A stretch of DNA of 64,000 nucleotides from Seonamhaeicola sp. S2-3 (GTDB lineage: Bacteria; Bacteroidota; Bacteroidia; Flavobacteriales; Flavobacteriaceae): positions 2,305,001 through 2,369,000 of the forward strand of contig NZ_CP019389.1 of assembly GCF_001971785.1 (NCBI RefSeq), read 5' to 3'. Under the pieces are notes generated by a model, which saw only the letters and a list, made by a program, of their open reading frames with translations, was not told the DNA's origin and searched no databases. A program made the translations under genes and the position numbers. This document shows positions 1 to 64,000 of this stretch, in pieces (within the stretch, counting starts at the first letter, position 1; the number at the start of each line of letters is the position of its first letter).

Positions 1-2600
1 TAGGAGAACGTCAACTTGCTGGCAAATGGCTAATGTATGATAATTCTATACGAGTTCCTTTAATTATTTATGATCCCAGAGCAAATAACCATCAAGATGT
101 AAAAGATATGGTGCTAAATGTAGATATACCATCAACAATTGCAGATATTGCAGGAATTGAAGCACCAAAAACTTGGCAAGGTAAAAGCTTGTTGCCAATT
201 GTAAATCAAGAAACTAATACTATTGGTAGAGATACTATTTTAATAGAGCATATTTGGGACTTTAGTGAAATACCACCAAGTGAAGGTGTACGTACTCAAG
301 AATGGAAATACTTTAGATACGTTAATGATAAATCTATTGAAGAACTTTATAATTTAAAGAAAGATCCACTAGAAACTAAAAATTTAATAGGAAAGAAAAA
401 ATACCAAGAAGTAGCTAAAAAGTTAAGGGCAAAATTAGATGAATTAATTGCAAAAAATAGCGATAAATACAGAAAAGGACCAACAGATTTAACAGTAGAG
501 TTAATTAGAGAGCCAGAAACCGAAGTTGAAATATTCGATTTAAAACCAGAGTTTGGTTGGACGGTACCTATTGAATCCAAATTTCAAAATGCTTATCAAA
601 TTTTGGTGGCTTCAAGTGAGTCTAAAATCAATGCTAATAATGGCGATGTTTGGGATAGTAATAGAGTAGCTTCTAGTCAGTCAACCAATGTAGAATATAA
701 AGGAAAACCTCTTGAAATTGGAAAAACTTATTTCTGGAAAGTTAGAATTTGGGATCAAGAAAATAGATTAGTAGACTATTCTAAAGTTCAAAAATTCACA
801 ATCGGTAAAAGTGATAGCTATATCATTTCAACAGAAAATAAATTTCAAATTGATAGTATAAAGCCTGTGAATTTTGAAAAACGTGGTGATTTTTACTTTA
901 TAGATTTTGGAAAAGCAGCATTTGCTACCATGAATTTTACATATAAAGCAAAAACACCTCACACACTTACTGTGAGAGTAGGTGAAATGTTAGATGATAA
1001 AGGTAATGTAAATAGAACCCCTCCAACCAAGAGTAATATAAGATATCAAGAGCTTAAAGTTGATGTCAAACCTGGGCAAACAGAATATCAAATTAAAGTT
1101 CATACAGACGAGAGAAATACAAGACCAAATAAGGCTATTCCTCTACCAGAAGGCTTTCCCCCTTTAGTGCCATTTAGGTATGCCGAAATTGAAGGTTTTG
1201 AAGGAGAACTTGAAGCCAACAATTTTACACAGCTCGCATTTCATACCTATTGGGATGAAGAGGCAAGTAGCTTTAATAGTAATAATAATATCTTAAATCA
1301 AGTTTGGGATTTATGTAAATACTCTATAAAAGCTACAACATTTAACGGACTTTATGTAGATGGAGACAGAGAACGTATACCTTATGAGGCAGACGCTTAC
1401 TTAAATCAATTAAGTCATTATACTACAGATAGGGAATATGCAATGGCAAGACGTACCATAGAATATTTCATGAAACACCCAACATGGCCTACAGAATGGC
1501 AGCAACATGTCCCTTTATTGATTTATGCAGATTATATGTATACTGGTAATACAGAATTAATAGAGCGTTATTATGAAGCACTAAAGCATAAATCACTTTA
1601 TGAACTTTCAAACGAAGATGGTTTAATAACATCTACAAAAGTAGATGCAGCATTTATGAAAAAACTAGGTTTCCCCGAAGGCTATAAGAAACCATTAACA
1701 GATATAGTTGATTGGCCAGGAAAAAACTTTGCAGGAAGTAAAACCAAAGGTGAACGCGACGGATTTGTATTTAAGCCATACAGTACTGTAATTAATTCAT
1801 TCTTTTACGAGAATATGAAAATTATGGCTGAGTTTTCTAAAATTTTAGGCAAAACAGAAGATGCTTTAGATTTTGAATACAGAGCAGCAAAAGCAAAAAA
1901 AGCGGTTAACGAACAAATGTTTGATAAAGAACGTGGTATTTACGTAGATGGTATAGGAACAGATCACGCATCTTTGCATGCTAATATGATGCCATTAGCA
2001 TTTGGATTAGTACCAGAAGAGCATATTAGCTCTGTTGTAGAATATGTAAAATCTCGAGGTATGGCTTGTAGCGTTTATGGCGTCCAGTTTTTAATGGATG
2101 GATTATATAATGCTGGTGAAGCAGATTACGCTTTAGAGTTATTAACAAGTAAAGCCAAAAGAAGTTGGTATAACATGATTAGAGTAGGTTCTACAATAAC
2201 TTTAGAGGCTTGGGATTACGAGTATAAAGTAAATTTAGACTGGAACCATGCTTGGGGAGCTGTTCCTGCTAATGTAATTCCTCGTGGATTATGGGGTATA
2301 AAGCCTAAAACACCGGGTTATGGCATTGCAACTATTAAGCCTCAAATGAGTAAGTTAAAAAGTAGTTCTATTGAAGTACCAACAGTAAAGGGAACCATAA
2401 AAGCAGAATACAAGTATAATGGAGCTAGATTGCAAACTTATACCATTGAAATACCTGGCAATATGGTAGCAGAGTTTTCTTTAAACGATTTAGAAGGAAA
2501 AGATCTAATTCACAATGGAGAAAAGGTGCCTTCGGCGTTTGAGTCAATAAGACTTTCTCCAGGAAAACATATTATACAACTTAAGATAAATTCATTTTAA
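1..2600 (+). CDS. Multimodular S1 sulfatase - GH78 alpha-L-rhamnosidase fusion (5' end outside window)
   Basis: The reading frame is open to the left edge, so only the C-terminal part is present. The first ~130 residues are the end of a type I sulfatase: [18 protein letters not shown], then T-W-Q-G-K-S-L-L-P and [14 protein letters not shown]. The catalytic C-x-P-S-R motif must lie upstream. From about residue 170 the protein becomes a GH78-type rhamnosidase, with an FN3-like N domain ([16 protein letters not shown]) and an (alpha/alpha)6 domain containing [12 protein letters not shown]. It ends in a beta-sandwich ([15 protein letters not shown]). One polypeptide would thus desulfate and release rhamnose; S1-GH78 fusions are known from flavobacterial ulvan loci. 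The next gene starts about 30 bp downstream. The family calls are firm; substrate is inferred. Confidence 0.88.
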
Positions 2601-2629
2601 AAATCTACTAAATACCCCATTTGAAGGTA

Positions 2630-4480
2630 ATGAAGATACTGGTTTTGTCACTGCTGTCTATGGTTAGCTTAAACTCTTGTAAAGAGTATAAAGATGTAAA
2701 AATAGGTGGCGAATTAAAAAAGTGGCACAAGATAACTTTAAATTTTGAAGGACCAGAAACCAGTGAAACGGATGTCAATAATCCGTTTTTAGATTACCGC
2801 TTAGATGTTACATTTAAAAATAAAGACAAAACTTATATAATTCCAGGATTTTATGCTGCTGATGGTAATGCAGCAGAAACTAGTTGTACGTCTGGAAATA
2901 TTTGGCAAGCAAGATTTACACCCGATGAAATAGGAGAGTGGACGTATTCGGTATCTTTTAAAACGGGGAAAAACATTGCAATAAGCGATGATGTTTCTCA
3001 AGCTTCTAGTGCTGGGTATATGGACGGACAGTCAGGAACATTTTTAATCTCGGCATCTGATAAAACTGGAATTGATAATAGAGCAAAAGGTAGACTACAG
3101 TATGTGGGTGAAAATTATTTAAAGTTTGCTCAAATAGGTAAATATTTTATAAAACTAGGAGTTGATGCGCCTGAGAATTTATTGGCATATACAGATTTTG
3201 ATGAGTCAACAAATGCCTTGGGGTTTCAAAAATCATGGGAACCGCATGCTAAAGATTTTGATTCTAAAGCAGAATCCTTTTTATGGCAAAAATCAAAAGG
3301 TAAAAACCTTTTAGGTGCTATAAACTATTTAGCTAGTGAAGAGTTAAACGTATTTTCATTTTTAACATTTAATGTAGATGGCGATGATAGAAACGTTTTT
3401 CCTCATCTTTTAAAAGTGCCCATTAAAGAGTACGAAAATTACGCTAGCATTAAGAAGAATAAGGAAGCATGGGAAACCATGTTTTATAAAACCCGTTTTG
3501 ATGTATCAAAATTAGACCAATGGGAACGCATTTTTGAATATGCAGAAACTAAAGGCATGTTTTTGCACTTTAAAACCCACGAAACCGAAACCGACCATCT
3601 AATGGATAATGGTGTTTTTGGTATAGAGAGCAAGCTTTATTACCGAGAACTTATTGCAAGATTTGGACATCATTTATCAATGAATTGGAATCTTGGAGAA
3701 GAAAATAATCAACCCATAAAAGAAGTTATTAAAGCTGCCGAATACTTATCTAAATTAGATGCGTATAATAGCCATTTGGTAGTTCATACATTCCCCAATA
3801 AAGATGATAGATATGCTGAATTGATTGGAGACCAATCACCTTTAACAGGAGCTTCGTTACAATTAAGTCACCCCGAGTTTATTGATGTACATCCTAGAGT
3901 TTTAAAATGGCGTGAGAAATCGAATGCTACTGGCAGAAAATGGGCTTTAGCTGTAGATGAACCTGGAAAAGCCAACATAGCCTTATTACCAGATGATGAA
4001 GATTCTGAACATAATTATGCTAGGGGTAGAGCCATGTGGGGAACACTTATGGCTGGAGGTTATGGTGTAGAGTGGTACTTTGGTTATGCCAGTCCTAATT
4101 CCGATTTAACTTGTCAAGATTTTAGAAGTCGAGATTTGTTTTGGGATCAAAATAGGTATGCATTAAAATTTTTTAATACCTACATTCCGTTTTGGGAGAT
4201 GGAACCTAGTGATAATTTAGTAATTTCTAAAGATGTATCTTATTGTTTGGCGAAAAAAGGAGAGGTTTATGTTGTTTATACAGAATCTTGTACAGATAAT
4301 ATAACGCTAGATTTACGTAGTGTTGAAGGTGAATTTTTAATTAAATGGTACGACCCACGAAATGGAGGAACACTTAAAAAAGGCTCTTTAGTTAAGGTAC
4401 AAGGATTAAAAAAAGTTAATCTAGGAAAACCTCCATTTAATTACAAAAATGATTGGGTTGTTTTAGTTCAAAAGAAATAG
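2630..4480 (+). CDS. DUF5060-containing secreted lipoprotein, putative glycoside hydrolase
   Basis: The protein begins with a lipoprotein signal (M-K-I-L-V-L-S-L-L-S-M-V-S-L-N-S-C). I chose the ATG at 2630 over the in-frame TTG at 2621 because it starts directly at this signal. A DUF5060-like beta-sandwich follows (F-E-G-P-E-T-S-E, later F-T-P-D-E-I-G-E-W-T-Y). The middle resembles a (beta/alpha)8 barrel of the DUF4038/apiosidase-like type (W-N-L-G-E-E-N-N; A-V-D-E-P-G). The C-terminus is a small beta domain (I-K-W-Y-D-P-R-N-G-G). The gene follows the sulfatase-GH78 gene closely and is probably cotranscribed. Proteins of this architecture are common in PULs but mostly uncharacterised, so the substrate cannot be stated. 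W-N-L-G-E-E is a plausible catalytic Glu region, by inference only. Confidence 0.7.
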   Translation: MKILVLSLLSMVSLNSCKEYKDVKIGGELKKWHKITLNFEGPETSETDVNNPFLDYRLDVTFKNKDKTYIIPGFYAADGNAAETSCTSGNIWQARFTPDEIGEWTYSVSFKTGKNIAISDDVSQASSAGYMDGQSGTFLISASDKTGIDNRAKGRLQYVGENYLKFAQIGKYFIKLGVDAPENLLAYTDFDESTNALGFQKSWEPHAKDFDSKAESFLWQKSKGKNLLGAINYLASEELNVFSFLTFNVDGDDRNVFPHLLKVPIKEYENYASIKKNKEAWETMFYKTRFDVSKLDQWERIFEYAETKGMFLHFKTHETETDHLMDNGVFGIESKLYYRELIARFGHHLSMNWNLGEENNQPIKEVIKAAEYLSKLDAYNSHLVVHTFPNKDDRYAELIGDQSPLTGASLQLSHPEFIDVHPRVLKWREKSNATGRKWALAVDEPGKANIALLPDDEDSEHNYARGRAMWGTLMAGGYGVEWYFGYASPNSDLTCQDFRSRDLFWDQNRYALKFFNTYIPFWEMEPSDNLVISKDVSYCLAKKGEVYVVYTESCTDNITLDLRSVEGEFLIKWYDPRNGGTLKKGSLVKVQGLKKVNLGKPPFNYKNDWVVLVQKK

Positions 4481-4580
4481 TTTTTCAAGGTTTATATATT
4501 ATATAATTCTTAAATTACATCAATCACTAGCATTTAAATTAGTTAGTATATAGTGTTACTTTACATATAAGTATACTTAC

Positions 4581-4625
4581 CATAACAGTACAGGACAGGT
4601 CTCAGCAATTCCTGTTTTATCTTTA
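4581..4625 (+). promoter_or_regulatory. CAGGATA-class operator-promoter for the 4648 operon
   Basis: The proximal heptamer CAGGACA (4591-4597) is preceded 10 bp upstream by CATAACA (4581-4587). The -7 element TATCTTTA (4618-4625) starts 21 bp after the heptamer ends, and the ATG lies about 23 bp further on. This is the same geometry as eight other sites in the window. Confidence 0.65.
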
Positions 4626-4647
4626 TCCTGCAAACGGAATATTAACC

Positions 4648-5378
4648 ATGGTCAAGAATTTAAATAGTTTAGTTGTAGTAGTTACATGTTTTATTTTTTC
4701 GTGTTGTAACACACTAAACGCATCGTATTCCAAAGGTATCTATAAGGAAAATTCTGCAAATAATTGCAAAAAAGAAACTGTTTATATTGAAAAGAATGGT
4801 ATAGTTAGAGTAGATCTTAAAAATTCAGGCGCTTCAAATAATGAGTGGTCTTCGCAAAATATTTTAGATGGGTATACAGGTTCCGATTATTTAATTTGGA
4901 GAGGAGCAGACAATTTTAATACCCCAGGAAATGGGCGTTTGGTTTATACAATAAAAATAAAACACTCAGGAACATATCAATTTGTTTGGAAATCTAGAAT
5001 TGGAGAAGGTGATAGTAATACAGAACATAACGATTCATGGCTTAGAATTAGTGCAGACTCCTTTTATGGCGAAAAGTCAAGTACCGGTCAACGTGTTTAT
5101 CCTAAAGGTTCTGGAAAAACCCGAACCCCGAAGGTGCCAGTAAAAACGGATGGTTGAAAATATATATGAATAAATTAGGAGAATGGACATGGAAATCTCA
5201 CACTAATGATAAAGATCCTTATAACATTTTTGTAAACTTTGAAAAACCTGGTATTTATGATGTTGAAATTTCAGGTAGGTCAAAATCACATGCTATAGAT
5301 CAGTTTGTTTTGTTTAGAACAGATAAAACATTAACACAAGCACAAAATGCAAAATTAAGTAAGATAACTTGTAAGTGA
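4648..5378 (+). pseudogene. Frameshifted secreted carbohydrate-binding-like protein
   Basis: Two overlapping frames (4648-5157 and 5124-5378) together encode one protein of about 240 residues. The upstream frame has a lipoprotein/secretion signal (F-I-F-S-C-C-N) and then D-Y-L-I-W-R-G and Y-Q-F-V-W-K-S-R-I-G-E-G-D-S-N-T-E-H-N-D-S-W-L-R. After ...K-G-S-G-K-T at 5119-5121 it drifts into a short nonsense tail. The other frame reads N-P-E-G-A-S-K-N-G-W-L-K-I-Y-M, a natural continuation, and ends with H-A-I-D-Q-F-V-L-F. The pattern is explained by loss of one base within 5119-5123, in or next to a C run. The protein looks like a jelly-roll binding domain, but I do not recognise a named family. It is the first gene of the operon, directly behind a CAGGATA-type promoter. 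It is either a recent frameshift or a sequencing error. Confidence 0.7.
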
Positions 5379-5391
5379 AGTTTAATAGATA

Positions 5392-6363
5392 ATGAATTCA
5401 AATAGCGTTAATTGGGGAATTATTGGTTGTGGTGATGTTGCCGAAGTAAAAAGTGGACCAGCTTTTCAAAAAGCAAAAAGGTCTGCTTTGTTGTTTGTAA
5501 TGCGTAGAAATGAAGAAAAATTAAAAGATTTTGCTAAAAGACATCATGTACCTAATTTTACAACTAATGCCTCAGAATTGATTAACGATAAAAGCGTTAA
5601 TGCAATTTATATAGCAACACCGCCTTCTTCGCATTTACAATATGCCTTACAAGCTATTCAAGCAGGGAAAAATGTGTATTTAGAAAAACCTATGGTACTA
5701 AATACTAAAGAAGCTAATCAACTTTCAAAAGCTTTAAAAAATAGCACTTCTAAAGTTACAGTAGCTCATTATCGTAGGTGTTTACCATTGTTTGTTAAGG
5801 TTAAGCAGTTATTAGAATCTAATATATTAGGTAAGGTGTCTTCAGCCGAAATTAGCATTGCTCAATCAAAACGTACAAGCCTTATAGCTAAAACAGATGT
5901 GAATTGGAGAATTAATCCAAAAGTGTCTGGTGGAGGCTACTTTCATGATATAGCTCCACATCAATTAGATTTAATGTACTACTATTTTGGAGATATTGCT
6001 AAAATAAAAAGAGGTTTTATTAAAGCCAATGAGTTTACCAATGATGTTGTAAGAGGGGAGGTAATGTTTAAAAATAAAGTCCAATTTAAAGGAAGTTGGA
6101 ATTTTGATGCGGTAAAAGATAATGATAGCTGCATTATTAAGGGAGACAACGGTTCAATTATATTTTCATTTTACGGTAATAAAATAACATTAAATGTTAA
6201 TGAAAAATCAGAACAATATAGCTTTAAAAGCCCCATTCATGTACAACAGCCCATGATTGAGAAAACAGTAGGTTATTTTTTAGAAGAAAATCAAAACCCT
6301 TGCTCAGTTGAAGAAGCTACAGTAGTTACTCAAATTATGGATGAATTTTGCGGAATAGAATAG
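5392..6363 (+). CDS. Gfo/Idh/MocA family NAD(P)-dependent oxidoreductase (cytoplasmic)
   Basis: The 323-residue protein has an N-terminal Rossmann fold (W-G-I-I-G-C-G-D-V-A-E near residues 8-18). It carries the family signature E-K-P-M (Y-L-E-K-P-M-V-L-N) and a C-terminal alpha/beta domain with the H-D-I-A-P-H-Q-L-D segment, whose His/Asp are typical catalytic positions. There is no signal peptide, unlike the two paralogs at 24101-26641. Family members oxidise or reduce sugars, inositols or sugar acids; the substrate is not determinable here. It sits 13 bp after the frameshifted gene and 9 bp before the GH43 gene, so an operon is likely. A role in converting a released sugar or uronate is inference. 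Confidence 0.85.
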   Translation: MNSNSVNWGIIGCGDVAEVKSGPAFQKAKRSALLFVMRRNEEKLKDFAKRHHVPNFTTNASELINDKSVNAIYIATPPSSHLQYALQAIQAGKNVYLEKPMVLNTKEANQLSKALKNSTSKVTVAHYRRCLPLFVKVKQLLESNILGKVSSAEISIAQSKRTSLIAKTDVNWRINPKVSGGGYFHDIAPHQLDLMYYYFGDIAKIKRGFIKANEFTNDVVRGEVMFKNKVQFKGSWNFDAVKDNDSCIIKGDNGSIIFSFYGNKITLNVNEKSEQYSFKSPIHVQQPMIEKTVGYFLEENQNPCSVEEATVVTQIMDEFCGIE

Positions 6364-6372
6364 TTAAGGCAT

Positions 6373-7728
6373 ATGAAAACAGCATTTAAAATATTGAAAG
6401 AAATGTTAGTAGCAATGTTATTAATTGTAACCTCTGCATTTTCACAAAATCCCATTGTAGCTAATGTTGGATTAAATGATCCACACATTCATATTTTTAA
6501 TGATACGGCTTACGTTTATGCATCACACGATAAGTCCATAAATAATGATAAATTTATTATGGAAAATTGGTGGGTTTGGTCATCACCAGATTTGGTTAAT
6601 TGGACTAAACGAAGCGAGTTAAGTCCTAAAGATACCTATATAAGAAAAGATTATGTAAATTGTTGGGCCACAGATGTAGCATATAAAAACGGTAAATACT
6701 ATTGGTATTTTTCAGAAGGAAACAAACAAACAGGCGTTGTGGTAGGAAACTCTCCTGTGGGGCCATGGAAAGATGTATTAGGGAAACCCTTGTTAAATTC
6801 ATCTTTAACACCTACACACGAATACGATATAAGTATTTTTGAAGAAAATGGAGAGCATTTTATAATTTTTGGTGTTTGGGACTATTACATTGCTAAACTC
6901 CATGAGAATATGATAAGTTTAGCCGAAACACCAAAAAAAATTACTATAAACAATCCCAGAGGTCCTTATAATCTTGATGGTGAAAACAAAAAAATGCCAA
7001 CAGACGATAAGCCTTTTGTACATAAATATAATGGAAAATATTATTTGTCTTGGGGATGTTTTTATGCAATGGCAGATAATCTTTATGGACCATATGAATA
7101 CAAAGACACCATTATAAAAGAAGAAAGTTTTGCTAAAGGTTATGATGCCCCAACGTGGCCAAATGGCTTTTTACAAGGACGTCATGGGTCTTTTTTTACA
7201 TGGCATAACCAATGGTACTATGCGTATTGCGATATTAGCCAAACTGGGAATCGATATTTTAGAGATAGCTTTATAAGTTATTTGCATTACAAGGATAATG
7301 GTGAAATGGCAACAATAAGAGTTGACAGCCTAGGAGTAGCAAACTATAATGCTAATTTTAGTATTGAAGCAGAAGAATATTTTAAGGCAGAAGGTGTAAG
7401 CAAAGTAGAAAATACTAAAGGAGGATTTTCCGTAGAGTTCCTGAAAAAAAACGGATATATTATTTTTCCAAATATTAAAAAATTAAATAATAAAACAACT
7501 ATAGAGTTAGAAGTGTTGGTTAATAAAACTGCTAAAATTGAATTAAGAGAAGCTAATTCCAAAGGAAAGCTTCTAGCAACTTGTATTTTACCTAAAAACG
7601 ATATTTATGCATTTCAAAAAAGACAATTCAATATAAAAAACATAGAAGGTGTTAAATCCATTTGTTTAGTATTTAAAACCAATGATAAAACACCTTTAAG
7701 GTTAAATAGATTTAAATTTAAAAGTTAA
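6373..7728 (+). CDS. GH43-family glycoside hydrolase, secreted (candidate beta-xylosidase)
   Basis: The signal peptide ends near A-F-S-Q. The five-bladed propeller starts with N-D-P-H-I-H-I-F, where Asp36 is the likely catalytic base, followed by typical blade segments (W-W-V-W-S-S-P-D-L-V-N-W; Y-K-N-G-K-Y-Y-W-Y-F-S; H-E-Y-D-I-S-I-F). From about residue 330 there is a C-terminal beta-sandwich resembling a carbohydrate-binding module. D-D-K-P-F-V-H-K-Y-N-G-K-Y-Y-L occupies a place where many GH43 enzymes have E-G-P-F, so the acid may differ; this alignment is by eye. GH43 enzymes in ulvan loci remove xylose; that function is inferred from context. It is cotranscribed with the GH3 and GH105 genes. 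Confidence 0.83.
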   Translation: MKTAFKILKEMLVAMLLIVTSAFSQNPIVANVGLNDPHIHIFNDTAYVYASHDKSINNDKFIMENWWVWSSPDLVNWTKRSELSPKDTYIRKDYVNCWATDVAYKNGKYYWYFSEGNKQTGVVVGNSPVGPWKDVLGKPLLNSSLTPTHEYDISIFEENGEHFIIFGVWDYYIAKLHENMISLAETPKKITINNPRGPYNLDGENKKMPTDDKPFVHKYNGKYYLSWGCFYAMADNLYGPYEYKDTIIKEESFAKGYDAPTWPNGFLQGRHGSFFTWHNQWYYAYCDISQTGNRYFRDSFISYLHYKDNGEMATIRVDSLGVANYNANFSIEAEEYFKAEGVSKVENTKGGFSVEFLKKNGYIIFPNIKKLNNKTTIELEVLVNKTAKIELREANSKGKLLATCILPKNDIYAFQKRQFNIKNIEGVKSICLVFKTNDKTPLRLNRFKFKS

Positions 7729-7752
7729 AATTCTACAAATATTTAAAAATCA

Positions 7753-10026
7753 ATGAAGAAACTATTTTATTTAATACTAGTAGCGCTAGGTATATTATAT
7801 AATGCCTGTGGAAATAAAAGTACAACATCAAAAGATTACAAAGACGCTTCTTTGTCAATAGACGAGCGTGTCGATGCTTTGTTACCTTTAATGTCTTTAG
7901 AAGAAAAGGTAGCGCAAATGCGAATTTTTCATGCCAATATAGGGGTTAAGCATGATAAGGACGGAAAATTACAACTTTCCGATAGGGTTATTAAAAAATT
8001 AAAATTAGGTATTGCTGGAATTAAAAACCCAGGCGAACATATTGATGCAGTAGCTGCAGCTAAACTTAATAATGAACTTCAAAAATATATTATAGAAAAC
8101 AATCGTTGGGGAATTCCAGCCTTGTTTGTAACAGAATCTTACAATGGTGTAGATGCAGAAGGGTGTACTAAGTTTGGTCGCCCTATGACATCTGCAGCAT
8201 CATTTAATCCAGACTTAGTGCGCAGGCAATGGGATGTAGTGGGTAAAGAAGCGCGTTTAAGAGGTATGCATATGTGCCACTCACCTGAAGCAGATATTGT
8301 TCGTGACCCACGTTTTGGTCGTATGAGTGAAGCTTTTGGAGAAGATACCTATTTAACAACACAAATGGTTAAAAACGCTATTATTGGAGTTCAAGGAAAT
8401 TACGAAGGATTAGGAAATGGTACGCATATTGGTGCAGTAGCCAAACATTTTGCGGGGTACGGACAAGTTCTAGGAGGTTCTAACTTTGCGGCTATAGAAA
8501 TTTCACCAAGAACTTTAATAGATGAAATTTATCCACCATTTGAAGCAGCTGTAAAAGAAGCAAAAACCTTAGGTATTATGGCATCACATGGCGATATTAA
8601 CGGTATTGCAAGCCATGGAAATCCAGAATTATTAACAGGGGTTTTACGAGATCAATGGGGGTTTAAAGGTTATGTAGTTTCAGATTCTAACGATATTGCA
8701 CGTTTACATTATTTTATGCATGTGGCCGAAACACCAGAAGATGCAGCACGCATGGGCTTAGAGGCAGGTATTGATATCGATTTATATGCCGAAGATTCTT
8801 ATGCTTATCTTCCAGAAATGGTGAAGAAAAACCCAGAGTTAGAAAAGTTAATTGATAGATCTGTACGTCGTGTATTAAGAACAAAATTTATTTTAGGCCT
8901 TTTTGATAACCCATATATCGATATTGAAGAAGTAAAGAAAGGTGTTAGAGCCCAATCGTCTTTAGAGCTTGCTAAAGAATCAGATTTAGAATCTATCATT
9001 TTATTGAAAAATGAGGATAAGACTTTACCGCTTTCAAAAGACAAAACTTTAAAAGTAGCATTGTTAGGCCCACTATTAAAGGAGAATACAAAAGAGATGT
9101 TTGAGTCTGTTGCTGGTTCAAATGTGAAATTCATTGCTCAAAAAGGGTTTCAATTAACAAACCAAAAAGGAGGTGCTCCAGAACTTTTAGAAAGAGATCC
9201 AAAAGCTATAGCAAGTTTAGTTAACAAAGCAAGGTCTGCAGATGTATCAATATTATTTTTAGGTGGTGATGAGTACACTTCAAAAGAAGCGTATTTTAGT
9301 AACAGTACTTTAGGAGACCGTGCTACCATCGATCCTGTTGGTCCACAAGACGAATTGGTAGAAAAAATTAAAGCCTTAGGAAAACCAGTAATTGTGGTTT
9401 TAAAACATAGAAGAACGTTGTCAATTAACGTGATTGCAGAACAAGCCGATGCTATTTTAGATACTTGGGATTTAAGTGAGTTTGGAGATGAATCTACTGC
9501 TAGGATAATTTTTGGAGAAGTCTCACCATCAGGAAAATCACCAGTAACAATTCCAAGGTCTATAGGGCAAATTCCATTTCACTACAGTATGAAGGAGATT
9601 AACTATAAAAAAGAATATTTGTTTTTAGGCAAAGGCCCACTTTACCCATTCGGTCATGGTTTAAGTTATGTTGATTTTGAATATTCTGATATATCTATTT
9701 CTAACAAAGAATTAACCCCAAATACAGAACTCCAAGTTAGCGTAAAAGTAACCAACAAGGGCAATATGAAAGCTAAAGAAGTGGTGCAAATGTATATAAA
9801 AGATGAAATAGGTTCAGTTACACGACCTGATAAAGAGTTAAAGGGTTTTGAGAAAATAGAATTAAATCCAGGAGAAACTAAAACAGTATCATTTAAAATA
9901 ACGCCTAAAATGCTAGAATTTACAGGACTTAAAATGGAGAAAGTCTTAGAAGCAGGAGACTACACAGTCATGGTAGGCACATCATCACAAGACTATTTAG
10001 AAACAAAATTTAAACTAAAAAAATAA
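7753..10026 (+). CDS. GH3 beta-glycosidase, lipoprotein
   Basis: The 757-residue length is normal for a three-domain GH3. The lipobox is I-L-Y-N-A-C. The TIM-barrel domain contains R-D-P-R-F-G-R-M-S-E-A-F-G-E-D, K-H-F-A-G-Y-G and the nucleophile motif G-Y-V-V-S-D-S-N-D (Asp311). The (alpha/beta)6 sandwich follows, with G-G-D-E-Y-T-S-K-E-A as the likely acid/base loop. The FN3-like C-terminal domain begins after the P-F-G-H-G-L-S-Y motif. It lies between the GH43 and GH105 genes with gaps of 24 and 6 bp. In ulvan-type loci GH3 enzymes act as exo-beta-xylosidase or beta-glucosidase; specificity cannot be read from the sequence. Confidence 0.92.
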   Translation: MKKLFYLILVALGILYNACGNKSTTSKDYKDASLSIDERVDALLPLMSLEEKVAQMRIFHANIGVKHDKDGKLQLSDRVIKKLKLGIAGIKNPGEHIDAVAAAKLNNELQKYIIENNRWGIPALFVTESYNGVDAEGCTKFGRPMTSAASFNPDLVRRQWDVVGKEARLRGMHMCHSPEADIVRDPRFGRMSEAFGEDTYLTTQMVKNAIIGVQGNYEGLGNGTHIGAVAKHFAGYGQVLGGSNFAAIEISPRTLIDEIYPPFEAAVKEAKTLGIMASHGDINGIASHGNPELLTGVLRDQWGFKGYVVSDSNDIARLHYFMHVAETPEDAARMGLEAGIDIDLYAEDSYAYLPEMVKKNPELEKLIDRSVRRVLRTKFILGLFDNPYIDIEEVKKGVRAQSSLELAKESDLESIILLKNEDKTLPLSKDKTLKVALLGPLLKENTKEMFESVAGSNVKFIAQKGFQLTNQKGGAPELLERDPKAIASLVNKARSADVSILFLGGDEYTSKEAYFSNSTLGDRATIDPVGPQDELVEKIKALGKPVIVVLKHRRTLSINVIAEQADAILDTWDLSEFGDESTARIIFGEVSPSGKSPVTIPRSIGQIPFHYSMKEINYKKEYLFLGKGPLYPFGHGLSYVDFEYSDISISNKELTPNTELQVSVKVTNKGNMKAKEVVQMYIKDEIGSVTRPDKELKGFEKIELNPGETKTVSFKITPKMLEFTGLKMEKVLEAGDYTVMVGTSSQDYLETKFKLKK

Positions 10027-10032
10027 GATTAT

Positions 10033-11160
10033 ATGAATAAAACAATTTTAACACTTTTTGCAGTTGTATTACTTTTTAATTGTTCCACAGCACAAAAAGT
10101 AACAGAAACTAAACCTATTGATAAAGCACAGGTTAAAGCTTCTATGATAAAAGCATTAGAATGGCAAGAAGCACACCCAATTTTTGCAATTGCCCCAACC
10201 GATTGGACTGCTGGAGCCTATTATACAGGGGTAGCAAGAGCTCACAAGGCAACTAAAGATATGATGTATATGGCGGCCTTAAAAAATCAAGGCTATTGGA
10301 ATAACTGGCAAACTTATAAACGTTTACATCATGCCGATGACGTGGCTATTTCATACAGCTATTTGTATATTGATATGGTAGGAGGACGAAAGAATTTTGT
10401 AGACTTAGAACCAACAAAAAAATTCTTAGACGCACATTTGTATGAAGATGATAACTGGAAAGCAGGAACAGATAAAAGTAAATACGGTCGTACAATTTTA
10501 TGGTGGTGGTGCGATGCCCTATTTATGGCTCCGCCTGTCCTTAATTTATATGCAAAACACACCAACCAACCAAAGTATTTAGATGAGATGCATAAATTTT
10601 ATATGCAAACTTATAATCAATTATACGATAAAGAAGAACGATTGTTTGCAAGAGATATGCGCTTTGTTTGGACCGGTTCCGATAAAGATGAAAAAGAACC
10701 AAATGGTAAAAAAATATTTTGGTCCCGTGGAAATGGTTGGGTTATTTCTGGTTTAGCATTAATTTTAGACGATATGCCAAAAGACTATAAACACCGCCCA
10801 TTTTATGAAAAGCTATTTAAAGATATGGCCGATAGAATTTTAGAACTTCAACCAGAAGACGGTCTATGGAGAACAAGTTTATTATGTCCAGAAAGCTACA
10901 ACCACGGCGAGGTTAGTGGCAGCGGGTTTTACACCTTTGCACTTGCTTGGGGAATTAATAATGGCTTAATCGACAAGAAACATACGCCAGCTGTAAAAAA
11001 AGCTTGGCATGCATTAGCTAAATGCCAGCATGATGATGGTCGCGTAGGTTGGGTGCAAAATATAGGAGCATTTCCAGAACCAGCTACAGCAGATAGTTGG
11101 CAAAATTTTGGTACCGGAGCCTTTTTAATGGCTGGTAGTGAGGTTTTAAAATTAAAATAA
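10033..11160 (+). CDS. GH105 unsaturated uronyl hydrolase, lipoprotein
   Basis: The 375-residue protein has a lipoprotein signal (V-V-L-L-F-N-C) and an (alpha/alpha)6 barrel typical of GH105/GH88. Key segments are [25 protein letters not shown] (Asp161, the probable catalytic Asp that hydrates the double bond), F-W-S-R-G-N-G-W-V and the C-terminal [11 protein letters not shown]105 enzymes remove the 4,5-unsaturated uronic acid left by polysaccharide lyases. It therefore acts downstream of the lyase encoded at 16237-17178. It is cotranscribed with the GH3 gene (6 bp gap). Confidence 0.92.
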
Positions 11161-11170
11161 AATATTATAT

Positions 11171-11268
11171 GGGCGTTACCCCGCTTTAGGGCGGGGTCGG
11201 GCTTTACGTTTCAAGTCCTCGCACTTCCTTCGTCAGGCTGTGGGCTTTCCTCTGCAATCCCTAACGCA
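11171..11268 (+). repeat. Dispersed structured repeat, copy 1 (98 bp)
   Basis: This copy and 22922-23012 share long blocks (GGGCGTTACCC, GGGTCGGGCTTTACGTT, CAAGTCCTCGCAC, GGCTGTGGGCTTT, TGCAATCCCTAACGCA). The ends are short inverted repeats (GCGTTA / TAACGC). Just inside lies a CCCCGC...GCGGGG hairpin whose loop differs from the other copy while the stem is kept. It fills the gap between the GH105 and sulfatase genes. No open frame; function unknown. Confidence 0.8.
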
Positions 11269-11333
11269 GGCTAGTTTGCAACCCACTTTTATTATATAAA
11301 AATTACAGGTATAATTCAATTAAACCCACACAA

Positions 11334-13073
11334 ATGAAATTCTTTAAATTAATAGTAATACTTTGTTTAAGTATTACAAGTTGCCAAACAAAAAACAAGG
11401 AAACAAAAAAAAACGTAGCAATTAATTCTGAACTTCCCGAACGCCCAAATATACTTTGGTTAGTAACCGAAGATATGGGAGCATACATCCCACCATTTGG
11501 AGATTCTACCGTAGTAACTCCAAACTTAAGTAAATTAGCTAACGAAGGCGTAATCTATCCAAATTTATATTCCACTTCTGGTGTTTGTGCTCCAAGTAGA
11601 GCTGCCATCGCTACAGGTATGTATCCATCTAGTATTGGTGCTAACCATATGCGCACCAATTCTTATAATGATGAAATAGGTGTGCCAAAATATGAAGCTG
11701 TACCACCTACAGATGTTAAAATGATTAGTGAGTTGCTACGTAAGCAAGGTTACTATTGCTCTAATAATTATAAAGAAGATTATCAATTTAAAGCACCAAA
11801 AACAGCATGGGATGAAAGTAGTCCTTACGCACATTGGAGAAATAGAGCGGCAAATCAGCCATTTTTTTCAGTATTTAATTTTACAGAAACCCATGAGTCG
11901 GGATTGTTTGAGCCTTACGGATTTAGAGAAATAGAAACAAGACATTACCACTCGGGAGACCGAAACTATAAATGGAAAAATTTTGGAGCTTCGCATGCCA
12001 AAAATAGGATGGCAGAAGAAGATACGCCTGTGCACCTTTCAAAAGATACAGACTTTAATATTCCACCATATTTAGCAGATACTAAAGTAACACGTCGAGA
12101 CATGTGGAAGGCTTATAACAATATAGCTGAAATGGATCACCAAATTGGAGCTGTTTTAAAACAATTGGAGGCAGACGGATTGCTTGAAAATACCATTATT
12201 TTCTTTTATGGCGACCATGGCGGACCTTTACCAAGAGAAAAACGATTAATTTACGATTCTGGATTAAACACACCAATGATTATACGTTTTCCAAAAAAAA
12301 TGCACGCAGGAACAAAAGACAATCAACTTATAAGTTTTGTTGATTTTGCACCTACATTATTATCTTTAATAGGAGAGGAACCAAAGCCTTATATGCAGGG
12401 GCAAGCATTTTTAGGAAAATACAAAGCTAAAGAACGACAATACATTCATGCTGCGGCCGATAGATTTGATGGATTTACCGATGCTATTCGTGCCGTAAGA
12501 GATAGTCAGTATAAGTACATTAGAAATTATAGACCTGAGCAGGGATATTATTTACCAGTAGCATACAGAGAAAAAATTCCAGCTATGCAGGAGTTGTTAA
12601 GACTTAAAGAAGAAGGGAAATTAAATGATATTCAAATGCAATGGTTTAGAGAGAAAAAACCAGTTGAAGAGTTATTCGATTGTAAAAACGACCCTTATGA
12701 GCTAAACAATTTAGCCGAAGACCCAAATTACAAAGAGAAACTTGATGAATTAAGCTCAGAAATGGATAGGTGGTTAACCGAAATTGGAGATACTCCAAAT
12801 CTTGATGAAGGAAAATTAGTAAAGCGTTTGTGGGGCGGGAATGATAGTCAGCCTAAAACATCCGAACCTACGATCACTGTAAACAATGGAAAGCTAAAAA
12901 TAAGTTGTGAAACTACAGGGGCTTCAATTGGGTATAAAGTAATTAAGGACGGTAAAACACCGCAGTCATGGGCAATTTATCAGAACCCTATTGAGTTACC
13001 TAAAGGTACAAAACTAATGGTTCAAGCACATCGTATAGGGTTTAAGCCAAGTAAAACAGTAGAATTTAATTAA
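11334..13073 (+). CDS. S1-family (type I) formylglycine sulfatase, lipoprotein
   Basis: The 579-residue protein has lipobox L-S-I-T-S-C. The sulfatase core N-I-L-W-L-V-T-E-D-M supplies metal-binding acidic residues (E46, D47). The active-site signature S-G-V-C-A-P-S-R-A-A-I-A-T-G places the formylglycine Cys at residue 85. Y-G-D-H-G-G-P-L-P-R-E-K-R supplies the second metal/substrate motif. The sulfatase domain ends near L-F-D-C-K-N-D-P-Y-E-L-N-N-L. A small C-terminal beta domain of about 75 residues follows, resembling a chitobiase/FN3-type C-terminal module. A formylglycine-generating maturase must be encoded elsewhere. In this context the likely substrate is sulfated rhamnose, by inference. 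It lies downstream of repeat copy 1 and 21 bp before the GH2 gene. Confidence 0.92.
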   Translation: MKFFKLIVILCLSITSCQTKNKETKKNVAINSELPERPNILWLVTEDMGAYIPPFGDSTVVTPNLSKLANEGVIYPNLYSTSGVCAPSRAAIATGMYPSSIGANHMRTNSYNDEIGVPKYEAVPPTDVKMISELLRKQGYYCSNNYKEDYQFKAPKTAWDESSPYAHWRNRAANQPFFSVFNFTETHESGLFEPYGFREIETRHYHSGDRNYKWKNFGASHAKNRMAEEDTPVHLSKDTDFNIPPYLADTKVTRRDMWKAYNNIAEMDHQIGAVLKQLEADGLLENTIIFFYGDHGGPLPREKRLIYDSGLNTPMIIRFPKKMHAGTKDNQLISFVDFAPTLLSLIGEEPKPYMQGQAFLGKYKAKERQYIHAAADRFDGFTDAIRAVRDSQYKYIRNYRPEQGYYLPVAYREKIPAMQELLRLKEEGKLNDIQMQWFREKKPVEELFDCKNDPYELNNLAEDPNYKEKLDELSSEMDRWLTEIGDTPNLDEGKLVKRLWGGNDSQPKTSEPTITVNNGKLKISCETTGASIGYKVIKDGKTPQSWAIYQNPIELPKGTKLMVQAHRIGFKPSKTVEFN

Positions 13074-13093
13074 TTTAAATGGCATAAAATAAA

Positions 13094-15697
13094 ATGAAGA
13101 AATTATTTTCATTTTTAATCACAGCTTTTACTTTTATTAGTATTGTTTATGCACAACAGGTAAGACACATTGAAACTTATAATGATGCTTGGAGTTTCTA
13201 TAAAGGAAGTTTAGAAAACCCCTTTAGTGAAGCACTTGATATTAATTGGGAAAAAGTAACCCTCCCCCATTCTTGGAATACTAAAGATATTTTAGATGAT
13301 GAAGATGGTTATTATCGTGGAGATGGTTGGTATAAAAAAACGGCTATAATTCCTAAGATTTACCACAATCAACAAGTGTTTTTGTTATTTGAGGCGGCCA
13401 ATCAAGTAACGTCGTTATATGTAAATGGTAAGGCAGTAGGTGAAGATCATATTGGAGGCTATACTACATTTGCCAGAGATATTACCTCAGCATTAAAAGA
13501 AGGAACAAACGAAATAGCTATTAAAGTAAACAATGCACATAATGACGAAATTATACCACAAGCAGCCGATTTTTCATTTTATGGTGGTATTTACAGAGAT
13601 GTGCATTTAATCATTACCAAACCTGTTCATTTTGAAGTGGCTAATTTAGGAGCAAATGCTATTTTTATTAGAACTCCAGAAGTTTCAGAATCTTCGGCTA
13701 AAATTTCAGTACAATCTAAAGTTGTAAGGCCTAAAAAAGGCACGTACTATGTAAAACAAACCTTATATGACGCCCAAAACAACTTAGTAAAAACAATGAA
13801 GTCGAAAGCGTCTTATGGAAACGAGGTGTTTAGTGATTTTTCTATCTCTAATCCAAATTTATGGTCTCCAGAAAGTCCATATTTATATAAATTGGTTTCA
13901 GAAATAATAGATAAAAAAGGTAATGTATACGATAGAATTGAAAACCTTGTAGGATTTAGATGGTTTCGTTTCGATGCAAAAAAAGGCTTCTTTATCAATG
14001 GAAAACAAACCAAACTTATTGGAACGTGCAGACATCAAGATTTTCTAGGAAAAGCCAATGCAGTTAGTGATGAAATTCATAGAAATGATATGAGGTTACT
14101 TAAAGAAATGGGGTCTAATTTTTTACGAATTGCCCATTATCCGCAAGATCCAGCTATTTTAGAAATGTGCAATAAATTAGGGCTAGTTGCTACTCTCGAA
14201 ATTCCTTTTGTAGATAAAGCTGCAGCCAACGAAACCGGAAAGCAAAATAGCATAAAAATGCTCAAGGAAGCCATTCGTTTTAATTACAACAACCCTGCTA
14301 TTGTGGCTTGGAATTTAGGGAACGAAACTACAATGAAAGCTCCTGATAAACTAGGAGAGGCGTACACCAAACACTTTGTAGAAACGCACAAAGTTTTAGG
14401 AAAAACCATAAAAGATGAAGATGACACCCGGTACTCTTACTGTGTGTTTTTTAGAGAACCAGCATACCAAGATAAACTAGGAATAAGATTAACCGATTTG
14501 GTAGGATACAATAAGTATTACGGCTGGTATGTTGAAGAATTAAAAGATATTGATAAAAACCTAAGAAGTTTAGTAGAACGTTCTTTGGCATTAAATCCCG
14601 ATAAACCTTTTATTTTAAGTGAGTATGGCGGTGGAGCAGACCCTAGAATACGCTCTTACAATCCTACTCGATTCGACTTTAGTGTAGAATATCAATTTGA
14701 ACTTCATAAGGCTTATATGAAAACCATTTTAGATATGCCAGAAATTGTGGGAGCAAATGTTTGGAATTATGCCGATTTTCAGGTAGAACACCGAAAAGAT
14801 GCCGTACCGCATATTAATAGTAAAGGTTTAGTTTCTGCCGATAGAAAGAAAAAAGATGCGTATTACTTATATCAAGCATTATTAAAGAAAACGCCATTTT
14901 TGGCAATAGCCTCTAAGTCTTGGAAAAAAAGAGCTGGAATAGCAGATGCCGTAGGAGGCGACGTTGCTACACAACCAATAACAGTGGTTGGCAATGGAAA
15001 AGATGTGGAATTGTTTGTAAACGGAACTTCGCTAGGTAAAAAAGTATTTGATTTTTCTACAGCTACTTTCAATGTGCCTTTAAAGCATGGAAATAACTTA
15101 ATTGAAGTTGTTTCTGAGAAAGAAGGAGAACTATTAAAAGATTTTGCAATTATAGAGTTTACACTTCAGCCTAAGAACTTAAAAAGTGAAACCAATCCGT
15201 TTAAGGAAATAGCCATAAATGTTGGTTCATACTGTTATTTTATTGAAACCGATAATATAGATTATTTATGGATGCCCGATAAAGCTTATGAAAAAGGCGG
15301 TTATGGTTATGTAGGTGGTGATTTTTTAAGATTTAAAAGTAAACGAAGAAATAATATTGGAACTAACGTAAGTGTTAAAGGAACAGAGAACGACCCTATT
15401 TACCAAACGCAGCGTATTGGTATTGAGGCCTATAAATTTGATGTTCCTAAAGGAACCTATGAATTGTCTATACTTTTAGCAGAATTAAAAACCAAGGAAG
15501 ATAATATCATGGATATTGTGGTAAATGAGAAGCCTGTTTGGAGCGATATAAACCTTAAAAAGCAATATGGAGACGACCGCGGTGTAATGAAACGTTTTTT
15601 AATTACGGTTGAAAATGATAAAGGTCTAACAGTAAGCTTTAATGCTAAAAAAGGAAAGACAAGACTTAGCGGTATAAAATTAAGAAGAGTAAATTAG
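13094..15697 (+). CDS. GH2 beta-glycosidase with C-terminal carbohydrate-binding-like domains
   Basis: The 867-residue protein starts with a signal peptide ending at V-Y-A-Q-Q. The sugar-binding jelly roll (W-E-K-V-T-L-P-H-S-W-N) and immunoglobulin-like domain precede a TIM barrel. The barrel has both GH2 catalytic motifs intact: acid/base in W-N-L-G-N-E-T (Glu411) and nucleophile in I-L-S-E-Y-G-G (Glu510). After about residue 640 there is a DUF4982-like domain and a malectin-like end (Y-E-L-S-I-L-L-A-E-L, near residue 790). The intact catalytic pair contrasts with the GH2-like proteins at 54653 and 57714. Family members are beta-galactosidases, beta-glucuronidases and related enzymes; which applies here is unclear. 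It is the last gene before the IS remnant. Confidence 0.9.
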   Translation: MKKLFSFLITAFTFISIVYAQQVRHIETYNDAWSFYKGSLENPFSEALDINWEKVTLPHSWNTKDILDDEDGYYRGDGWYKKTAIIPKIYHNQQVFLLFEAANQVTSLYVNGKAVGEDHIGGYTTFARDITSALKEGTNEIAIKVNNAHNDEIIPQAADFSFYGGIYRDVHLIITKPVHFEVANLGANAIFIRTPEVSESSAKISVQSKVVRPKKGTYYVKQTLYDAQNNLVKTMKSKASYGNEVFSDFSISNPNLWSPESPYLYKLVSEIIDKKGNVYDRIENLVGFRWFRFDAKKGFFINGKQTKLIGTCRHQDFLGKANAVSDEIHRNDMRLLKEMGSNFLRIAHYPQDPAILEMCNKLGLVATLEIPFVDKAAANETGKQNSIKMLKEAIRFNYNNPAIVAWNLGNETTMKAPDKLGEAYTKHFVETHKVLGKTIKDEDDTRYSYCVFFREPAYQDKLGIRLTDLVGYNKYYGWYVEELKDIDKNLRSLVERSLALNPDKPFILSEYGGGADPRIRSYNPTRFDFSVEYQFELHKAYMKTILDMPEIVGANVWNYADFQVEHRKDAVPHINSKGLVSADRKKKDAYYLYQALLKKTPFLAIASKSWKKRAGIADAVGGDVATQPITVVGNGKDVELFVNGTSLGKKVFDFSTATFNVPLKHGNNLIEVVSEKEGELLKDFAIIEFTLQPKNLKSETNPFKEIAINVGSYCYFIETDNIDYLWMPDKAYEKGGYGYVGGDFLRFKSKRRNNIGTNVSVKGTENDPIYQTQRIGIEAYKFDVPKGTYELSILLAELKTKEDNIMDIVVNEKPVWSDINLKKQYGDDRGVMKRFLITVENDKGLTVSFNAKKGKTRLSGIKLRRVN

Positions 15698-16065
15698 TTA
15701 CTTCTAATCTCCACAGGGACTCATAAAATACGGTAAGTTCGTCCTAGTTATCCCTCCAGCTTTTAACGGCATATAAGTATTTGGTCTCCCTGGTTTTTGC
15801 AAAGTCATTTAAAGCAGCTTTAGCCGTTTGTTTGGTAAGAGCATTGTATGTTTTTTCATACCCTTAGAGAAGACCTTTTTATCTTTTCACACCACATATC
15901 TGCTGTTAGCATTCCTGATTTGGTGCACTACGCATATTTGGGTAGTTGATTTAGGAAGTACATTTCTATACCTCGATTTTGAATGGATTTTAAAAATAAA
16001 GTCAGCTCTTTGTCTGTTTTGAATTGTTTCAAAAATTCATCGTTTAATAAATCTTTTTTCTTCAT
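15698..16065 (-). pseudogene. Decayed IS256-family transposase remnant
   Basis: On the minus strand an ATG at 16065 begins M-K-K-K-D-L-L-N-D-E-F-L-K-Q-F-K, typical of an IS256-type N-terminus. After about 30 residues the frame breaks and jumps to a central segment (P-K-S-T-T-Q-I-C-V-V-H-Q-I-R-N-A-N). It continues with F-S-K-G-M-K-K-T-Y-N-A-L-T-K-Q-T and A-V-K-S-W-R-D-N-stop-D-E-L-T-V-F-Y-E. Two expected Trp codons (R-Y-V-V-W-K-D and R-D-N-W-D-E) are now stops (TGA, TAG). The region between the N-terminus and the centre, and the whole C-terminus, are missing. No terminal inverted repeats or target duplication could be identified. This explains most of the 540 bp gene-free stretch. Confidence 0.85.
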
Positions 16066-16095
16066 AAGGGGATAAAATTTAAAATTAATCAAAAA

Positions 16096-16127
16096 AAAAT
16101 ATCGAGGGTTGCAACCCTCGATATTTT
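16096..16127 (-). terminator. Strong intrinsic terminator of the PL28-like lyase gene
   Basis: This is a perfect 32 bp palindrome: a 16 bp arm (AAAATATCGAGGGTTG) facing its exact complement. On the minus strand it is followed by a run of nine T (plus-strand A run 16091-16099). It lies about 110 bp after the lyase stop codon. On the plus strand it ends in TTTT only, so it may work weakly in both directions. Confidence 0.85.
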
Positions 16128-16236
16128 AAACTTTACACACTTGGTGAGATACTACCTTATAATTCTACATATGTTTATGCAGTATTTTTAATTGACTATC
16201 GATGTTAAATATTTTTCTCTAAAAATAATAGGTGAC

Positions 16237-17166
16237 TTATTTTTCAACTTTTTCATACTCAGTATTTGCCCATCTAATTTGAGCTCTACCACCTTTAACT
16301 CTATAGGCACCATATCTAATACCTGATTCTAGACCTCTATCTGGTTCAGGAATATTCCAGTTAAATGTTTCTCCTCCTATTATTGCATTGCAATAATGGA
16401 TTTTTTTTGTAGAATCGTTTGGGTCTTCTTTAAAACCTACCTCTAGTTCAAAGTCAACTATTTCATTTTTATTTACTTGTTTTAGGAAAACAACTTCTCT
16501 ACCGCTTCCTTCTCCACCACGTTCTAGGATACGCTCTGCATAGATATCGAAAGCTACTTGCTTATCAGCATTGATACCAGTCCCATATACAGGCTTAGCT
16601 AAATACAAACAAATAGCAGGGTCATTAGAGCCTCCGCCGCCAGTGTGTTTTCCTTTGGCTTGTGCAATGTAAGTACCATTCTGACTATCAGAACCAGCAT
16701 CACCTACTTCAAGAATTCTAAAGATTCCAGTAAATTTTGCATAACTTCCTACTACTGTACTGCTAGATCTGCTTAATGAGCGTTCTATTCGGGGTTGTAA
16801 AGTGTTTGGTGCATCTTGATTATTTGAACCATCTGTTATATTGTATATCCCCCATGTAATACCATCGATGGTACTTTCTTTGTAATTAGCATAACAACTC
16901 CTATCATCAATAGTTCCAACATTAACAGGGTTTGGCAAATCGTTCGATGTTCTGGTAGCATTTTCTCCCTCAGGGTTGCATGTTGTGTAAGGACCTGTGT
17001 CTTCATCTGGTGCTATCTCTACAGGTTCTGGTTCAGGTTCTGGGGTCTCATAAATTATTGTGTCTTCAGAATACCCAAGTCCATCTTCTGTACAAGAAAA
17101 AAAGGCTACAAAAGCCATTAATGTGGTAATTGATACTAGTTTGTAAATAAATGTTGATTTTTTCAT
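16237..17166 (-). CDS. Probable ulvan lyase, PL28-like, surface lipoprotein
   Basis: The protein is about 309 residues from the ATG at 17166. I prefer this start over 17178 because the predicted -7 element ends at 17189, which would leave almost no leader for the upstream ATG. The lipobox is V-A-F-F-S-C-T-E-D, followed by an acidic [10 protein letters not shown] linker. The remainder is one all-beta domain with [56 protein letters not shown] and [14 protein letters not shown]. Size and motifs match, from memory, the jelly-roll PL28 ulvan lyases of Flavobacteriia. It would cleave Rha3S-uronate bonds and leave unsaturated uronates for GH105. No C-terminal T9SS domain is present. The family call could not be verified by search. 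Confidence 0.68.
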
Positions 17167-17188
17167 GATATATGGCAATATTTAATCG

Positions 17189-17233
17189 TAAAATTATTTT
17201 ATGGATAAAATACTTTCATCCTGTACTGTCCTG
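17189..17233 (-). promoter_or_regulatory. CAGGATA-class operator-promoter for the PL28-like lyase
   Basis: On the minus strand CAGGACA (17233-17227) and CAGGATG (17223-17217) are direct repeats 10 bp apart. The -7 element TAATTTTA (17196-17189) starts 21 bp after the proximal repeat. This leaves about 20 nt to the ATG at 17166. Confidence 0.75.
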
Positions 17234-17315
17234 TTTAAAGCTGAAAAGAATTAAAAGTCTTATGTTTTTTTAATAATAATTTTTAAAAATAGAATTGGGT
17301 TTTCAACATCAATTA

Positions 17316-17361
17316 CATGATACAGCAGGATGCTTTCAAATTATAAAAGTAATTATTTTAA
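17316..17361 (+). promoter_or_regulatory. CAGGATA-class operator-promoter for the GH106 gene
   Basis: CATGATA (17316-17322) and CAGGATG (17326-17332) are spaced 10 bp apart. A -7-like TATTTTAA (17354-17361) begins 22 bp after the proximal heptamer. The ATG at 17384 follows by about 22 bp. This is the only site with 22 rather than 21 bp. Confidence 0.6.
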
Positions 17362-17383
17362 TTGCTAAAATTATCAACTACCA

Positions 17384-20300
17384 ATGGATAAGATTTTAAA
17401 CATTTTTCTAGTATTTCTAATTTTAAGTTGCCAGTCAAAACACAGAGAAAAATTAGTTAAAGAACCTGAAATAGCTTTCAATGAATTGTCAGAGAACTTT
17501 AAGTCACCCGCTAATAAATACCGTCCTGAAACTTGGTTTCATCTAAATGGAAACAACATTAGTAAAGAAGGTTTAACATTAGATTTAGAAGCTATAAAAG
17601 AAGCAGGGTTACAAGGCGTACACCTATTTAATAAAGCAGGAAGGCCTTATCCAAACGTAAAACCTATAGAGATTTTATCTCCCGAATGGGAAGATATGAT
17701 TAGGCATGCAGCCAATGAATGTAAACGGTTAGGTTTAAAATTTACCATGCAAAATTGTCCAGGTTGGTCTATGACTGGTGGTCCTTGGGTGCCCGTTGAA
17801 GAAGCACAACGCGAAGTGGTTGAAACGGTTTATTACGTTTCTGGTAAACAAATTTTTAATGATATACTTGAGATAGATTCATTGTATCATACACCAGATT
17901 ACAATTATCAAGACATTCAAGTATTAGCTTTTCCAACCCCAGAAGGGGATGATACGCCTCCTTTCAAACCTACTTTAATAGAAACTAATAACACAGCTGT
18001 ACCATGGAAGGACATTTTTAATCCAGATGCTAAAATAATTGTAACTCGAAAAACTACGCGTTTAGATCAACCCTTAAATACATACAGAAAACAAGGTATT
18101 TCAAAAGTAAATAATCAAGATTCTTGGGTTAAGACAACATTTGATAGTCCTATTACATTACGTACTATACAGCTTCCGCAATTAAGGCATATTATTATGG
18201 GTACCCAATATCCGCAAGTAGATGTAGCTATTAAAGTTGAAGCCCTTATTGATAATAAACTAACAGAAATAACAACAGTAAATATCCCCGATGCTAACTG
18301 GAACGATAGGCGAAAACATTTAACTTTAGCTATTCCAGAAACCACTTCAAACAAATTTGTGTTTACTTTTAAAGGCACACATACTATAGCACCAGAAGTT
18401 ATCCGGCTAAGTGCAAAACCCAAACTTCATAACCATGAAGCTAAGGCCGCAAAAGTACTGCGCCGTCTTGAAAAGGATGTGCAGTATGCGTACAATGAAA
18501 AAACCTTTATAAATCTCAATGATATAGTAAATTTAACGGATAAAATGAATTCGGAAGGTAAACTAAATTGGGAAGTTCCCGAAGGCCGTTGGACGGTGGT
18601 TCGGTTCGGGCATATCAATATGCGATTAACCAATAAACCTGCCGTTCCTGAAGCCACTGGTTGGGAATCAAGTAAACTTGATAAAGTTGCTATAGAAAAT
18701 CATTTACGAAAAGGGATGATAGGTAATTTAATTAAAGAAGGTGGCCCTATTGGAGATGGTAAATTGCAAGGGCTATTAATTGATAGTTGGGAAAGTCACG
18801 TGCCTACATGGACCATGCATTCTGAAGATATGTTCAAAGAATTTGAAAACCGTAGAGGCTATAGTATGAAAAAATACTTGCCAGCCACTATGGGCTATAT
18901 TATTGAAAGTCCAAAAGTAACTGCTAAATTTTTAAGAGATTTACGGCACACCATGGATGACCTATTTATAGATAATTTCTTTAAACATTTTGCAACCGTA
19001 GCTCACGATATGGGGGTTGAAGTTTATACCGAAGGCGCAGGAGGCGAAGTGTTGCCAATAGATCCTATGCGGTATTATGGCGTTAGCGACAACCCAATGA
19101 CCGAGTTTTGGTACCCAAGTGCACCATCAGCACAAAATGAATATGCTAAACCTATTTACAATGCAGCATCAGCAACACATTTATATAATAAACCAATACT
19201 TGCTGCAGAGGCTTGTACCCAAGTAGGAGTAAAATGGGACGAACATCCATTTTCTGTAAAATATTTAATAGACTATAATTTTGCAAAAGGAGTAAACCAT
19301 TTGGTGTTTCACACGTTTTCGCATACACCACAAACCAATGTGCAACCAGGGTCTAGTTTTGGAGGGAATATAGGGTTTCCCTTAGTACGAGAGCAAACTT
19401 GGTGGAAATACATGTCTAACTGGACCGATTATTTAACCAGAAATCAATATGTATTGCAACAAGGTGAGTATGTGGCCGATGTGCTTAGGTATTATGGCGA
19501 TCATTATGAGCGTCCGCCATTCGATTTAGATTATTTTCCTAAAGGCTACAGATTTGATTATTTAAATGCAGAAATTTTACATGATAAAGTAAGTGTAAAA
19601 AATGGAAGGATACATGTTAAGGGTGCTGGTGATTACCAAATTATTACATTAAGAGATTCTAGGCAAATGTTACTTTCTACCATAAAAAAGTTAAAAACTT
19701 TGGTAGAAGCAGGTGCCGTAATTTTGGGAGACAAACCTGTAGATTCACCTAGTTTGATGGATGATGAAAACGATTTAATAACACTTAGAGCTATTGCCGA
19801 TGAGTTATGGGATAATACGGAAAGCGGAGTAAAACAAGTAGGTAAAGGAAAAGTATATTGGGGTAAAACATTGGAAGAGGTATTTAAAGAAGAGCATATC
19901 GCTCCTGATGTTATTGTTCCAAAAGATTTAGACATCAATTGGATACATAGAGAAACTGCCGATGCGCATATTTATTTTGTAGCTTCAAAACACAAAAAAC
20001 CAATAGATGTTGCGGTAAGTTTTAGGGTGAATAACCTAAGTCCAGAAATTTGGGATGCGTTTACAGGAGAACAGAAGGACGCCATGGTTTGGAGTCGGGA
20101 AAATAATAGAACAAATGTAACTTTATCATTACCAGAAAGCGGTAGTGCAATTGTGGTGTTTTCAAAAGAAGATAAAACGGCTTTAGCTTCAAAAGTAACA
20201 CTAAATGAACAGGTTATTTTAAATTCAAAGACAGGTTGGTTTAAGATTCATGATGTTGCTGATTTTCCAAAATTATCAAGAAAGGGAAATGTGTTTGTAG

Positions 20301-20839
20301 CTTCCGTTTCGGGAGATTATGTCTTTCATCAAAATGGAAACAAAATAACTAAAACGATTTCTGTTGAAGACATAACACTTCAAAAGGATTGGAACTTACA
20401 GTTTGAAAAAGGCTGGGATACGCCTGAAGCGATTCAACTTCCAGAATTAAAATCTTTAACAAGTTTAGAGAATAAAGCTATTCAGCATTATTCAGGAACC
20501 ATGACGTATTCAAAATCATTTCAACTAGAAGAAATAGTTAAACATACAATTTTAGATTTAGGGGAGGTGGCTAACATTGCAGAAGTATGGTGTAATGGTA
20601 AAAAAATAGGCGTAAAATGGGCCCCACCTTTTGTGTTTGATATTACAAAAGCAATTCAAAAAGGCAAAAATACTTTAGAAATAAAGATAACCAATACGTG
20701 GCGTAACCAGCTTATTTTTGATAATTTAAGAGCAAAAGATAATAAAAAAACATGGACTACGAGCCCTCCTAAAAAGGATGAAACTGAATTAGAAGATTCT
20801 GGTTTAATTGGTTCCGTGGTTCTTAAACTTGTTCATTAG
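17384..20839 (+). CDS. GH106-family alpha-L-rhamnosidase, lipoprotein
   Basis: The 1151-residue protein is normal size for GH106. It has lipobox F-L-I-L-S-C and the N-terminal family start (R-P-E-T-W-F-H-L-N-G-N, then G-L-Q-G-V-H-L-F-N-K-A-G). The barrel follows (N-C-P-G-W-S-M-T-G-G-P-W; D-S-W-E-S-H-V-P-T-W-T; Y-T-E-G-A-G-G-E). H-T-F-S-H-T-P-Q-T is near residue 645. The C-terminal beta-sandwich resembles a GH2 sugar-binding domain (L-D-L-G-E-V-A-N-I-A-E-V-W-C-N-G-K). GH106 enzymes remove alpha-L-rhamnose with a calcium ion. It is divergent from the lyase gene and has its own CAGGATA-type promoter. A second GH106-like gene starts at 63085. Confidence 0.85.
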   Translation: MDKILNIFLVFLILSCQSKHREKLVKEPEIAFNELSENFKSPANKYRPETWFHLNGNNISKEGLTLDLEAIKEAGLQGVHLFNKAGRPYPNVKPIEILSPEWEDMIRHAANECKRLGLKFTMQNCPGWSMTGGPWVPVEEAQREVVETVYYVSGKQIFNDILEIDSLYHTPDYNYQDIQVLAFPTPEGDDTPPFKPTLIETNNTAVPWKDIFNPDAKIIVTRKTTRLDQPLNTYRKQGISKVNNQDSWVKTTFDSPITLRTIQLPQLRHIIMGTQYPQVDVAIKVEALIDNKLTEITTVNIPDANWNDRRKHLTLAIPETTSNKFVFTFKGTHTIAPEVIRLSAKPKLHNHEAKAAKVLRRLEKDVQYAYNEKTFINLNDIVNLTDKMNSEGKLNWEVPEGRWTVVRFGHINMRLTNKPAVPEATGWESSKLDKVAIENHLRKGMIGNLIKEGGPIGDGKLQGLLIDSWESHVPTWTMHSEDMFKEFENRRGYSMKKYLPATMGYIIESPKVTAKFLRDLRHTMDDLFIDNFFKHFATVAHDMGVEVYTEGAGGEVLPIDPMRYYGVSDNPMTEFWYPSAPSAQNEYAKPIYNAASATHLYNKPILAAEACTQVGVKWDEHPFSVKYLIDYNFAKGVNHLVFHTFSHTPQTNVQPGSSFGGNIGFPLVREQTWWKYMSNWTDYLTRNQYVLQQGEYVADVLRYYGDHYERPPFDLDYFPKGYRFDYLNAEILHDKVSVKNGRIHVKGAGDYQIITLRDSRQMLLSTIKKLKTLVEAGAVILGDKPVDSPSLMDDENDLITLRAIADELWDNTESGVKQVGKGKVYWGKTLEEVFKEEHIAPDVIVPKDLDINWIHRETADAHIYFVASKHKKPIDVAVSFRVNNLSPEIWDAFTGEQKDAMVWSRENNRTNVTLSLPESGSAIVVFSKEDKTALASKVTLNEQVILNSKTGWFKIHDVADFPKLSRKGNVFVASVSGDYVFHQNGNKITKTISVEDITLQKDWNLQFEKGWDTPEAIQLPELKSLTSLENKAIQHYSGTMTYSKSFQLEEIVKHTILDLGEVANIAEVWCNGKKIGVKWAPPFVFDITKAIQKGKNTLEIKITNTWRNQLIFDNLRAKDNKKTWTTSPPKKDETELEDSGLIGSVVLKLVH

Positions 20840-20919
20840 TACGAGAGCTTTTATAGATGATATATTATCCATAGATTGTGTTTGTCTTTTAAGAAATCTA
20901 GAAGATATGTTTAGAATTA

Positions 20920-20964
20920 CAGGATAAATCAGGATAGTTATAATTCACACTTAGCTTACTTTTA
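20920..20964 (+). promoter_or_regulatory. CAGGATA-class operator-promoter for the 20991 operon
   Basis: Two perfect CAGGATA heptamers (20920-20926 and 20930-20936) lie exactly 10 bp apart. The -7 element TACTTTTA (20957-20964) starts 21 bp after the second. The ATG at 20991 follows by about 26 bp. This is the clearest copy of the motif in the window. Confidence 0.8.
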
Positions 20965-20990
20965 CACATACAATTAACACCAATTTCTAA

Positions 20991-22907
20991 ATGAAAAGAC
21001 GTAATTTTATTCAACTATCAACCCTAGCAGGAGTAGGTATGTCTCTACCTATAGCCGGATTATTAAACGCGTGTTCAAATCATTCAGAACATTCACTAGA
21101 ATTTAAAAACTTAATTTCTAGTCTGTTAAAAGATTGGTGCGATGGGATGCTTAAAGTTCAAATTAACAATCCGTCTAATTTAGAAGAACATGGAGCTTTA
21201 GATTGTCCATCATGTGATCATATTCATGGGAGATGTATGGATGCAGTCTATCCGTTTTTATATATGGCAGATAAAACTGGAGAAGAAAAATATTTAGAAG
21301 GTGCTAAATTAGTAATGACTTGGGCTGAGAATAACGTCTCGCAAGAGAATGGTGCATGGACTGTAATTAGAAACCCAAAATCATGGAAAGGTATTACAGT
21401 TTTTGGAGCCATTGCATTGGCAGAAGCCTTACATTACCACGGTCATGTTTTAGACAAAGAAACCCGTTTGGCGTGGACCAAGCGTCTTGAAAAAGCAGGA
21501 CAATATATTTACGATACGTTTACTATAGACTTTACAAACATTAACTATCCAGGAACAGCAGTTTATGGATTGAATTTAATAGGTGATGTTCTAAATAGAG
21601 AAGACTTTAAAGCAAAGAGCAAAACCCTAGCTTCTGAAGTTAAAGCCTATTTTACACCCAATGAAGGTTTGTTGTTTGGCGAATGTAAAAAGAGCTCTAG
21701 TAAGTTAAGTGAAAAAGGATTGCATGGTGTTGATTTAGGTTACAATGTAGAAGAAACCTTGAACAGTTTAGTAATGTATGCGCTTAAAGAAAAAGATGAA
21801 GAGTTGCTACAAATCGTTACAAAATCGTTAAATAGTCATTTAGAATTTATGTTACCAGATGGCGCATGGGATAACAGTTGGGGTAACCGTATGTACAAAT
21901 GGAGTTATTGGGGTAGTAGAACTTGTGATGGTAGCCAACCCGCATTTGCAATGATGGCACATATAAATTCAGCATTTGGTACAGCTGCGGTTAAAAATAC
22001 AGAATTATTAAAAGCGTGTACCTCAGATGGTTTAATTCATGGAGGCCCACATTTTGTTGAAGCAGGAGTTCCACCCTGTGTACACCATACCTTTACACAT
22101 GCTAAACCCTTAGCTTCACTATTAGATCATTGGGAACATTTACCCGAAATCAATAAAAATTCTAGTTTACCAAGAACTACAGCAGATGGTATTAAACACT
22201 TTAAAGATTTAGATGTTTACCTTTTTGCAAGAGGTGATTGGAGAGGAACTGTAAGTGCTTATGATGCAGAATACCATTATAAATACGATTACCGACAAGC
22301 ATCAGGTGGAGCTTTAGGGGTATTGTATCATAACAAAGTAGGCTTGTTATGTGCTGCAAGTATGGCAAAGTATCATTTAGTTGAAAAAAATAATCAACAA
22401 CCACAACCAGGTAAAGATATTTGCTTAACACCACGTATAGAGACCTTTAAAAACGGTGTTTGGTACACAAATTTATATGATTTGCCTGCTACTGTATCTT
22501 CAAAAGATGAAAGTGGAATAATTAAACTACTGGCAGATGTTAAATTGAAAAATGTAGATAGAGATGTAGTTGAAGGTACGGCTTCAGCATTTGATATTGC
22601 TTACAAGTGTTCTGCCAATAAAACAGAAATTAAGGTTAGTACCAAACAAGAAATTAAAGAGCAAACTGCTTTTGTGTTGCCAATTATTTCCCCTTCAAAA
22701 GAAGAGGTAATAAATATTAGTGAAAATGAAATAACCATTCAAAAACCAGAAGGTTTAGTAACAATTAAAGCAACCGCTCCAATTAAAACCAAAGAATTAG
22801 CAGGAAAGCGAACCTTTAATATGGTACCAGGTGTTGAAGCGTTACCTTTAGAAGTGTTTTTTGAAGAAGGGCAAGGTGAGTTGAGTATTGATATATTTGT
22901 AAGTTAG
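20991..22907 (+). CDS. Exported toroid-type protein, candidate polysaccharide lyase
   Basis: The 638-residue protein starts with a twin-arginine-like and lipoprotein-like signal (M-K-R-R-N-F-I-Q-L-S ... L-L-N-A-C-S). Residues ~45-400 look like an alpha-helical (alpha/alpha)n toroid: C-P-S-C-D-H-I-H-G-R-C-M-D-A-V-Y-P, then W-D-N-S-W-G-N-R-M-Y-K-W-S-Y-W-G-S-R and H-H-T-F-T-H-A-K. The C-terminal ~240 residues are beta-rich, with Y-H-Y-K-Y-D-Y-R-Q-A-S-G-G near residue 427. This toroid plus beta-sandwich layout is shared by several lyase families (heparinase II/III-type; PL40 ulvan lyases are a candidate). The Tyr/His-rich motifs are compatible with lyase chemistry. I do not recognise the exact family. 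It is the first gene after a strong CAGGATA promoter, with an esterase gene downstream. Confidence 0.55.
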   Translation: MKRRNFIQLSTLAGVGMSLPIAGLLNACSNHSEHSLEFKNLISSLLKDWCDGMLKVQINNPSNLEEHGALDCPSCDHIHGRCMDAVYPFLYMADKTGEEKYLEGAKLVMTWAENNVSQENGAWTVIRNPKSWKGITVFGAIALAEALHYHGHVLDKETRLAWTKRLEKAGQYIYDTFTIDFTNINYPGTAVYGLNLIGDVLNREDFKAKSKTLASEVKAYFTPNEGLLFGECKKSSSKLSEKGLHGVDLGYNVEETLNSLVMYALKEKDEELLQIVTKSLNSHLEFMLPDGAWDNSWGNRMYKWSYWGSRTCDGSQPAFAMMAHINSAFGTAAVKNTELLKACTSDGLIHGGPHFVEAGVPPCVHHTFTHAKPLASLLDHWEHLPEINKNSSLPRTTADGIKHFKDLDVYLFARGDWRGTVSAYDAEYHYKYDYRQASGGALGVLYHNKVGLLCAASMAKYHLVEKNNQQPQPGKDICLTPRIETFKNGVWYTNLYDLPATVSSKDESGIIKLLADVKLKNVDRDVVEGTASAFDIAYKCSANKTEIKVSTKQEIKEQTAFVLPIISPSKEEVINISENEITIQKPEGLVTIKATAPIKTKELAGKRTFNMVPGVEALPLEVFFEEGQGELSIDIFVS

Positions 22908-22921
22908 ATTAACTTTAATTT

Positions 22922-23012
22922 GGGCGTTACCCGCAAGGGGTCGGGCTTTACGTTGCAAGTCCTCGCACCTCCTACGTCGGGCTGTGGGCTTTTCACTGCA
23001 ATCCCTAACGCA
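22922..23012 (+). repeat. Dispersed structured repeat, copy 2 (91 bp)
   Basis: This is the second copy of the element at 11171-11268, in the same orientation and again between two same-strand genes. The end inverted repeats (GCGTTA / TAACGC) are kept. The inner hairpin is shorter here (ACCC-GCAA-GGGGT), so loop length varies while pairing persists. A 267 bp open frame reading through it is not a credible gene. Confidence 0.8.
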
Positions 23013-23106
23013 AGCATGAAACAAACCGTATATCTAATTTGGGTATCTGCTCATAAACATTTTGATATTAAAAACTATATGAATAAAAGGTGTAAGGTTA
23101 CAAAAA

Positions 23107-23982
23107 ATGAAAAAGAAGATAGCTCATACCATAGTTTTGTTATTCATAAGTGTTTTGTGTTTTTCACAAAACGGAAAAATTCATGAAAATCAAATTTTTA
23201 AAAGCAAAACCTTGTCAAAAGATGTTAAGTATAACATCTACTTACCTTCAGGGTATAACCAAGCCAAAGACCTGCCTGTACTGTATTATTTACATGGTTT
23301 TGGAGGGAATCACTTTTCATCATCAAAGTTTATAAAAATTGTAGATTCGTTAATAAGCAAACATAACTTTCCAAAATTAATAATTGTATCACCTAAGACT
23401 GATAAAACGTGGTATATGGATAATATCGAAGGAACTATAAAGTATAGTACTATGTTTATTAGTGAATTTATTCCGTTTATTAAAGAAAAATACGCTGTTA
23501 CAAATAGCCCAAAACAAACCATGATTGCAGGAAATTCTATGGGTGGATTTGGGGCACTTCGTTTTTCAATGTTATATCCAAATATTTTTGGAATATGTTT
23601 AGGTTTTCAATCTGCAATTGATACAGATTATCAATTTAAGAACATGCCAGAATCTGATTACCAAAAGTTTCATCAACATATTTATGGTAAAAAAGATACA
23701 AGAGATGCATATGTTAATGATTTTTTTTATAAAAATCAACCCCTATATATGGCTAAAGAATTAAGTGCAGAAGCCCTAAATAGTGTTAAATGGTATATTC
23801 AATGCTGTGATAATGATTATCATTCTGGTCCAAATGCAGAACTTCACATTGTATTTCGGAATAAAAAAGTAGAACATGAATATAGAGTTCTTGATGGAAA
23901 GCACAGTAATGAGTGTGTTACAAGAAGCTACAATGATGCTTTGAAATTCATTCAAAAAAATCTTTCAGGTAATTCTTTTTAA
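23107..23982 (+). CDS. Secreted alpha/beta-hydrolase esterase (esterase D / CE1-like)
   Basis: The 291-residue protein has a signal peptide ending near V-L-C-F-S-Q. The oxyanion-hole segment is Y-Y-L-H-G-F-G-G and the nucleophile elbow is A-G-N-S-M-G-G-F-G-A, with Ser144. The probable His lies in D-G-K-H-S-N-E-C near the C-terminus. Such esterases remove acyl or feruloyl groups from polysaccharides, or act on other esters. It sits 200 bp after the toroid gene with repeat copy 2 between them, so cotranscription is plausible but not certain. Substrate unknown. Confidence 0.82.
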   Translation: MKKKIAHTIVLLFISVLCFSQNGKIHENQIFKSKTLSKDVKYNIYLPSGYNQAKDLPVLYYLHGFGGNHFSSSKFIKIVDSLISKHNFPKLIIVSPKTDKTWYMDNIEGTIKYSTMFISEFIPFIKEKYAVTNSPKQTMIAGNSMGGFGALRFSMLYPNIFGICLGFQSAIDTDYQFKNMPESDYQKFHQHIYGKKDTRDAYVNDFFYKNQPLYMAKELSAEALNSVKWYIQCCDNDYHSGPNAELHIVFRNKKVEHEYRVLDGKHSNECVTRSYNDALKFIQKNLSGNSF

Positions 23983-24100
23983 AATACATTTTGAAACAGT
24001 AAAGTAAGAGGTTTATAGTTGGTGTATTGTTTTTAATAAGGTAAACCTCACTAAACACTATTAACTGTAAAGCATTCTATTTAATTTAAAAAGCGTATAA

Positions 24101-25294
24101 TCAAAGTAATATATCATTATTCCAAGACACAATTTTGTTGTTGTACATAGCATCTAACCCCATTTGAACACATATTGCTGTTTTGGATCCAGAAGTTATA
24201 TCAGATAGCGGTGTTTTGTTATTAATAATGGCAGATTTAAAATCTAATAAGGCTTGCTTGCTTGGGTTTAGGTGTTCAATATTAATATTATATCCTTTTG
24301 TTTTGTTCCACAAAGCAGTAGCTCCACTAACTCCGTCAACTTCTCCCATAACTTTATTTTTATTGCCCTCAGGGTAAAACCATGCATTTTGAGCATCAAT
24401 TATTATGGAGCCTTTATCTCCTAAAATTTTTATTTGATAACCATCTTTAGCGTTACTAGTAAGACAAGTGAATTTAGCTTTAATGCCATTAGGATAGGAA
24501 TATATAAGATGTACGTTGTCATAAGTTTCTCTGCCATCTTTCCAATAGTCTATACCGCCAACTCCCATAACTTGATTGGGGGTTTCTCCTAAAACCCAAT
24601 TCACAAAATCAATTTGATGAGAACATAATTCGGCCGTTAAACCTCCCGAGAATTCTTTATACATTCTCCAGTTAATGGCTTTTTCTAAGCTTGGGTCTGG
24701 TACTTTTCTTCTCCAATTACCATGTCTATTCCATTGACATTCAAAGGCAATAATATTTCCAACTTTTCCAGAGTGAATTAAATCTACTACATGAGTGTAT
24801 AGTCTAGAACTGTGGTACTGATGTCCTGTTTGAAAGATGGTTTTAGATTGCTTTGTTTTATTTACCAAGTGTTTAATATCATCATATCCTTTTGCTAATG
24901 TCTTTTCACAATACACATGTTTACCTGCTGCTATTGCATCAATTGCTATTTTGGCATGTGAGCTAAATGGTGTGGCTATAATTACAGCATCAACATCTTT
25001 GTTATCTAAAAGATCTTTATAGTTTTTATAGCCTTTAGGTTTTGTATTAGCTTTAGCTAAACCATTTTCTAATCTAAAAGGAATAATGTCAGAAGAAGCT
25101 ACAACTCTAACCCCATCAATATTATTAATTATTGATGTTAAACCTGTACCTCTTTGACCTGTTCCTATAACCCCTATATTAACAATACTGTTAGAATTAC
25201 TACTCGTTTTTGAAGTGATTCCAAATAATGAACTAGAGGTGATAATTCCAGCAGAAGCAATACCTGTATTTTTTATAAAAGTACGCCTTTTCAT
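24101..25294 (-). CDS. Exported Gfo/Idh/MocA oxidoreductase (twin-arginine signal), 1
   Basis: The 397-residue protein starts M-K-R-R-T-F-I-K-N-T-G, a twin-arginine signal, so the cofactor is probably bound before export. The Rossmann motif is G-V-I-G-T-G-Q-R-G-T-G. The family motif is Y-C-E-K-T-L in place of the usual E-K-P, and the catalytic-domain segment is E-L-C-S-H-Q-I-D. It is the last of three minus-strand genes, 3 bp after the 25298 gene. With DUF1080 and a second oxidoreductase it forms a set known from families that oxidise a sugar to a 3-keto form before C-O cleavage. The actual substrate is unknown. Confidence 0.87.
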   Translation of the reverse strand: MKRRTFIKNTGIASAGIITSSSLFGITSKTSSNSNSIVNIGVIGTGQRGTGLTSIINNIDGVRVVASSDIIPFRLENGLAKANTKPKGYKNYKDLLDNKDVDAVIIATPFSSHAKIAIDAIAAGKHVYCEKTLAKGYDDIKHLVNKTKQSKTIFQTGHQYHSSRLYTHVVDLIHSGKVGNIIAFECQWNRHGNWRRKVPDPSLEKAINWRMYKEFSGGLTAELCSHQIDFVNWVLGETPNQVMGVGGIDYWKDGRETYDNVHLIYSYPNGIKAKFTCLTSNAKDGYQIKILGDKGSIIIDAQNAWFYPEGNKNKVMGEVDGVSGATALWNKTKGYNINIEHLNPSKQALLDFKSAIINNKTPLSDITSGSKTAICVQMGLDAMYNNKIVSWNNDILL

Positions 25295-25297
25295 ATC

Positions 25298-26641
25298 TTA
25301 TAATTTTGGTTCCCAACCTGGTTCATATGTTCTAGACCAAAGTTTCATGGCTTCTCTGTCAAATATCTTACCAGAATTTTCATCAACGTTAAAACCTTTG
25401 TTAATTCGGTAAGAAATATTGGCATAATGTGTTAACATTTGAGAAATGGCACCAACTTCAATAGATGAGGTTAATTTTTCTTTTCCTCTAATTGCATTAA
25501 AAAAATTGGTAACATGACGAGTGGTTAGGTTGCCACCACCACCAAGCGCTAAACCGCTTTCAGTACCACCAGATTTATTTTCTTTTAAGAGGTTTCCTTT
25601 TAGGTCATATAATTCATAACCATCTCTGTCTACCATAACTAAACCTTTAGAACCATAAATAATAGTACCTCTTCCTCTTCCATATTTTTTATAAGCATTT
25701 CTGCTATCTCCATCCCATTGAATAACTCTATTGTTAGAAAATGTAAAGGTAGCTTCCATTTGGTCATACATTTCCCAGCCGTCATCCTTAAATTGTCTTT
25801 TATCAGCAATTACATCAACATATTCTGGGTATTTTACATCTAAAGCCCAACGAGCAATGTCAAGTTCATGAGTTGCATTATTTCCCATTTCAGCGGTTCC
25901 AAAATCCCATCCATACCAATGCCAATTGTAGTTCCATGTGTCATGAGTATAATCTTTTCTTGGAGATGGTCCTTGAAATAAATCCCAGTTTAATCCTTTT
26001 GGAGGATCTGCTTTTACAGGGTTAGGTACTTTTCCTCTTCTGTTTGTGTAAAAGGCTATAGCTCTGTATACATTTCCAATGATTCCATTGTGTATTTCTT
26101 TAATAATCTCTTGGCTTTCTAAAGAGGAACGTTGTTGGTTGCCCATTTGTACAATTTTATTATACTTTTTTTGAGCCGCTACTATAAGTTCATTTTCATG
26201 AGGATTATGGCTACAAGGTTTTTCTAGGTAAACGTGTTTGCCTTCCTGCATAGCCATGATGGCTCCAGGTGTGTGCCAATGGTCTGGTGTAGCCATAAAT
26301 ATAGCGTCTATGTTTTTATCATTGATTATGTTTCTAATGTCCATTTCGGAGGCAATTTTATAATCAATTTTTTCACCAACTTTAGATTTTGCTTTTTCTA
26401 TCTGACTAGGCATAACATCACATAGATATTTGAGGCGAACATTGTTTTCTTTGGCTGCTATTGCTTCAATAAAGGAAAAATAACGACGCCCAAGTCCTTG
26501 GATAGCTATATTAAGTCGGTCATTTGAGCCTATAATATTATTATAGCTTTTAGCAGACATGGCATTTGCTGTACCCACTAAACTAACACCTATTGCTGCT
26601 GTAGCAGTCTTTTTGATAAAACTTCTTCTATTGGTTTTCAT
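25298..26641 (-). CDS. Exported Gfo/Idh/MocA oxidoreductase (twin-arginine signal), 2
   Basis: The 447-residue protein has a twin-arginine signal (N-R-R-S-F-I-K-K-T) and a Rossmann start around I-A-I-Q-G-L-G-R-R-Y. The family signature is V-Y-L-E-K-P-C-S-H-N, followed by G-N-Q-Q-R-S and N-A-T-H-E-L-D-I-A-R. It resembles the GH109-like and glucose-fructose-oxidoreductase-like members that keep NAD(H) tightly bound. It lies 2 bp after the DUF1080 gene and 3 bp before the next oxidoreductase gene, so the three are almost certainly one transcript. GH109-type hydrolase activity by an NAD-dependent mechanism is an alternative to plain dehydrogenase activity. Confidence 0.87.
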   Translation of the reverse strand: MKTNRRSFIKKTATAAIGVSLVGTANAMSAKSYNNIIGSNDRLNIAIQGLGRRYFSFIEAIAAKENNVRLKYLCDVMPSQIEKAKSKVGEKIDYKIASEMDIRNIINDKNIDAIFMATPDHWHTPGAIMAMQEGKHVYLEKPCSHNPHENELIVAAQKKYNKIVQMGNQQRSSLESQEIIKEIHNGIIGNVYRAIAFYTNRRGKVPNPVKADPPKGLNWDLFQGPSPRKDYTHDTWNYNWHWYGWDFGTAEMGNNATHELDIARWALDVKYPEYVDVIADKRQFKDDGWEMYDQMEATFTFSNNRVIQWDGDSRNAYKKYGRGRGTIIYGSKGLVMVDRDGYELYDLKGNLLKENKSGGTESGLALGGGGNLTTRHVTNFFNAIRGKEKLTSSIEVGAISQMLTHYANISYRINKGFNVDENSGKIFDREAMKLWSRTYEPGWEPKL

Positions 26642-26643
26642 CT

Positions 26644-28026
26644 TTATTTTTTCTTTTGTTTAGGTACACGAATTTTTATATTTCTAAAAGATACTTTATC
26701 TCCGTGGTCTTGCAATAAAATTTGTCCTTTTTCCAATAAACCAAAATCAGGCCACTTTGCATATTTGCTTTCAGAAACTAATTTTAAAAATTCATCACTA
26801 CCACGCTCATATTCTAAAACTTTCACATCATTTATCCAGTGTTCTACATGGTTATTTATAGATTTAATGTAGGCCGTATTCCATTCACCAATAGGTTTAA
26901 TAGGTTTTTTAGGATCTGCCTTAATTAAATCGTATAAAGAGCATACCGTTCTACTGCCTTCGTGAGATCCTAGTTTTGCGTCGGGATGTAATTCATCATC
27001 TAAAATTTGATATTCTAATCCAATAGATGAACCAGGACCTTTGTTAATTTCGGTGTCAACATAGTATTTAATTCCGCTGTTTGCTCCAGGAGTTAATTTA
27101 AAGTCTACTTTTAGTTCAAAATTACTATAGTCTTTTATAGTTACTATATCTCCTCCTGCTGCAGATTCTTTTCCACCAGTATCAGCTACAATGAGTTCGC
27201 CATTTTCTATAGACCAGCCTTTATCTGGAAATTTGTCTAATTTGGCACCTCGCCATCCTTTGGTGGTTTTACCGTCCCAAAGCATTTTCCAGCCATCTCT
27301 TTTTTCTTGGTAGGTTAGGTTGTTTTTAGTAATTACTGGTTTAAGCGGGCTTTGGGTAGAATATTTATCCAAATCTGTAGTAAGAATTTTGGCATTTTTC
27401 CACAAAATTTGTTTGCCTATTTTTTCTTTATGTTTCCCAATACCATGAACTTGTAAACCTATAAATCCCGAAGCTGTCTTGTCATCAATTAAATAAGCTG
27501 CAGGTACGTTGTTTATCCAAGTTTTTATGGTATCTCCAATAGCTTCAACCCTAAAGTGGTTCCATTCATTTTGTTTAAAGGCTGCTTGTGCTTTGGGGTT
27601 GTTTACTAAAGGATTTAGCCATTTTCTTCTTTTTTCATCATAAATGCCGCCACTCCAAGCACGTTTTGATGGGTCTATTTCAACTTGATATCCATGAACA
27701 ATACCATCTTTATAATATGGGAGTGTATTACTTCTTATTTGAATTCCTGAGTTCATAGATGGGTCTACTTTAAAATCTATTTCAAAAATAAAATCGTCAT
27801 AAAAGGTATTTGTACATAGAAATGTGTTTGGAGAGTTATCTACTGTAGTCCCAATAATAGTGCCATTTTCATTTTTGTAGGTTGCGTTGCCGTTTTTAAT
27901 GTTCCAACCATCTAAGGAGTTGTTTGGGATTAAATTTACCCATGGAATTTCTTGTTCTTGTTTACCACATGAGCAAAATATTGAAGTGGTTAAAATTGAA
28001 ATAATAAATAATTTGAAGGGTTTCAT
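26644..28026 (-). CDS. Double DUF1080 (3-keto-disaccharide hydrolase-like) lipoprotein
   Basis: The 460-residue protein has lipobox I-F-C-S-C-G and two tandem DUF1080 jelly-roll domains. The first covers about residues 30-215 (L-D-G-W-N-I-K-N-G; F-I-F-E-I-D-F-K-V; S-G-I-Q-I-R-S). The second covers about 245-455 (D-G-K-T-T-K-G-W-R-G-A; F-E-L-K-V-D-F-K-L; S-G-I-K-Y-Y-V). DUF1080 proteins include hydrolases or lyases acting on 3-keto-glycosides. It is the first gene of the minus-strand operon, driven by a CAGGATA-type promoter. The tandem layout suggests two similar sites or one catalytic and one binding domain; this cannot be told from the sequence. Confidence 0.87.
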   Translation of the reverse strand: MKPFKLFIISILTTSIFCSCGKQEQEIPWVNLIPNNSLDGWNIKNGNATYKNENGTIIGTTVDNSPNTFLCTNTFYDDFIFEIDFKVDPSMNSGIQIRSNTLPYYKDGIVHGYQVEIDPSKRAWSGGIYDEKRRKWLNPLVNNPKAQAAFKQNEWNHFRVEAIGDTIKTWINNVPAAYLIDDKTASGFIGLQVHGIGKHKEKIGKQILWKNAKILTTDLDKYSTQSPLKPVITKNNLTYQEKRDGWKMLWDGKTTKGWRGAKLDKFPDKGWSIENGELIVADTGGKESAAGGDIVTIKDYSNFELKVDFKLTPGANSGIKYYVDTEINKGPGSSIGLEYQILDDELHPDAKLGSHEGSRTVCSLYDLIKADPKKPIKPIGEWNTAYIKSINNHVEHWINDVKVLEYERGSDEFLKLVSESKYAKWPDFGLLEKGQILLQDHGDKVSFRNIKIRVPKQKKK

Positions 28027-28074
28027 ATAGTTTTTGGTTTAATGAAAAAAGTATATTATTAAGGTAAAGTTAAT

Positions 28075-28119
28075 CAAAAATATTAAACATTATGAATGAA
28101 AGTAACCTGTAGTATCCTG
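28075..28119 (-). promoter_or_regulatory. CAGGATA-class operator-promoter for the DUF1080 operon
   Basis: On the minus strand CAGGATA (28119-28113) and CAGGTTA (28109-28103) are 10 bp apart. The -7 element TATTTTTG (28082-28075) starts 21 bp after the proximal repeat. It precedes the DUF1080 ATG at 28026 by about 50 bp. Confidence 0.78.
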
Positions 28120-28140
28120 AAAACAGAGGGGGTTTTATTT

Positions 28141-29016
28141 TTATTTTTCCTTAAGACGGAATTGCTTAGGTGTTAAGTTTGTTTTTTTCTTAAATAATCT
28201 ATTGAAGTAGTGATGTGATTCAAAACCCAATTCGAAAGCAATTTCTTTTTGAGATTTATTAGAGTTTAATAGTAACTCTTTAGATTTTTCAATTTTTAAT
28301 AGTAAATGATATTGTAGAGGAGAAACTCCCGTTTGTTTCTTAAAATCTATTCGGAATTTAGAATAACTTACGCCCAAATCCGAAGCTATTTCAATAAGAT
28401 TAATAGAACTGTTTATGTTTTTATACATGATGCTTTTTGCACGAGATATCATAGAATTTAAATCGTCCAAGTTACTACCACCGCTTTTAATATTATGCAA
28501 TTCTGCCATCAACTGAATACAAACTCCAGAAGCCACATGTTGATAGCCATAAGTAGCTTCATCAAATAATTTGAATAGTGTGTTAAAATGATGTAATACT
28601 GCAGGTGTATTGCATTTAGAAACAATAGGTTCATCAGCATTAAAAAAACCATTGGATAAAAATTGATTGGCAATGGCACCAGAAAACCCAACCCAACGTT
28701 CTGTCCAACCTGTACTTTTTTGGGGTTTGTAGCGATGCCAAACACCCGGAAATAATAAAAAAATATCACCATCAGACACTTTTATTTTTCCAGTAGCGTG
28801 GCTTTCAAAAATCCCCGTTCCCTTAGTTATTAAAACAATGTGGAATTCATTTAAAACACGTCCTTTTTCCCAAGTAAAAATATACTGGTCAGGATGATCC
28901 ATGGATGGGTATTTGGCATATTTTTTTATAACATTTCGTCCTAAGTTATTTATGTAAAAACCCCATGATTTATCTTTTTCAGAGGTAATTAGGTATTTTC
29001 GGTATTTATTTTTCAT
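28141..29016 (-). CDS. AraC-family transcriptional regulator (cupin sensor)
   Basis: The 291-residue protein has an N-terminal cupin-type sensor domain (F-H-I-V-L-I-T-K-G-T-G; D-G-D-I-F-L-L-F-P-G-V-W-H-R-Y). The C-terminal ~100 residues carry two helix-turn-helix motifs typical of AraC (L-I-E-I-A-S-D-L-G-V-S-Y-S-K-F; K-E-I-A-F-E-L-G-F-E-S-H-H-Y-F-N-R-L-F-K). It has no signal or membrane segment, so it is a cytoplasmic sugar sensor. It sits between two CAGGATA-type promoters (28075-28119 and 29122-29166). AraC proteins contact adjacent DNA grooves with their two motifs, which fits direct repeats 10 bp apart. It is the best candidate in the window for the CAGGATA activator, as an inference. The ligand may be rhamnose or a derivative. 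Confidence 0.9.
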   Translation of the reverse strand: MKNKYRKYLITSEKDKSWGFYINNLGRNVIKKYAKYPSMDHPDQYIFTWEKGRVLNEFHIVLITKGTGIFESHATGKIKVSDGDIFLLFPGVWHRYKPQKSTGWTERWVGFSGAIANQFLSNGFFNADEPIVSKCNTPAVLHHFNTLFKLFDEATYGYQHVASGVCIQLMAELHNIKSGGSNLDDLNSMISRAKSIMYKNINSSINLIEIASDLGVSYSKFRIDFKKQTGVSPLQYHLLLKIEKSKELLLNSNKSQKEIAFELGFESHHYFNRLFKKKTNLTPKQFRLKEK

Positions 29017-29121
29017 GTCATTTTGTGCAACTAATATATCAAAATGTTAATAGATAAATGCATTAATAATTACGAAATTTATGAGTTGAAATTTTATGTC
29101 AAAAATTTTCTTTATCCAATA

Positions 29122-29166
29122 CATGATATTACAGGATAATAAATTAAGACTCTATAAATATCTTTA
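29122..29166 (+). promoter_or_regulatory. CAGGATA-class operator-promoter for the GH78 operon
   Basis: CATGATA (29122-29128) and CAGGATA (29132-29138) are 10 bp apart. The -7 element TATCTTTA (29159-29166) starts 21 bp after the proximal heptamer. A leader of about 80 nt to the ATG at 29251 follows. Confidence 0.77.
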
Positions 29167-29250
29167 AAACGATTTAATAATGTATTGGGGCACTTTTAAA
29201 AACTAACATGTGTTTTTTATTAGTATAAAAACAACTATTTCTATTTAAAA

Positions 29251-32200
29251 ATGAAAATTCAACTAAACTACACCACATCACTAAAGTATCTTTTTGCTTT
29301 TTTTACAATGGCACTATGCGCTAGTTTTTTAGCCTGTAAATCAGTTTCAACTCTGGAATTGGCAGATTTAAAATTAGAGTACAGAACAAACCCATTAGGA
29401 ATAGATAACACTGCGCCAAGGTTTAGTTGGAATCTTGTTGATAAAAACCAAACCAGAGGACAAAAACAAACGGCATATCAAATTTTGGTAGCCAGTAACC
29501 TAAAGCATTTAGATAATAATATTGGAGATGTCTGGGACTCTGGAAAAATAAGCTCTAATCAATCTGTTAATGTGAAATTTAATGGTAATAGTTTGGAGTC
29601 TGCAAAGCAATATTTTTGGAAAGTAAGAGTATGGGATGTTTCAAATAATGTTTCTAATTGGAGCAAAGTGGCTCGCTTTTCAATGGGGTTATTACATCAA
29701 GATGATTGGAAAGCCGAGTGGATTTACAAAAAAGATCAAAATAAAAAAGATCATAATTGGTATAGAAAAAACTTTAAGCTAGAAGAAAATCCGCAATCAG
29801 CATTTATTTATGTCGCATCTTTTGGGTATCACGAAGTATACGTCAATGGACAAAAAGTAAGTAATGCGGTTATGAATCCTGTGTATTCATTCGTAAAAAA
29901 GCGCTTACCTTATTTAACCTATGATATTAAAAACCATCTTAAAAAAGGCGATAATGTTATTGGTATTTGGCATGCGGCTGGATGGTCGCGTTGGGGAAGA
30001 GTAAAAGCTTATTACGATGCGCCCTTTGTGTTTAAAGCCCAAGCCGATATTAACCTTGGGAATAAAAATGTAGTACTTAACACAGATGCATCTTGGAAAT
30101 GTAAAAAGAGTTACAGTGCTTATGTTGGACGCTGGGATATTAAAGATTTTGGTGGTGAGATTATAGACGAACGTTTACGTGAAGATGATTGGAATACGGT
30201 TGGCTATAACGACTCTAACTGGCAAAACGCAGTGGTTTTTGATAATAGTAAAGCTAAAGAAGTTGGTATTGCCAATATTAATTTAGGGCCAAAGGGCGCT
30301 ATTGTTGTTCCGAGTACAGATGCAAACCCACCAACAAGTAAAATTACGGCAACTTTAAGTGCTCAAATGGTTGAGCCACAAGTAAAGTATAAAGAAGTAA
30401 AACCCATTGGTGTTCAAAAAGATGAGGAAGGAAATTATGTGGTTGATATGGGAGAAAACTACACGGGTTTTTTTGAAATGAATCTTTTTAATGGTAAAGA
30501 AGGCGATACCGTGACGTTTAAAATTGCAGATAGAAAAGTTGTAAAATCATCTTGGAATCAACGTAGCAAATATGTTTTTGATAAAACAGGAACAGGACAT
30601 TTTACCAATCGTTTTAACTTGGCAGGAGGACGTTGGGTAACTATTGAAGGGATTAATTACAAACCAGATTTAAAAGATATTAAAGGCTATGTGATTACTA
30701 ATAACCGAAAACAAATTAGTAAATTCAAAAGTTCAAGCAAACTACTAAATCAAATCTACCAAGTTAATTTAAATACCTATATCGCTAATACTATTGATGG
30801 TATTTTAGTAGATTGTCCGCATCGCGAACGCCGTGGTTGGGGAGAAGTTACTGTAGCTGCCATGTATGGCGATGCTTTACCAAATTTTGAAAGTGGCGCT
30901 TATATGGCGCAATACGCCCAATTTATGCAAGACGCCCAAGCTGATGATGGTAAAATGCGGGCGGTAATTAATGGTGATGATTTTGAGTTTTTAATGTGGA
31001 TGGCAAATAGCCCAATAACCATTTGGGAAACTTACCGAATGCTAGGTGATAAAAAACTGCTAGAAAATCATTATCCAACCCTACAAAAATGGATGCAATG
31101 GCTCTATGAACACTCGGATTACGATGCAGGAGGAGGACTTAAAATCGGTACACGAGGTTCCTTAGAATTTCCAGGTTTAGGCGACTGGTGTACGCCAAGA
31201 GGTAATTTTTGGACCTCAAGTAATTCGCCAGAATCGGCACACTTTAACAATTGTGTGTATGCCTTTATGCTAGAAAATGCATTACACATAGCAGAAGCTT
31301 TAAATAAACAAGAAGATGCAGAAATTTATAAAAAACGATTAGCAGTACAACGTAAAGCAACCCATGCAAATATTTATAATTCAGAAACCGGTAAGTATGG
31401 TCTCGGTCATCAGGTAAATCAAGCTTTTGCCTTAATCTCTGGCGTTACTCCAAATTCCGAAAAAGAAAAAGTGTATAATAATTTGATAGACCAAGTGCTG
31501 TATAAGTTTCCGTATTACGATACCGGTAGTTCTGGACAGGCATTATACACGCGCTATTTTACAGAATACGGTGAACGTATGGATTTGATTTATGAATTGT
31601 TGAAAGACAAACGCCACCCAAGTTATGGATATTTTATAGAGCAAGGTAAAACGGTGTGGCCAGAGCGTTGGTCGGCCATTGGGAATAGCCAAATACATAC
31701 TTGCTATACGGGTATTGGTGGCTATTTTATAAAAGGATTTGCAGGTATTCGTCCAGATAATGATAAACAAGGCATGCAACACTTTATGGTTAAACCAGCA
31801 CCTGTTGGAGATTTAACTTTTGTCAATACAGAGTATAAATCTATGTATGGTAAAATTATTTCTAATTGGGAAAAAACATCAGAAAGTGCCACATTTCATA
31901 TTGAAGTTCCAGTTAATACATCAGCAAAAATATATATTCCGGCAACTAAAAAAGAAGTCGTTTTTGAAGGCGAAAGCGTAGCAGAATCCTCAGAAGGCAT
32001 TGTATATATTGGGACTGAAAAAAGTGATGCTGTGGGTAATTATATTATCTATAAAGTGGGCTCTGGGGTTTATGATTTCAAAGTGTCAGAATTACCAAAA
32101 GTAACTTATCCAGACCCGATTATGGAATCCGATAATTTAGCAACTATAGGAAGAATGAATGCTTCTTCCATGACTATTCAATCTGAAAAATTACCTGTTT

Positions 32201-32523
32201 TTGAAGCTTTTCGTGCTAACGATGAAAATCAAGAAACACATTGGAAAGCAAGTTCTGCATCAAATGAATGGATAGAAATAGAGTGGTTTAAACCGCAAAC
32301 CTTTAACAAAGTGATTGTTGATGAGGTTGGAAATAATATTACTAATTATACCATTCAATATTTAGAAAATGGTAACTGGAAAACTATTGCAAGTGGCTCT
32401 GTTTGTGGAGCTAATAAGAATCATGATTTTACAGCCATTACGACATCAAAATGTAGATTGTTGATATCAGAAGCAAAGACAAAACCAATGATTTCTGAAA
32501 TTAAAATATATAACGTTGAATAA
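29251..32523 (+). CDS. GH78 alpha-L-rhamnosidase with C-terminal discoidin-like domain, copy 1
   Basis: The 1090-residue protein has lipobox A-S-F-L-A-C. An FN3-like N domain (N-P-L-G-I-D-N-T-A-P-R-F-S-W) precedes rhamnosidase beta-domains (D-H-N-W-Y-R-K-N-F; W-H-A-A-G-W-S-R-W-G-R). The (alpha/alpha)6 catalytic domain holds D-C-P-H-R-E-R-R-G-W-G-E with probable acid residues and W-P-E-R-W-S-A-I-G-N. The last ~130 residues form an F5/8-type binding domain (E-A-F-R-A-N-D-E-N-Q-E-T-H-W). GH78 enzymes hydrolyse terminal alpha-L-rhamnose by inversion. The end overlaps the start of a close paralog. Unlike the sulfatase-fused GH78 at the window start, its motif is D-C-P-H-R-E-R rather than D-G-D-R-E-R. 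Confidence 0.92.
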   Translation: MKIQLNYTTSLKYLFAFFTMALCASFLACKSVSTLELADLKLEYRTNPLGIDNTAPRFSWNLVDKNQTRGQKQTAYQILVASNLKHLDNNIGDVWDSGKISSNQSVNVKFNGNSLESAKQYFWKVRVWDVSNNVSNWSKVARFSMGLLHQDDWKAEWIYKKDQNKKDHNWYRKNFKLEENPQSAFIYVASFGYHEVYVNGQKVSNAVMNPVYSFVKKRLPYLTYDIKNHLKKGDNVIGIWHAAGWSRWGRVKAYYDAPFVFKAQADINLGNKNVVLNTDASWKCKKSYSAYVGRWDIKDFGGEIIDERLREDDWNTVGYNDSNWQNAVVFDNSKAKEVGIANINLGPKGAIVVPSTDANPPTSKITATLSAQMVEPQVKYKEVKPIGVQKDEEGNYVVDMGENYTGFFEMNLFNGKEGDTVTFKIADRKVVKSSWNQRSKYVFDKTGTGHFTNRFNLAGGRWVTIEGINYKPDLKDIKGYVITNNRKQISKFKSSSKLLNQIYQVNLNTYIANTIDGILVDCPHRERRGWGEVTVAAMYGDALPNFESGAYMAQYAQFMQDAQADDGKMRAVINGDDFEFLMWMANSPITIWETYRMLGDKKLLENHYPTLQKWMQWLYEHSDYDAGGGLKIGTRGSLEFPGLGDWCTPRGNFWTSSNSPESAHFNNCVYAFMLENALHIAEALNKQEDAEIYKKRLAVQRKATHANIYNSETGKYGLGHQVNQAFALISGVTPNSEKEKVYNNLIDQVLYKFPYYDTGSSGQALYTRYFTEYGERMDLIYELLKDKRHPSYGYFIEQGKTVWPERWSAIGNSQIHTCYTGIGGYFIKGFAGIRPDNDKQGMQHFMVKPAPVGDLTFVNTEYKSMYGKIISNWEKTSESATFHIEVPVNTSAKIYIPATKKEVVFEGESVAESSEGIVYIGTEKSDAVGNYIIYKVGSGVYDFKVSELPKVTYPDPIMESDNLATIGRMNASSMTIQSEKLPVFEAFRANDENQETHWKASSASNEWIEIEWFKPQTFNKVIVDEVGNNITNYTIQYLENGNWKTIASGSVCGANKNHDFTAITTSKCRLLISEAKTKPMISEIKIYNVE

Positions 32524-32536
32524 GAACCTTGTACTT

Positions 32537-35500
32537 GTGAAAGAAAATTTAAATATATACAGAAAGCTAATTCTTGTTTTAATGGCGTTTATCGCTTTAA
32601 GTTGTTCTGATGAGACAACAATTGAAGTTTTTGACCTAAGGTGTGAATATAAAATTAACCCTTTAGGAATAGACAATACAGCGCCTCGATTAAGTTGGAA
32701 ATTGAAACAAGAAAACCTGGAGAGAGGACAAAAACAAACGGCTTATCAAATACTAGTATCAAGTAGTTTAGAGAAACTTAAAAACAACAATGGCGATGTT
32801 TGGGATTCAGGAAAAGTAACCTCTAATCAATCTGTAAATAACACTTATCAGGGTAATGCATTACAATCTGCAAAACAATATTTCTGGAAAGTAAAAATTT
32901 GGGATAAAGATGGTAATGCTTCAAAATGGAGTGAACCCGCTAAGTTTTCAATGGGATTACTCAAACCATCCGATTGGAAAGGCGATTGGATTCTTAAACC
33001 TGATCAGAAAAAAACAGACCACAATTGGTATAGAAAAAATTTCGAATTAAAAGAAACTCCTGAATCAGCATTTGTATTTGTGGGCTCTTTTGGCTATCAC
33101 GAACTGTATGTAAATGGCGAAAAAATTACGGATAATGTAATGAATCCGGTGTCTTCTTACATGAAAAAACGCATTCCATATTTAACTTACGATATTTCAG
33201 ATAAATTAAAAAAAGGCGATAACGTTATCGCTATTTGGCATGCGGCGGGCTGGTCGCGTTGGAGACGAATTCGGGAGTATCGATTAATTCCTTTTGTTTT
33301 TAAAGCGCAAGCTGAAATAGTAGCGGGAGGAGAGCAGATAACTTTAAAATCAGACACTACTTGGAAAACTAAAAAAAGCCACAGCGAATATTATGGTGAT
33401 TGGGATATCCTGCGTTTTGGTGGCGAAACTATTGACGATAGAAAAAGAGAGGACGATTGGAATACTGCTGAATATGATGATAGTAATTGGATGAATGCCA
33501 GTGTTTACAATCATAAAGAACTAAATGCTAAAATACCAGAAGGAAACAACATCAGTTTTGCGCTTAATAGTAATAAAAATAGAGAGGTTAGGGCTTTATA
33601 TGCTCCAATAACTGCTAAACTAAGTGCTCAAATGGTTGAGCCTCAAGTAAAATTTAAGGAGGTAAAACCTAAAGGTATTAAGAAAAATGAAGATGGTACC
33701 TATCGTATTGATATGGGAGAGAATTATACGGGATTCTTCGAAATGAATTTATACAACGGTAAAGCAGGCGATTCTATTTTGTTTGAGATTAGCGACCAAA
33801 CCGCTGTGGTCATGAACTGGAACCAAAAGAGTAAATACATTTACGGGAAGTCTGGTAAAGGCAAGTTTACTAACCGCTTTAATGTTGCTGGTGGCCGTTG
33901 GATTACCGTTTACGGACTAAATTACCAACCAGAATTAAAAGATATTAAAGGTTATGTTGTTACCAATAACCGTAAGCAAATTAGCAAATTTGAATCATCA
34001 AGTGAACAACTGAATAAAATTTATAAAATCAATCTAAACACCTACTTAGCCAATACTATGGATGGTATTTTGGTCGATTGTCCACACCGCGAACGCCGTG
34101 GTTGGGGAGAAGTTACAGTAGCCGCTATGTATGGCGATGCTTTACCAAATTTTGAAAGTGGTGCATATATGGATCAGTATTTACAATATACTAGAGATGC
34201 ACAATTTCCAGACGGAAAAATACGTGCAGTAGTTAATGAAGAAGACCGTCCGTTTTTAATGTGGAAAGCCAATAACCCATTAACGGTTTGGGAAACCTAC
34301 CGGATGTTGGGCGATAAAAAAGTGTTGGAGGATAATTATGAATCTATGCAAAAATGGATGACTTGGCTTTATGAACATTCTAATTACTCAACAGGAGGGG
34401 CTTTAAAAACAGGAACGCAAGGTTTAAGAGAATTTCCAGGTTTGGGCGATTGGTGTACGCCACGAGGTAACTTTTGGACTAGTAGTAACTCACCTGAAGC
34501 GGTTCATTTTAACAATTGTTTGTATGCGTTTATGTTAGAAAATGCAATGCGAATTGCCGAAGTTTTAGGTAACACTAAAGATGCTAACATCTATAAAAAT
34601 CGACTAAAAGTACAACGTGAAGCTACCCATAAATTATCGTATAATCCAGAAACGGGTAAATACGTAAAAGGGTATCAGGTAGATCAAGCTTTTGCTTTAT
34701 TGTCGGGTGTAACGCCAGCTTCAGAAAAAGAAAAAGTAGAAGCCGTTTTAGAAGATAATGTTTTGTATAAATTTCCATATTACGATACCGGTAGTTCTGG
34801 TCAGGCACTTTATACGCGTTATTTTATTGAGTCTGGAGAGCGTATGGATTTAATTTACGAACTACTAAGAGACAAGCACCACCCTAGTTACGGATACTTT
34901 TTAGAACAGGGTAAAACAGTATGGCCTGAGCGTTGGTCGGCTGTAGGAAACAGTCAAATTCATACCTGTTATACAGGAATTGGTGGATATTTTATCAAAG
35001 GTTTTGGAGGTATTCGTTCAAATCCAGAACAACCAGGGATGCAAAACATGCTTATTAAGCCAGCGCCAGTTGGCGATTTAAGTTTTGTAAATACCGAATA
35101 TCAATCCATGTATGGTAATGTAGTCGTTAACTGGAAAAAAGAAGGCAAAGGAGCAACATTTCATATTGAGGTACCTTTAAATACAATGGCTACAGTGTAT
35201 TTACCCGCCAAAGCAAGAGATGGCATACAAGAAAGTGGAGCTTTAGCAGAAAATGCAGAAAATATATCTTTTGTGGGCACAGAAAAAAGTAAAGCTGTTG
35301 GTAATTATGTGATTTATAATGTTACTTCAGGAGTGTATGATTTTAAAGTAGATGAATTGCCGAAAACTCAATTTCCAGAGCCGTTAAACAACATAGAAAA
35401 TCTGGCAAAATTAGGTAGGATGAACGCATCATCAATGTTTATTCAATCAGAAAAACTACCCGTTTTTGAAGCTTTTAGAGTCAATGATGAAGATGATGAA

Positions 35501-35791
35501 ACACGCTGGTTAGCTACAGAAACCAAAAATCAATATTTGGAGGTAGAATGGGTGAAACCTCAAACGTTTAATCAGGTTGTTGTTGATGAATATGAGAATA
35601 ATATCACTTCTTATAAACTACAATATTGGAAAAATGGCGTATGGAAGGATATTGTAAAAGGAACTGCATGTGGCGCAAACAAAACGCATCAATTTGATAC
35701 TATTGAATCTACAAAATTTAGGGTTTTTATTGTTGATGCAAAACAAGCACCATCGATTTCAGAACTGAAAATTTTTATGGATAAGCAATGA
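32537..35791 (+). CDS. GH78 alpha-L-rhamnosidase with C-terminal discoidin-like domain, copy 2
   Basis: This is a close paralog of the preceding gene with the same domain order and motifs (D-C-P-H-R-E-R-R-G-W-G-E; W-P-E-R-W-S-A-V-G-N; F5/8-type end), clearly a tandem duplication. No ATG precedes the lipobox (F-I-A-L-S-C), except one at 32582 that would leave too short a signal. The start must therefore be GTG at 32537 (M-K-E-N-L-N-I-Y-R-K) or TTG at 32516. I chose GTG; with TTG the two genes overlap by 8 bp. Its last 4 bases overlap the next gene (ATGA), indicating translational coupling. Several linker and surface segments differ between the copies, so linkage specificity may have diverged. 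Confidence 0.9.
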   Translation: MKENLNIYRKLILVLMAFIALSCSDETTIEVFDLRCEYKINPLGIDNTAPRLSWKLKQENLERGQKQTAYQILVSSSLEKLKNNNGDVWDSGKVTSNQSVNNTYQGNALQSAKQYFWKVKIWDKDGNASKWSEPAKFSMGLLKPSDWKGDWILKPDQKKTDHNWYRKNFELKETPESAFVFVGSFGYHELYVNGEKITDNVMNPVSSYMKKRIPYLTYDISDKLKKGDNVIAIWHAAGWSRWRRIREYRLIPFVFKAQAEIVAGGEQITLKSDTTWKTKKSHSEYYGDWDILRFGGETIDDRKREDDWNTAEYDDSNWMNASVYNHKELNAKIPEGNNISFALNSNKNREVRALYAPITAKLSAQMVEPQVKFKEVKPKGIKKNEDGTYRIDMGENYTGFFEMNLYNGKAGDSILFEISDQTAVVMNWNQKSKYIYGKSGKGKFTNRFNVAGGRWITVYGLNYQPELKDIKGYVVTNNRKQISKFESSSEQLNKIYKINLNTYLANTMDGILVDCPHRERRGWGEVTVAAMYGDALPNFESGAYMDQYLQYTRDAQFPDGKIRAVVNEEDRPFLMWKANNPLTVWETYRMLGDKKVLEDNYESMQKWMTWLYEHSNYSTGGALKTGTQGLREFPGLGDWCTPRGNFWTSSNSPEAVHFNNCLYAFMLENAMRIAEVLGNTKDANIYKNRLKVQREATHKLSYNPETGKYVKGYQVDQAFALLSGVTPASEKEKVEAVLEDNVLYKFPYYDTGSSGQALYTRYFIESGERMDLIYELLRDKHHPSYGYFLEQGKTVWPERWSAVGNSQIHTCYTGIGGYFIKGFGGIRSNPEQPGMQNMLIKPAPVGDLSFVNTEYQSMYGNVVVNWKKEGKGATFHIEVPLNTMATVYLPAKARDGIQESGALAENAENISFVGTEKSKAVGNYVIYNVTSGVYDFKVDELPKTQFPEPLNNIENLAKLGRMNASSMFIQSEKLPVFEAFRVNDEDDETRWLATETKNQYLEVEWVKPQTFNQVVVDEYENNITSYKLQYWKNGVWKDIVKGTACGANKTHQFDTIESTKFRVFIVDAKQAPSISELKIFMDKQ

Positions 35792-37017
35792 AAACAAATC
35801 GGCGAAATTTTATAAAAAGTATGTCCGCATTCGGGATATTGGGTGCAACATATCCATTATTATCTGCTTGTTCAGGAAAAAATAGTTCAGAATATTTAAA
35901 CGAAAAAATTACTAAAATTGAAATATTTCGATATGATATTAATATACCTCGCTATTTTTCTTGGGGTACATGGCATAACCGTCAGCATTTATTCATAAAA
36001 ATATCGGCGGGAGATTTTTATGGTTGGACAGAAACGCCCGCATCAAAAAATAATCCCAATTATCAGCCTACAGAATGGGTTAAATATCTAGAAAAATTTA
36101 AAGGTTTAACCTTGGGTGAAGCCCAAAAACGATTAGCGTCAGAACAAGTTTTAGGATCTAAACGATCTTTAAAAATGCTAGAATCTTTAGATATGGCACT
36201 TTTGGATTTATCAGGAAGACTTCAAAATAAATCTGCTGTAGAACTATTAAGATTAAAAGGAACAAATCCCGTTCCTGGCTTGTACTGCATATTAGATAAA
36301 GACGAAAATAAGGTAAGAAAAGAAGCCGAAAAAAGCATTGAGCAGAACTTAGGGCATCATCTAAAATTCAAAATGTATGGCGATGAAAAAGTGGACCTGA
36401 AACTTCTCAAAACCATTAGAGATGTTTTAGGAGATGAAGCTGTAGTAATTTCAGATGTAAATAAAGGCTATAAAAAGTGGAAATCTTTAGATGAATTAAA
36501 ATCCATTTTAAATCGTTTTAAAGCTAATGGATTAAATGCTATTGAAGACCCTGCACATTTGAAAACAGAACAATGGATACAATTGCAAGAAATGGTGGGA
36601 GATTTAACTCTAATTCCAGATGCGCCGATGCGTCCCGCTTGGAAAGGGATCAACACCATGCAAAAAGGCATGGGACACATTTATAATTTGCATCCCTCTA
36701 CGATGGGAAGTTTAACCCACACAGCAAAATTAGCGCATAAAGTAAAGGAAATAGGTGCAAAAGTAATGATTGGTGATGATAGTTTGGTTGGTCCAGCTTG
36801 TTCTGCTTGGCAACAAATAGCGATAGGTGTTGGAGCCACTTGGGTAGAAGCGATTGAGAAAAAAGAAGATTCTAAAACCTATTTAGAATGTTTGCAAAGC
36901 GCAGCTACAAAAAAGGAGTCTAATGGATATTATTCCTTTAAACCAGTACCGGGCTTTGGTTTAGAAATAGATGTCAACCGATTAAAAAAGGTAAGTAAAT
37001 TATACGTTGAAATATAG
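35788..37017 (+). CDS. Exported enolase-superfamily (mandelate racemase/muconate-type) enzyme
   Basis: The 409-residue protein begins with a twin-arginine signal (N-R-R-N-F-I-K-S-M) followed by lipobox-like L-L-S-A-C. The mature part is an enolase-superfamily barrel. It has the K-x-K motif (L-K-F-K-M-Y), metal ligands on successive strands (I-S-D-V-N-K-G; A-I-E-D-P-A; L-I-P-D-A-P) and a late motif I-G-D-D-S-L-V-G-P. Family members dehydrate acid sugars, epimerise or cycloisomerise; most are cytoplasmic. Export together with two rhamnosidases and an isomerase suggests action on a sugar acid or unsaturated uronate in the periplasm. The reaction cannot be assigned. Confidence 0.8.
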   Translation: MKTNRRNFIKSMSAFGILGATYPLLSACSGKNSSEYLNEKITKIEIFRYDINIPRYFSWGTWHNRQHLFIKISAGDFYGWTETPASKNNPNYQPTEWVKYLEKFKGLTLGEAQKRLASEQVLGSKRSLKMLESLDMALLDLSGRLQNKSAVELLRLKGTNPVPGLYCILDKDENKVRKEAEKSIEQNLGHHLKFKMYGDEKVDLKLLKTIRDVLGDEAVVISDVNKGYKKWKSLDELKSILNRFKANGLNAIEDPAHLKTEQWIQLQEMVGDLTLIPDAPMRPAWKGINTMQKGMGHIYNLHPSTMGSLTHTAKLAHKVKEIGAKVMIGDDSLVGPACSAWQQIAIGVGATWVEAIEKKEDSKTYLECLQSAATKKESNGYYSFKPVPGFGLEIDVNRLKKVSKLYVEI

Positions 37018-37037
37018 AAATTGAAAGACAAATTAAA

Positions 37038-38450
37038 ATGATAAAAGTAGGATTATTTGGAATAGGTTTAGATACCTATTGGCCACAATTTGAAGGCTTG
37101 TTAGAACGTTTAGAAGGGTATCAACAACAAATAGCCGATAAAATGGAGGGTTTTGGTGCTGAGGTTGTAAATGTTGGTTTGGTGGATTCGCCAATTGTAG
37201 CTAGAGAAAAGGCACAAGTGTTAAAAACGGAAGATGTCGATATTCTTTTTTTATATGTCTCAACTTACGCTTTATCATCCACGGTTTTACCTGTGGTACA
37301 AAAAGTAAAATGTCCTATAGTGATATTAAACATACAACCTTTCGCAGCCATAGATTACGAGAGTTTCAATGCATTAGGTGATAGAGGTAAAATGACAGGC
37401 GAATGGTTAGCACATTGTCAGGCTTGTTCCGTTCCAGAGTTGGCAAATGTATTTAATCGCTCTGGTATTGATTATGAGTTTGTAACAGGGTATCTCGATG
37501 AACAAGCTGTTTGGGATGAAATTCAAGATTGGATAGATGCCACTCGAGTAGCCTCGGTAATGAACAATAATCGCCTGGGGGTTTTAGGACATTATTATGC
37601 TGGTATGTTAGATGTGTACTCCGATTTAACCAAACAATCTTCAGCTTTTGGTACGCACATAGAAATAGTTGAAATGTGCGAAGTGAAAAAATATCGCGAT
37701 GCGGTTACTTCAGCTGAAATAGAAGAAAAAATAGAAGAGTTTAAATCGACTTTTGAAGTGGTAGACGCATGCGAGGAAGCCGAATTGATTCGTGCCGCAA
37801 AAACATCCATAGCCTTAGATAAATTGGTGAAAAATCATAACTTAGGGTCAATGGCATATTATTATGAAGGTGAAACTGCTAATGAATACGAGAATATTGT
37901 AACCTCTGTCATTGCAGGAAACACTTTATTAACGGGTAAAAATGTACCAGTTGCAGGAGAGTACGAAGTAAAGAACGCCCAAGCCATGAAAATTATGGAT
38001 GCTTTTGGAGTTGGTGGTTCCTTTTCTGAGTTTTATGCCATGGATTTTAATGATGATATCGTGATGTTAGGACACGATGGGCCTGCACATTTTGCTATTG
38101 CAGAAGGGAATGTACAATTGGTGCCTTTACCAGTTTACCATGGAAAACCAGGCAAAGGCTTGTCTATCCAAATGACAGTAAAACATGGTCCTGTAACTTT
38201 ATTATCGGTTGTAGAAGGAAAAGATGATGTGTTTTTATTAGTGGCAGAAGGCGAATCTGTAGAAGGTCCAATATTACAAATAGGGAATACCAATAGCCGT
38301 TACCGTTTTTCAATTGGTGCCAGAGCATTTATGAATGAATGGTCTAAACAAGGGCCATCTCATCACTGTGCTATTGGTGTGGGGCATATTGCTAATAAAA
38401 TTGAAAAATTAGGTAATATTTTAAATTTACGGGTAGTTCGTATTTGTTAA
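37038..38450 (+). CDS. L-arabinose/L-fucose isomerase-like sugar isomerase
   Basis: The 470-residue protein has no signal and is cytoplasmic. The start (K-V-G-L-F-G-I-G-L-D-T-Y-W-P-Q-F-E-G-L) and the N-terminal domain (I-L-F-L-Y-V-S-T-Y; P-I-V-I-L-N-I-Q-P) match the arabinose/fucose isomerase superfamily common in Bacteroidota PULs. Metal-site candidates are the acidic residues around A-Y-Y-Y-E-G-E and the His residues in P-S-H-H-C-A-I-G-V-G-H near the C-terminus. It is the last gene of the GH78 operon, 20 bp after the enolase-superfamily gene, and is followed by a terminator. It may isomerise a released deoxysugar or pentose to a ketose; substrate is inferred. Confidence 0.8.
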   Translation: MIKVGLFGIGLDTYWPQFEGLLERLEGYQQQIADKMEGFGAEVVNVGLVDSPIVAREKAQVLKTEDVDILFLYVSTYALSSTVLPVVQKVKCPIVILNIQPFAAIDYESFNALGDRGKMTGEWLAHCQACSVPELANVFNRSGIDYEFVTGYLDEQAVWDEIQDWIDATRVASVMNNNRLGVLGHYYAGMLDVYSDLTKQSSAFGTHIEIVEMCEVKKYRDAVTSAEIEEKIEEFKSTFEVVDACEEAELIRAAKTSIALDKLVKNHNLGSMAYYYEGETANEYENIVTSVIAGNTLLTGKNVPVAGEYEVKNAQAMKIMDAFGVGGSFSEFYAMDFNDDIVMLGHDGPAHFAIAEGNVQLVPLPVYHGKPGKGLSIQMTVKHGPVTLLSVVEGKDDVFLLVAEGESVEGPILQIGNTNSRYRFSIGARAFMNEWSKQGPSHHCAIGVGHIANKIEKLGNILNLRVVRIC

Positions 38451-38478
38451 TTTAATCTAAGATTAAAAATAAACATTT

Positions 38479-38525
38479 AAAAAAAGGCTTAACTCATGTT
38501 CTAGTATAATGCGTTAAGCTTTTTT
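38479..38525 (+). terminator. Intrinsic terminator after the GH78 operon
   Basis: GCTTAAC (38487-38493) pairs with GTTAAGC (38513-38519), extended by the A run on the left and a T run of six on the right with a one-base bulge. It lies 29 bp after the isomerase stop codon. Confidence 0.75.
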
Positions 38526-38590
38526 GCTCAAAATGGTGGTTTAATAGCAAAAAAGGGTTGCTAATAACGTTGCTCATGTAATTAGTTTTG
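38525..38590 (+). promoter_or_regulatory. TGCACAATATGG-type operator and promoter for the 38702 gene
   Basis: TGCTCAAAATGG (38525-38536) matches the uronate-side motif at 10 of 12 positions. The following ~24 bp also resemble the copy at 41812, including TTAATAGCAAAA against CTAATAGCAAAA. The -7 element TAGTTTTG (38583-38590) starts 58 bp after the motif begins. Confidence 0.55.
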
Positions 38591-38701
38591 TGTTTTATTA
38601 ATTATAGCGTTGAAAAACATGTTTAAGTTAAATGGTTATAAAAATTAGTGACCATTTAAATACATTATTAATTTTTAGAAAAAACTAGCAACTAAAACTA
38701 T

Positions 38702-40837
38702 ATGAAGACCCTAAAATTCCTTAATAATTATTCAAAATCGAAATGTCAAATTTATATCTTCAGCTTTATATTTCTTGCTTTTAGTTCTTGTCAAGAAAAA
38801 GAAGAAGTTAGTATTTTTGAAAATCCCTTTCCACAGATTGAAGAACTTTCCATTAATTCGGACAATTGCATTCTAGAAAAACGACATTTATGGGTGTCAA
38901 ACGAAATTCAGACCATAAATCCTGATTTTGAAGGTATAGGTGGAATAACCAAAATTTATAGTCCCCCTTTAAATTTATCGCCATTTCAAATGGGTGTGAA
39001 ATTTTTCGGAAAAAAAATTAAAACAGAATACTATAATTGGAAACCAGGAGAGATCATACAATATTCAGAAATAAATGGGATTAAAATAAAATGTCTCCTC
39101 GTTCCTACGAATTCAACAAAAACCGTCTTGGTTTACGAGCTTTCAAACCCACAAGAGGAAGATATTGCAGTACCAATTAAGATAAGTGCTGAGCCCTACC
39201 TGTCAAATTATGATAGCCTTTGGATATGGGCGCCTCGTGATGCCAAAAGTAAAGCTGTTTTAGCCCCCACGTCTTTAGAGAATGAATTGTTATTTAAATC
39301 TGATGATGGTAAAATAAAAATTTCGACTGATAATATCGATGTTCAAAAAATCAACAATAGTATTGAAAGTAATGTAACTGTAAAGTCTGGGGCAAATAAA
39401 CAATTTACAGTAGTGGTTTCATATACAGGTAAAAATCAATTAAACGAATCCAACATGCAGGTTCGTGATGATATTCGGGAAGCTAGAGAGCGTTGGAATG
39501 CGAGATTAACTCAAGCCTATGATAATTTGGGGCATATAAAATCTTCGAATCCAGAATTCGATTTATTTTATAAACGCGGAATTCTAAGTTTGCTTAGCGT
39601 TGAGTGGAACAAAGATGAATTATTACTTCAGCCTTATTTTGCAGAATCGGGTATTGACGGAGGAGCAATGTGCTCATATTTGTGGGGATATGCATATATT
39701 TCGAAGATTATGCCAATTTATAACCGTCAGGCATGGAAAAATCAAATTATTCAAGGTATTAAAACAGATGCCAAAAGTCACTATGCTTTTACTCCAATAA
39801 CCGGAGAAGGTATTGGTCCATGGTATTCATATAATCAATATTCTGCTATTCGTACAATTTACGATTATGTTCTTATTTCTGGTGACCGTGCCTTCCTTTC
39901 TGAAAAGATTAACAATAAAACAGTAATAGATTATTGTATTGATCAGGCTCTATTTAAAGATGATATTACTAAGCATGTTGGACTTGTTGATTATGGTTCA
40001 AATCATAATTTGTTAGAACTCAAAAAAACAGACCGTTATCAACATTTCGTTCCCAGTCCTAATGCCGAACGATGTTGGTCGTACAGGGCTGTTGATGAAC
40101 TTTGTGATTGGGCAAAAGTACCTTCTCTCAATCTATCTTCGCGTGCCAATGCGTTATCAAAGCTATTAACAGAAAAATTATGGTCGGACGAGGAACAATG
40201 GTTTTTAACGCTTGATACGTCAGGTCAACGTCAATTTTTCCCCTCTGTTCAAATATTCGATATGTTAAGGTGTAATGTATTATCTAAAGATCAAGAGCAA
40301 AAAATTCTTAGTCATCTTAACGAAAAGGAGTTCTTATAGCAGTTTGGCGTGCATAGTTTATCAAAGCTCGATCCAGCTTACGATCTTAATGATGCTGATT
40401 GGGGCGGACCGGGAGTTTATGCAGGTGATGCTCCTGAATTAGTTGAGGATTTATATTTATCGGGTCATCCAGATATGGCCGAAAATGTATTAAGCAGGAT
40501 ATTGTGGTGGGGGAAGCATTTTCCTTATTACCCTCAGGCCATCATTGCAGATGATATTGATTATCGTCGAAACGGACGTGCTAATATAATAGCCGGAATT
40601 ACTTCAACACAATCCATTCTTTTTGGTTTATTGGGATTAGAATATACAGCAAGAGGAGAGGTGCTTATAAAACCAAATAAAACAGATTTGTTTACGGAAT
40701 TTGAACTGAAAGGACTGAAAATAAAAGATAAAAAAGTGGATATTTACATGAATAATAATTCTGTATTAGTGAAATCAAACGAAGCTAAAGTTCAAAAAAC
40801 TGTGATTGGCGAAAGCATGTACCTTCATAAGAATTAA
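38702..40837 (+). pseudogene. Six-hairpin glycosidase-like gene interrupted by an in-frame amber codon
   Basis: The first 545 codons end at TAG (40337-40339). The same frame then continues without shift (Q-F-G-V-H-S-L-S-K-L-D-P-A-Y-D-L) for 165 more codons to 40837, giving about 711 residues. The signal is lipoprotein-like (L-A-F-S-S-C-Q-E). The central part is an (alpha/alpha)6 six-hairpin domain (G-G-A-M-C-S-Y-L-W-G-Y-A-Y; G-P-W-Y-S-Y-N-Q-Y). The continuation holds conserved-looking W-G-G-P-G-V-Y-A-G-D and N-G-R-A-N-I-I-A-G-I. The break sits inside the helical domain, so the 545-residue product alone should not fold fully. Whether this is mutation, readthrough or a sequencing error is open. 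Confidence 0.78.
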
Positions 40838-40939
40838 GGTTTATAGACTTGCTTAAAATAGGTTAAGGTGTTTTAAAATTGAAACTGAAGAAGTTTATAA
40901 GTACGCAGTTAGTTTTTTAGTGAAAAATCTGTTAATCTC

Positions 40940-41695
40940 ATGAGATTAAAAAAATTAAAAGAGAAAAAACATTTATTTAAAATGATGTTAAGTTGTATTG
41001 GATTAATATTATTTAGCTTAAATATGTTTTCTCAAGAAACTACGGTTGATAGTTTACATGAAGATATTTATTTGAATGCTGTAAAATTAGAGCTTCAAAA
41101 AAAATGGCCGGAGAATAAGACTATAAATCTTGTTTTTCACGGACATAGTGTGCCTTCAGGATATTTTAAAACACCCAACGTTAATACCTTATCTGCATAC
41201 CCTCAGTTGGTTTTAAAAAAGTTAAAAGCTAAATATCCATATGCCGTTATTAATTCGATTACAACCAGTATTGGTGGCGAAAATTCGGTTGAAGGAGCGA
41301 AAAGATTTAAAGACGAGGTTTTAAACCATAAGCCCGATGTACTGTTTATAGACTATGGATTAAATGATAGAAGAGTAAGCTTAGATAAAGCAAAACAGGC
41401 TTGGAAATACATGATAGAATTAGCCTTAAAACAAAATATTCCAGTTATTCTGTTAACACCCTCTCCAGATTATACTGTAGATTATACAAATCCGAAAAAC
41501 ATACTAAAAAAACACACAAACCAAATCAAATTACTGTCCAAAACATACAATATTGGTTTAGTAGACAGTTACAAGGCTTTTGAGTTTTTGTATGATGACA
41601 TAGAAACATTAAAAAGTTATATGGCACAGGGCAATCATCCCAATGAAAAGGGGCATGAGTTAATCGCTAATGAAATAATAAAATATTTCCAATAG
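40940..41695 (+). CDS. Secreted SGNH/GDSL-type esterase
   Basis: The 251-residue protein has a signal ending near L-N-M-F-S-Q. The SGNH blocks are F-H-G-H-S-V-P-S-G (block I, nucleophile Ser), T-T-S-I-G-G-E-N-S (block II region), Y-G-L-N-D-R-R (block III) and N-H-P-N-E-K-G-H (block V with catalytic His). It resembles rhamnogalacturonan acetylesterase-type enzymes that deacetylate polysaccharide. It lies about 100 bp after the broken glycosidase gene on the same strand. Substrate is inferred from context. Confidence 0.85.
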   Translation: MRLKKLKEKKHLFKMMLSCIGLILFSLNMFSQETTVDSLHEDIYLNAVKLELQKKWPENKTINLVFHGHSVPSGYFKTPNVNTLSAYPQLVLKKLKAKYPYAVINSITTSIGGENSVEGAKRFKDEVLNHKPDVLFIDYGLNDRRVSLDKAKQAWKYMIELALKQNIPVILLTPSPDYTVDYTNPKNILKKHTNQIKLLSKTYNIGLVDSYKAFEFLYDDIETLKSYMAQGNHPNEKGHELIANEIIKYFQ

Positions 41696-41811
41696 CTTTT
41701 TTTAATGTCATACGCGCTTGTTAAGCAAACTATAAACACTACATAAAAGCGAAAATGTATTGGTAATAAGCAGAAGTGTTATTATCGTTTATTTTTTTAG
41801 ATTTTAATAGA

Positions 41812-41876
41812 TGCACAATATGGAGGTCTAATAGCAAAATTAGGCTATATATTGAGAGTTTATGTCTTTATTTTTG
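41812..41876 (+). promoter_or_regulatory. TGCACAATATGG operator and promoter for the uronate operon
   Basis: TGCACAATATGG (41812-41823) is identical to the copy at 47528, and TAGGCTA follows at the same distance in both (41841-41847 here). The -7 element TATTTTTG (41869-41876) starts 57 bp after the motif begins. The ATG at 41909 follows. Confidence 0.65.
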
Positions 41877-41908
41877 TTTTTTAATTTAAGCTAAATTTAA
41901 TAGAATTA

Positions 41909-42601
41909 ATGTTGTATTACAAGAGTTTTAAAGAACTAAAAGCCATTGCACATAAAGAGTTGTTTCCTGCTTTGGTAGGTGATGTTTTAGATAAAATGGG
42001 GTATTTGCACCAATTCTTACCAGCAAGTATAAAACCTATAGATTCAAAATTGGTTGTATTTGGTAAGGCAATGCCAGTACTAGAAGCAGATTTTTTTGGA
42101 GAACAGTTAGAAAAGTCATCAAATAGCTATATCAATAAGCCATTTGGAATTATGTTCGAGGCGCTAGATAGTCTAAAAGAAGATGAAGTGTATATCTGTA
42201 CAGGGGCTTCATTGCGTTATGCGTTGTGGGGCGGTTTAATGAGTACTAGAGCCATGAAATTGAAAGCTTCTGGAGCAATTTTACATGGATATTCTAGAGA
42301 TACCAATGAAGTATTAAGATTAGGATTCCCTGTTTTTAGCATGGGAACCTATGCACAGGACCAAGGGCCAAGAGGCAAGGTGGTTGATTATAGGGTACCT
42401 ATTGAAATAGGAAAGGTAAGAATTAATCCTGGAGATATTTTGTATGGAGATTTAGATGGAGTTGTTGTTGTACCAAAGGAAATTCAAGATGAAGTTTTTA
42501 TAAAAGCTTTAGAAAAGGCAAGAGGTGAGAAAACTGTGCTTAAAGCACTTCAAAATGGCATGAGTACGGTAGATGCTTTTGAGAAGTATGGAATCATGTA
42601 A
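41909..42601 (+). CDS. RraA-family aldolase/dehydratase-like protein
   Basis: The 230-residue protein has RraA-like fold segments: F-P-A-L-V-G-D-V-L-D-K-M-G near the start, A-L-W-G-G-L-M-S-T-R-A and the family motif R-D-T-N-E (G-Y-S-R-D-T-N-E-V). The end includes P-G-D-I-L-Y-G-D-L-D-G-V-V-V-V-P. RraA-family enzymes use a divalent metal and act as oxaloacetate or 4-hydroxy-4-methyl-2-oxoglutarate aldolases; some bind RNase E. Its place at the head of a uronate operon suggests a sugar-acid aldolase or related step. It is 33 bp before the SDR gene. Exact reaction unknown. Confidence 0.82.
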   Translation: MLYYKSFKELKAIAHKELFPALVGDVLDKMGYLHQFLPASIKPIDSKLVVFGKAMPVLEADFFGEQLEKSSNSYINKPFGIMFEALDSLKEDEVYICTGASLRYALWGGLMSTRAMKLKASGAILHGYSRDTNEVLRLGFPVFSMGTYAQDQGPRGKVVDYRVPIEIGKVRINPGDILYGDLDGVVVVPKEIQDEVFIKALEKARGEKTVLKALQNGMSTVDAFEKYGIM

Positions 42602-42634
42602 TAGTAAATAGCATTTATAAAAATAATTATAGCA

Positions 42635-43390
42635 ATGAACATTTTTAGTTTACAAGGAAAAAAGACATTAGTAACGGGTGGAGGCAGTGGCATCGGATTT
42701 GGTATTGCCAAAATATTTATTAAGGCTGGTGCAGAAGTTTTAATCGTTGGAAGAAATGAAGACAAACTTAAAGACGCTAAAGCTGAATTAGGCGAAAAGT
42801 GTACGTACATCTCTTTTGATGTTTCTAATTTAGATGAAATACCAGATTTTGTTGACAATTTAGAAACCAATTGGGGTGCTTTGGATGTCTTGGTGAATTG
42901 TGCCGGAACACATTTAAAAAAGAGTGCCGTAGAAACCACAGATAGTGATTTTTTAAGTGTTTTAAATGTGCATTTAATGAGTGTTTTTGCACTTACTAGA
43001 GAGTTTGCCAAGCGTATGATAGAAAGAAAACAAGGCTCAATTATTCTTATTAGTTCCATGACAGCCGTTATGGGAATGAAACAAGTAGTAGCCTATTCAA
43101 CCGCTAAAACAGCTGTTGTGGGATTAATGCGAAGTTTGGTAGCAGAACTAGCTGTTGATAATGTTAGAGTAAACACTATTGCACCTGGATGGATAGAAAC
43201 ACCAATGCTTCATAAAGCTATCGATCATGATTTACCAAGAAAAACTAAAATTCTAGCTAGAATACCTGCTGAAAACTTTGGACAGCCAGACGATATCGGT
43301 TACGCAGCACTGTATTTAGCTTCTGATGCTTCTAAATATGTAAATGGCGTTTTTTTACCTATAGATGGCGGTGCTGCTGGTGGCTTTTAA
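42635..43390 (+). CDS. Short-chain dehydrogenase/reductase (uronate pathway candidate)
   Basis: The 251-residue protein is a classical SDR. It has the cofactor motif T-G-G-G-S-G-I-G (residues 14-21), N-C-A-G, catalytic S-S-M then Y-S-T-A-K, and A-P-G-W-I-E-T. Expected activities in this setting are fructuronate reductase, 2-keto-3-deoxygluconate dehydrogenase (KduD-like) or gluconate 5-dehydrogenase-type. The sequence does not decide between them. It is flanked by the RraA-like gene (33 bp) and the MFS gene (20 bp). Confidence 0.88.
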   Translation: MNIFSLQGKKTLVTGGGSGIGFGIAKIFIKAGAEVLIVGRNEDKLKDAKAELGEKCTYISFDVSNLDEIPDFVDNLETNWGALDVLVNCAGTHLKKSAVETTDSDFLSVLNVHLMSVFALTREFAKRMIERKQGSIILISSMTAVMGMKQVVAYSTAKTAVVGLMRSLVAELAVDNVRVNTIAPGWIETPMLHKAIDHDLPRKTKILARIPAENFGQPDDIGYAALYLASDASKYVNGVFLPIDGGAAGGF

Positions 43391-43410
43391 ATATAACCTA
43401 AACTTTTATT

Positions 43411-44703
43411 ATGACTAATGTTGTTGGAAAAACTTTAAAAAACAAAGATTCTAAAATAAGGTGGATTATAGTTGCGTTATTATTTTTTGCAACAACCATT
43501 AATTATATAGATAGACAGGTTATAGGGCTGTTAAAACCCTTTATAGAAAAGGATTTACATTGGACGGAGGCCGATTACGGCTACATCGTTACGGCTTTTC
43601 AAATAGCATATGCCGTGGGACTATTAATTAGTGGGCGGATGTTGGATAAATTAGGTTCTAGACTAGGTTATACGGTCGCGATTATAATATGGAGTGTCGG
43701 TGCTGTTTTGCATGCTTTTGTACATTCTGTTTTAGGCTTTGGTATTGTAAGGTCTATTTTAGGTGTTGGCGAAGCAGCTAATTTTCCTGCGGCAGTAAAA
43801 ACAGTGGCCGAATGGTTTCCTAAAAAAGAACGTGCATTGGCAACAGGTATTTTCAATTCAGGGTCAAATATAGGAGCTATTGTAGCACCTATTATTGTTG
43901 CTGGAATTACATTATCTTTAAATTGGAAATGGGCCTTTGTAATTACTGGAGCTTTAGGGTTTATATGGATTCTTTTTTGGCTATTAATTTACAGAACACC
44001 GCAAAATCATAAAAAAGTATCAGAAGCAGAATTAGAGCATATTCTTTCAGACAATGAATTTGAAAGCGATACATCAGCAGCTGTACCACATGTTACTTGG
44101 CGGTCACTATTTAAATATAAGCAAACTTACGCTATTTGCTTAGCTCGTTTTATTACCGATTGGGTTTGGTGGTTTTTTCTATTCTGGACCCCCGATTTTT
44201 TGAATAAAACCCAAGATATAGATCTTAAATCGGCTATTATGCCACTTATTATTATTTATTCTATGGCTAGTTTTGGGGGTGTTGTTGGAGGTGGATTATC
44301 TTCTAGGTTTATTAATTTAGGAAAGAGTATTGATTATGCACGAAAAACGGCTATTTTAATTTGTGCCATCTTCGTTTTACCATTAATTTTTGCATCTTAT
44401 TTTAAAAACCTTTGGGTTGTGGTTATTATTATAGGTTTTGCAACAGCGGCACATCAAGGTTGGGCCTCTAATATTTTTACCGTTGTATCAGATATTTACC
44501 CTAAAAAAACAGTTGCAACTATGGTAGGTTTATCTGGTTTTACAGGGGCAATAGGTGGTGCTTTGGCAGCATCGTTTGTTGGATTGGTTTTAGATATTAG
44601 TGGAAGTTATACACTTATTTTTGTAATAGCCAGCACAATGTACTTATTGGCTTGGGTTATTTTAAAACTAATGATTCCACAAATAAAACCTCTAGAAATA
44701 TAA
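43411..44703 (+). CDS. MFS hexuronate transporter, ExuT-like
   Basis: The 430-residue protein has about 12 membrane segments. The MFS start is T-I-N-Y-I-D-R-Q-V-I-G-L, the loop 2-3 motif G-R-M-L-D-K-L-G-S-R, and G-V-G-E-A-A-N-F-P-A-A-V-K is typical of the ExuT/ACS family. It should import galacturonate or glucuronate with protons across the inner membrane. It is translationally close to the SDR gene and 1 bp before the UxaA N-terminal gene. Confidence 0.9.
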   Translation: MTNVVGKTLKNKDSKIRWIIVALLFFATTINYIDRQVIGLLKPFIEKDLHWTEADYGYIVTAFQIAYAVGLLISGRMLDKLGSRLGYTVAIIIWSVGAVLHAFVHSVLGFGIVRSILGVGEAANFPAAVKTVAEWFPKKERALATGIFNSGSNIGAIVAPIIVAGITLSLNWKWAFVITGALGFIWILFWLLIYRTPQNHKKVSEAELEHILSDNEFESDTSAAVPHVTWRSLFKYKQTYAICLARFITDWVWWFFLFWTPDFLNKTQDIDLKSAIMPLIIIYSMASFGGVVGGGLSSRFINLGKSIDYARKTAILICAIFVLPLIFASYFKNLWVVVIIIGFATAAHQGWASNIFTVVSDIYPKKTVATMVGLSGFTGAIGGALAASFVGLVLDISGSYTLIFVIASTMYLLAWVILKLMIPQIKPLEI

Positions 44704-44704
44704 T

Positions 44705-44980
44705 ATGAAAAATTTTATACAGCTACATAAAGACGATACTATAGTTGTTGCGTTACAAACTTTTAACGCTGGTGATGTTATTACCATTGGAGACACTAAG
44801 ATAATAGTAAAAGAAACCATAGAATTTGGGCATAAAATAGCAATAAAACCAATGGCAAAAGGAAATAAAATAATAAAATATGGATTATCAATAGGTAGCG
44901 CCACCAAAGATATTCTTCTAGGGGAACATGTACATAGTCATAATTTGAAAACGGATTATGTTTTGAGTAAAGGAAAATAG
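44705..44980 (+). CDS. UxaA-type altronate dehydratase small (SAF) subunit
   Basis: The 91-residue protein matches the N-terminal SAF domain of altronate dehydratase: H-K-D-D-T-I-V-V-A-L, a central G-H-K-I-A-I-K, and G-E-H-V-H-S-H-N at the end. The gene starts 1 bp after the MFS stop. The large domain is separate at 45133, with 152 bp between. Split UxaA/SuyAB-like arrangements exist in other bacteria, so this need not be a break. It would act with the large subunit to dehydrate altronate or a similar aldonate to KDG. Confidence 0.82.
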   Translation: MKNFIQLHKDDTIVVALQTFNAGDVITIGDTKIIVKETIEFGHKIAIKPMAKGNKIIKYGLSIGSATKDILLGEHVHSHNLKTDYVLSKGK

Positions 44981-45132
44981 CAATAGCATTCATACTACTT
45001 TTAATTGAATTAAAAACATTACTATAAGCAAAAAACGGTTTCAAGTAAAGGTTAAATATATCGCTAGATAACTATTATTGGGTTATCGTATTCGACAGAA
45101 GAATAGTTAATGAAAAACAACAGTATAGATAA

Positions 45133-46317
45133 ATGAAAGGGTTTTTAAGAAAGGACGGAAGAAAAGGAATTAGAAATGTTATTGTAGTAGCATATTTGGT
45201 AGAATGCGCACATCATGTAGCCAGACAAATTGTTACAGATTTTTCAGGAGAAGATGTGCATTTAATAGGTTTTAGCGGTTGTGCTCCAAATGATTATGTC
45301 CAAAAAATGATGGAAAACATTTGTACACATCCCAACGTAGGGGCGGTACTTTTAGTTTCTCTAGGATGTGAGAACTTTAATAGGAATAAACTATCAAAAC
45401 ACATTTTAACAAGTGGAAGGTTTGTTGAAAAATTAGTGATTCAAGACCATGGAGGTACGTTGAGTTCTGTTGAAAAAGGAAAGTCTATTTTAGAGACATT
45501 CAAATCTCAATTAAAAACTGTAGAGCGAGTAGATTTTAAAATATCAGACCTTATGGTTGGTACTATTTGTGGTGGTTCAGACGCTACTAGCGGATTTACC
45601 GCTAACCCTTCCATAGGAAAAGCATTTGACACCTTGGTAGCAGAAGGTGCTACTTGCATATTTGAAGAACCAGGAGAACTTTTGGGGTGTGAACATTTAA
45701 TGGCTCAAAGAGCTGAAAATAAACAGGTTGGTGTGCAGTTGGTTGATTGTATTAAAAAAGCGAATAACTACTATAAAGCCATGGGGCATGATAGTTTTTC
45801 AGCAGGAAATGCTGTAGGTGGATTAACCACTATCGAAGAAAAATCATTAGGCGCATACTCAAAAAGTGGAAGTTTGCCTATAAAAGCGCTAATAAAACCC
45901 GGGGAAATACCAGAAGAATCTGGTTTATATTTTATGGATGTAGTTCCAGATGGCGAGGCTTTATGGGGGTTTCCTAATATAAACGATAATTCTGAAATAG
46001 TTGAAATGATAGCAAGCGGATGCCATATTATTCTATTCTCTACTGGACGTGGCTCTGTTGTTGGATCTGCAGTGTCTCCGGTAATTAAGGTGTGTGGAAA
46101 TCCTAAAACATTTGAAAATCTATCAGGAGATATGGATATTAATTCTGGTAAAATAATTTCAAACGGAGCTTCTTTAGAAGCGCTTGGTGCTGAAATAATA
46201 GCATTAATAAAAAAGGTAATACAAGGTAAGAAAACAAAGTCAGAGCAACTAGGTCATCAAGAATTTAGTTTGGGGTATAAGTATTTTCATTATGGTAAAA
46301 AAAACTGTGAAATGTGA
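45133..46317 (+). CDS. UxaA-type altronate dehydratase large subunit
   Basis: The 394-residue protein is the C-terminal part of the UxaA/GarD family: F-L-R-K-D-G-R-K-G-I-R-N at the start, then V-S-L-G-C-E-N-F and G-T-I-C-G-G-S-D-A-T-S-G-F-T-A-N-P. Later segments are E-E-P-G-E-L-L-G-C-E, F-M-D-V-V-P-D-G-E and S-T-G-R-G-S-V-V-G-S. Family members use Fe(II) or Mn(II). The product KDG would feed KdgK/KdgA, which are not in the window. It is convergent with the XylR-like regulator gene (14 bp between stops). Confidence 0.88.
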   Translation: MKGFLRKDGRKGIRNVIVVAYLVECAHHVARQIVTDFSGEDVHLIGFSGCAPNDYVQKMMENICTHPNVGAVLLVSLGCENFNRNKLSKHILTSGRFVEKLVIQDHGGTLSSVEKGKSILETFKSQLKTVERVDFKISDLMVGTICGGSDATSGFTANPSIGKAFDTLVAEGATCIFEEPGELLGCEHLMAQRAENKQVGVQLVDCIKKANNYYKAMGHDSFSAGNAVGGLTTIEEKSLGAYSKSGSLPIKALIKPGEIPEESGLYFMDVVPDGEALWGFPNINDNSEIVEMIASGCHIILFSTGRGSVVGSAVSPVIKVCGNPKTFENLSGDMDINSGKIISNGASLEALGAEIIALIKKVIQGKKTKSEQLGHQEFSLGYKYFHYGKKNCEM

Positions 46318-46331
46318 TACTGCTATAATAC

Positions 46332-47471
46332 TTAAATATTCTGTTTTCTCCATTTAAGGGGGGGTGTGCCTTCAATAGAAGAAAACCACCTACTTACATG
46401 GCTTACATCTTCAAAACCAAGATGAAATGCAATTTCTTTAACAGATAACTTTTGATTGGTTAATAAGGTTTTAAACTTTTTTATTTTCTGAAATTGAATT
46501 TCTTCTAAAATAGTTCGATTTGTAGTTTTTTTAAATCTGGTGTATAAACTTCTTCTACTTATATTTGTTTCGGCTACAACATTTTCTACAGTTAAATTTC
46601 TATGGGTATTGGTTCTTATAAAGTTAAGAGCTTTAATAACCTCCTTGTCGTTACTGGCAATAGTATCCGTTGAGCCTCGCTCAATAACACTTAGTGGTTC
46701 TGTTGGGATTATATAGTTATCTACATTTAAGTGATTCATCATATTGTTTAAAACTTTGCAAGCGTTAAAGGCTGCAGCAGAATGATTTCTTGCAATACTT
46801 GATAATTGGGGGTGTACTACACTGCATAATAATTCGTCATTGTCTACTCCTAAAATGGCAACCTCATACGGTATTCTTAATTTAGCCATAGAACAGGCAT
46901 TTATTAATATAATACCTAAATCATCATTACAGCAAAATATACCAATAGGTTTGGGTAGTAATTGAAGCCAAGAAACAATGTGCTTTAAATTATGATTAAT
47001 ATCTTTCTTTTTTTTTGGAGTATAGTTGTAAACATTAATGTTTAGCTTTTGTGCATGTTTTTCAAAACTCTTAAGTCGCCCGTCCGACCATTTAACATTA
47101 TTTATACCAAAAAAAGCGGTGTTTTTAAACCCTTTAGATGAAAAGTATTCTAGTGCTATTTTTCCATCTGCATCATAATTCCCTTTAAGAAAAGGTGTAT
47201 TGTTTGTCTTATTTATAGAACTTGTTAATACCATAGGAATCCCTAATTCGGTAATTTTTTTTGCACCTTTTAGATTTTCAATAATACATCCATCTGGTTT
47301 TATTTCAGATATGAGTTTTATAAGATTATCGTTTTTTGATGTTTTTAAATAATAAGAAGGTTCAAATATAATTTCCCATTTAGAAAATTGATTGTTGTAA
47401 TTGTATATCCCTTTTAATATATCCCTTCCAAAGCCACGGCCAGATTCTAATTGAACAAATACTTTTTTCAT
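46332..47471 (-). CDS. XylR-like regulator (LacI-type sensor fused to AraC DNA-binding domain)
   Basis: I chose the ATG at 47471 (M-K-K-V-F-V-Q-L-E-S-G-R-G-F-G-R) because the upstream frame has no family-like residues. The protein is then about 379 residues. The N-terminal ~270 residues are a periplasmic-binding-protein-like sensor (C-C-N-D-D-L-G-I; I-L-G-V-D-N-D-E-L-L-C). The C-terminal ~100 residues are an AraC-type double helix-turn-helix (I-S-R-R-S-L-Y-T-R-F-K; K-E-I-A-F-H-L-G-F-E-D-V-S-H-V). It is divergent from uxaC. A TGCACAATATGG site lies 57 bp upstream of its start, and two related sites precede other uronate-side genes. A uronate or aldonate ligand is likely but inferred. Confidence 0.88.
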   Translation of the reverse strand: MKKVFVQLESGRGFGRDILKGIYNYNNQFSKWEIIFEPSYYLKTSKNDNLIKLISEIKPDGCIIENLKGAKKITELGIPMVLTSSINKTNNTPFLKGNYDADGKIALEYFSSKGFKNTAFFGINNVKWSDGRLKSFEKHAQKLNINVYNYTPKKKKDINHNLKHIVSWLQLLPKPIGIFCCNDDLGIILINACSMAKLRIPYEVAILGVDNDELLCSVVHPQLSSIARNHSAAAFNACKVLNNMMNHLNVDNYIIPTEPLSVIERGSTDTIASNDKEVIKALNFIRTNTHRNLTVENVVAETNISRRSLYTRFKKTTNRTILEEIQFQKIKKFKTLLTNQKLSVKEIAFHLGFEDVSHVSRWFSSIEGTPPLKWRKQNI

Positions 47472-47527
47472 TAAATAATCATAATTTGATGCTATATTTT
47501 GTAAATGTAGCAATAAAAGATGGTTTA

Positions 47528-47592
47528 TGCACAATATGGCGTTAAAATGTAATAAATAGGCTAAGCTAAAAAATCTCTATAATGTAATATTG
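47528..47592 (+). promoter_or_regulatory. TGCACAATATGG operator and uxaC promoter (divergent with regulator gene)
   Basis: TGCACAATATGG (47528-47539) is identical to the copy at 41812, and TAGGCTA follows at the same distance. A -7-like TAATATTG (47585-47592) starts 57 bp after the motif begins. The ATG of uxaC is at 47631. The site also lies just upstream of the regulator gene, so autoregulation is possible. Confidence 0.62.
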
Positions 47593-47630
47593 TATTAACA
47601 TAAAATACATCAATATATTATTGGATCAAA

Positions 47631-49049
47631 ATGCAAGCATACAAAAAAAATGACGGACTAATTAAAGATAATTTTTTGTTGCACTCAGAAATGGCTGCGC
47701 GTTTATATCATGATTATGCTAAGGAACTTCCAATTATAGATTATCACAATCATTTACCTCCAGAATTAGTTGCCAACAATCATCAATTCGATAATTGTTC
47801 GCAGGTATGGTTGGCTGGCGATCATTACAAGTGGAGAGCCATGCGTGCCTTGGGGATAAACGAAGATTATATCACAGGAAAAGCATCAGATTTTGATAAG
47901 TTTCAAAAATGGGGTGAAACAGTACCTTATACTTTGCGAAATCCTTTATACCATTGGAGCCATTTAGAGTTACAACGTTATTTTGGTATACAAGAACTTC
48001 TAACAGGTGATAATGCCGCTGATATTTATCAAGAAACTCAAAAGCAATTACAACAAAACACCCATAGTACAAGGGGTCTGTTAGCTCTTCAAAATGTTGA
48101 GGTTATTTGTACAACCGAAGATCCTATTGATGATTTAAGACATCATAAAGATTTGAAAAAACAAGATGTTACCTTAAAAATGTCTACAGCTTTTAGGCCC
48201 GATAAGTCAATGGCAATAGAAGACACCCAATCTTATTTGGAGTATTTAGAAACGCTCGAAACGGTTTCAGGAAAAACCATTTTAAATGTTGATGATTTAA
48301 TGGCGGTTCTCGATGATAGAATAACCTATTTTCATGATAACGGTTGCCGTTTGGCAGATCACGGTCTAGAATTTTTACCTTATTACCAAACCGGTGTTTA
48401 TGACATTCAAACCATATTTAATAAAATAAAAAACCACAAGTTACTTTCTCAAGATGAGGTGCAATATTATAAATGTGAAATATTAAAACACCTTTGTAAA
48501 ACTTACCACAAAAAGGGCTGGGTACAACAATTTCATTTAGGGGCTTTAAGAAGTGTAAATTCTAGAATGTTGAAACTAAGAGGAAGAGATTCCGGTTGGG
48601 ATTCTATAGGAGATTTTGAGCAAGCCAAATCATTGGGCCAATTTTTAGACTACTTGGACAGTACCGACCAATTAACAAAAACAATATTGTATAACCTAAA
48701 TCCTGCCGATAATGAAGTTATGGCAACCATGATTGGTAATTTCAATGATGGTAGTGTAAAAGGAAAAATCCAGTTTGGTTCAGGATGGTGGTTTTTAGAT
48801 CAAAAAGATGGCATGGAAAAACAAATGAATGCCTTATCAAATATGGGGTTACTAAGTTGTTTTGTAGGAATGCTTACAGACTCCAGAAGCTTTATGTCGT
48901 TTCCAAGGCATGAATACTTTAGAAGGGTACTTTGTAATTTAATTGGTAATGATGTTCTAAATGGAGAACTACCTGCCGATGAAAAATGGCTTGGTAAAAT
49001 TGTAGAAGATATATCTTACCATAACGCTAAGGAATATTTTAATTTTTAA
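47631..49049 (+). CDS. uxaC: Glucuronate isomerase (uronate isomerase)
   Basis: The 472-residue protein is the normal UxaC length. It has I-I-D-Y-H-N-H-L-P-P near residue 35 (metal-binding H-x-H), W-L-A-G-D-H-Y-K-W-R-A-M-R, and T-T-E-D-P-I-D-D-L. Later segments are F-H-L-G-A-L-R and S-F-P-R-H-E-Y-F-R-R at the C-terminus. It converts D-glucuronate to D-fructuronate (or D-galacturonate to D-tagaturonate) in the cytoplasm. It is preceded by the 47528 operator-promoter and followed by SusC. It anchors the view that the polymer contains uronic acid. Confidence 0.96.
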   Translation: MQAYKKNDGLIKDNFLLHSEMAARLYHDYAKELPIIDYHNHLPPELVANNHQFDNCSQVWLAGDHYKWRAMRALGINEDYITGKASDFDKFQKWGETVPYTLRNPLYHWSHLELQRYFGIQELLTGDNAADIYQETQKQLQQNTHSTRGLLALQNVEVICTTEDPIDDLRHHKDLKKQDVTLKMSTAFRPDKSMAIEDTQSYLEYLETLETVSGKTILNVDDLMAVLDDRITYFHDNGCRLADHGLEFLPYYQTGVYDIQTIFNKIKNHKLLSQDEVQYYKCEILKHLCKTYHKKGWVQQFHLGALRSVNSRMLKLRGRDSGWDSIGDFEQAKSLGQFLDYLDSTDQLTKTILYNLNPADNEVMATMIGNFNDGSVKGKIQFGSGWWFLDQKDGMEKQMNALSNMGLLSCFVGMLTDSRSFMSFPRHEYFRRVLCNLIGNDVLNGELPADEKWLGKIVEDISYHNAKEYFNF

Positions 49050-49193
49050 AAATCTATTATGAGATAAGAGAAGGTGCTTATTGAATTTAGTGAAAGAAAA
49101 AAAGGAGCGAAGCCAAATATTTTGCGGTAAATGAACTTCACTCCAATGTATTGTAATAATTAAACTAATGTCTAACTAAAACTAATTAAATTT

Positions 49194-52100
49194 ATGAAAA
49201 TTAATTGTAATGAAGCTCCTTTCAGTAAAAGAAAGTTGAGATTGATTTCGATATTAAGAATTTTAATATTTTTATTATCCACCACTGTATTTAGTTTACC
49301 GCTTAATACATCGATAATAGTAAATAAGCTAGAACTTACAACTCTTAAAAAAAATGATGTTATGTCATTTCAAGATGGGGTTATTTCTGGTACAGTAAAA
49401 GACGCTTCAGGAGTACCTTTGCCTGGAGCAAATATTATAGAAAAAGGAACATCAAATGGTAGCCAAACAGATTTTGATGGTAACTTTACTATTAAAGTTT
49501 CGAGTTCAAATGCCGTAATTATAGTTTCTTATATAGGATATGAAACACAGGAAATTAATGTTCAGAATAAAACAAATATATCGGTTGTATTAGAAGAAAA
49601 TACCGCTGCTTTAGATGAGGTAGTAGTTGTTGGTTATGGTACTACTAAAAAAGTAAATTTAACGGGAGCCATTGGTGTTGCCAAAGGCGAAGTGCTTGAA
49701 AATAGACCAATTTCATCTGTAGGGCAAGGGCTTCAAGGGGTTATTCCAGGTTTAAATATAACACCTCAAAATGGCGATCCTACATCTGGAGCCGATTTTA
49801 ATATTAGAGGTTTTGAATCTATTAACGGAGGCTCTCCTTTAATTTTAGTTGATAATGTACCTATGGATTTAAATCAAATTAACCCGAATGATATAGAAAG
49901 TATTTCTGTGTTAAAGGATGCTTCTGCGTCTGCTATTTATGGTGCTCGTGCTGCATTTGGAGTTATTTTGGTAACCACCAAAAAAGGGAAAATTGGAAAA
50001 GTGAAAATTACATTAAGTACAGAGCAAACAGTAACATCTCCTATTTTTTTAGTAGACCCTATAACCAATCCGTATACTTATATGAAGAACCAGAACGACA
50101 TTGCTGCTCTAAACGGACAAGGGTTGCCGTATAATGAAATAAGGTTGGCAGATGCGTTGGCTTATTCCCAAAATCCAACGTTAGAAAATGAATGGTCGGT
50201 TAGAGATAATACGCTATTCTATAATGGATTTAATGATTATCAGGACAAAGTGATTACAGACCAATCTTTTCAAAAAAAGTACGACTTATCGGTTTCAGGA
50301 GCTAGTGAAGATGCGTCATATTATGCTTCTTTTGGGTACCTTGGAAAAAAAGGATATTTGGCTAATGATGCTAAAAATCAAAAATTTGAGCGTTTCAATG
50401 CCTTGCTAAGAGCAGATTTTAAAATTAATGATTGGTTTAGTTTAGACTCCAAGGTTATATACACTAATACCAGTAATAATGTACCTCATAATTATGGTTT
50501 TAACGTATCTATTAATTCTGTAAATAGAATGGTTCCTATAGAGCCACTAGAGTTTCCAGATCTAGAATTTTATAACACCCCAGGAGATCGTGCCGATTTT
50601 GAATCATATATTGGTAAAGCTTTTAATAATTTAAATACCTTACCTTATATTGAACAAGGTTCTCGTGATAAATGGAACAAACATGATATTTGGCTTAAGC
50701 AAGGATTGACGCTAACCCCGTTTGACGGCTTTGTCTTGAAAAGTGACTTCTCATATAACACGTTTTTTCAATCTACCGAAAATGTAGCGAGTAAAATATC
50801 TCTTATTAATACAGGAGAGATTACTAGAATTAATGGTATAAATTTAACCAATTTAGCTTTTGGTGAAGGTCTTAGTGCTAATGATCAAATAATTAATAGA
50901 ACCCAATATAATCAATATTTTGTTTTTAATATTTTTGGAGAATATACCTATGATAAATTAGAAGATCATACTTTTAAAGTACTGGCGGGTTTTAACCAAG
51001 AAGAATTAAGAACGAGAAGGTTACTAGGAAGTGCTTTTTCATTAATTACTCCAGGAATTACAGATTTGAATGCCACAACAGGAACACAAGAGGTTCAAGG
51101 TGGTAGAATCCATTCTGCATTAAGAGGGGCTTTTTTTAGATTCAACTACGATTATAAAGGGAAATATCTTTTAGAAGTAAATGGACGTTATGATGGTACC
51201 AGCCGTTTTCCAAAAGCAGATAGGTTTGGTTTTTTTCCATCATTTTCAGCAGGATGGAGAATATCAGAAGAATCCTTTATGTCTAGTACGTCTCATTGGT
51301 TAAGTAATTTGAAGTTGAGAGCTTCTTACGGGGAGTTGGGAAATCAAATTTATACCCAAAATGGAAATCAAAACTACTACCCATATGTACCATCTTTAAA
51401 TTCAGGTACCTCAGATTTTAATTTTGGACAAGGATTAATTCCTATTGTTACAGCGGCAGGTTTGGTGAGCCCTACATTAACTTGGGAGTCTGTAAATACC
51501 AGAAATATAGGAGTAGATGCTTCCTTATTTAATAATAAACTAGCATTGACTGCCGATATATTTGTTCGCGAAACAACAGATATGCTATTAAGAGTAAATT
51601 TACCAGATATTTTAGGAGCAGCAGAACCTTTGGAAAACGGAGCCGATTTAAAAACAAATGGCTGGGAAATTTCAGTAAACTGGAGAGACAAAATAGACGA
51701 AAATTGGAACTATAGTCTTGGGTTTAATTTAGCCGATAATCAAACTAAAATAACCAAATATGCTGGTGAAAACCCAAATGTTAATGGTTTTTATGAAGGA
51801 AAAAATATTGGTGAAATTTGGGGCTTCGAAAGTGTAGGATTGTTTGAATCGGATGCCGCTGCAGCAGATGCGCCCAGTCAGGCTGCAATTGACGGCGGTT
51901 TATGGCAGGCAGGTGATATACAGTATGCCGATCTTAATGGCGATGGTAAAATTGATAGAGGTACTCAAACTTTAAATACAGAAACAGGCGAGTATGATAC
52001 AGGAGACCTTAAAGTTATAGGTAATACTTCGCCTAGGTATAGTGTTGGTTTTACACCTCGAATAGAATATAAAGGACTGTCTATGAGTATGTTTTTTCAA

Positions 52101-52547
52101 GGTGTTTTAAAAAGAGATTATTATCCAGATACAGGAACACATGCTCCGTTTTGGCCATATAATGGCGATTTAGTCACTAAAGACCATCTTGAAAATTCAT
52201 GGTCTCCTAACAATACCAATGCTTATTTTGCTAGACCTAGATTACAAAACGTTAAAAATATACAACCTCAAACGCGCTATCTTCAAAATGCGGCTTATGT
52301 TAGGTTAAAAAATGTAACGTTAAATTATAATCTACCTCAAGATTTAGTTAATAATTGGGGGATAAAAAATGCAGCTATTTACTTGTCTGGTGAAAACTTA
52401 GGAACTATTACTAATTTACGTAATACACTAGATCCAGAGCAGATTAATAGCGATATTGATGCCGATCAAAATAATAATTCAAACGGATTAACGCAACAAT
52501 ATTATTTTGAACGTGCATTAAGTTTAGGTTTAAGAGTAACTTTTTAA
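49194..52547 (+). CDS. SusC-like TonB-dependent outer-membrane oligosaccharide transporter
   Basis: The 1117-residue protein starts with a long N-terminal region containing a hydrophobic stretch. A carboxypeptidase-regulatory-like domain follows (G-V-I-S-G-T-V-K-D-A-S-G-V-P-L-P-G-A-N), then the TonB-box-like segment (L-D-E-V-V-V-V-G-Y-G-T-T-K-K). The plug is P-I-S-S-V-G-Q-G-L-Q-G and then V-L-K-D-A-S-A-S-A-I-Y-G-A-R-A. The beta-barrel ends at L-R-V-T-F. It imports oligosaccharides captured by the SusD-like protein encoded 11 bp downstream. It is the only SusC/SusD pair in the window. Confidence 0.96.
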   Translation: MKINCNEAPFSKRKLRLISILRILIFLLSTTVFSLPLNTSIIVNKLELTTLKKNDVMSFQDGVISGTVKDASGVPLPGANIIEKGTSNGSQTDFDGNFTIKVSSSNAVIIVSYIGYETQEINVQNKTNISVVLEENTAALDEVVVVGYGTTKKVNLTGAIGVAKGEVLENRPISSVGQGLQGVIPGLNITPQNGDPTSGADFNIRGFESINGGSPLILVDNVPMDLNQINPNDIESISVLKDASASAIYGARAAFGVILVTTKKGKIGKVKITLSTEQTVTSPIFLVDPITNPYTYMKNQNDIAALNGQGLPYNEIRLADALAYSQNPTLENEWSVRDNTLFYNGFNDYQDKVITDQSFQKKYDLSVSGASEDASYYASFGYLGKKGYLANDAKNQKFERFNALLRADFKINDWFSLDSKVIYTNTSNNVPHNYGFNVSINSVNRMVPIEPLEFPDLEFYNTPGDRADFESYIGKAFNNLNTLPYIEQGSRDKWNKHDIWLKQGLTLTPFDGFVLKSDFSYNTFFQSTENVASKISLINTGEITRINGINLTNLAFGEGLSANDQIINRTQYNQYFVFNIFGEYTYDKLEDHTFKVLAGFNQEELRTRRLLGSAFSLITPGITDLNATTGTQEVQGGRIHSALRGAFFRFNYDYKGKYLLEVNGRYDGTSRFPKADRFGFFPSFSAGWRISEESFMSSTSHWLSNLKLRASYGELGNQIYTQNGNQNYYPYVPSLNSGTSDFNFGQGLIPIVTAAGLVSPTLTWESVNTRNIGVDASLFNNKLALTADIFVRETTDMLLRVNLPDILGAAEPLENGADLKTNGWEISVNWRDKIDENWNYSLGFNLADNQTKITKYAGENPNVNGFYEGKNIGEIWGFESVGLFESDAAAADAPSQAAIDGGLWQAGDIQYADLNGDGKIDRGTQTLNTETGEYDTGDLKVIGNTSPRYSVGFTPRIEYKGLSMSMFFQGVLKRDYYPDTGTHAPFWPYNGDLVTKDHLENSWSPNNTNAYFARPRLQNVKNIQPQTRYLQNAAYVRLKNVTLNYNLPQDLVNNWGIKNAAIYLSGENLGTITNLRNTLDPEQINSDIDADQNNNSNGLTQQYYFERALSLGLRVTF

Positions 52548-52558
52548 TTAAAAAAACA

Positions 52559-54343
52559 ATGGAAAATAAAAATAATATAATTGCAGTATTACTAATATTG
52601 ACTTTAACTCTTTTCAATTGTAATGATGAATTTTTAGAACGTTACCCTTTGGATGAATTGAGTAATGAAACGTTCTGGAAAACAGAAAATGATTTAGCCG
52701 TATATAACAATAGTATTTACGATTTAACTAAAGACGACCGAAATTCAACTGTTTTATTCGGTCATGCTACTAAATTTCCTAGTGTATCTACAAGCTATCA
52801 ATATGTAGATTGTTTTACAGATAATATAGCTCCTGCTAATGCTAGAGGAAGACTTAATCGTTATAAAGATGTTCGTGCCGGAATTCATATACCCGAAGGT
52901 GTTCAAACATATGGATACAAAGGATGGGACTTATTAAGAGCCATTAATGTTGGGCTTGATAATATGGCTACCTCTCCAGTTGAACAAGAAGTAAAAGATA
53001 AATATATTGCCGAAGCCAGAATGTTTCGAGCATGGTTCTATTATGATAAAGTATCTAAGTTTGGCGATGTTCAATGGGTAGACCATGAAGTCAAAACCAA
53101 TGAAGATGATATATTATACGGCACTAGAGATTCTAGAGAGTTTGTTATGGAGAAAGTATTGGAAGATATCAATTTTGCGGTAGATAACCTACCCACAAGT
53201 TGGGGGGATGGTGCTGCACCAGGTCGTTTAGATCATTGGGATGCACTCGCCTTAAAGTCAAGACTTTGTTTGTTTGAAGGTACTTGGAGAAAATATCATG
53301 GCGGTACCGATGCCAACATGTGGCTTCAGGAAGCCGCAAGTGCCTCAAAAAACCTTATTGAAAATGGAGGATATTCCCTTTATACTAGTAACAATCCGCT
53401 TATGGATTATAATGCCTCACACCGCCAGTTGAATGATTTATCTGGAAATCCAGAAATTATCCATTGGGTAAAATATGAAGCCGGAGTAAGAACCAATAAC
53501 GTTGTACAATATTATTTATATTACTCAGGAGGTATGACAAAAGATGCTATTGATGATTATCTGTGTGATGATGGATTACCTCTAGCGCTTTCTAATCGTG
53601 ATCTTGAGAACACACAAATAGAGGATGTTTTTGTTAATCGTGATCCACGTTTAAGGCAAACGGTATTGCACCCTCAAGATAGAGATGTTTACGAGTACGA
53701 TCAAGGTAATCAAGTCTCTTTTCCAAGATTGATTGGTATGTCTGGTTTTGAAGAAGGATCGACTACAGGCTATCATATTATTAAGTTTTATAACGCTATC
53801 GATCATGCTTTAGGTTATAATAACCACGAAACACCTGCTATTGTTTTTAGGTTGGGTGAAATTTATTTGAATTATGCAGAAGCAATGGCCGAATTAGGAA
53901 CGATTACTCAGGCAGATTTAGACCTGACCATTAATAAATTACGAGATAGAGTAAACATGCCACATCTTACACTAAATCCTCCAATGGATCCTAAATATGC
54001 AGCCGATGGTGTTTCGTCTTTAATAGTTGAAATAAGAAGAGAGCGTCGTATTGAGTTGTTTAGCGAAGGCTTCCGTTATGACGATTTAAGACGTTGGAAA
54101 CAAGGAAAAAAATTAGAAAAGAAAAGTTACGGTATGCTTTGGGATAATGCAGCTATAGCAAGATTTCCTGGAGCAAATGTGCAAACTGAAATGATAAATG
54201 GAAAACCATATATTGATGTATACAAAGGAACACCATGGGCCAACCCAGTGTTTGATGAAAGCAAACATTATTTATGGCCTATACCACTAAGTGCACTAGG
54301 GCAAAATCCTGAATTAGGACAAAATCCTGGATGGGAACAATAA
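52559..54343 (+). CDS. SusD-like surface glycan-binding lipoprotein
   Basis: The 594-residue protein has lipobox T-L-F-N-C-N and the typical SusD start (F-L-E-R-Y-P-L-D-E-L-S; F-W-K-T-E-N-D-L). The TPR-like helical segments include A-E-A-R-M-F-R-A-W-F-Y-Y-D. The RagB/SusD C-terminal region includes E-I-R-R-E-R-R-I-E-L-F-S-E-G-F-R and W-P-I-P-L-S. It lies 11 bp after the SusC gene, is cotranscribed with it, and forms the lid of the SusC channel. A terminator follows. Confidence 0.95.
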   Translation: MENKNNIIAVLLILTLTLFNCNDEFLERYPLDELSNETFWKTENDLAVYNNSIYDLTKDDRNSTVLFGHATKFPSVSTSYQYVDCFTDNIAPANARGRLNRYKDVRAGIHIPEGVQTYGYKGWDLLRAINVGLDNMATSPVEQEVKDKYIAEARMFRAWFYYDKVSKFGDVQWVDHEVKTNEDDILYGTRDSREFVMEKVLEDINFAVDNLPTSWGDGAAPGRLDHWDALALKSRLCLFEGTWRKYHGGTDANMWLQEAASASKNLIENGGYSLYTSNNPLMDYNASHRQLNDLSGNPEIIHWVKYEAGVRTNNVVQYYLYYSGGMTKDAIDDYLCDDGLPLALSNRDLENTQIEDVFVNRDPRLRQTVLHPQDRDVYEYDQGNQVSFPRLIGMSGFEEGSTTGYHIIKFYNAIDHALGYNNHETPAIVFRLGEIYLNYAEAMAELGTITQADLDLTINKLRDRVNMPHLTLNPPMDPKYAADGVSSLIVEIRRERRIELFSEGFRYDDLRRWKQGKKLEKKSYGMLWDNAAIARFPGANVQTEMINGKPYIDVYKGTPWANPVFDESKHYLWPIPLSALGQNPELGQNPGWEQ

Positions 54344-54375
54344 AGTTTAACATAATTTGAGTTAGTAGTTTGTCG

Positions 54376-54418
54376 TTAAAAGCCCAAAATTCTATTTAAA
54401 TAAATTGAGGGCTTTTAA
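54376..54418 (+). terminator. Intrinsic terminator after the SusCD operon
   Basis: TTAAAAGCCC (54376-54385) pairs with GGGCTTTTAA (54409-54418), a 10 bp stem with a 23 nt loop and a short T-containing tail. It lies 32 bp after the SusD-like stop. The rest of the gene-free stretch to 54653 shows no recognisable gene or CAGGATA site. Confidence 0.65.
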
Positions 54419-54652
54419 ATTTTATGCATATAGTTTACTTAGAGCATGAAACATGTATCGTTTAATCTATTAAGTACAATAACGACAACTGAAATAATAA
54501 ATAGCAGTCATCAATAAGTAGGTGTTTAAATGAACTTATAGTTGTACTTGAAAATAACGAAATGATATAATTTTATTTTTTTAAAGCTACATAAACTAAA
54601 TAATGACATATATAAAATACATTAATTGAAAAATAAGAAAATAAACGGTGTT

Positions 54653-57499
54653 ATGGTTAAACGGAGTTTAATAAGAATTAAGTTATTTTTATTCGTAGTT
54701 GCGCTATCATTAAATATTAGCGCGCAACAAAAAACATATCTCTCAGGAGAAGATGCGTCCACAGCGGTAAACTGGGAGTTTAAAATAAATAACGGACGCA
54801 ATAGTGGGTTTTGGACCACCATCCCGGTACCTTCTAACTGGGAGGCCGAAGGATTTGGGTACTACCTTTATGGATTAGATAAGATGGAAAAGCGAAATTC
54901 TACCTCCGATATTGCAGATTATCGTCATGAGTTTAGTTTTGATAAGAAATCGGGGAAACGATATTTTATAGTTTTTCAAGGTTCAATGACGGATACAAAG
55001 GTGGTACTAAACAAAAAAGAAGTAGGCTTGCATCAAGGTGGGCATACCCAGTTTAAATTTGAAATCACAGAACAGCTTCAACAAGGCAATAATGTTTTAG
55101 AAGTCAATGTCAATAATTCTTCATCAAATGCCTCCATTGTAGAAGCCGAACGCTATGCCGATTATTGGATGTTCAGTGGTATTTATCGTCCAGTATATAT
55201 TGAAGAGGTACCCAATGAATATATTGAGCGTGTTGCTATAGATGCGCAAATGAACGGAGACTTTAAAATGCATGTTTTTACAGCAGGTATAGAAAGCGCA
55301 AAAACAGTACGTGCGCAAATCTATAATGCTAATCATGAAAAAGTTGGAAAGGCTTTTGGAGCAAAGATTGGTGCTGATTTTACAGAGCTTAAAGCTCATA
55401 TTGATGGAATTAAACCATGGTCTCACGAGTTTCCAAATTTGTATACGGTTGAAGTTGAATTGAAAAACGAAAAACAAGTTTTACACAGCTACACTCAGAA
55501 ATTTGGATTTAGAACCTTTGAGGTGAGAGATCACGATGGGTTTTATCTTAACGGAAAACGCCTTTTACTAAAAGGGGCAAGTATGCACAGTATACGCCCT
55601 GAAACAGGTCGCGCACTCTCCAAAACCGATATGGAAGAAAACGTGCATTTTATGAAAGACCTAAATTTCAATTTTGTACGTTCTGTTTGCTATCCTGCAG
55701 ATGAGTATTTTTTTGAGTTATGTGATTCCCTTGGGCTGCTGGTGTTAGATGAATTACCAGGTTGGTGGAGACCTTTGGACAAAAAAGTAGGACCCAAGAT
55801 TCTGAAAGAGTTGGTGGTACGCGATGTCAACCACCCAAGTGTTATCCTTTGGGGAAATGGAAACCATATGGCGCATACACCAGAGTTTGATTCTTTATTT
55901 GCCAAGTGGGATATTCAAAAAAGAAGACCATTAAAAAACGAAGCAAAATCGAATGATATATTTGCTAATTATAATCCAGAATGGGACATCGTGAACACCA
56001 CATATTACCCAGACTATGCAACGGTAAAAAAGAATTTATTTGAAGAGAATCATATTTATCTACCTAACGAAACCCTACATGCTCTTTATGATGGTGGCGG
56101 TGCAGCCAACCTTAAAACCTATTGGGATATGTTTGAAAAATCTAAAGTAGGAGGTGGTATTACCATATGGGCATTATATGATGAAGGCTTTATGCGTAAC
56201 GATATGGAGTATACCGTAGATACTCAAGGAAATAAAGCTCCTGACGGTATTGCGGGACCTAGCGGAGAGAAAAAAGGGAGTAGTGATGCGGTGCGAGAAA
56301 TTTGGTCGCCAGTAGTAATAGCCAATGATAAATTAAATGCCGATTTTAATGGCTCCTTGAGTGTGCACAATAAATTCACATTTGCCAATCTTAACCAATG
56401 TAAAATCGTTTGGAAACTGATTGATTTTGCAAACCCAGATGCAGGTTCAAACGGACATAGAACCATAGCCAAAGGGGAAATTAATGCTGATATTAAAGCA
56501 GGTGAAAAGGGAATCTTACAAATAGAAGACCTCCCAGAATCTTTTATTGATAACGATGCATTGGCGATTGAAGTTTACGATATGCAAGGGCGTTTGGTGT
56601 ATGATAAACGCATGCCTATTACACAACCTAAAAATAGTTTTAGAGTAGCGTCTCATAAACCTTTTGTACAAGACGCTAAAGATGCCTTTACATTTCATAA
56701 TGGAAAAATCACCTTGCGTTTCGATGAAAATAGTGGTGTGTTATCTCGTGTCTTTAAAAAGCAAAAACCTACCAGTTTGAGGAATTTTCCTTTTTTAACT
56801 TTTAAAGCAGATACTGTTGCAACAAAGAATAATACAGAAGTAGCCTCCAAGGCGAAAATTACAAAAACAGGTGATGCATTTATCATAGAAGCTAACCATT
56901 CTAAAGGTTTCGATTACTTAAAATGGACATTAAAATCTAACGGGGAAATAGCATTGGATTATGCCTATACCTTAGCAAGCGGAAAATATCACTATGCGGG
57001 GATAGGTATAGAAGTAAATTCAAAAAACGTTTTACGCAAAAGGTGGTTAGGTGAAGGGCCTTGGCGTATATGGCAAAACCGTACCCAAGGTGGTGTTCTT
57101 GATGTCTATGCTGTAGACAAAAAAGTAAATATTCCAGGGCAGGTCTATAACGGTCCAGAATTTGAAGGCAATTTTGCACCATGGAATTGGGTAGTGTTTT
57201 ATTTGAATAATCGACTCAATCTTGGTTTTGAAAATAAGACCGATGTGACTTTAGGAGTATTAAATCCAGTGAATGGTTTTATGCCAAAATATGCCAGTTG
57301 GCACTACCCAGAGCAAGAAGGCTTTTACTTTTTTGATGTTATTTCTCCAGTAGGGTCTAAATGGAAGCCAGCTAAAGTGTTTGGTCCCGATGCGCAACCT
57401 GTGCATATTGATAAACAAATTAAAGGTTCGGTATCTATGTTTATCGATTGGAATAGAATGGAAGAAGGTATTAAGCGTGTAGATGTAGAAGTAGAATAA
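54653..57499 (+). CDS. GH2-like protein with His at the usual acid/base position, copy 1
   Basis: I chose the ATG at 54653 (M-V-K-R-S-L-I-R-I-K-L-F) over TTG 54626 because it begins right at the signal peptide, which ends at N-I-S-A-Q-Q. The 948-residue protein has the GH2 domain order: sugar-binding jelly roll (I-P-V-P-S-N-W-E-A-E-G-F-G-Y), Ig-like domain, TIM barrel (F-Y-L-N-G-K-R-L-L-L-K-G-A) and C-terminal beta domains. The motif W-G-N-G-N-H (His405) stands where GH2 enzymes have N-E. The nucleophile region looks retained (L-P-N-E-T-L-H-A-L-Y-D-G-G). It lacks a CAGGATA site and may be read from the SusCD side or its own promoter. It is paralogous to the next gene. Confidence 0.85.
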   Translation: MVKRSLIRIKLFLFVVALSLNISAQQKTYLSGEDASTAVNWEFKINNGRNSGFWTTIPVPSNWEAEGFGYYLYGLDKMEKRNSTSDIADYRHEFSFDKKSGKRYFIVFQGSMTDTKVVLNKKEVGLHQGGHTQFKFEITEQLQQGNNVLEVNVNNSSSNASIVEAERYADYWMFSGIYRPVYIEEVPNEYIERVAIDAQMNGDFKMHVFTAGIESAKTVRAQIYNANHEKVGKAFGAKIGADFTELKAHIDGIKPWSHEFPNLYTVEVELKNEKQVLHSYTQKFGFRTFEVRDHDGFYLNGKRLLLKGASMHSIRPETGRALSKTDMEENVHFMKDLNFNFVRSVCYPADEYFFELCDSLGLLVLDELPGWWRPLDKKVGPKILKELVVRDVNHPSVILWGNGNHMAHTPEFDSLFAKWDIQKRRPLKNEAKSNDIFANYNPEWDIVNTTYYPDYATVKKNLFEENHIYLPNETLHALYDGGGAANLKTYWDMFEKSKVGGGITIWALYDEGFMRNDMEYTVDTQGNKAPDGIAGPSGEKKGSSDAVREIWSPVVIANDKLNADFNGSLSVHNKFTFANLNQCKIVWKLIDFANPDAGSNGHRTIAKGEINADIKAGEKGILQIEDLPESFIDNDALAIEVYDMQGRLVYDKRMPITQPKNSFRVASHKPFVQDAKDAFTFHNGKITLRFDENSGVLSRVFKKQKPTSLRNFPFLTFKADTVATKNNTEVASKAKITKTGDAFIIEANHSKGFDYLKWTLKSNGEIALDYAYTLASGKYHYAGIGIEVNSKNVLRKRWLGEGPWRIWQNRTQGGVLDVYAVDKKVNIPGQVYNGPEFEGNFAPWNWVVFYLNNRLNLGFENKTDVTLGVLNPVNGFMPKYASWHYPEQEGFYFFDVISPVGSKWKPAKVFGPDAQPVHIDKQIKGSVSMFIDWNRMEEGIKRVDVEVE

Positions 57500-57519
57500 T
57501 TAATTGTTTAAAAGGATGC

Positions 57520-57564
57520 TCAAACACCACAGGATAATAAACATGTTTAAATCATTTATTTTTG
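57520..57564 (+). promoter_or_regulatory. CAGGATA-class operator-promoter for the second GH2-like gene
   Basis: CAGGATA (57530-57536) is preceded 10 bp upstream by a weak half-site TCAAACA (57520-57526). The -7 element TATTTTTG (57557-57564) starts 21 bp after CAGGATA. A leader of about 140 nt follows before the ATG at 57714, longer than at the other sites. Confidence 0.65.
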
Positions 57565-57713
57565 TTAATAAGAAATTAAAAAAAACAGTTTATTGGAAAT
57601 GTCTTATGCGTTGTTGGTGAGTTTAATCTTAGCAAGCTCACGTATAAAGCTTTCAATAAAGAGAAAACATATACAAGAAATTTTATAAAATTATCAAGTT
57701 ATTTCATTTTAAT

Positions 57714-60560
57714 ATGCTTCAAAAGAAATATTTTATTACAACTTTATTAGTGTTAGTACTTTGCTTGCAATCGTGTTTTATGATGGCGCAAAGCAAGGTT
57801 TATCTATCTGGTCAGGGACCAAAAACAGCAATCGATTGGGAGTTTAAAATATCCGATGGTAGAAATAGTGGGTTTTGGACAACCATTCCTGTACCATCTA
57901 ATTGGGAGACTGAAGGTTTTGGTTATTATATGTATGGTATGGATAAAATGGAGAAACGCATCCCGCCAGTAGGGAACTACCGTTATAATTTTAAATATAA
58001 AAAACTAAATGCTAAGCGCTATTTTATCGTTTTTCAGGGCTCTATGACTGATACCAAAGTGCGCTTAAATGGTAAGGAGGTAGGCTTTCATCAAGGCGGG
58101 TTTACCCAGTTTAAATTTGAAGTGACTTCACACTTGAAAGATGGGGATAATATTCTGGAAGTTGAGGTTAATAGTTCATCTTCTAATGAATCTATTGTCG
58201 CAGCAGAACGTTACGCCGATTTTTGGATGTTTAGTGGCATTTTTCGTCCCGTTTTTATTAAAGAAGAACCGGTAGAGTTTATAGAACGCGTGGCTATTGA
58301 TGCTCAAATGACAGGTGCTTTTAAAATGGATGTTTATGCAAATGGCGTTGAAAAAGGACGTAAAATAACGGCTCAAATATATGATGCCAACCATAATAAA
58401 GTTGGTAAAGCAATTAAAGCCAATATTAAAGGAGACAGCATTCAAGTGCAAACGCAGTTAGACGATATTGCTCTTTGGTCACACGAGTTTCCAAACCTAT
58501 ACTCTGTAGTTATTCAATTGCTTGATAAAAAAAAGGTATTACACACGTATCAACAAAAGTTTGGTTTCAGAACATTTGAAGTACGTCCACATGATGGTTT
58601 TTATTTAAACGGAAAGCGCCTATTACTAAAGGCGGCCAATATGCATAGTTTTCGTCCTGAAACAGGAAGAACACTTTCAAAAGAAGATATGCTTGAAACC
58701 TTCAAGCTTATGCAGGATATGAATTTTAACACGGTACGACCATGTCATTATCCGCCAGATGCGTACTTCTTTGAGTTGTGTGATTCGCTAGGGATGTTAG
58801 CCATGGACGAATCTACCGGATGGGTGAAACCTCTAGATACGCCAGTAGGAACAAAAATAGTAAAAGAGATTATTGAGAGGGATGTAAATCATCCATCAAT
58901 TGTGTTATGGAGTAATGGTAACCATAATGCTCATAATCCTAATTTGAATGCAGTGTTCAAAAAATGGGATATTCAAAAAAGGGAAGTTTTAAAAAATTCA
59001 CCTAAAAAGGCAGGTCATATTAAAAATGCCTTTAACCCAGCAGAGAATAGCGTGAATACTACTTACTATCCTAGCTATAAAGATGTCAAAGAACGCTTAT
59101 TTGATAAGAATGACATTTACCTACCTAATGAAACACTCCACGCATTATACGATGGTGGCGGTGGGGCCAACCTGAAAACTTATTGGGATTTGTTTGAAAA
59201 ATCTAAAGTAGGTGGAGGTATTACAATTTGGGCGCTTTATGACGAAGGCTTGTTACGCACTGATAAGGGGTATACAGTGGATAATCAATATAGTAAAGCT
59301 TCCGATGGTATTGTTGGGCCACATGGCGAAAAAGATGGTAGTTTCTACGCTATTCGAGAAATTTGGTCTCCAGTTGTTATTGAAGATACTTTAGTAGATT
59401 CAAATTTTTCAGGAGCATTAAGGGTTCATAATAAGTTTTTATTTACCAATCTTAATCAATGCAAAATTGAATGGAAACTTATCAATTTTTCAAACCCAGA
59501 CGGCACTAGTAATGGTCACAGGACAGTAGCCTCAGGAACCGTAAATGCAAACATTAAAGCGGGAGAAAAAGGAAAGATTGCTCTAGATTTACCTGAAACT
59601 TATAAGGATACAGATGCGCTAGCTATTCAAGTTTACGATACCAAGGGTGTTTTGGTTTACGATAAACGTTTACCAATTAAGAGCTCAAAGCGCCCAATGT
59701 TTAGAGCAGCAGAACATGTTCCTTTTGTAAGGGCAGAAGAGGATGCTTATAGTTTTAAACGTCATGGACTTACTTTGAGTTTTGACCCTACCACGGGTGT
59801 ATTACTATCGGTAAAAGACAAAGGCAAAAAGACGAGCCTATCTAACTTTCCTTTCTTAACCTACGAATCGGTAAATAAAACACTTCAAAATGAGCTAAAA
59901 CAAACAACTACGATAAGTTGTTCAAAAGTAGGTGATACTTGGTTTATTGAAGCAAAAGGCACCAACGGTTTTGATTACATAAAATGGAACTTGAAACCCA
60001 ATGGTGAAATTTTATTGGACTACGCATATACTCTAGCAACGGGAAAATACAACTACGCAGGTATTGGAATTGAAGTAGATGCAGATGATGTACTACGTAA
60101 GCGTTGGTTGGGTGAGGGACCTGAGCGTATCTGGAAGAACCGTCTCGAAGGTGGTGTGTTGGATGTGTATTTTAACGAAAAACAAGTAAATATACCAGGA
60201 TTAGTTTACAATCCACCGGCTTTTGAAGGCTGTTTTGCACCATGGAACTGGGCTGTGTTTTATCTTAACGATTATGTAAATGTAGCTTTTAAAAATCAAA
60301 CAGAGGTCGTATTGGGTGTCCTGAATCCTGTAAACGGTAAAGGTCATAAATATGCCAATTGGAGCTACCCAAATAAAGAAGGTTTTTTCTTTTTTGACTA
60401 TATCTCTGCGGTTGGTTCAAAGTGGAAGAAAGCAACGGAATTTGGTCCTGATGCACAACCTAGCGTAATTGATGGGCAAGTAAAAGGTTCTGTGTCTATG
60501 TTTATTAATTGGAATAAACCCACAGTAAAAGCAAAAAGAGTAGATTTTGAGTTGGAATAA
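57714..60560 (+). CDS. GH2-like protein with His at the usual acid/base position, copy 2
   Basis: The 948-residue protein has a lipoprotein-like or SPI signal (L-C-L-Q-S-C-F-M-M-A-Q-S). It shares the full GH2 layout with the preceding gene. The motif is W-S-N-G-N-H (His404), again His instead of Glu. The nucleophile region L-P-N-E-T-L-H-A-L-Y-D-G-G-G is kept. The two genes are tandem paralogs, but each has its own control region; this one has a CAGGATA site. The FG-GAP gene follows 10 bp downstream and is probably cotranscribed. Whether it is an active hydrolase with an unusual acid or a non-catalytic protein is open. Confidence 0.86.
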   Translation: MLQKKYFITTLLVLVLCLQSCFMMAQSKVYLSGQGPKTAIDWEFKISDGRNSGFWTTIPVPSNWETEGFGYYMYGMDKMEKRIPPVGNYRYNFKYKKLNAKRYFIVFQGSMTDTKVRLNGKEVGFHQGGFTQFKFEVTSHLKDGDNILEVEVNSSSSNESIVAAERYADFWMFSGIFRPVFIKEEPVEFIERVAIDAQMTGAFKMDVYANGVEKGRKITAQIYDANHNKVGKAIKANIKGDSIQVQTQLDDIALWSHEFPNLYSVVIQLLDKKKVLHTYQQKFGFRTFEVRPHDGFYLNGKRLLLKAANMHSFRPETGRTLSKEDMLETFKLMQDMNFNTVRPCHYPPDAYFFELCDSLGMLAMDESTGWVKPLDTPVGTKIVKEIIERDVNHPSIVLWSNGNHNAHNPNLNAVFKKWDIQKREVLKNSPKKAGHIKNAFNPAENSVNTTYYPSYKDVKERLFDKNDIYLPNETLHALYDGGGGANLKTYWDLFEKSKVGGGITIWALYDEGLLRTDKGYTVDNQYSKASDGIVGPHGEKDGSFYAIREIWSPVVIEDTLVDSNFSGALRVHNKFLFTNLNQCKIEWKLINFSNPDGTSNGHRTVASGTVNANIKAGEKGKIALDLPETYKDTDALAIQVYDTKGVLVYDKRLPIKSSKRPMFRAAEHVPFVRAEEDAYSFKRHGLTLSFDPTTGVLLSVKDKGKKTSLSNFPFLTYESVNKTLQNELKQTTTISCSKVGDTWFIEAKGTNGFDYIKWNLKPNGEILLDYAYTLATGKYNYAGIGIEVDADDVLRKRWLGEGPERIWKNRLEGGVLDVYFNEKQVNIPGLVYNPPAFEGCFAPWNWAVFYLNDYVNVAFKNQTEVVLGVLNPVNGKGHKYANWSYPNKEGFFFFDYISAVGSKWKKATEFGPDAQPSVIDGQVKGSVSMFINWNKPTVKAKRVDFELE

Positions 60561-60570
60561 CTAAAATAGC

Positions 60571-61812
60571 ATGAGAATGATAAATAGATTCTTAACAACA
60601 TGGTTAATTCTTGTTTTGTTAGTAAGTAAACTTAGTGCCCAAAATACTATTTGGAAAAGGCATACCATTGATGCTTCTCTTAGTGGTGCCGATGGCGTTA
60701 AAATTACCGATGTAAATAATGATGGTTTACCCGATATTACCACAGGTTGGGAAGAGGGAGGTTATACCAAAGTTTATTTACATCCAGGTTTCAATTTGGT
60801 AAAGCAAAATTGGCCTTCAGTAATCGTTGGAAAAACCCCAAATGTTGAAGACGCTGTATTTGCAGATTTAGATAACAATGGTGCATTGGACGTGGTAAGC
60901 AGCACAGAAGGACATCACAATAAAATATATTTTAATTGGGCTCCAAGTAACCTAGATGACTATCTGAATGCTGAAGAGTGGAAGTCTCAAGTGCTTCCTG
61001 CCTCAGATAAAAATGTACAGTGGATGTATTGTGTACCAATGGATATTGATGGGAAAAATGGTATCGATTTAGTAGTAGGATCTAAAAATAAAAATGCAGA
61101 AATAGGATGGTTTCAATCCCCCAAAAATTCAAGAAAGCTTTCTAAATGGAAATGGTTTTCTATAAGTCCTGCAACCTGGGTAATGTCTATGTTTAGTAAG
61201 GATATGGATGGTGATGGGGATTTGGATATTGTGGTATCCGACCGTAAACCGGGACCGACTCAAGGTGTTCGCTGGTTAGAAAACCCAAGGAAAATCAGAA
61301 AGCAAAAAAAAACATGGAAGAATCATTTTATAGGATGCCAAGGATTAGAGGTTATGTTTATGGATTTGAAAGATTTGGATGGGGATGGTTTAGAAGATGT
61401 AATTGTTACAGAAGCAACTACTCGAAAAATTTGGTTCTTAAAACGAATGGATAAAACGGGATTGAATTGGAAACCATTTCCAATTGCAATTCCAGAATAT
61501 GCCACTAAACCTAAATCAGTAGTTGTTGGAGATCTTGATAACGATGGAAAACCAGACCTTGTACATTCTTTTGAAAAAGCAAACGGAAAAAAGGAAGGGA
61601 TTTATTGGTTGTCTTATAAAAATAAACCAACAGATTCTGTTTGGGAATGGCATACAATTAGCGGACCAAAAGGCATAAAATACGACAAGATTGAATTGGT
61701 AGATTTAGATGGCGATGGCGATTTGGACGTCCTTACTTGTGAGGAAAATTATGGTGCGGATAGTGAAGGCTTGGGGGTAATCTGGTATGAAAACCCACTG
61801 AATGAAATTTAA
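60571..61812 (+). CDS. Secreted FG-GAP/VCBS repeat beta-propeller protein
   Basis: The 413-residue protein has a signal ending at K-L-S-A-Q. An alternative ATG lies 6 bp downstream at 60577. At least seven D-x-N/D-x-D-G-type calcium-loop motifs recur: D-V-N-N-D-G-L-P-D, D-L-D-N-N-G-A-L-D, D-I-D-G-K-N-G-I-D, D-M-D-G-D-G-D-L-D, D-L-D-G-D-G-L-E-D, D-L-D-N-D-G-K-P-D and D-L-D-G-D-G-D-L-D. This count is consistent with a seven-bladed propeller. Such proteins bind glycans or form lyases of other propeller families; no catalytic motif is recognisable. It lies 10 bp after the second GH2-like gene. Confidence 0.8.
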   Translation: MRMINRFLTTWLILVLLVSKLSAQNTIWKRHTIDASLSGADGVKITDVNNDGLPDITTGWEEGGYTKVYLHPGFNLVKQNWPSVIVGKTPNVEDAVFADLDNNGALDVVSSTEGHHNKIYFNWAPSNLDDYLNAEEWKSQVLPASDKNVQWMYCVPMDIDGKNGIDLVVGSKNKNAEIGWFQSPKNSRKLSKWKWFSISPATWVMSMFSKDMDGDGDLDIVVSDRKPGPTQGVRWLENPRKIRKQKKTWKNHFIGCQGLEVMFMDLKDLDGDGLEDVIVTEATTRKIWFLKRMDKTGLNWKPFPIAIPEYATKPKSVVVGDLDNDGKPDLVHSFEKANGKKEGIYWLSYKNKPTDSVWEWHTISGPKGIKYDKIELVDLDGDGDLDVLTCEENYGADSEGLGVIWYENPLNEI

Positions 61813-61868
61813 AAAACAGCGTACTTAGGTGTTATGTTTTTTAGTTTTGCAAATAAAATTTTTTACAT

Positions 61869-61913
61869 CCCGATACTACAGGATAATATTTAACCCTACT
61901 TGATTTAGTTTTA
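61869..61913 (+). promoter_or_regulatory. CAGGATA-class operator-promoter for rhaT
   Basis: CCCGATA (61869-61875) and CAGGATA (61879-61885) are 10 bp apart. The -7 element TAGTTTTA (61906-61913) starts 21 bp after CAGGATA. The ATG at 61941 follows by about 27 bp. Its position before a rhamnose transporter hints that rhamnose or its derivative is the inducer. Confidence 0.75.
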
Positions 61914-61940
61914 TGCTTCATATAATTTAAAGTAAAAATC

Positions 61941-62993
61941 ATGCAAGCAATTTTAGGCGTATTATTTCATTCATTGGGCGGAGTCGCAGCAGGTAGTTTT
62001 TACATGCCATATAATAAAGTAAAAGGTTGGGCTTGGGAAACGTACTGGATGGTTGGAGGTTTAGTATCATGGCTAATCGTGCCGCCAATAGCTGCTTGGT
62101 TAACTGTACCTGGCTTTCTAGATATTATAGTTGCTAGTTCCAACACCATTCTAAGCTTTGTGTTTTTAATGGGCTTACTATGGGGGGTAGGTGGGTTAAC
62201 TTACGGTCTTGGTATTCGGTATTTAGGCATGTCTTTAGGTAATTCTGTAGTATTGGGGTTTTGCTCAGCATTCGGAGCTTTAGTACCTCCAATTTATTAC
62301 AATTTGAAACCAATGGAAGGCAAAGAAACGTTCTCTGATATGTTAGCTTCGTCCGGTGGACAATTGGTGCTTTTTGGTGTGTTGGTATGTTTATTAGGAA
62401 TTGCAATTTGTGGTAAGGCCGGTATGTTAAAAGAAAATGAACTTTCTGATGAGGAAAAAAAGAAAAGTGTTTCAGAATTTAATCTGGTAAAAGGACTAGT
62501 GGTTGCTATTTTATCTGGTATTTTAAGTTCATTTTTTAGTTTTGGAATTGAAGGCGGTAAACCATTAGCTGATGCTGCAGTGGCAGCTGGTTATGACCAT
62601 TTATATGCTAATAATGTAACCTTTGTGGTCATACTTTGGGGCGGTTTAGCAACTAATTTTGTTTGGACCACTTTTTTAAGCATAAAAAATAAATCCTATA
62701 ACGACCTTACCAATAAGACAACTCCCATTTCAAAAAATATCATGTTTTCGGCTTTAGCAGGTACAATATGGTTTTTACAGTTCTTTTTCTACGGTATGGG
62801 CGAAAGTAAATTAGGAAATGGAGCTAGTTCGTGGATTTTGCATATGTCTACCATTATTTTAACAGCTAATCTTTGGGGTATTTACCGTAAAGAATGGAAA
62901 GGTGTTGCCGCTAAAACTAAGTGGACCATAACTTCAGGTATTGTGGTTATTGTTTTATCTGTTGTTTTGGTAGGTATAGGGAATTCTATTTAG
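61941..62993 (+). CDS. rhaT: L-rhamnose-proton symporter
   Basis: The 350-residue protein has about ten membrane segments and RhaT family motifs: H-S-L-G-G-V-A-A-G-S-F-Y-M-P at the start, W-E-T-Y-W-M-V-G-G and W-G-V-G-G-L-T-Y-G-L-G-I-R-Y-L-G-M-S-L-G. Later segments are G-I-L-S-S-F-F-S-F-G-I-E and F-Y-G-M-G-E-S-K-L-G. It imports L-rhamnose across the inner membrane. It is a single gene with its own CAGGATA promoter. The rhamnose catabolic genes are not in this window. Confidence 0.95.
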   Translation: MQAILGVLFHSLGGVAAGSFYMPYNKVKGWAWETYWMVGGLVSWLIVPPIAAWLTVPGFLDIIVASSNTILSFVFLMGLLWGVGGLTYGLGIRYLGMSLGNSVVLGFCSAFGALVPPIYYNLKPMEGKETFSDMLASSGGQLVLFGVLVCLLGIAICGKAGMLKENELSDEEKKKSVSEFNLVKGLVVAILSGILSSFFSFGIEGGKPLADAAVAAGYDHLYANNVTFVVILWGGLATNFVWTTFLSIKNKSYNDLTNKTTPISKNIMFSALAGTIWFLQFFFYGMGESKLGNGASSWILHMSTIILTANLWGIYRKEWKGVAAKTKWTITSGIVVIVLSVVLVGIGNSI

Positions 62994-63007
62994 GTTAAAT
63001 AGATTTT

Positions 63008-63052
63008 TACGAAATTACAGGATACCTTCGTATTTTAAAAGTCTTACTTTGA
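63008..63052 (+). promoter_or_regulatory. CAGGATA-class operator-promoter for the 63085 gene
   Basis: CAGGATA (63018-63024) has only a weak upstream half-site (63008-63014). The -7 element TACTTTGA (63045-63052) starts 21 bp after it. The ATG at 63085 follows by about 32 bp. Confidence 0.7.
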
Positions 63053-63084
63053 GTAACTATTATTTATAATCTTATCAAGATGAA

Positions 63085-64000
63085 ATGAAGTATTCTTTTT
63101 TATCAGTAACATTTTTTCTTCTCCTAATGTTCTCTTGTAATGATAAGAGTATAATTATTGATAATGAAGATTTGTACGCAAAATTCCAAAACCCTCCAGC
63201 AGAGGCATGTCCTTTTGTACGTTGGTGGTGGAATGGAAACAAAGTGAAAAAAGAAGAGTTGGACAGACAGCTCGAATCTCTTAAAAATGTAGGTTTTGGT
63301 GGTGTTGAAATTAATCCTATAGCGATGCCTATGGCTTTTGATAACACTGCGCAATCTTTAGATTGGATGAGTAATGAATGGATTGATATGGTGGTTCATG
63401 CTGCCAAAAAAGCCAAAGATTTAGGTATGATTACCGATATAATTGCGGGTACAGGTTGGCCATTTGGGGGTGAATTTTTAAAAGATGAAGAAACCTGCCA
63501 GCGAATGGTCTCTGATAATATCTCTTATGATTCTAAAGCCATTATTAAAGTAGATGAAGACTATTTAATCAATCTTTTCAAAGAAAAATATAATAAGTTA
63601 CGGGCTCAAAAACATCTAAGTAAAAGAACAACTTACAGGCTTGCTAACTTAGCTTTAGTGCCTAAGAATTGTAATGATGAACGAGAGATTATTAACCTCA
63701 CTGAGTTTTTAGATGAAAATAAAAATCTTATATATAAAATAGAAAAACCCGGTCAGTATTATTTAAACTATACACTAATTCAACAAAATTTTAGAGATGT
63801 TACCCTGGGAGCTCCTGGAGGTGCAGGTCCTGTAATGAATCATTATAAAAAAGAAATGACTTTGGCATATTTAAATAGGTTAAAGAAAATTTCAGAGCGT
63901 TCAGGTATTCCTTTAAATAAATTAATAAGAGCAATTTTTTGTGATAGTATAGAAGTATCTGGAGCAAATTGGACCGATGGTTTTGAAACTATGTTTTATC
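63085..64000 (+). CDS. GH106-like glycoside hydrolase, lipoprotein (3' end outside window)
   Basis: The ATG at 63085 opens a frame that runs to the right edge (about 305 codons). An earlier ATG at 63080 stops after two codons. The signal has lipobox L-L-M-F-S-C. The body starts like GH106 relatives: F-Q-N-P-P-A-E-A-C-P-F-V-R-W-W-W-N-G-N, then L-K-N-V-G-F-G-G-V-E-I-N-P and D-I-I-A-G-T-G-W-P-F-G-G. The last visible part is F-C-D-S-I-E-V-S-G-A-N-W-T. It is distant from the GH106 at 17384 and may have another specificity. It has its own CAGGATA promoter. The missing 3' part limits the call. Confidence 0.75.
   Translation, partial: MKYSFLSVTFFLLLMFSCNDKSIIIDNEDLYAKFQNPPAEACPFVRWWWNGNKVKKEELDRQLESLKNVGFGGVEINPIAMPMAFDNTAQSLDWMSNEWIDMVVHAAKKAKDLGMITDIIAGTGWPFGGEFLKDEETCQRMVSDNISYDSKAIIKVDEDYLINLFKEKYNKLRAQKHLSKRTTYRLANLALVPKNCNDEREIINLTEFLDENKNLIYKIEKPGQYYLNYTLIQQNFRDVTLGAPGGAGPVMNHYKKEMTLAYLNRLKKISERSGIPLNKLIRAIFCDSIEVSGANWTDGFETMFY

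What the first reader, a model, noticed from the sequence alone, without database searches (positions are those of the whole stretch)
4581..63052. A CAGGATA direct-repeat operator at fixed distance from the -7 element defines a PUL-wide regulon
Nine promoter regions (4581, 17189 minus, 17316, 20920, 28075 minus, 29122, 57520, 61869, 63008) carry a CAGGATA-like heptamer. In most, a related heptamer lies exactly 10 bp upstream. In eight of nine the heptamer ends 21 bp before the first T of a TAnnTTTR -7 element (22 bp in the ninth). It occurs on both strands in the direction of transcription, ahead of lyase, GH106, GH78, DUF1080, GH2-like and rhaT genes. The site sits where the -33 element should be, which suggests a class II-type activator replacing -33 recognition. 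The AraC protein at 28141-29016 is the natural candidate, since its double helix-turn-helix fits half-sites one helical turn apart. I know of no published description of this motif, but could not check.
Basis: partly seen in the sequence, partly recalled or inferred. Interest (0 to 1): 0.88.

Follow-up and report, generated by a model that had tools for sequence, protein, structure and literature searches.

The report
Rhamnose-linked switch for seaweed-digesting genes
A short DNA label (CAGGATA, written twice, ten bases apart) sits at one exact distance from the promoters of many seaweed-sugar digestion genes in marine bacteria, and it tracks a control protein encoded beside the rhamnose-eating genes rather than the protein first suspected.

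Summary
All nine units have the form heptamer-N3-CAGGATA-N20-TAnnTTTR-like and are the nine best hits of their own matrix in the window. That matrix finds 13 more sites in 91 kb flanking the window. In a second set of sequences, an operator-only scan finds TAnnTTY at exactly the predicted offset in 80 of 134 sites and at 0 of 134 one base either side.

Across 299 Flavobacteriaceae genomes the motif follows not the AraC protein (28141-29016) but a GntR/LacI-type chimera encoded about 57 kb past the window, divergent from a rhamnose catabolic operon. Of 42 motif-bearing genomes 38 have that GntR ortholog and 12 have AraC; of 19 genomes with three or more sites, 19 have GntR and 9 have AraC. Two genomes with AraC but no close GntR have no hit.

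Best reading: a rhamnose-responsive GntR-family regulator binds tandem half-sites in place of the -33 element, probably as activator. GntR-family operators are typically palindromes, so a 10-bp tandem operator at base-exact promoter distance is a new variant. Binding, ligand and sign are untested.

The parts
4581..4625 (+). Operator-promoter unit before ORF 4648-5157 (no Pfam match)
   Evidence: CATAACA-gta-CAGGACA-N20-TATCTTTA; matrix score 27.9
17189..17233 (-). Operator-promoter unit before the PL28 ulvan lyase gene (16237-17178, minus)
   Evidence: CAGGACA-gta-CAGGATG-N20-TAATTTTA; score 32.2
17316..17360 (+). Operator-promoter unit before GH106 (17384-20839)
   Evidence: CATGATA-cag-CAGGATG-N20-TTATTTTA; score 27.9
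20920..20964 (+). Operator-promoter unit before ORF 20991-22907 (638 aa, no Pfam match)
   Evidence: CAGGATA-aat-CAGGATA-N20-TACTTTTA; score 29.1
28075..28119 (-). Operator-promoter unit before the DUF1080/3-keto-disaccharide hydrolase gene (26644-28026, minus)
   Evidence: CAGGATA-cta-CAGGTTA-N20-TATTTTTG; score 32.1
29122..29166 (+). Operator-promoter unit before GH78 (29251-32523), divergent from the AraC gene
   Evidence: CATGATA-tta-CAGGATA-N20-TATCTTTA; score 31.8
57520..57564 (+). Operator-promoter unit before GH2-like gene (57714-60560); weakest of the nine
   Evidence: TCAAACA-cca-CAGGATA-N20-TATTTTTG; score 24.4, left-out rank 45
61869..61913 (+). Operator-promoter unit before rhaT (61941-62993)
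   Evidence: CCCGATA-cta-CAGGATA-N20-TAGTTTTA; score 32.0
63008..63052 (+). Operator-promoter unit before a GH106 gene that starts at 63085 and runs past the window
   Evidence: TACGAAA-tta-CAGGATA-N20-TACTTTGA; score 27.1
28141..29016 (-). The favoured binder, a GntR + Peripla_BP_3 gene, lies outside the window at window scale 120907-121956 (minus; genome 2425907-2426956)
   Evidence: Pfam HTH_18 + AraC_binding; co-occurrence tables; GntR domains

Best explanation
The 45-bp unit is an operator-promoter module of a rhamnose/ulvan regulon. Two CAGGATA half-sites one helical turn apart occupy the place of the -33 element, 20 bp before a Bacteroidota-type -7 element. The binder is most likely a GntR-family regulator of AraR-like build (GntR winged helix plus LacI-type sugar-binding domain) encoded divergently from a rhamnose catabolic operon about 57 kb past the window. 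Two winged helices, presumably of one dimer, bind head-to-tail on one face of the DNA and, with rhamnose or a derivative as signal, hold RNA polymerase at promoters that lack a -33 element. Shown by sequence: the motif, its 10-bp period, its base-exact spacing, its target genes, and its co-occurrence with the GntR gene. Inferred: binding by GntR, dimer, ligand, and activation rather than repression.
For: Motif and spacing. Co-occurrence in 299 genomes: motif in 38 of 60 with the GntR ortholog against 4 of 239 without (Fisher p 6e-28), three or more sites in 19 of 60 against 0 of 239. Position: a site of score 18 or more within 450 bp of the GntR gene in 46 of 71 loci at 52% identity or more, further than 1.5 kb away in 8 of 71, six permuted matrices 0 to 0.8%. 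Rhamnose genes in the same fragment as GntR in 48 of 71 loci. Own rhamnose operon has a site 71 bp before its first gene, which is divergent from GntR, and that gene passes the curated cut-off of rhamnulose-1-phosphate aldolase/dehydrogenase models. More distant GntR homologs of the family have period-10 repeats of other heptamers upstream: 6/7 repeats at period 10 in 17 of 26 genes, at other periods of 8-15 in 0 to 5, with different recognition-helix residues.
Against: No binding, expression or start-site data. 22 of 60 GntR-bearing genomes had no model hit at E<=0.01 and 25 of 71 GntR loci had no site of score 18 within 450 bp. The 58% paralog in the own genome (2688355) has no site beside it (L199). 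Genomes with both AraC and GntR average 5.75 sites against 1.35 with GntR alone. Pedobacter loci L038-L040 have a motif-like site beside a 42% AraC homolog; in the two of these genomes searched, the closest GntR homologs are 39-40%. Members of the GntR family usually bind palindromes (PMC4494728, passages). CTAGTAG-type sites of a paralog group show no single -7 offset.
Confidence: 0.75

Rival explanations
1. The AraC-family protein at 28141-29016 binds the two heptamers with its two helix-turn-helix motifs and activates.
For: It lies between two of the sites; all 12 surveyed genomes with an ortholog have the motif; 24 of 29 loci around orthologs have a site of score 18 or more against 4 of 51 around distant homologs.
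Against: All 12 also have GntR. 30 of 42 motif-bearing genomes, and 10 of 19 with three or more sites, lack AraC. Two genomes with AraC but without a close GntR have no hit. Its two recognition helices differ. Its own upstream region has a different conserved element and no CAGGATA unit in its direction.
Confidence: 0.05
2. GntR binds the operator but as a repressor that blocks the -33 region and is released by rhamnose.
For: AraR and many GntR-family members are repressors (PMC4494728, passages; partly recalled); the site overlaps the promoter.
Against: A repressor does not need a base-exact distance to -7: TAnnTTY at offset 37 in 80 of 134 sites and at 36 or 38 in 0 of 134. No other conserved column that could be a -33 element was seen.
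Confidence: 0.13
3. A different local regulator binds: the GntR paralog at window scale -13811 to -12810, or the LacI/AraC chimera at 46332-47534.
For: The -13811 paralog has CAGGATA sites 121 bp before its start and before the next gene.
Against: Orthologs of that paralog (E<=1e-55) are missing from 7 of 19 genomes with three or more sites and present in genomes with no site. Neither protein was the best own-region match of any ORF in the site clusters of five AraC-less genomes. The LacI/AraC chimera was not surveyed genome by genome.
Confidence: 0.03
4. An unidentified regulator elsewhere in the genome, inherited together with the GntR gene, binds the sites.
For: Co-occurrence is not proof of binding; not all regulators of the genome were surveyed.
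Against: The site is next to the GntR gene itself in 46 of 71 loci, and GntR subfamilies differ in heptamer.
Confidence: 0.04

Closest known systems
AraR subfamily of the GntR family (B. subtilis AraR)
   Same: GntR winged helix plus GalR/LacI-type C-terminal domain (description in PMC4494728, passages); a sugar regulon; the AraR DNA-binding domain is among the solved relatives (4egy).
   Different: Here a direct repeat of 10-bp period at a fixed promoter distance; AraR is recalled as a repressor on palindromes. Only 35-58% paralogs and their own subfamilies were compared here, not AraR itself beyond.
Bacteroides RhaR (AraC family)
   Same: Bacteroidota regulator of rhamnose genes.
   Different: AraC family, direct repeat of 21-bp period; in B. 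thetaiotaomicron a single target operon (PMC3870299 and PMC3878776, passages).
Bacteroides FucR (GntR family, BT1272)
   Same: GntR-family regulator of a deoxysugar pathway in Bacteroidota (table in PMC3878776).
   Different: One target operon; its motif is in a supplement I could not read, so the operators were not compared.
MocR and other GntR members with direct repeats (GabR, TauR, PdxR; NanR, FarR, NagQ)
   Same: GntR winged helices reading direct repeats; some MocR members activate divergent operons (PMC5320631, PMC4494728, passages).
   Different: MocR repeats are two or three turns apart and the effector domain is aminotransferase-like; no fixed distance to -7 was described in the passages seen.
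HTCS and SusR regulons of Bacteroides
   Same: Direct-repeat operators before polysaccharide utilization genes.
   Different: Repeat spacing about 21 bp (HTCS) or 67-77 bp (SusR), other protein families (PMC3878776, passages).

Membership tests
GntR family, AraR subfamily | N-terminal GntR winged helix | tested here: met
   PF00392, residues 17-80, 46.1 bits against cut-off 27
GntR family, AraR subfamily | C-terminal GalR/LacI-type domain | tested here: met
   PF13377 Peripla_BP_3, residues 216-336, 31.8 bits against cut-off 26.5
GntR family, AraR subfamily | Palindromic operator | tested here: not met
   If GntR is the binder: tandem CAGGATA, no palindrome, no conserved column further upstream. 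The subfamily is defined by protein domains, so this marks a variant
GntR family, AraR subfamily | Binds its operator and releases it with a sugar | not testable with these tools
   Needs EMSA and ligand assays
MocR subfamily | Aminotransferase-like C-terminal domain | tested here: not met
   Peripla_BP_3 instead; MocR models of NCBIfam match only the winged helix and stay far below cut-off
AraC-type rhamnose regulators (RhaS/RhaR, Bacteroides RhaR) | AraC-type regulator co-occurring with the operator | tested here: not met
   AraC ortholog in 12 of 42 motif-bearing genomes
AraC-type rhamnose regulators (RhaS/RhaR, Bacteroides RhaR) | Direct repeat of 21-bp period (Bacteroides form) | tested here: not met
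   Period 10: related heptamer at -10 in 41 and +10 in 32 of 251, no other offset above 2
Class II activation | Site overlapping the upstream promoter element at fixed distance | tested here: met
   41 of 70 and 80 of 134 at one offset; neighbours 0 and 3, 0 and 0
Class II activation | Contact with RNA polymerase and stimulation of transcription | not testable with these tools
   Needs in vitro transcription or reporter data

The most novel reading that the evidence does not exclude
GntR/LacI chimeras of the Flavobacteriaceae form a class of activators that replace -33 recognition through tandem half-sites one helical turn apart. Paralogs differ in heptamer (CAGGATA, CAGAACR, CTAGTAG, TGTGGTG) and in recognition helix while the tandem architecture stays, and the rhamnose member alone wires 22 sites over 144 kb of one genome. 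The CAGAACR form with the same 20-bp spacer also appears in two loci of other families of the class (L267, L269).
Probability: 0.4. Interest if true: 0.8.

Novelty: new variant of a known kind. Interest (0 to 1): 0.72.

Why it matters
Rhamnose is a main sugar of ulvan, and how marine Bacteroidota coordinate very large polysaccharide loci is little known. If right, one regulator beside the monosaccharide pathway controls a 144-kb stretch through a motif that can be read from sequence, which predicts its targets in other flavobacteria and, from the heptamer, which GntR paralog reads them. It also offers a GntR-family direct-repeat operator whose promoter distance is fixed to the base: a testable case of an activator replacing the -33 element of Bacteroidota promoters.

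Tried and rejected
AraC as binder: looked good in AraC-centred loci but rejected on co-occurrence.

First genome-wide pattern had one N too many (21) and gave two matches, neither in the window; it tested the wrong spacing and is not used.

A second AraC-type half-site 21 bp upstream: no conserved column before the distal heptamer.

The -13811 GntR paralog as binder: rejected.

Unguided repeat test upstream of the close GntR group (52% or more): no clear period-10 excess (14 at 6/7 against 10.7 shuffled; period 13 gave 33). The distal half there is degenerate (such as CGGTACA), so in that group only the matrix shows the site. Upstream of 25 GntR homologs of other families, period-10 repeats are at shuffled level (2 of 25 at 6/7); single matrix hits of 18 or more there are in L269, L277 and L278.

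Unguided -7 offsets for distant paralogs were blurred by overlapping repeat registers. By class: CAGAACR 6 of 27 listed sites have TAnnTTY at 20; CTAGTAG 22 sites, mixed offsets; TGTGGTG 5 sites, one at 20.

Literature: ten searches ran, one of them empty. I saw no flavobacterial GntR rhamnose/ulvan operator in their listings; the search for CAGGATA with Bacteroid held 78 papers, of which only ten were listed. Structure prediction and fold search were not used.
Full report
OBSERVATION. The window is positions 2305001-2369000 of a 3.75-Mb single-contig genome. Two same-genus genomes agree in contig length and coordinates with Seonamhaeicola records (G004 with L017, G005 with L018). The window holds an ulvan-type locus: PL28 lyase, GH78, GH106, GH2, GH3, GH43, GH88, a sulfatase, SusC/SusD, uronate isomerase, rhaT. 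All nine reported sites are there. Each is a 45-bp unit: heptamer, 3 bp, CAGGATA-like heptamer, 20 bp, 8-bp -7 element. They are the nine best hits of their own matrix in the window; left out one at a time, 8 of 9 rank 9th or better and 57520 ranks 45th.

INDEPENDENT TESTS OF THE MOTIF. The matrix of the nine sites was applied elsewhere. In 155 kb (window plus 91 kb of flanks) it finds 22 sites of score 18 or more: the nine and 13 new ones. 21 of the 22 lie within 250 bp upstream of a same-strand ORF start and outside ORFs; the exception (window scale -1189) is 253 bp away and falls in a 93-aa called ORF. In site clusters of five genomes without an AraC ortholog (chosen because they had several hits) it finds 46 sites in 253 kb, 44 so placed; column-permuted matrices give a mean of 0.2 and a maximum of 2 over all 408 kb. 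Around AraC orthologs (61% identity or more) 57 sites reach 18, in 24 of 29 loci; around distant AraC homologs 5 sites, in 4 of 51 loci.

SPACING. Searching with the operator alone, the first T of TAnnTTY falls at offset 37 from the distal heptamer in 41 of 70 sites near AraC orthologs, at 36 in 0 and at 38 in 3. In a second set (the five AraC-less clusters plus 74 GntR-gene loci, some of them from AraC-bearing genomes) it does so in 80 of 134, with 0 at 36 and 0 at 38; the next most frequent offset, 35, has 6. The strict pattern misses near-matches: T and A at 37 and 38 are 91% and 93% in that set. Around 251 CAGGATA/CAGGATG/CAGGACA heptamers a related heptamer sits at -10 in 41 and +10 in 32 cases; no other offset exceeds 2. 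No column upstream of the distal heptamer is conserved, so the operator is 17-18 bp with consensus about CAKGAYA-gta-CAGGATA-S.

WHO BINDS IT. The AraC ortholog (E<=1e-90) is in 12 of 299 Flavobacteriaceae genomes, the motif model (E<=0.01) in 42. All 12 have the motif, but so do 30 without AraC, several with 3 to 8 hits; the four clusters fetched most fully, from G293, G099, G296 and G074, contain homologs of the own ulvan/rhamnose locus. The own cluster ends at a rhamnose operon: a bifunctional rhamnulose-1-phosphate aldolase/dehydrogenase above curated cut-off, a rhamnose-isomerase-like and an FGGY kinase gene, both below the cut-offs of the specific models. A site lies 71 bp before it and, divergent, a 349-aa GntR + Peripla_BP_3 regulator. 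Counting genomes whose best match is E<=1e-110 (the next best genome is at 5e-83), orthologs are in 60 of 299. The motif is in 38 of 60 against 4 of 239 (Fisher p 6e-28); three or more sites in 19 of 60 against 0 of 239. The four exceptions have one hit each; about three chance hits are expected at E<=0.01 over 299 genomes, and E-values of this model are rough. AraC is in 9 of the 19 multi-site genomes. Mean hits per genome: 5.75 with both, 1.35 with GntR only, 0.02 without GntR; AraC-bearing genomes do have more sites, for whatever reason. Fisher values ignore phylogeny.

DISSOCIATION. Of 17 genomes reached through AraC loci, 11 have AraC at 61% identity or more. Nine of these also have GntR at 56% or more and all nine have hits at E<=0.05 (two of them no better than 0.027 and 0.033). 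Two (Labilibacter; a Bacteroidales MAG) have only 38 and 33% GntR homologs and no hit. Of six with 41-43% AraC homologs, one has a hit, at 0.017. Two genomes are few. Against this, the Pedobacter loci L038-L040 show a matrix site beside the AraC homolog although the closest GntR homologs in the two of these genomes searched are 39-40%. The GntR paralog at window scale -13811 is missing from 7 of 19 multi-site genomes. The LacI/AraC chimera at 46332-47534 was not surveyed.

POSITION NEXT TO GNTR. In 71 GntR loci at 52% identity or more, a site of score 18 or more lies within 450 bp of the gene in 46; further than 1.5 kb away in 8; six permuted matrices gave 0 to 0.8%. Three loci at 44-52% have none; of 26 below 44%, three have one. 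Rhamnose genes lie in the same fragment in 48 of 71.

FAMILY-WIDE FORM. In 400 bp upstream of 26 GntR homologs below 46% identity, an exact 7-bp repeat with three or more G/C at period 10 occurs in 8 genes, and at other periods of 8-15 in at most 1; at 6 of 7, in 17 genes against 0 to 5. Seven further Flavobacteriaceae homologs: 3 and 7 of 7 at period 10. Heptamers differ by subfamily: CAGAACR, CTAGTAG, TGTGGTG. Recognition helices differ with them (SRDTVEKAY; SRDTIVRAY or SRDTVVKAY; SRDTVL-type; SKETVKKAY), but this follows phylogeny and is not a formal test. CAGAACR sites have -7 at 20 bp in 6 of 27 listed; CTAGTAG sites have no single offset. In 25 homologs of other families the upstream repeats are at shuffled level.

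MECHANISM. The operator stands where the -33 element would be; its centre is 29 bp before the first T of the -7 element, near -41 if starts lie a few bases past that element (layout of Bacteroidota promoters recalled, not measured). Base-exact spacing across many genera is what an activator touching polymerase needs and a repressor does not. Two near-identical half-sites one turn apart fit two copies of one winged helix in tandem; the AraC protein has two different helices per monomer (SYSKFRIDFKK and SHHYFNRLFKK). Activation, dimer and ligand are inference.

LITERATURE. Bacteroides RhaR is AraC-type with a 21-bp-period repeat (PMC3870299, passages; PMC3878776, passages). GntR operators are typically palindromes with direct-repeat exceptions such as NanR, FarR and NagQ, and that survey held one Bacteroidetes regulator (PMC4494728, passages). 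MocR regulators use direct repeats two or three turns apart (PMC5320631, passages). A Zobellia GntR alginate repressor is known to me here only by its title in a reference list; the paper was not held. FucR's motif is in a supplement I did not read. I saw nothing describing this operator in the listings of the ten searches named under Tried and rejected, but most subscription papers are not in the library.

Noticed in passing
just before the AraC start in L010-L028 and L052 (locus 9771-10003): AraC orthologs share a strongly conserved stretch right before the start codon (around TTGACAATTTGATATATTAGTTGCACAAAATGATATG), unlike the CAGGATA unit; it may be AraC's own promoter or operator.
   Followed up: no
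window 29251-57499: About 28 kb with GH78, uronate-pathway genes and the SusC/SusD pair has no CAGGATA unit of its own, so part of it is probably under another regulator, perhaps the LacI/AraC chimera at 46332-47534.
   Followed up: no
L286-L289 upstream of GntR homologs of 32-35% identity: CAGAACGGAACAGAACGG-type runs where half-sites recur every 5 and 10 bp, i.e. overlapping repeats right before the GntR start.
   Followed up: partly
L153 (genome 2926932-2926976; window scale 621975): One remote matrix site (score 25.3) before a 642-aa protein in the own genome, outside the cluster.
   Followed up: partly
L038-L040 (about 9720-9841): Pedobacter loci carry CAGGACA-gca-CAGGTTG units divergent from a 42% AraC homolog, without a close GntR ortholog in the two genomes searched.
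   Followed up: partly
window 33-2600: The listed ORF is cut by the window start: the gene begins at window scale -936 (1178 aa) behind two CAGGATA units at -1189 and -1060, and joins a sulfatase-type N-terminal part to GH78.
   Followed up: partly
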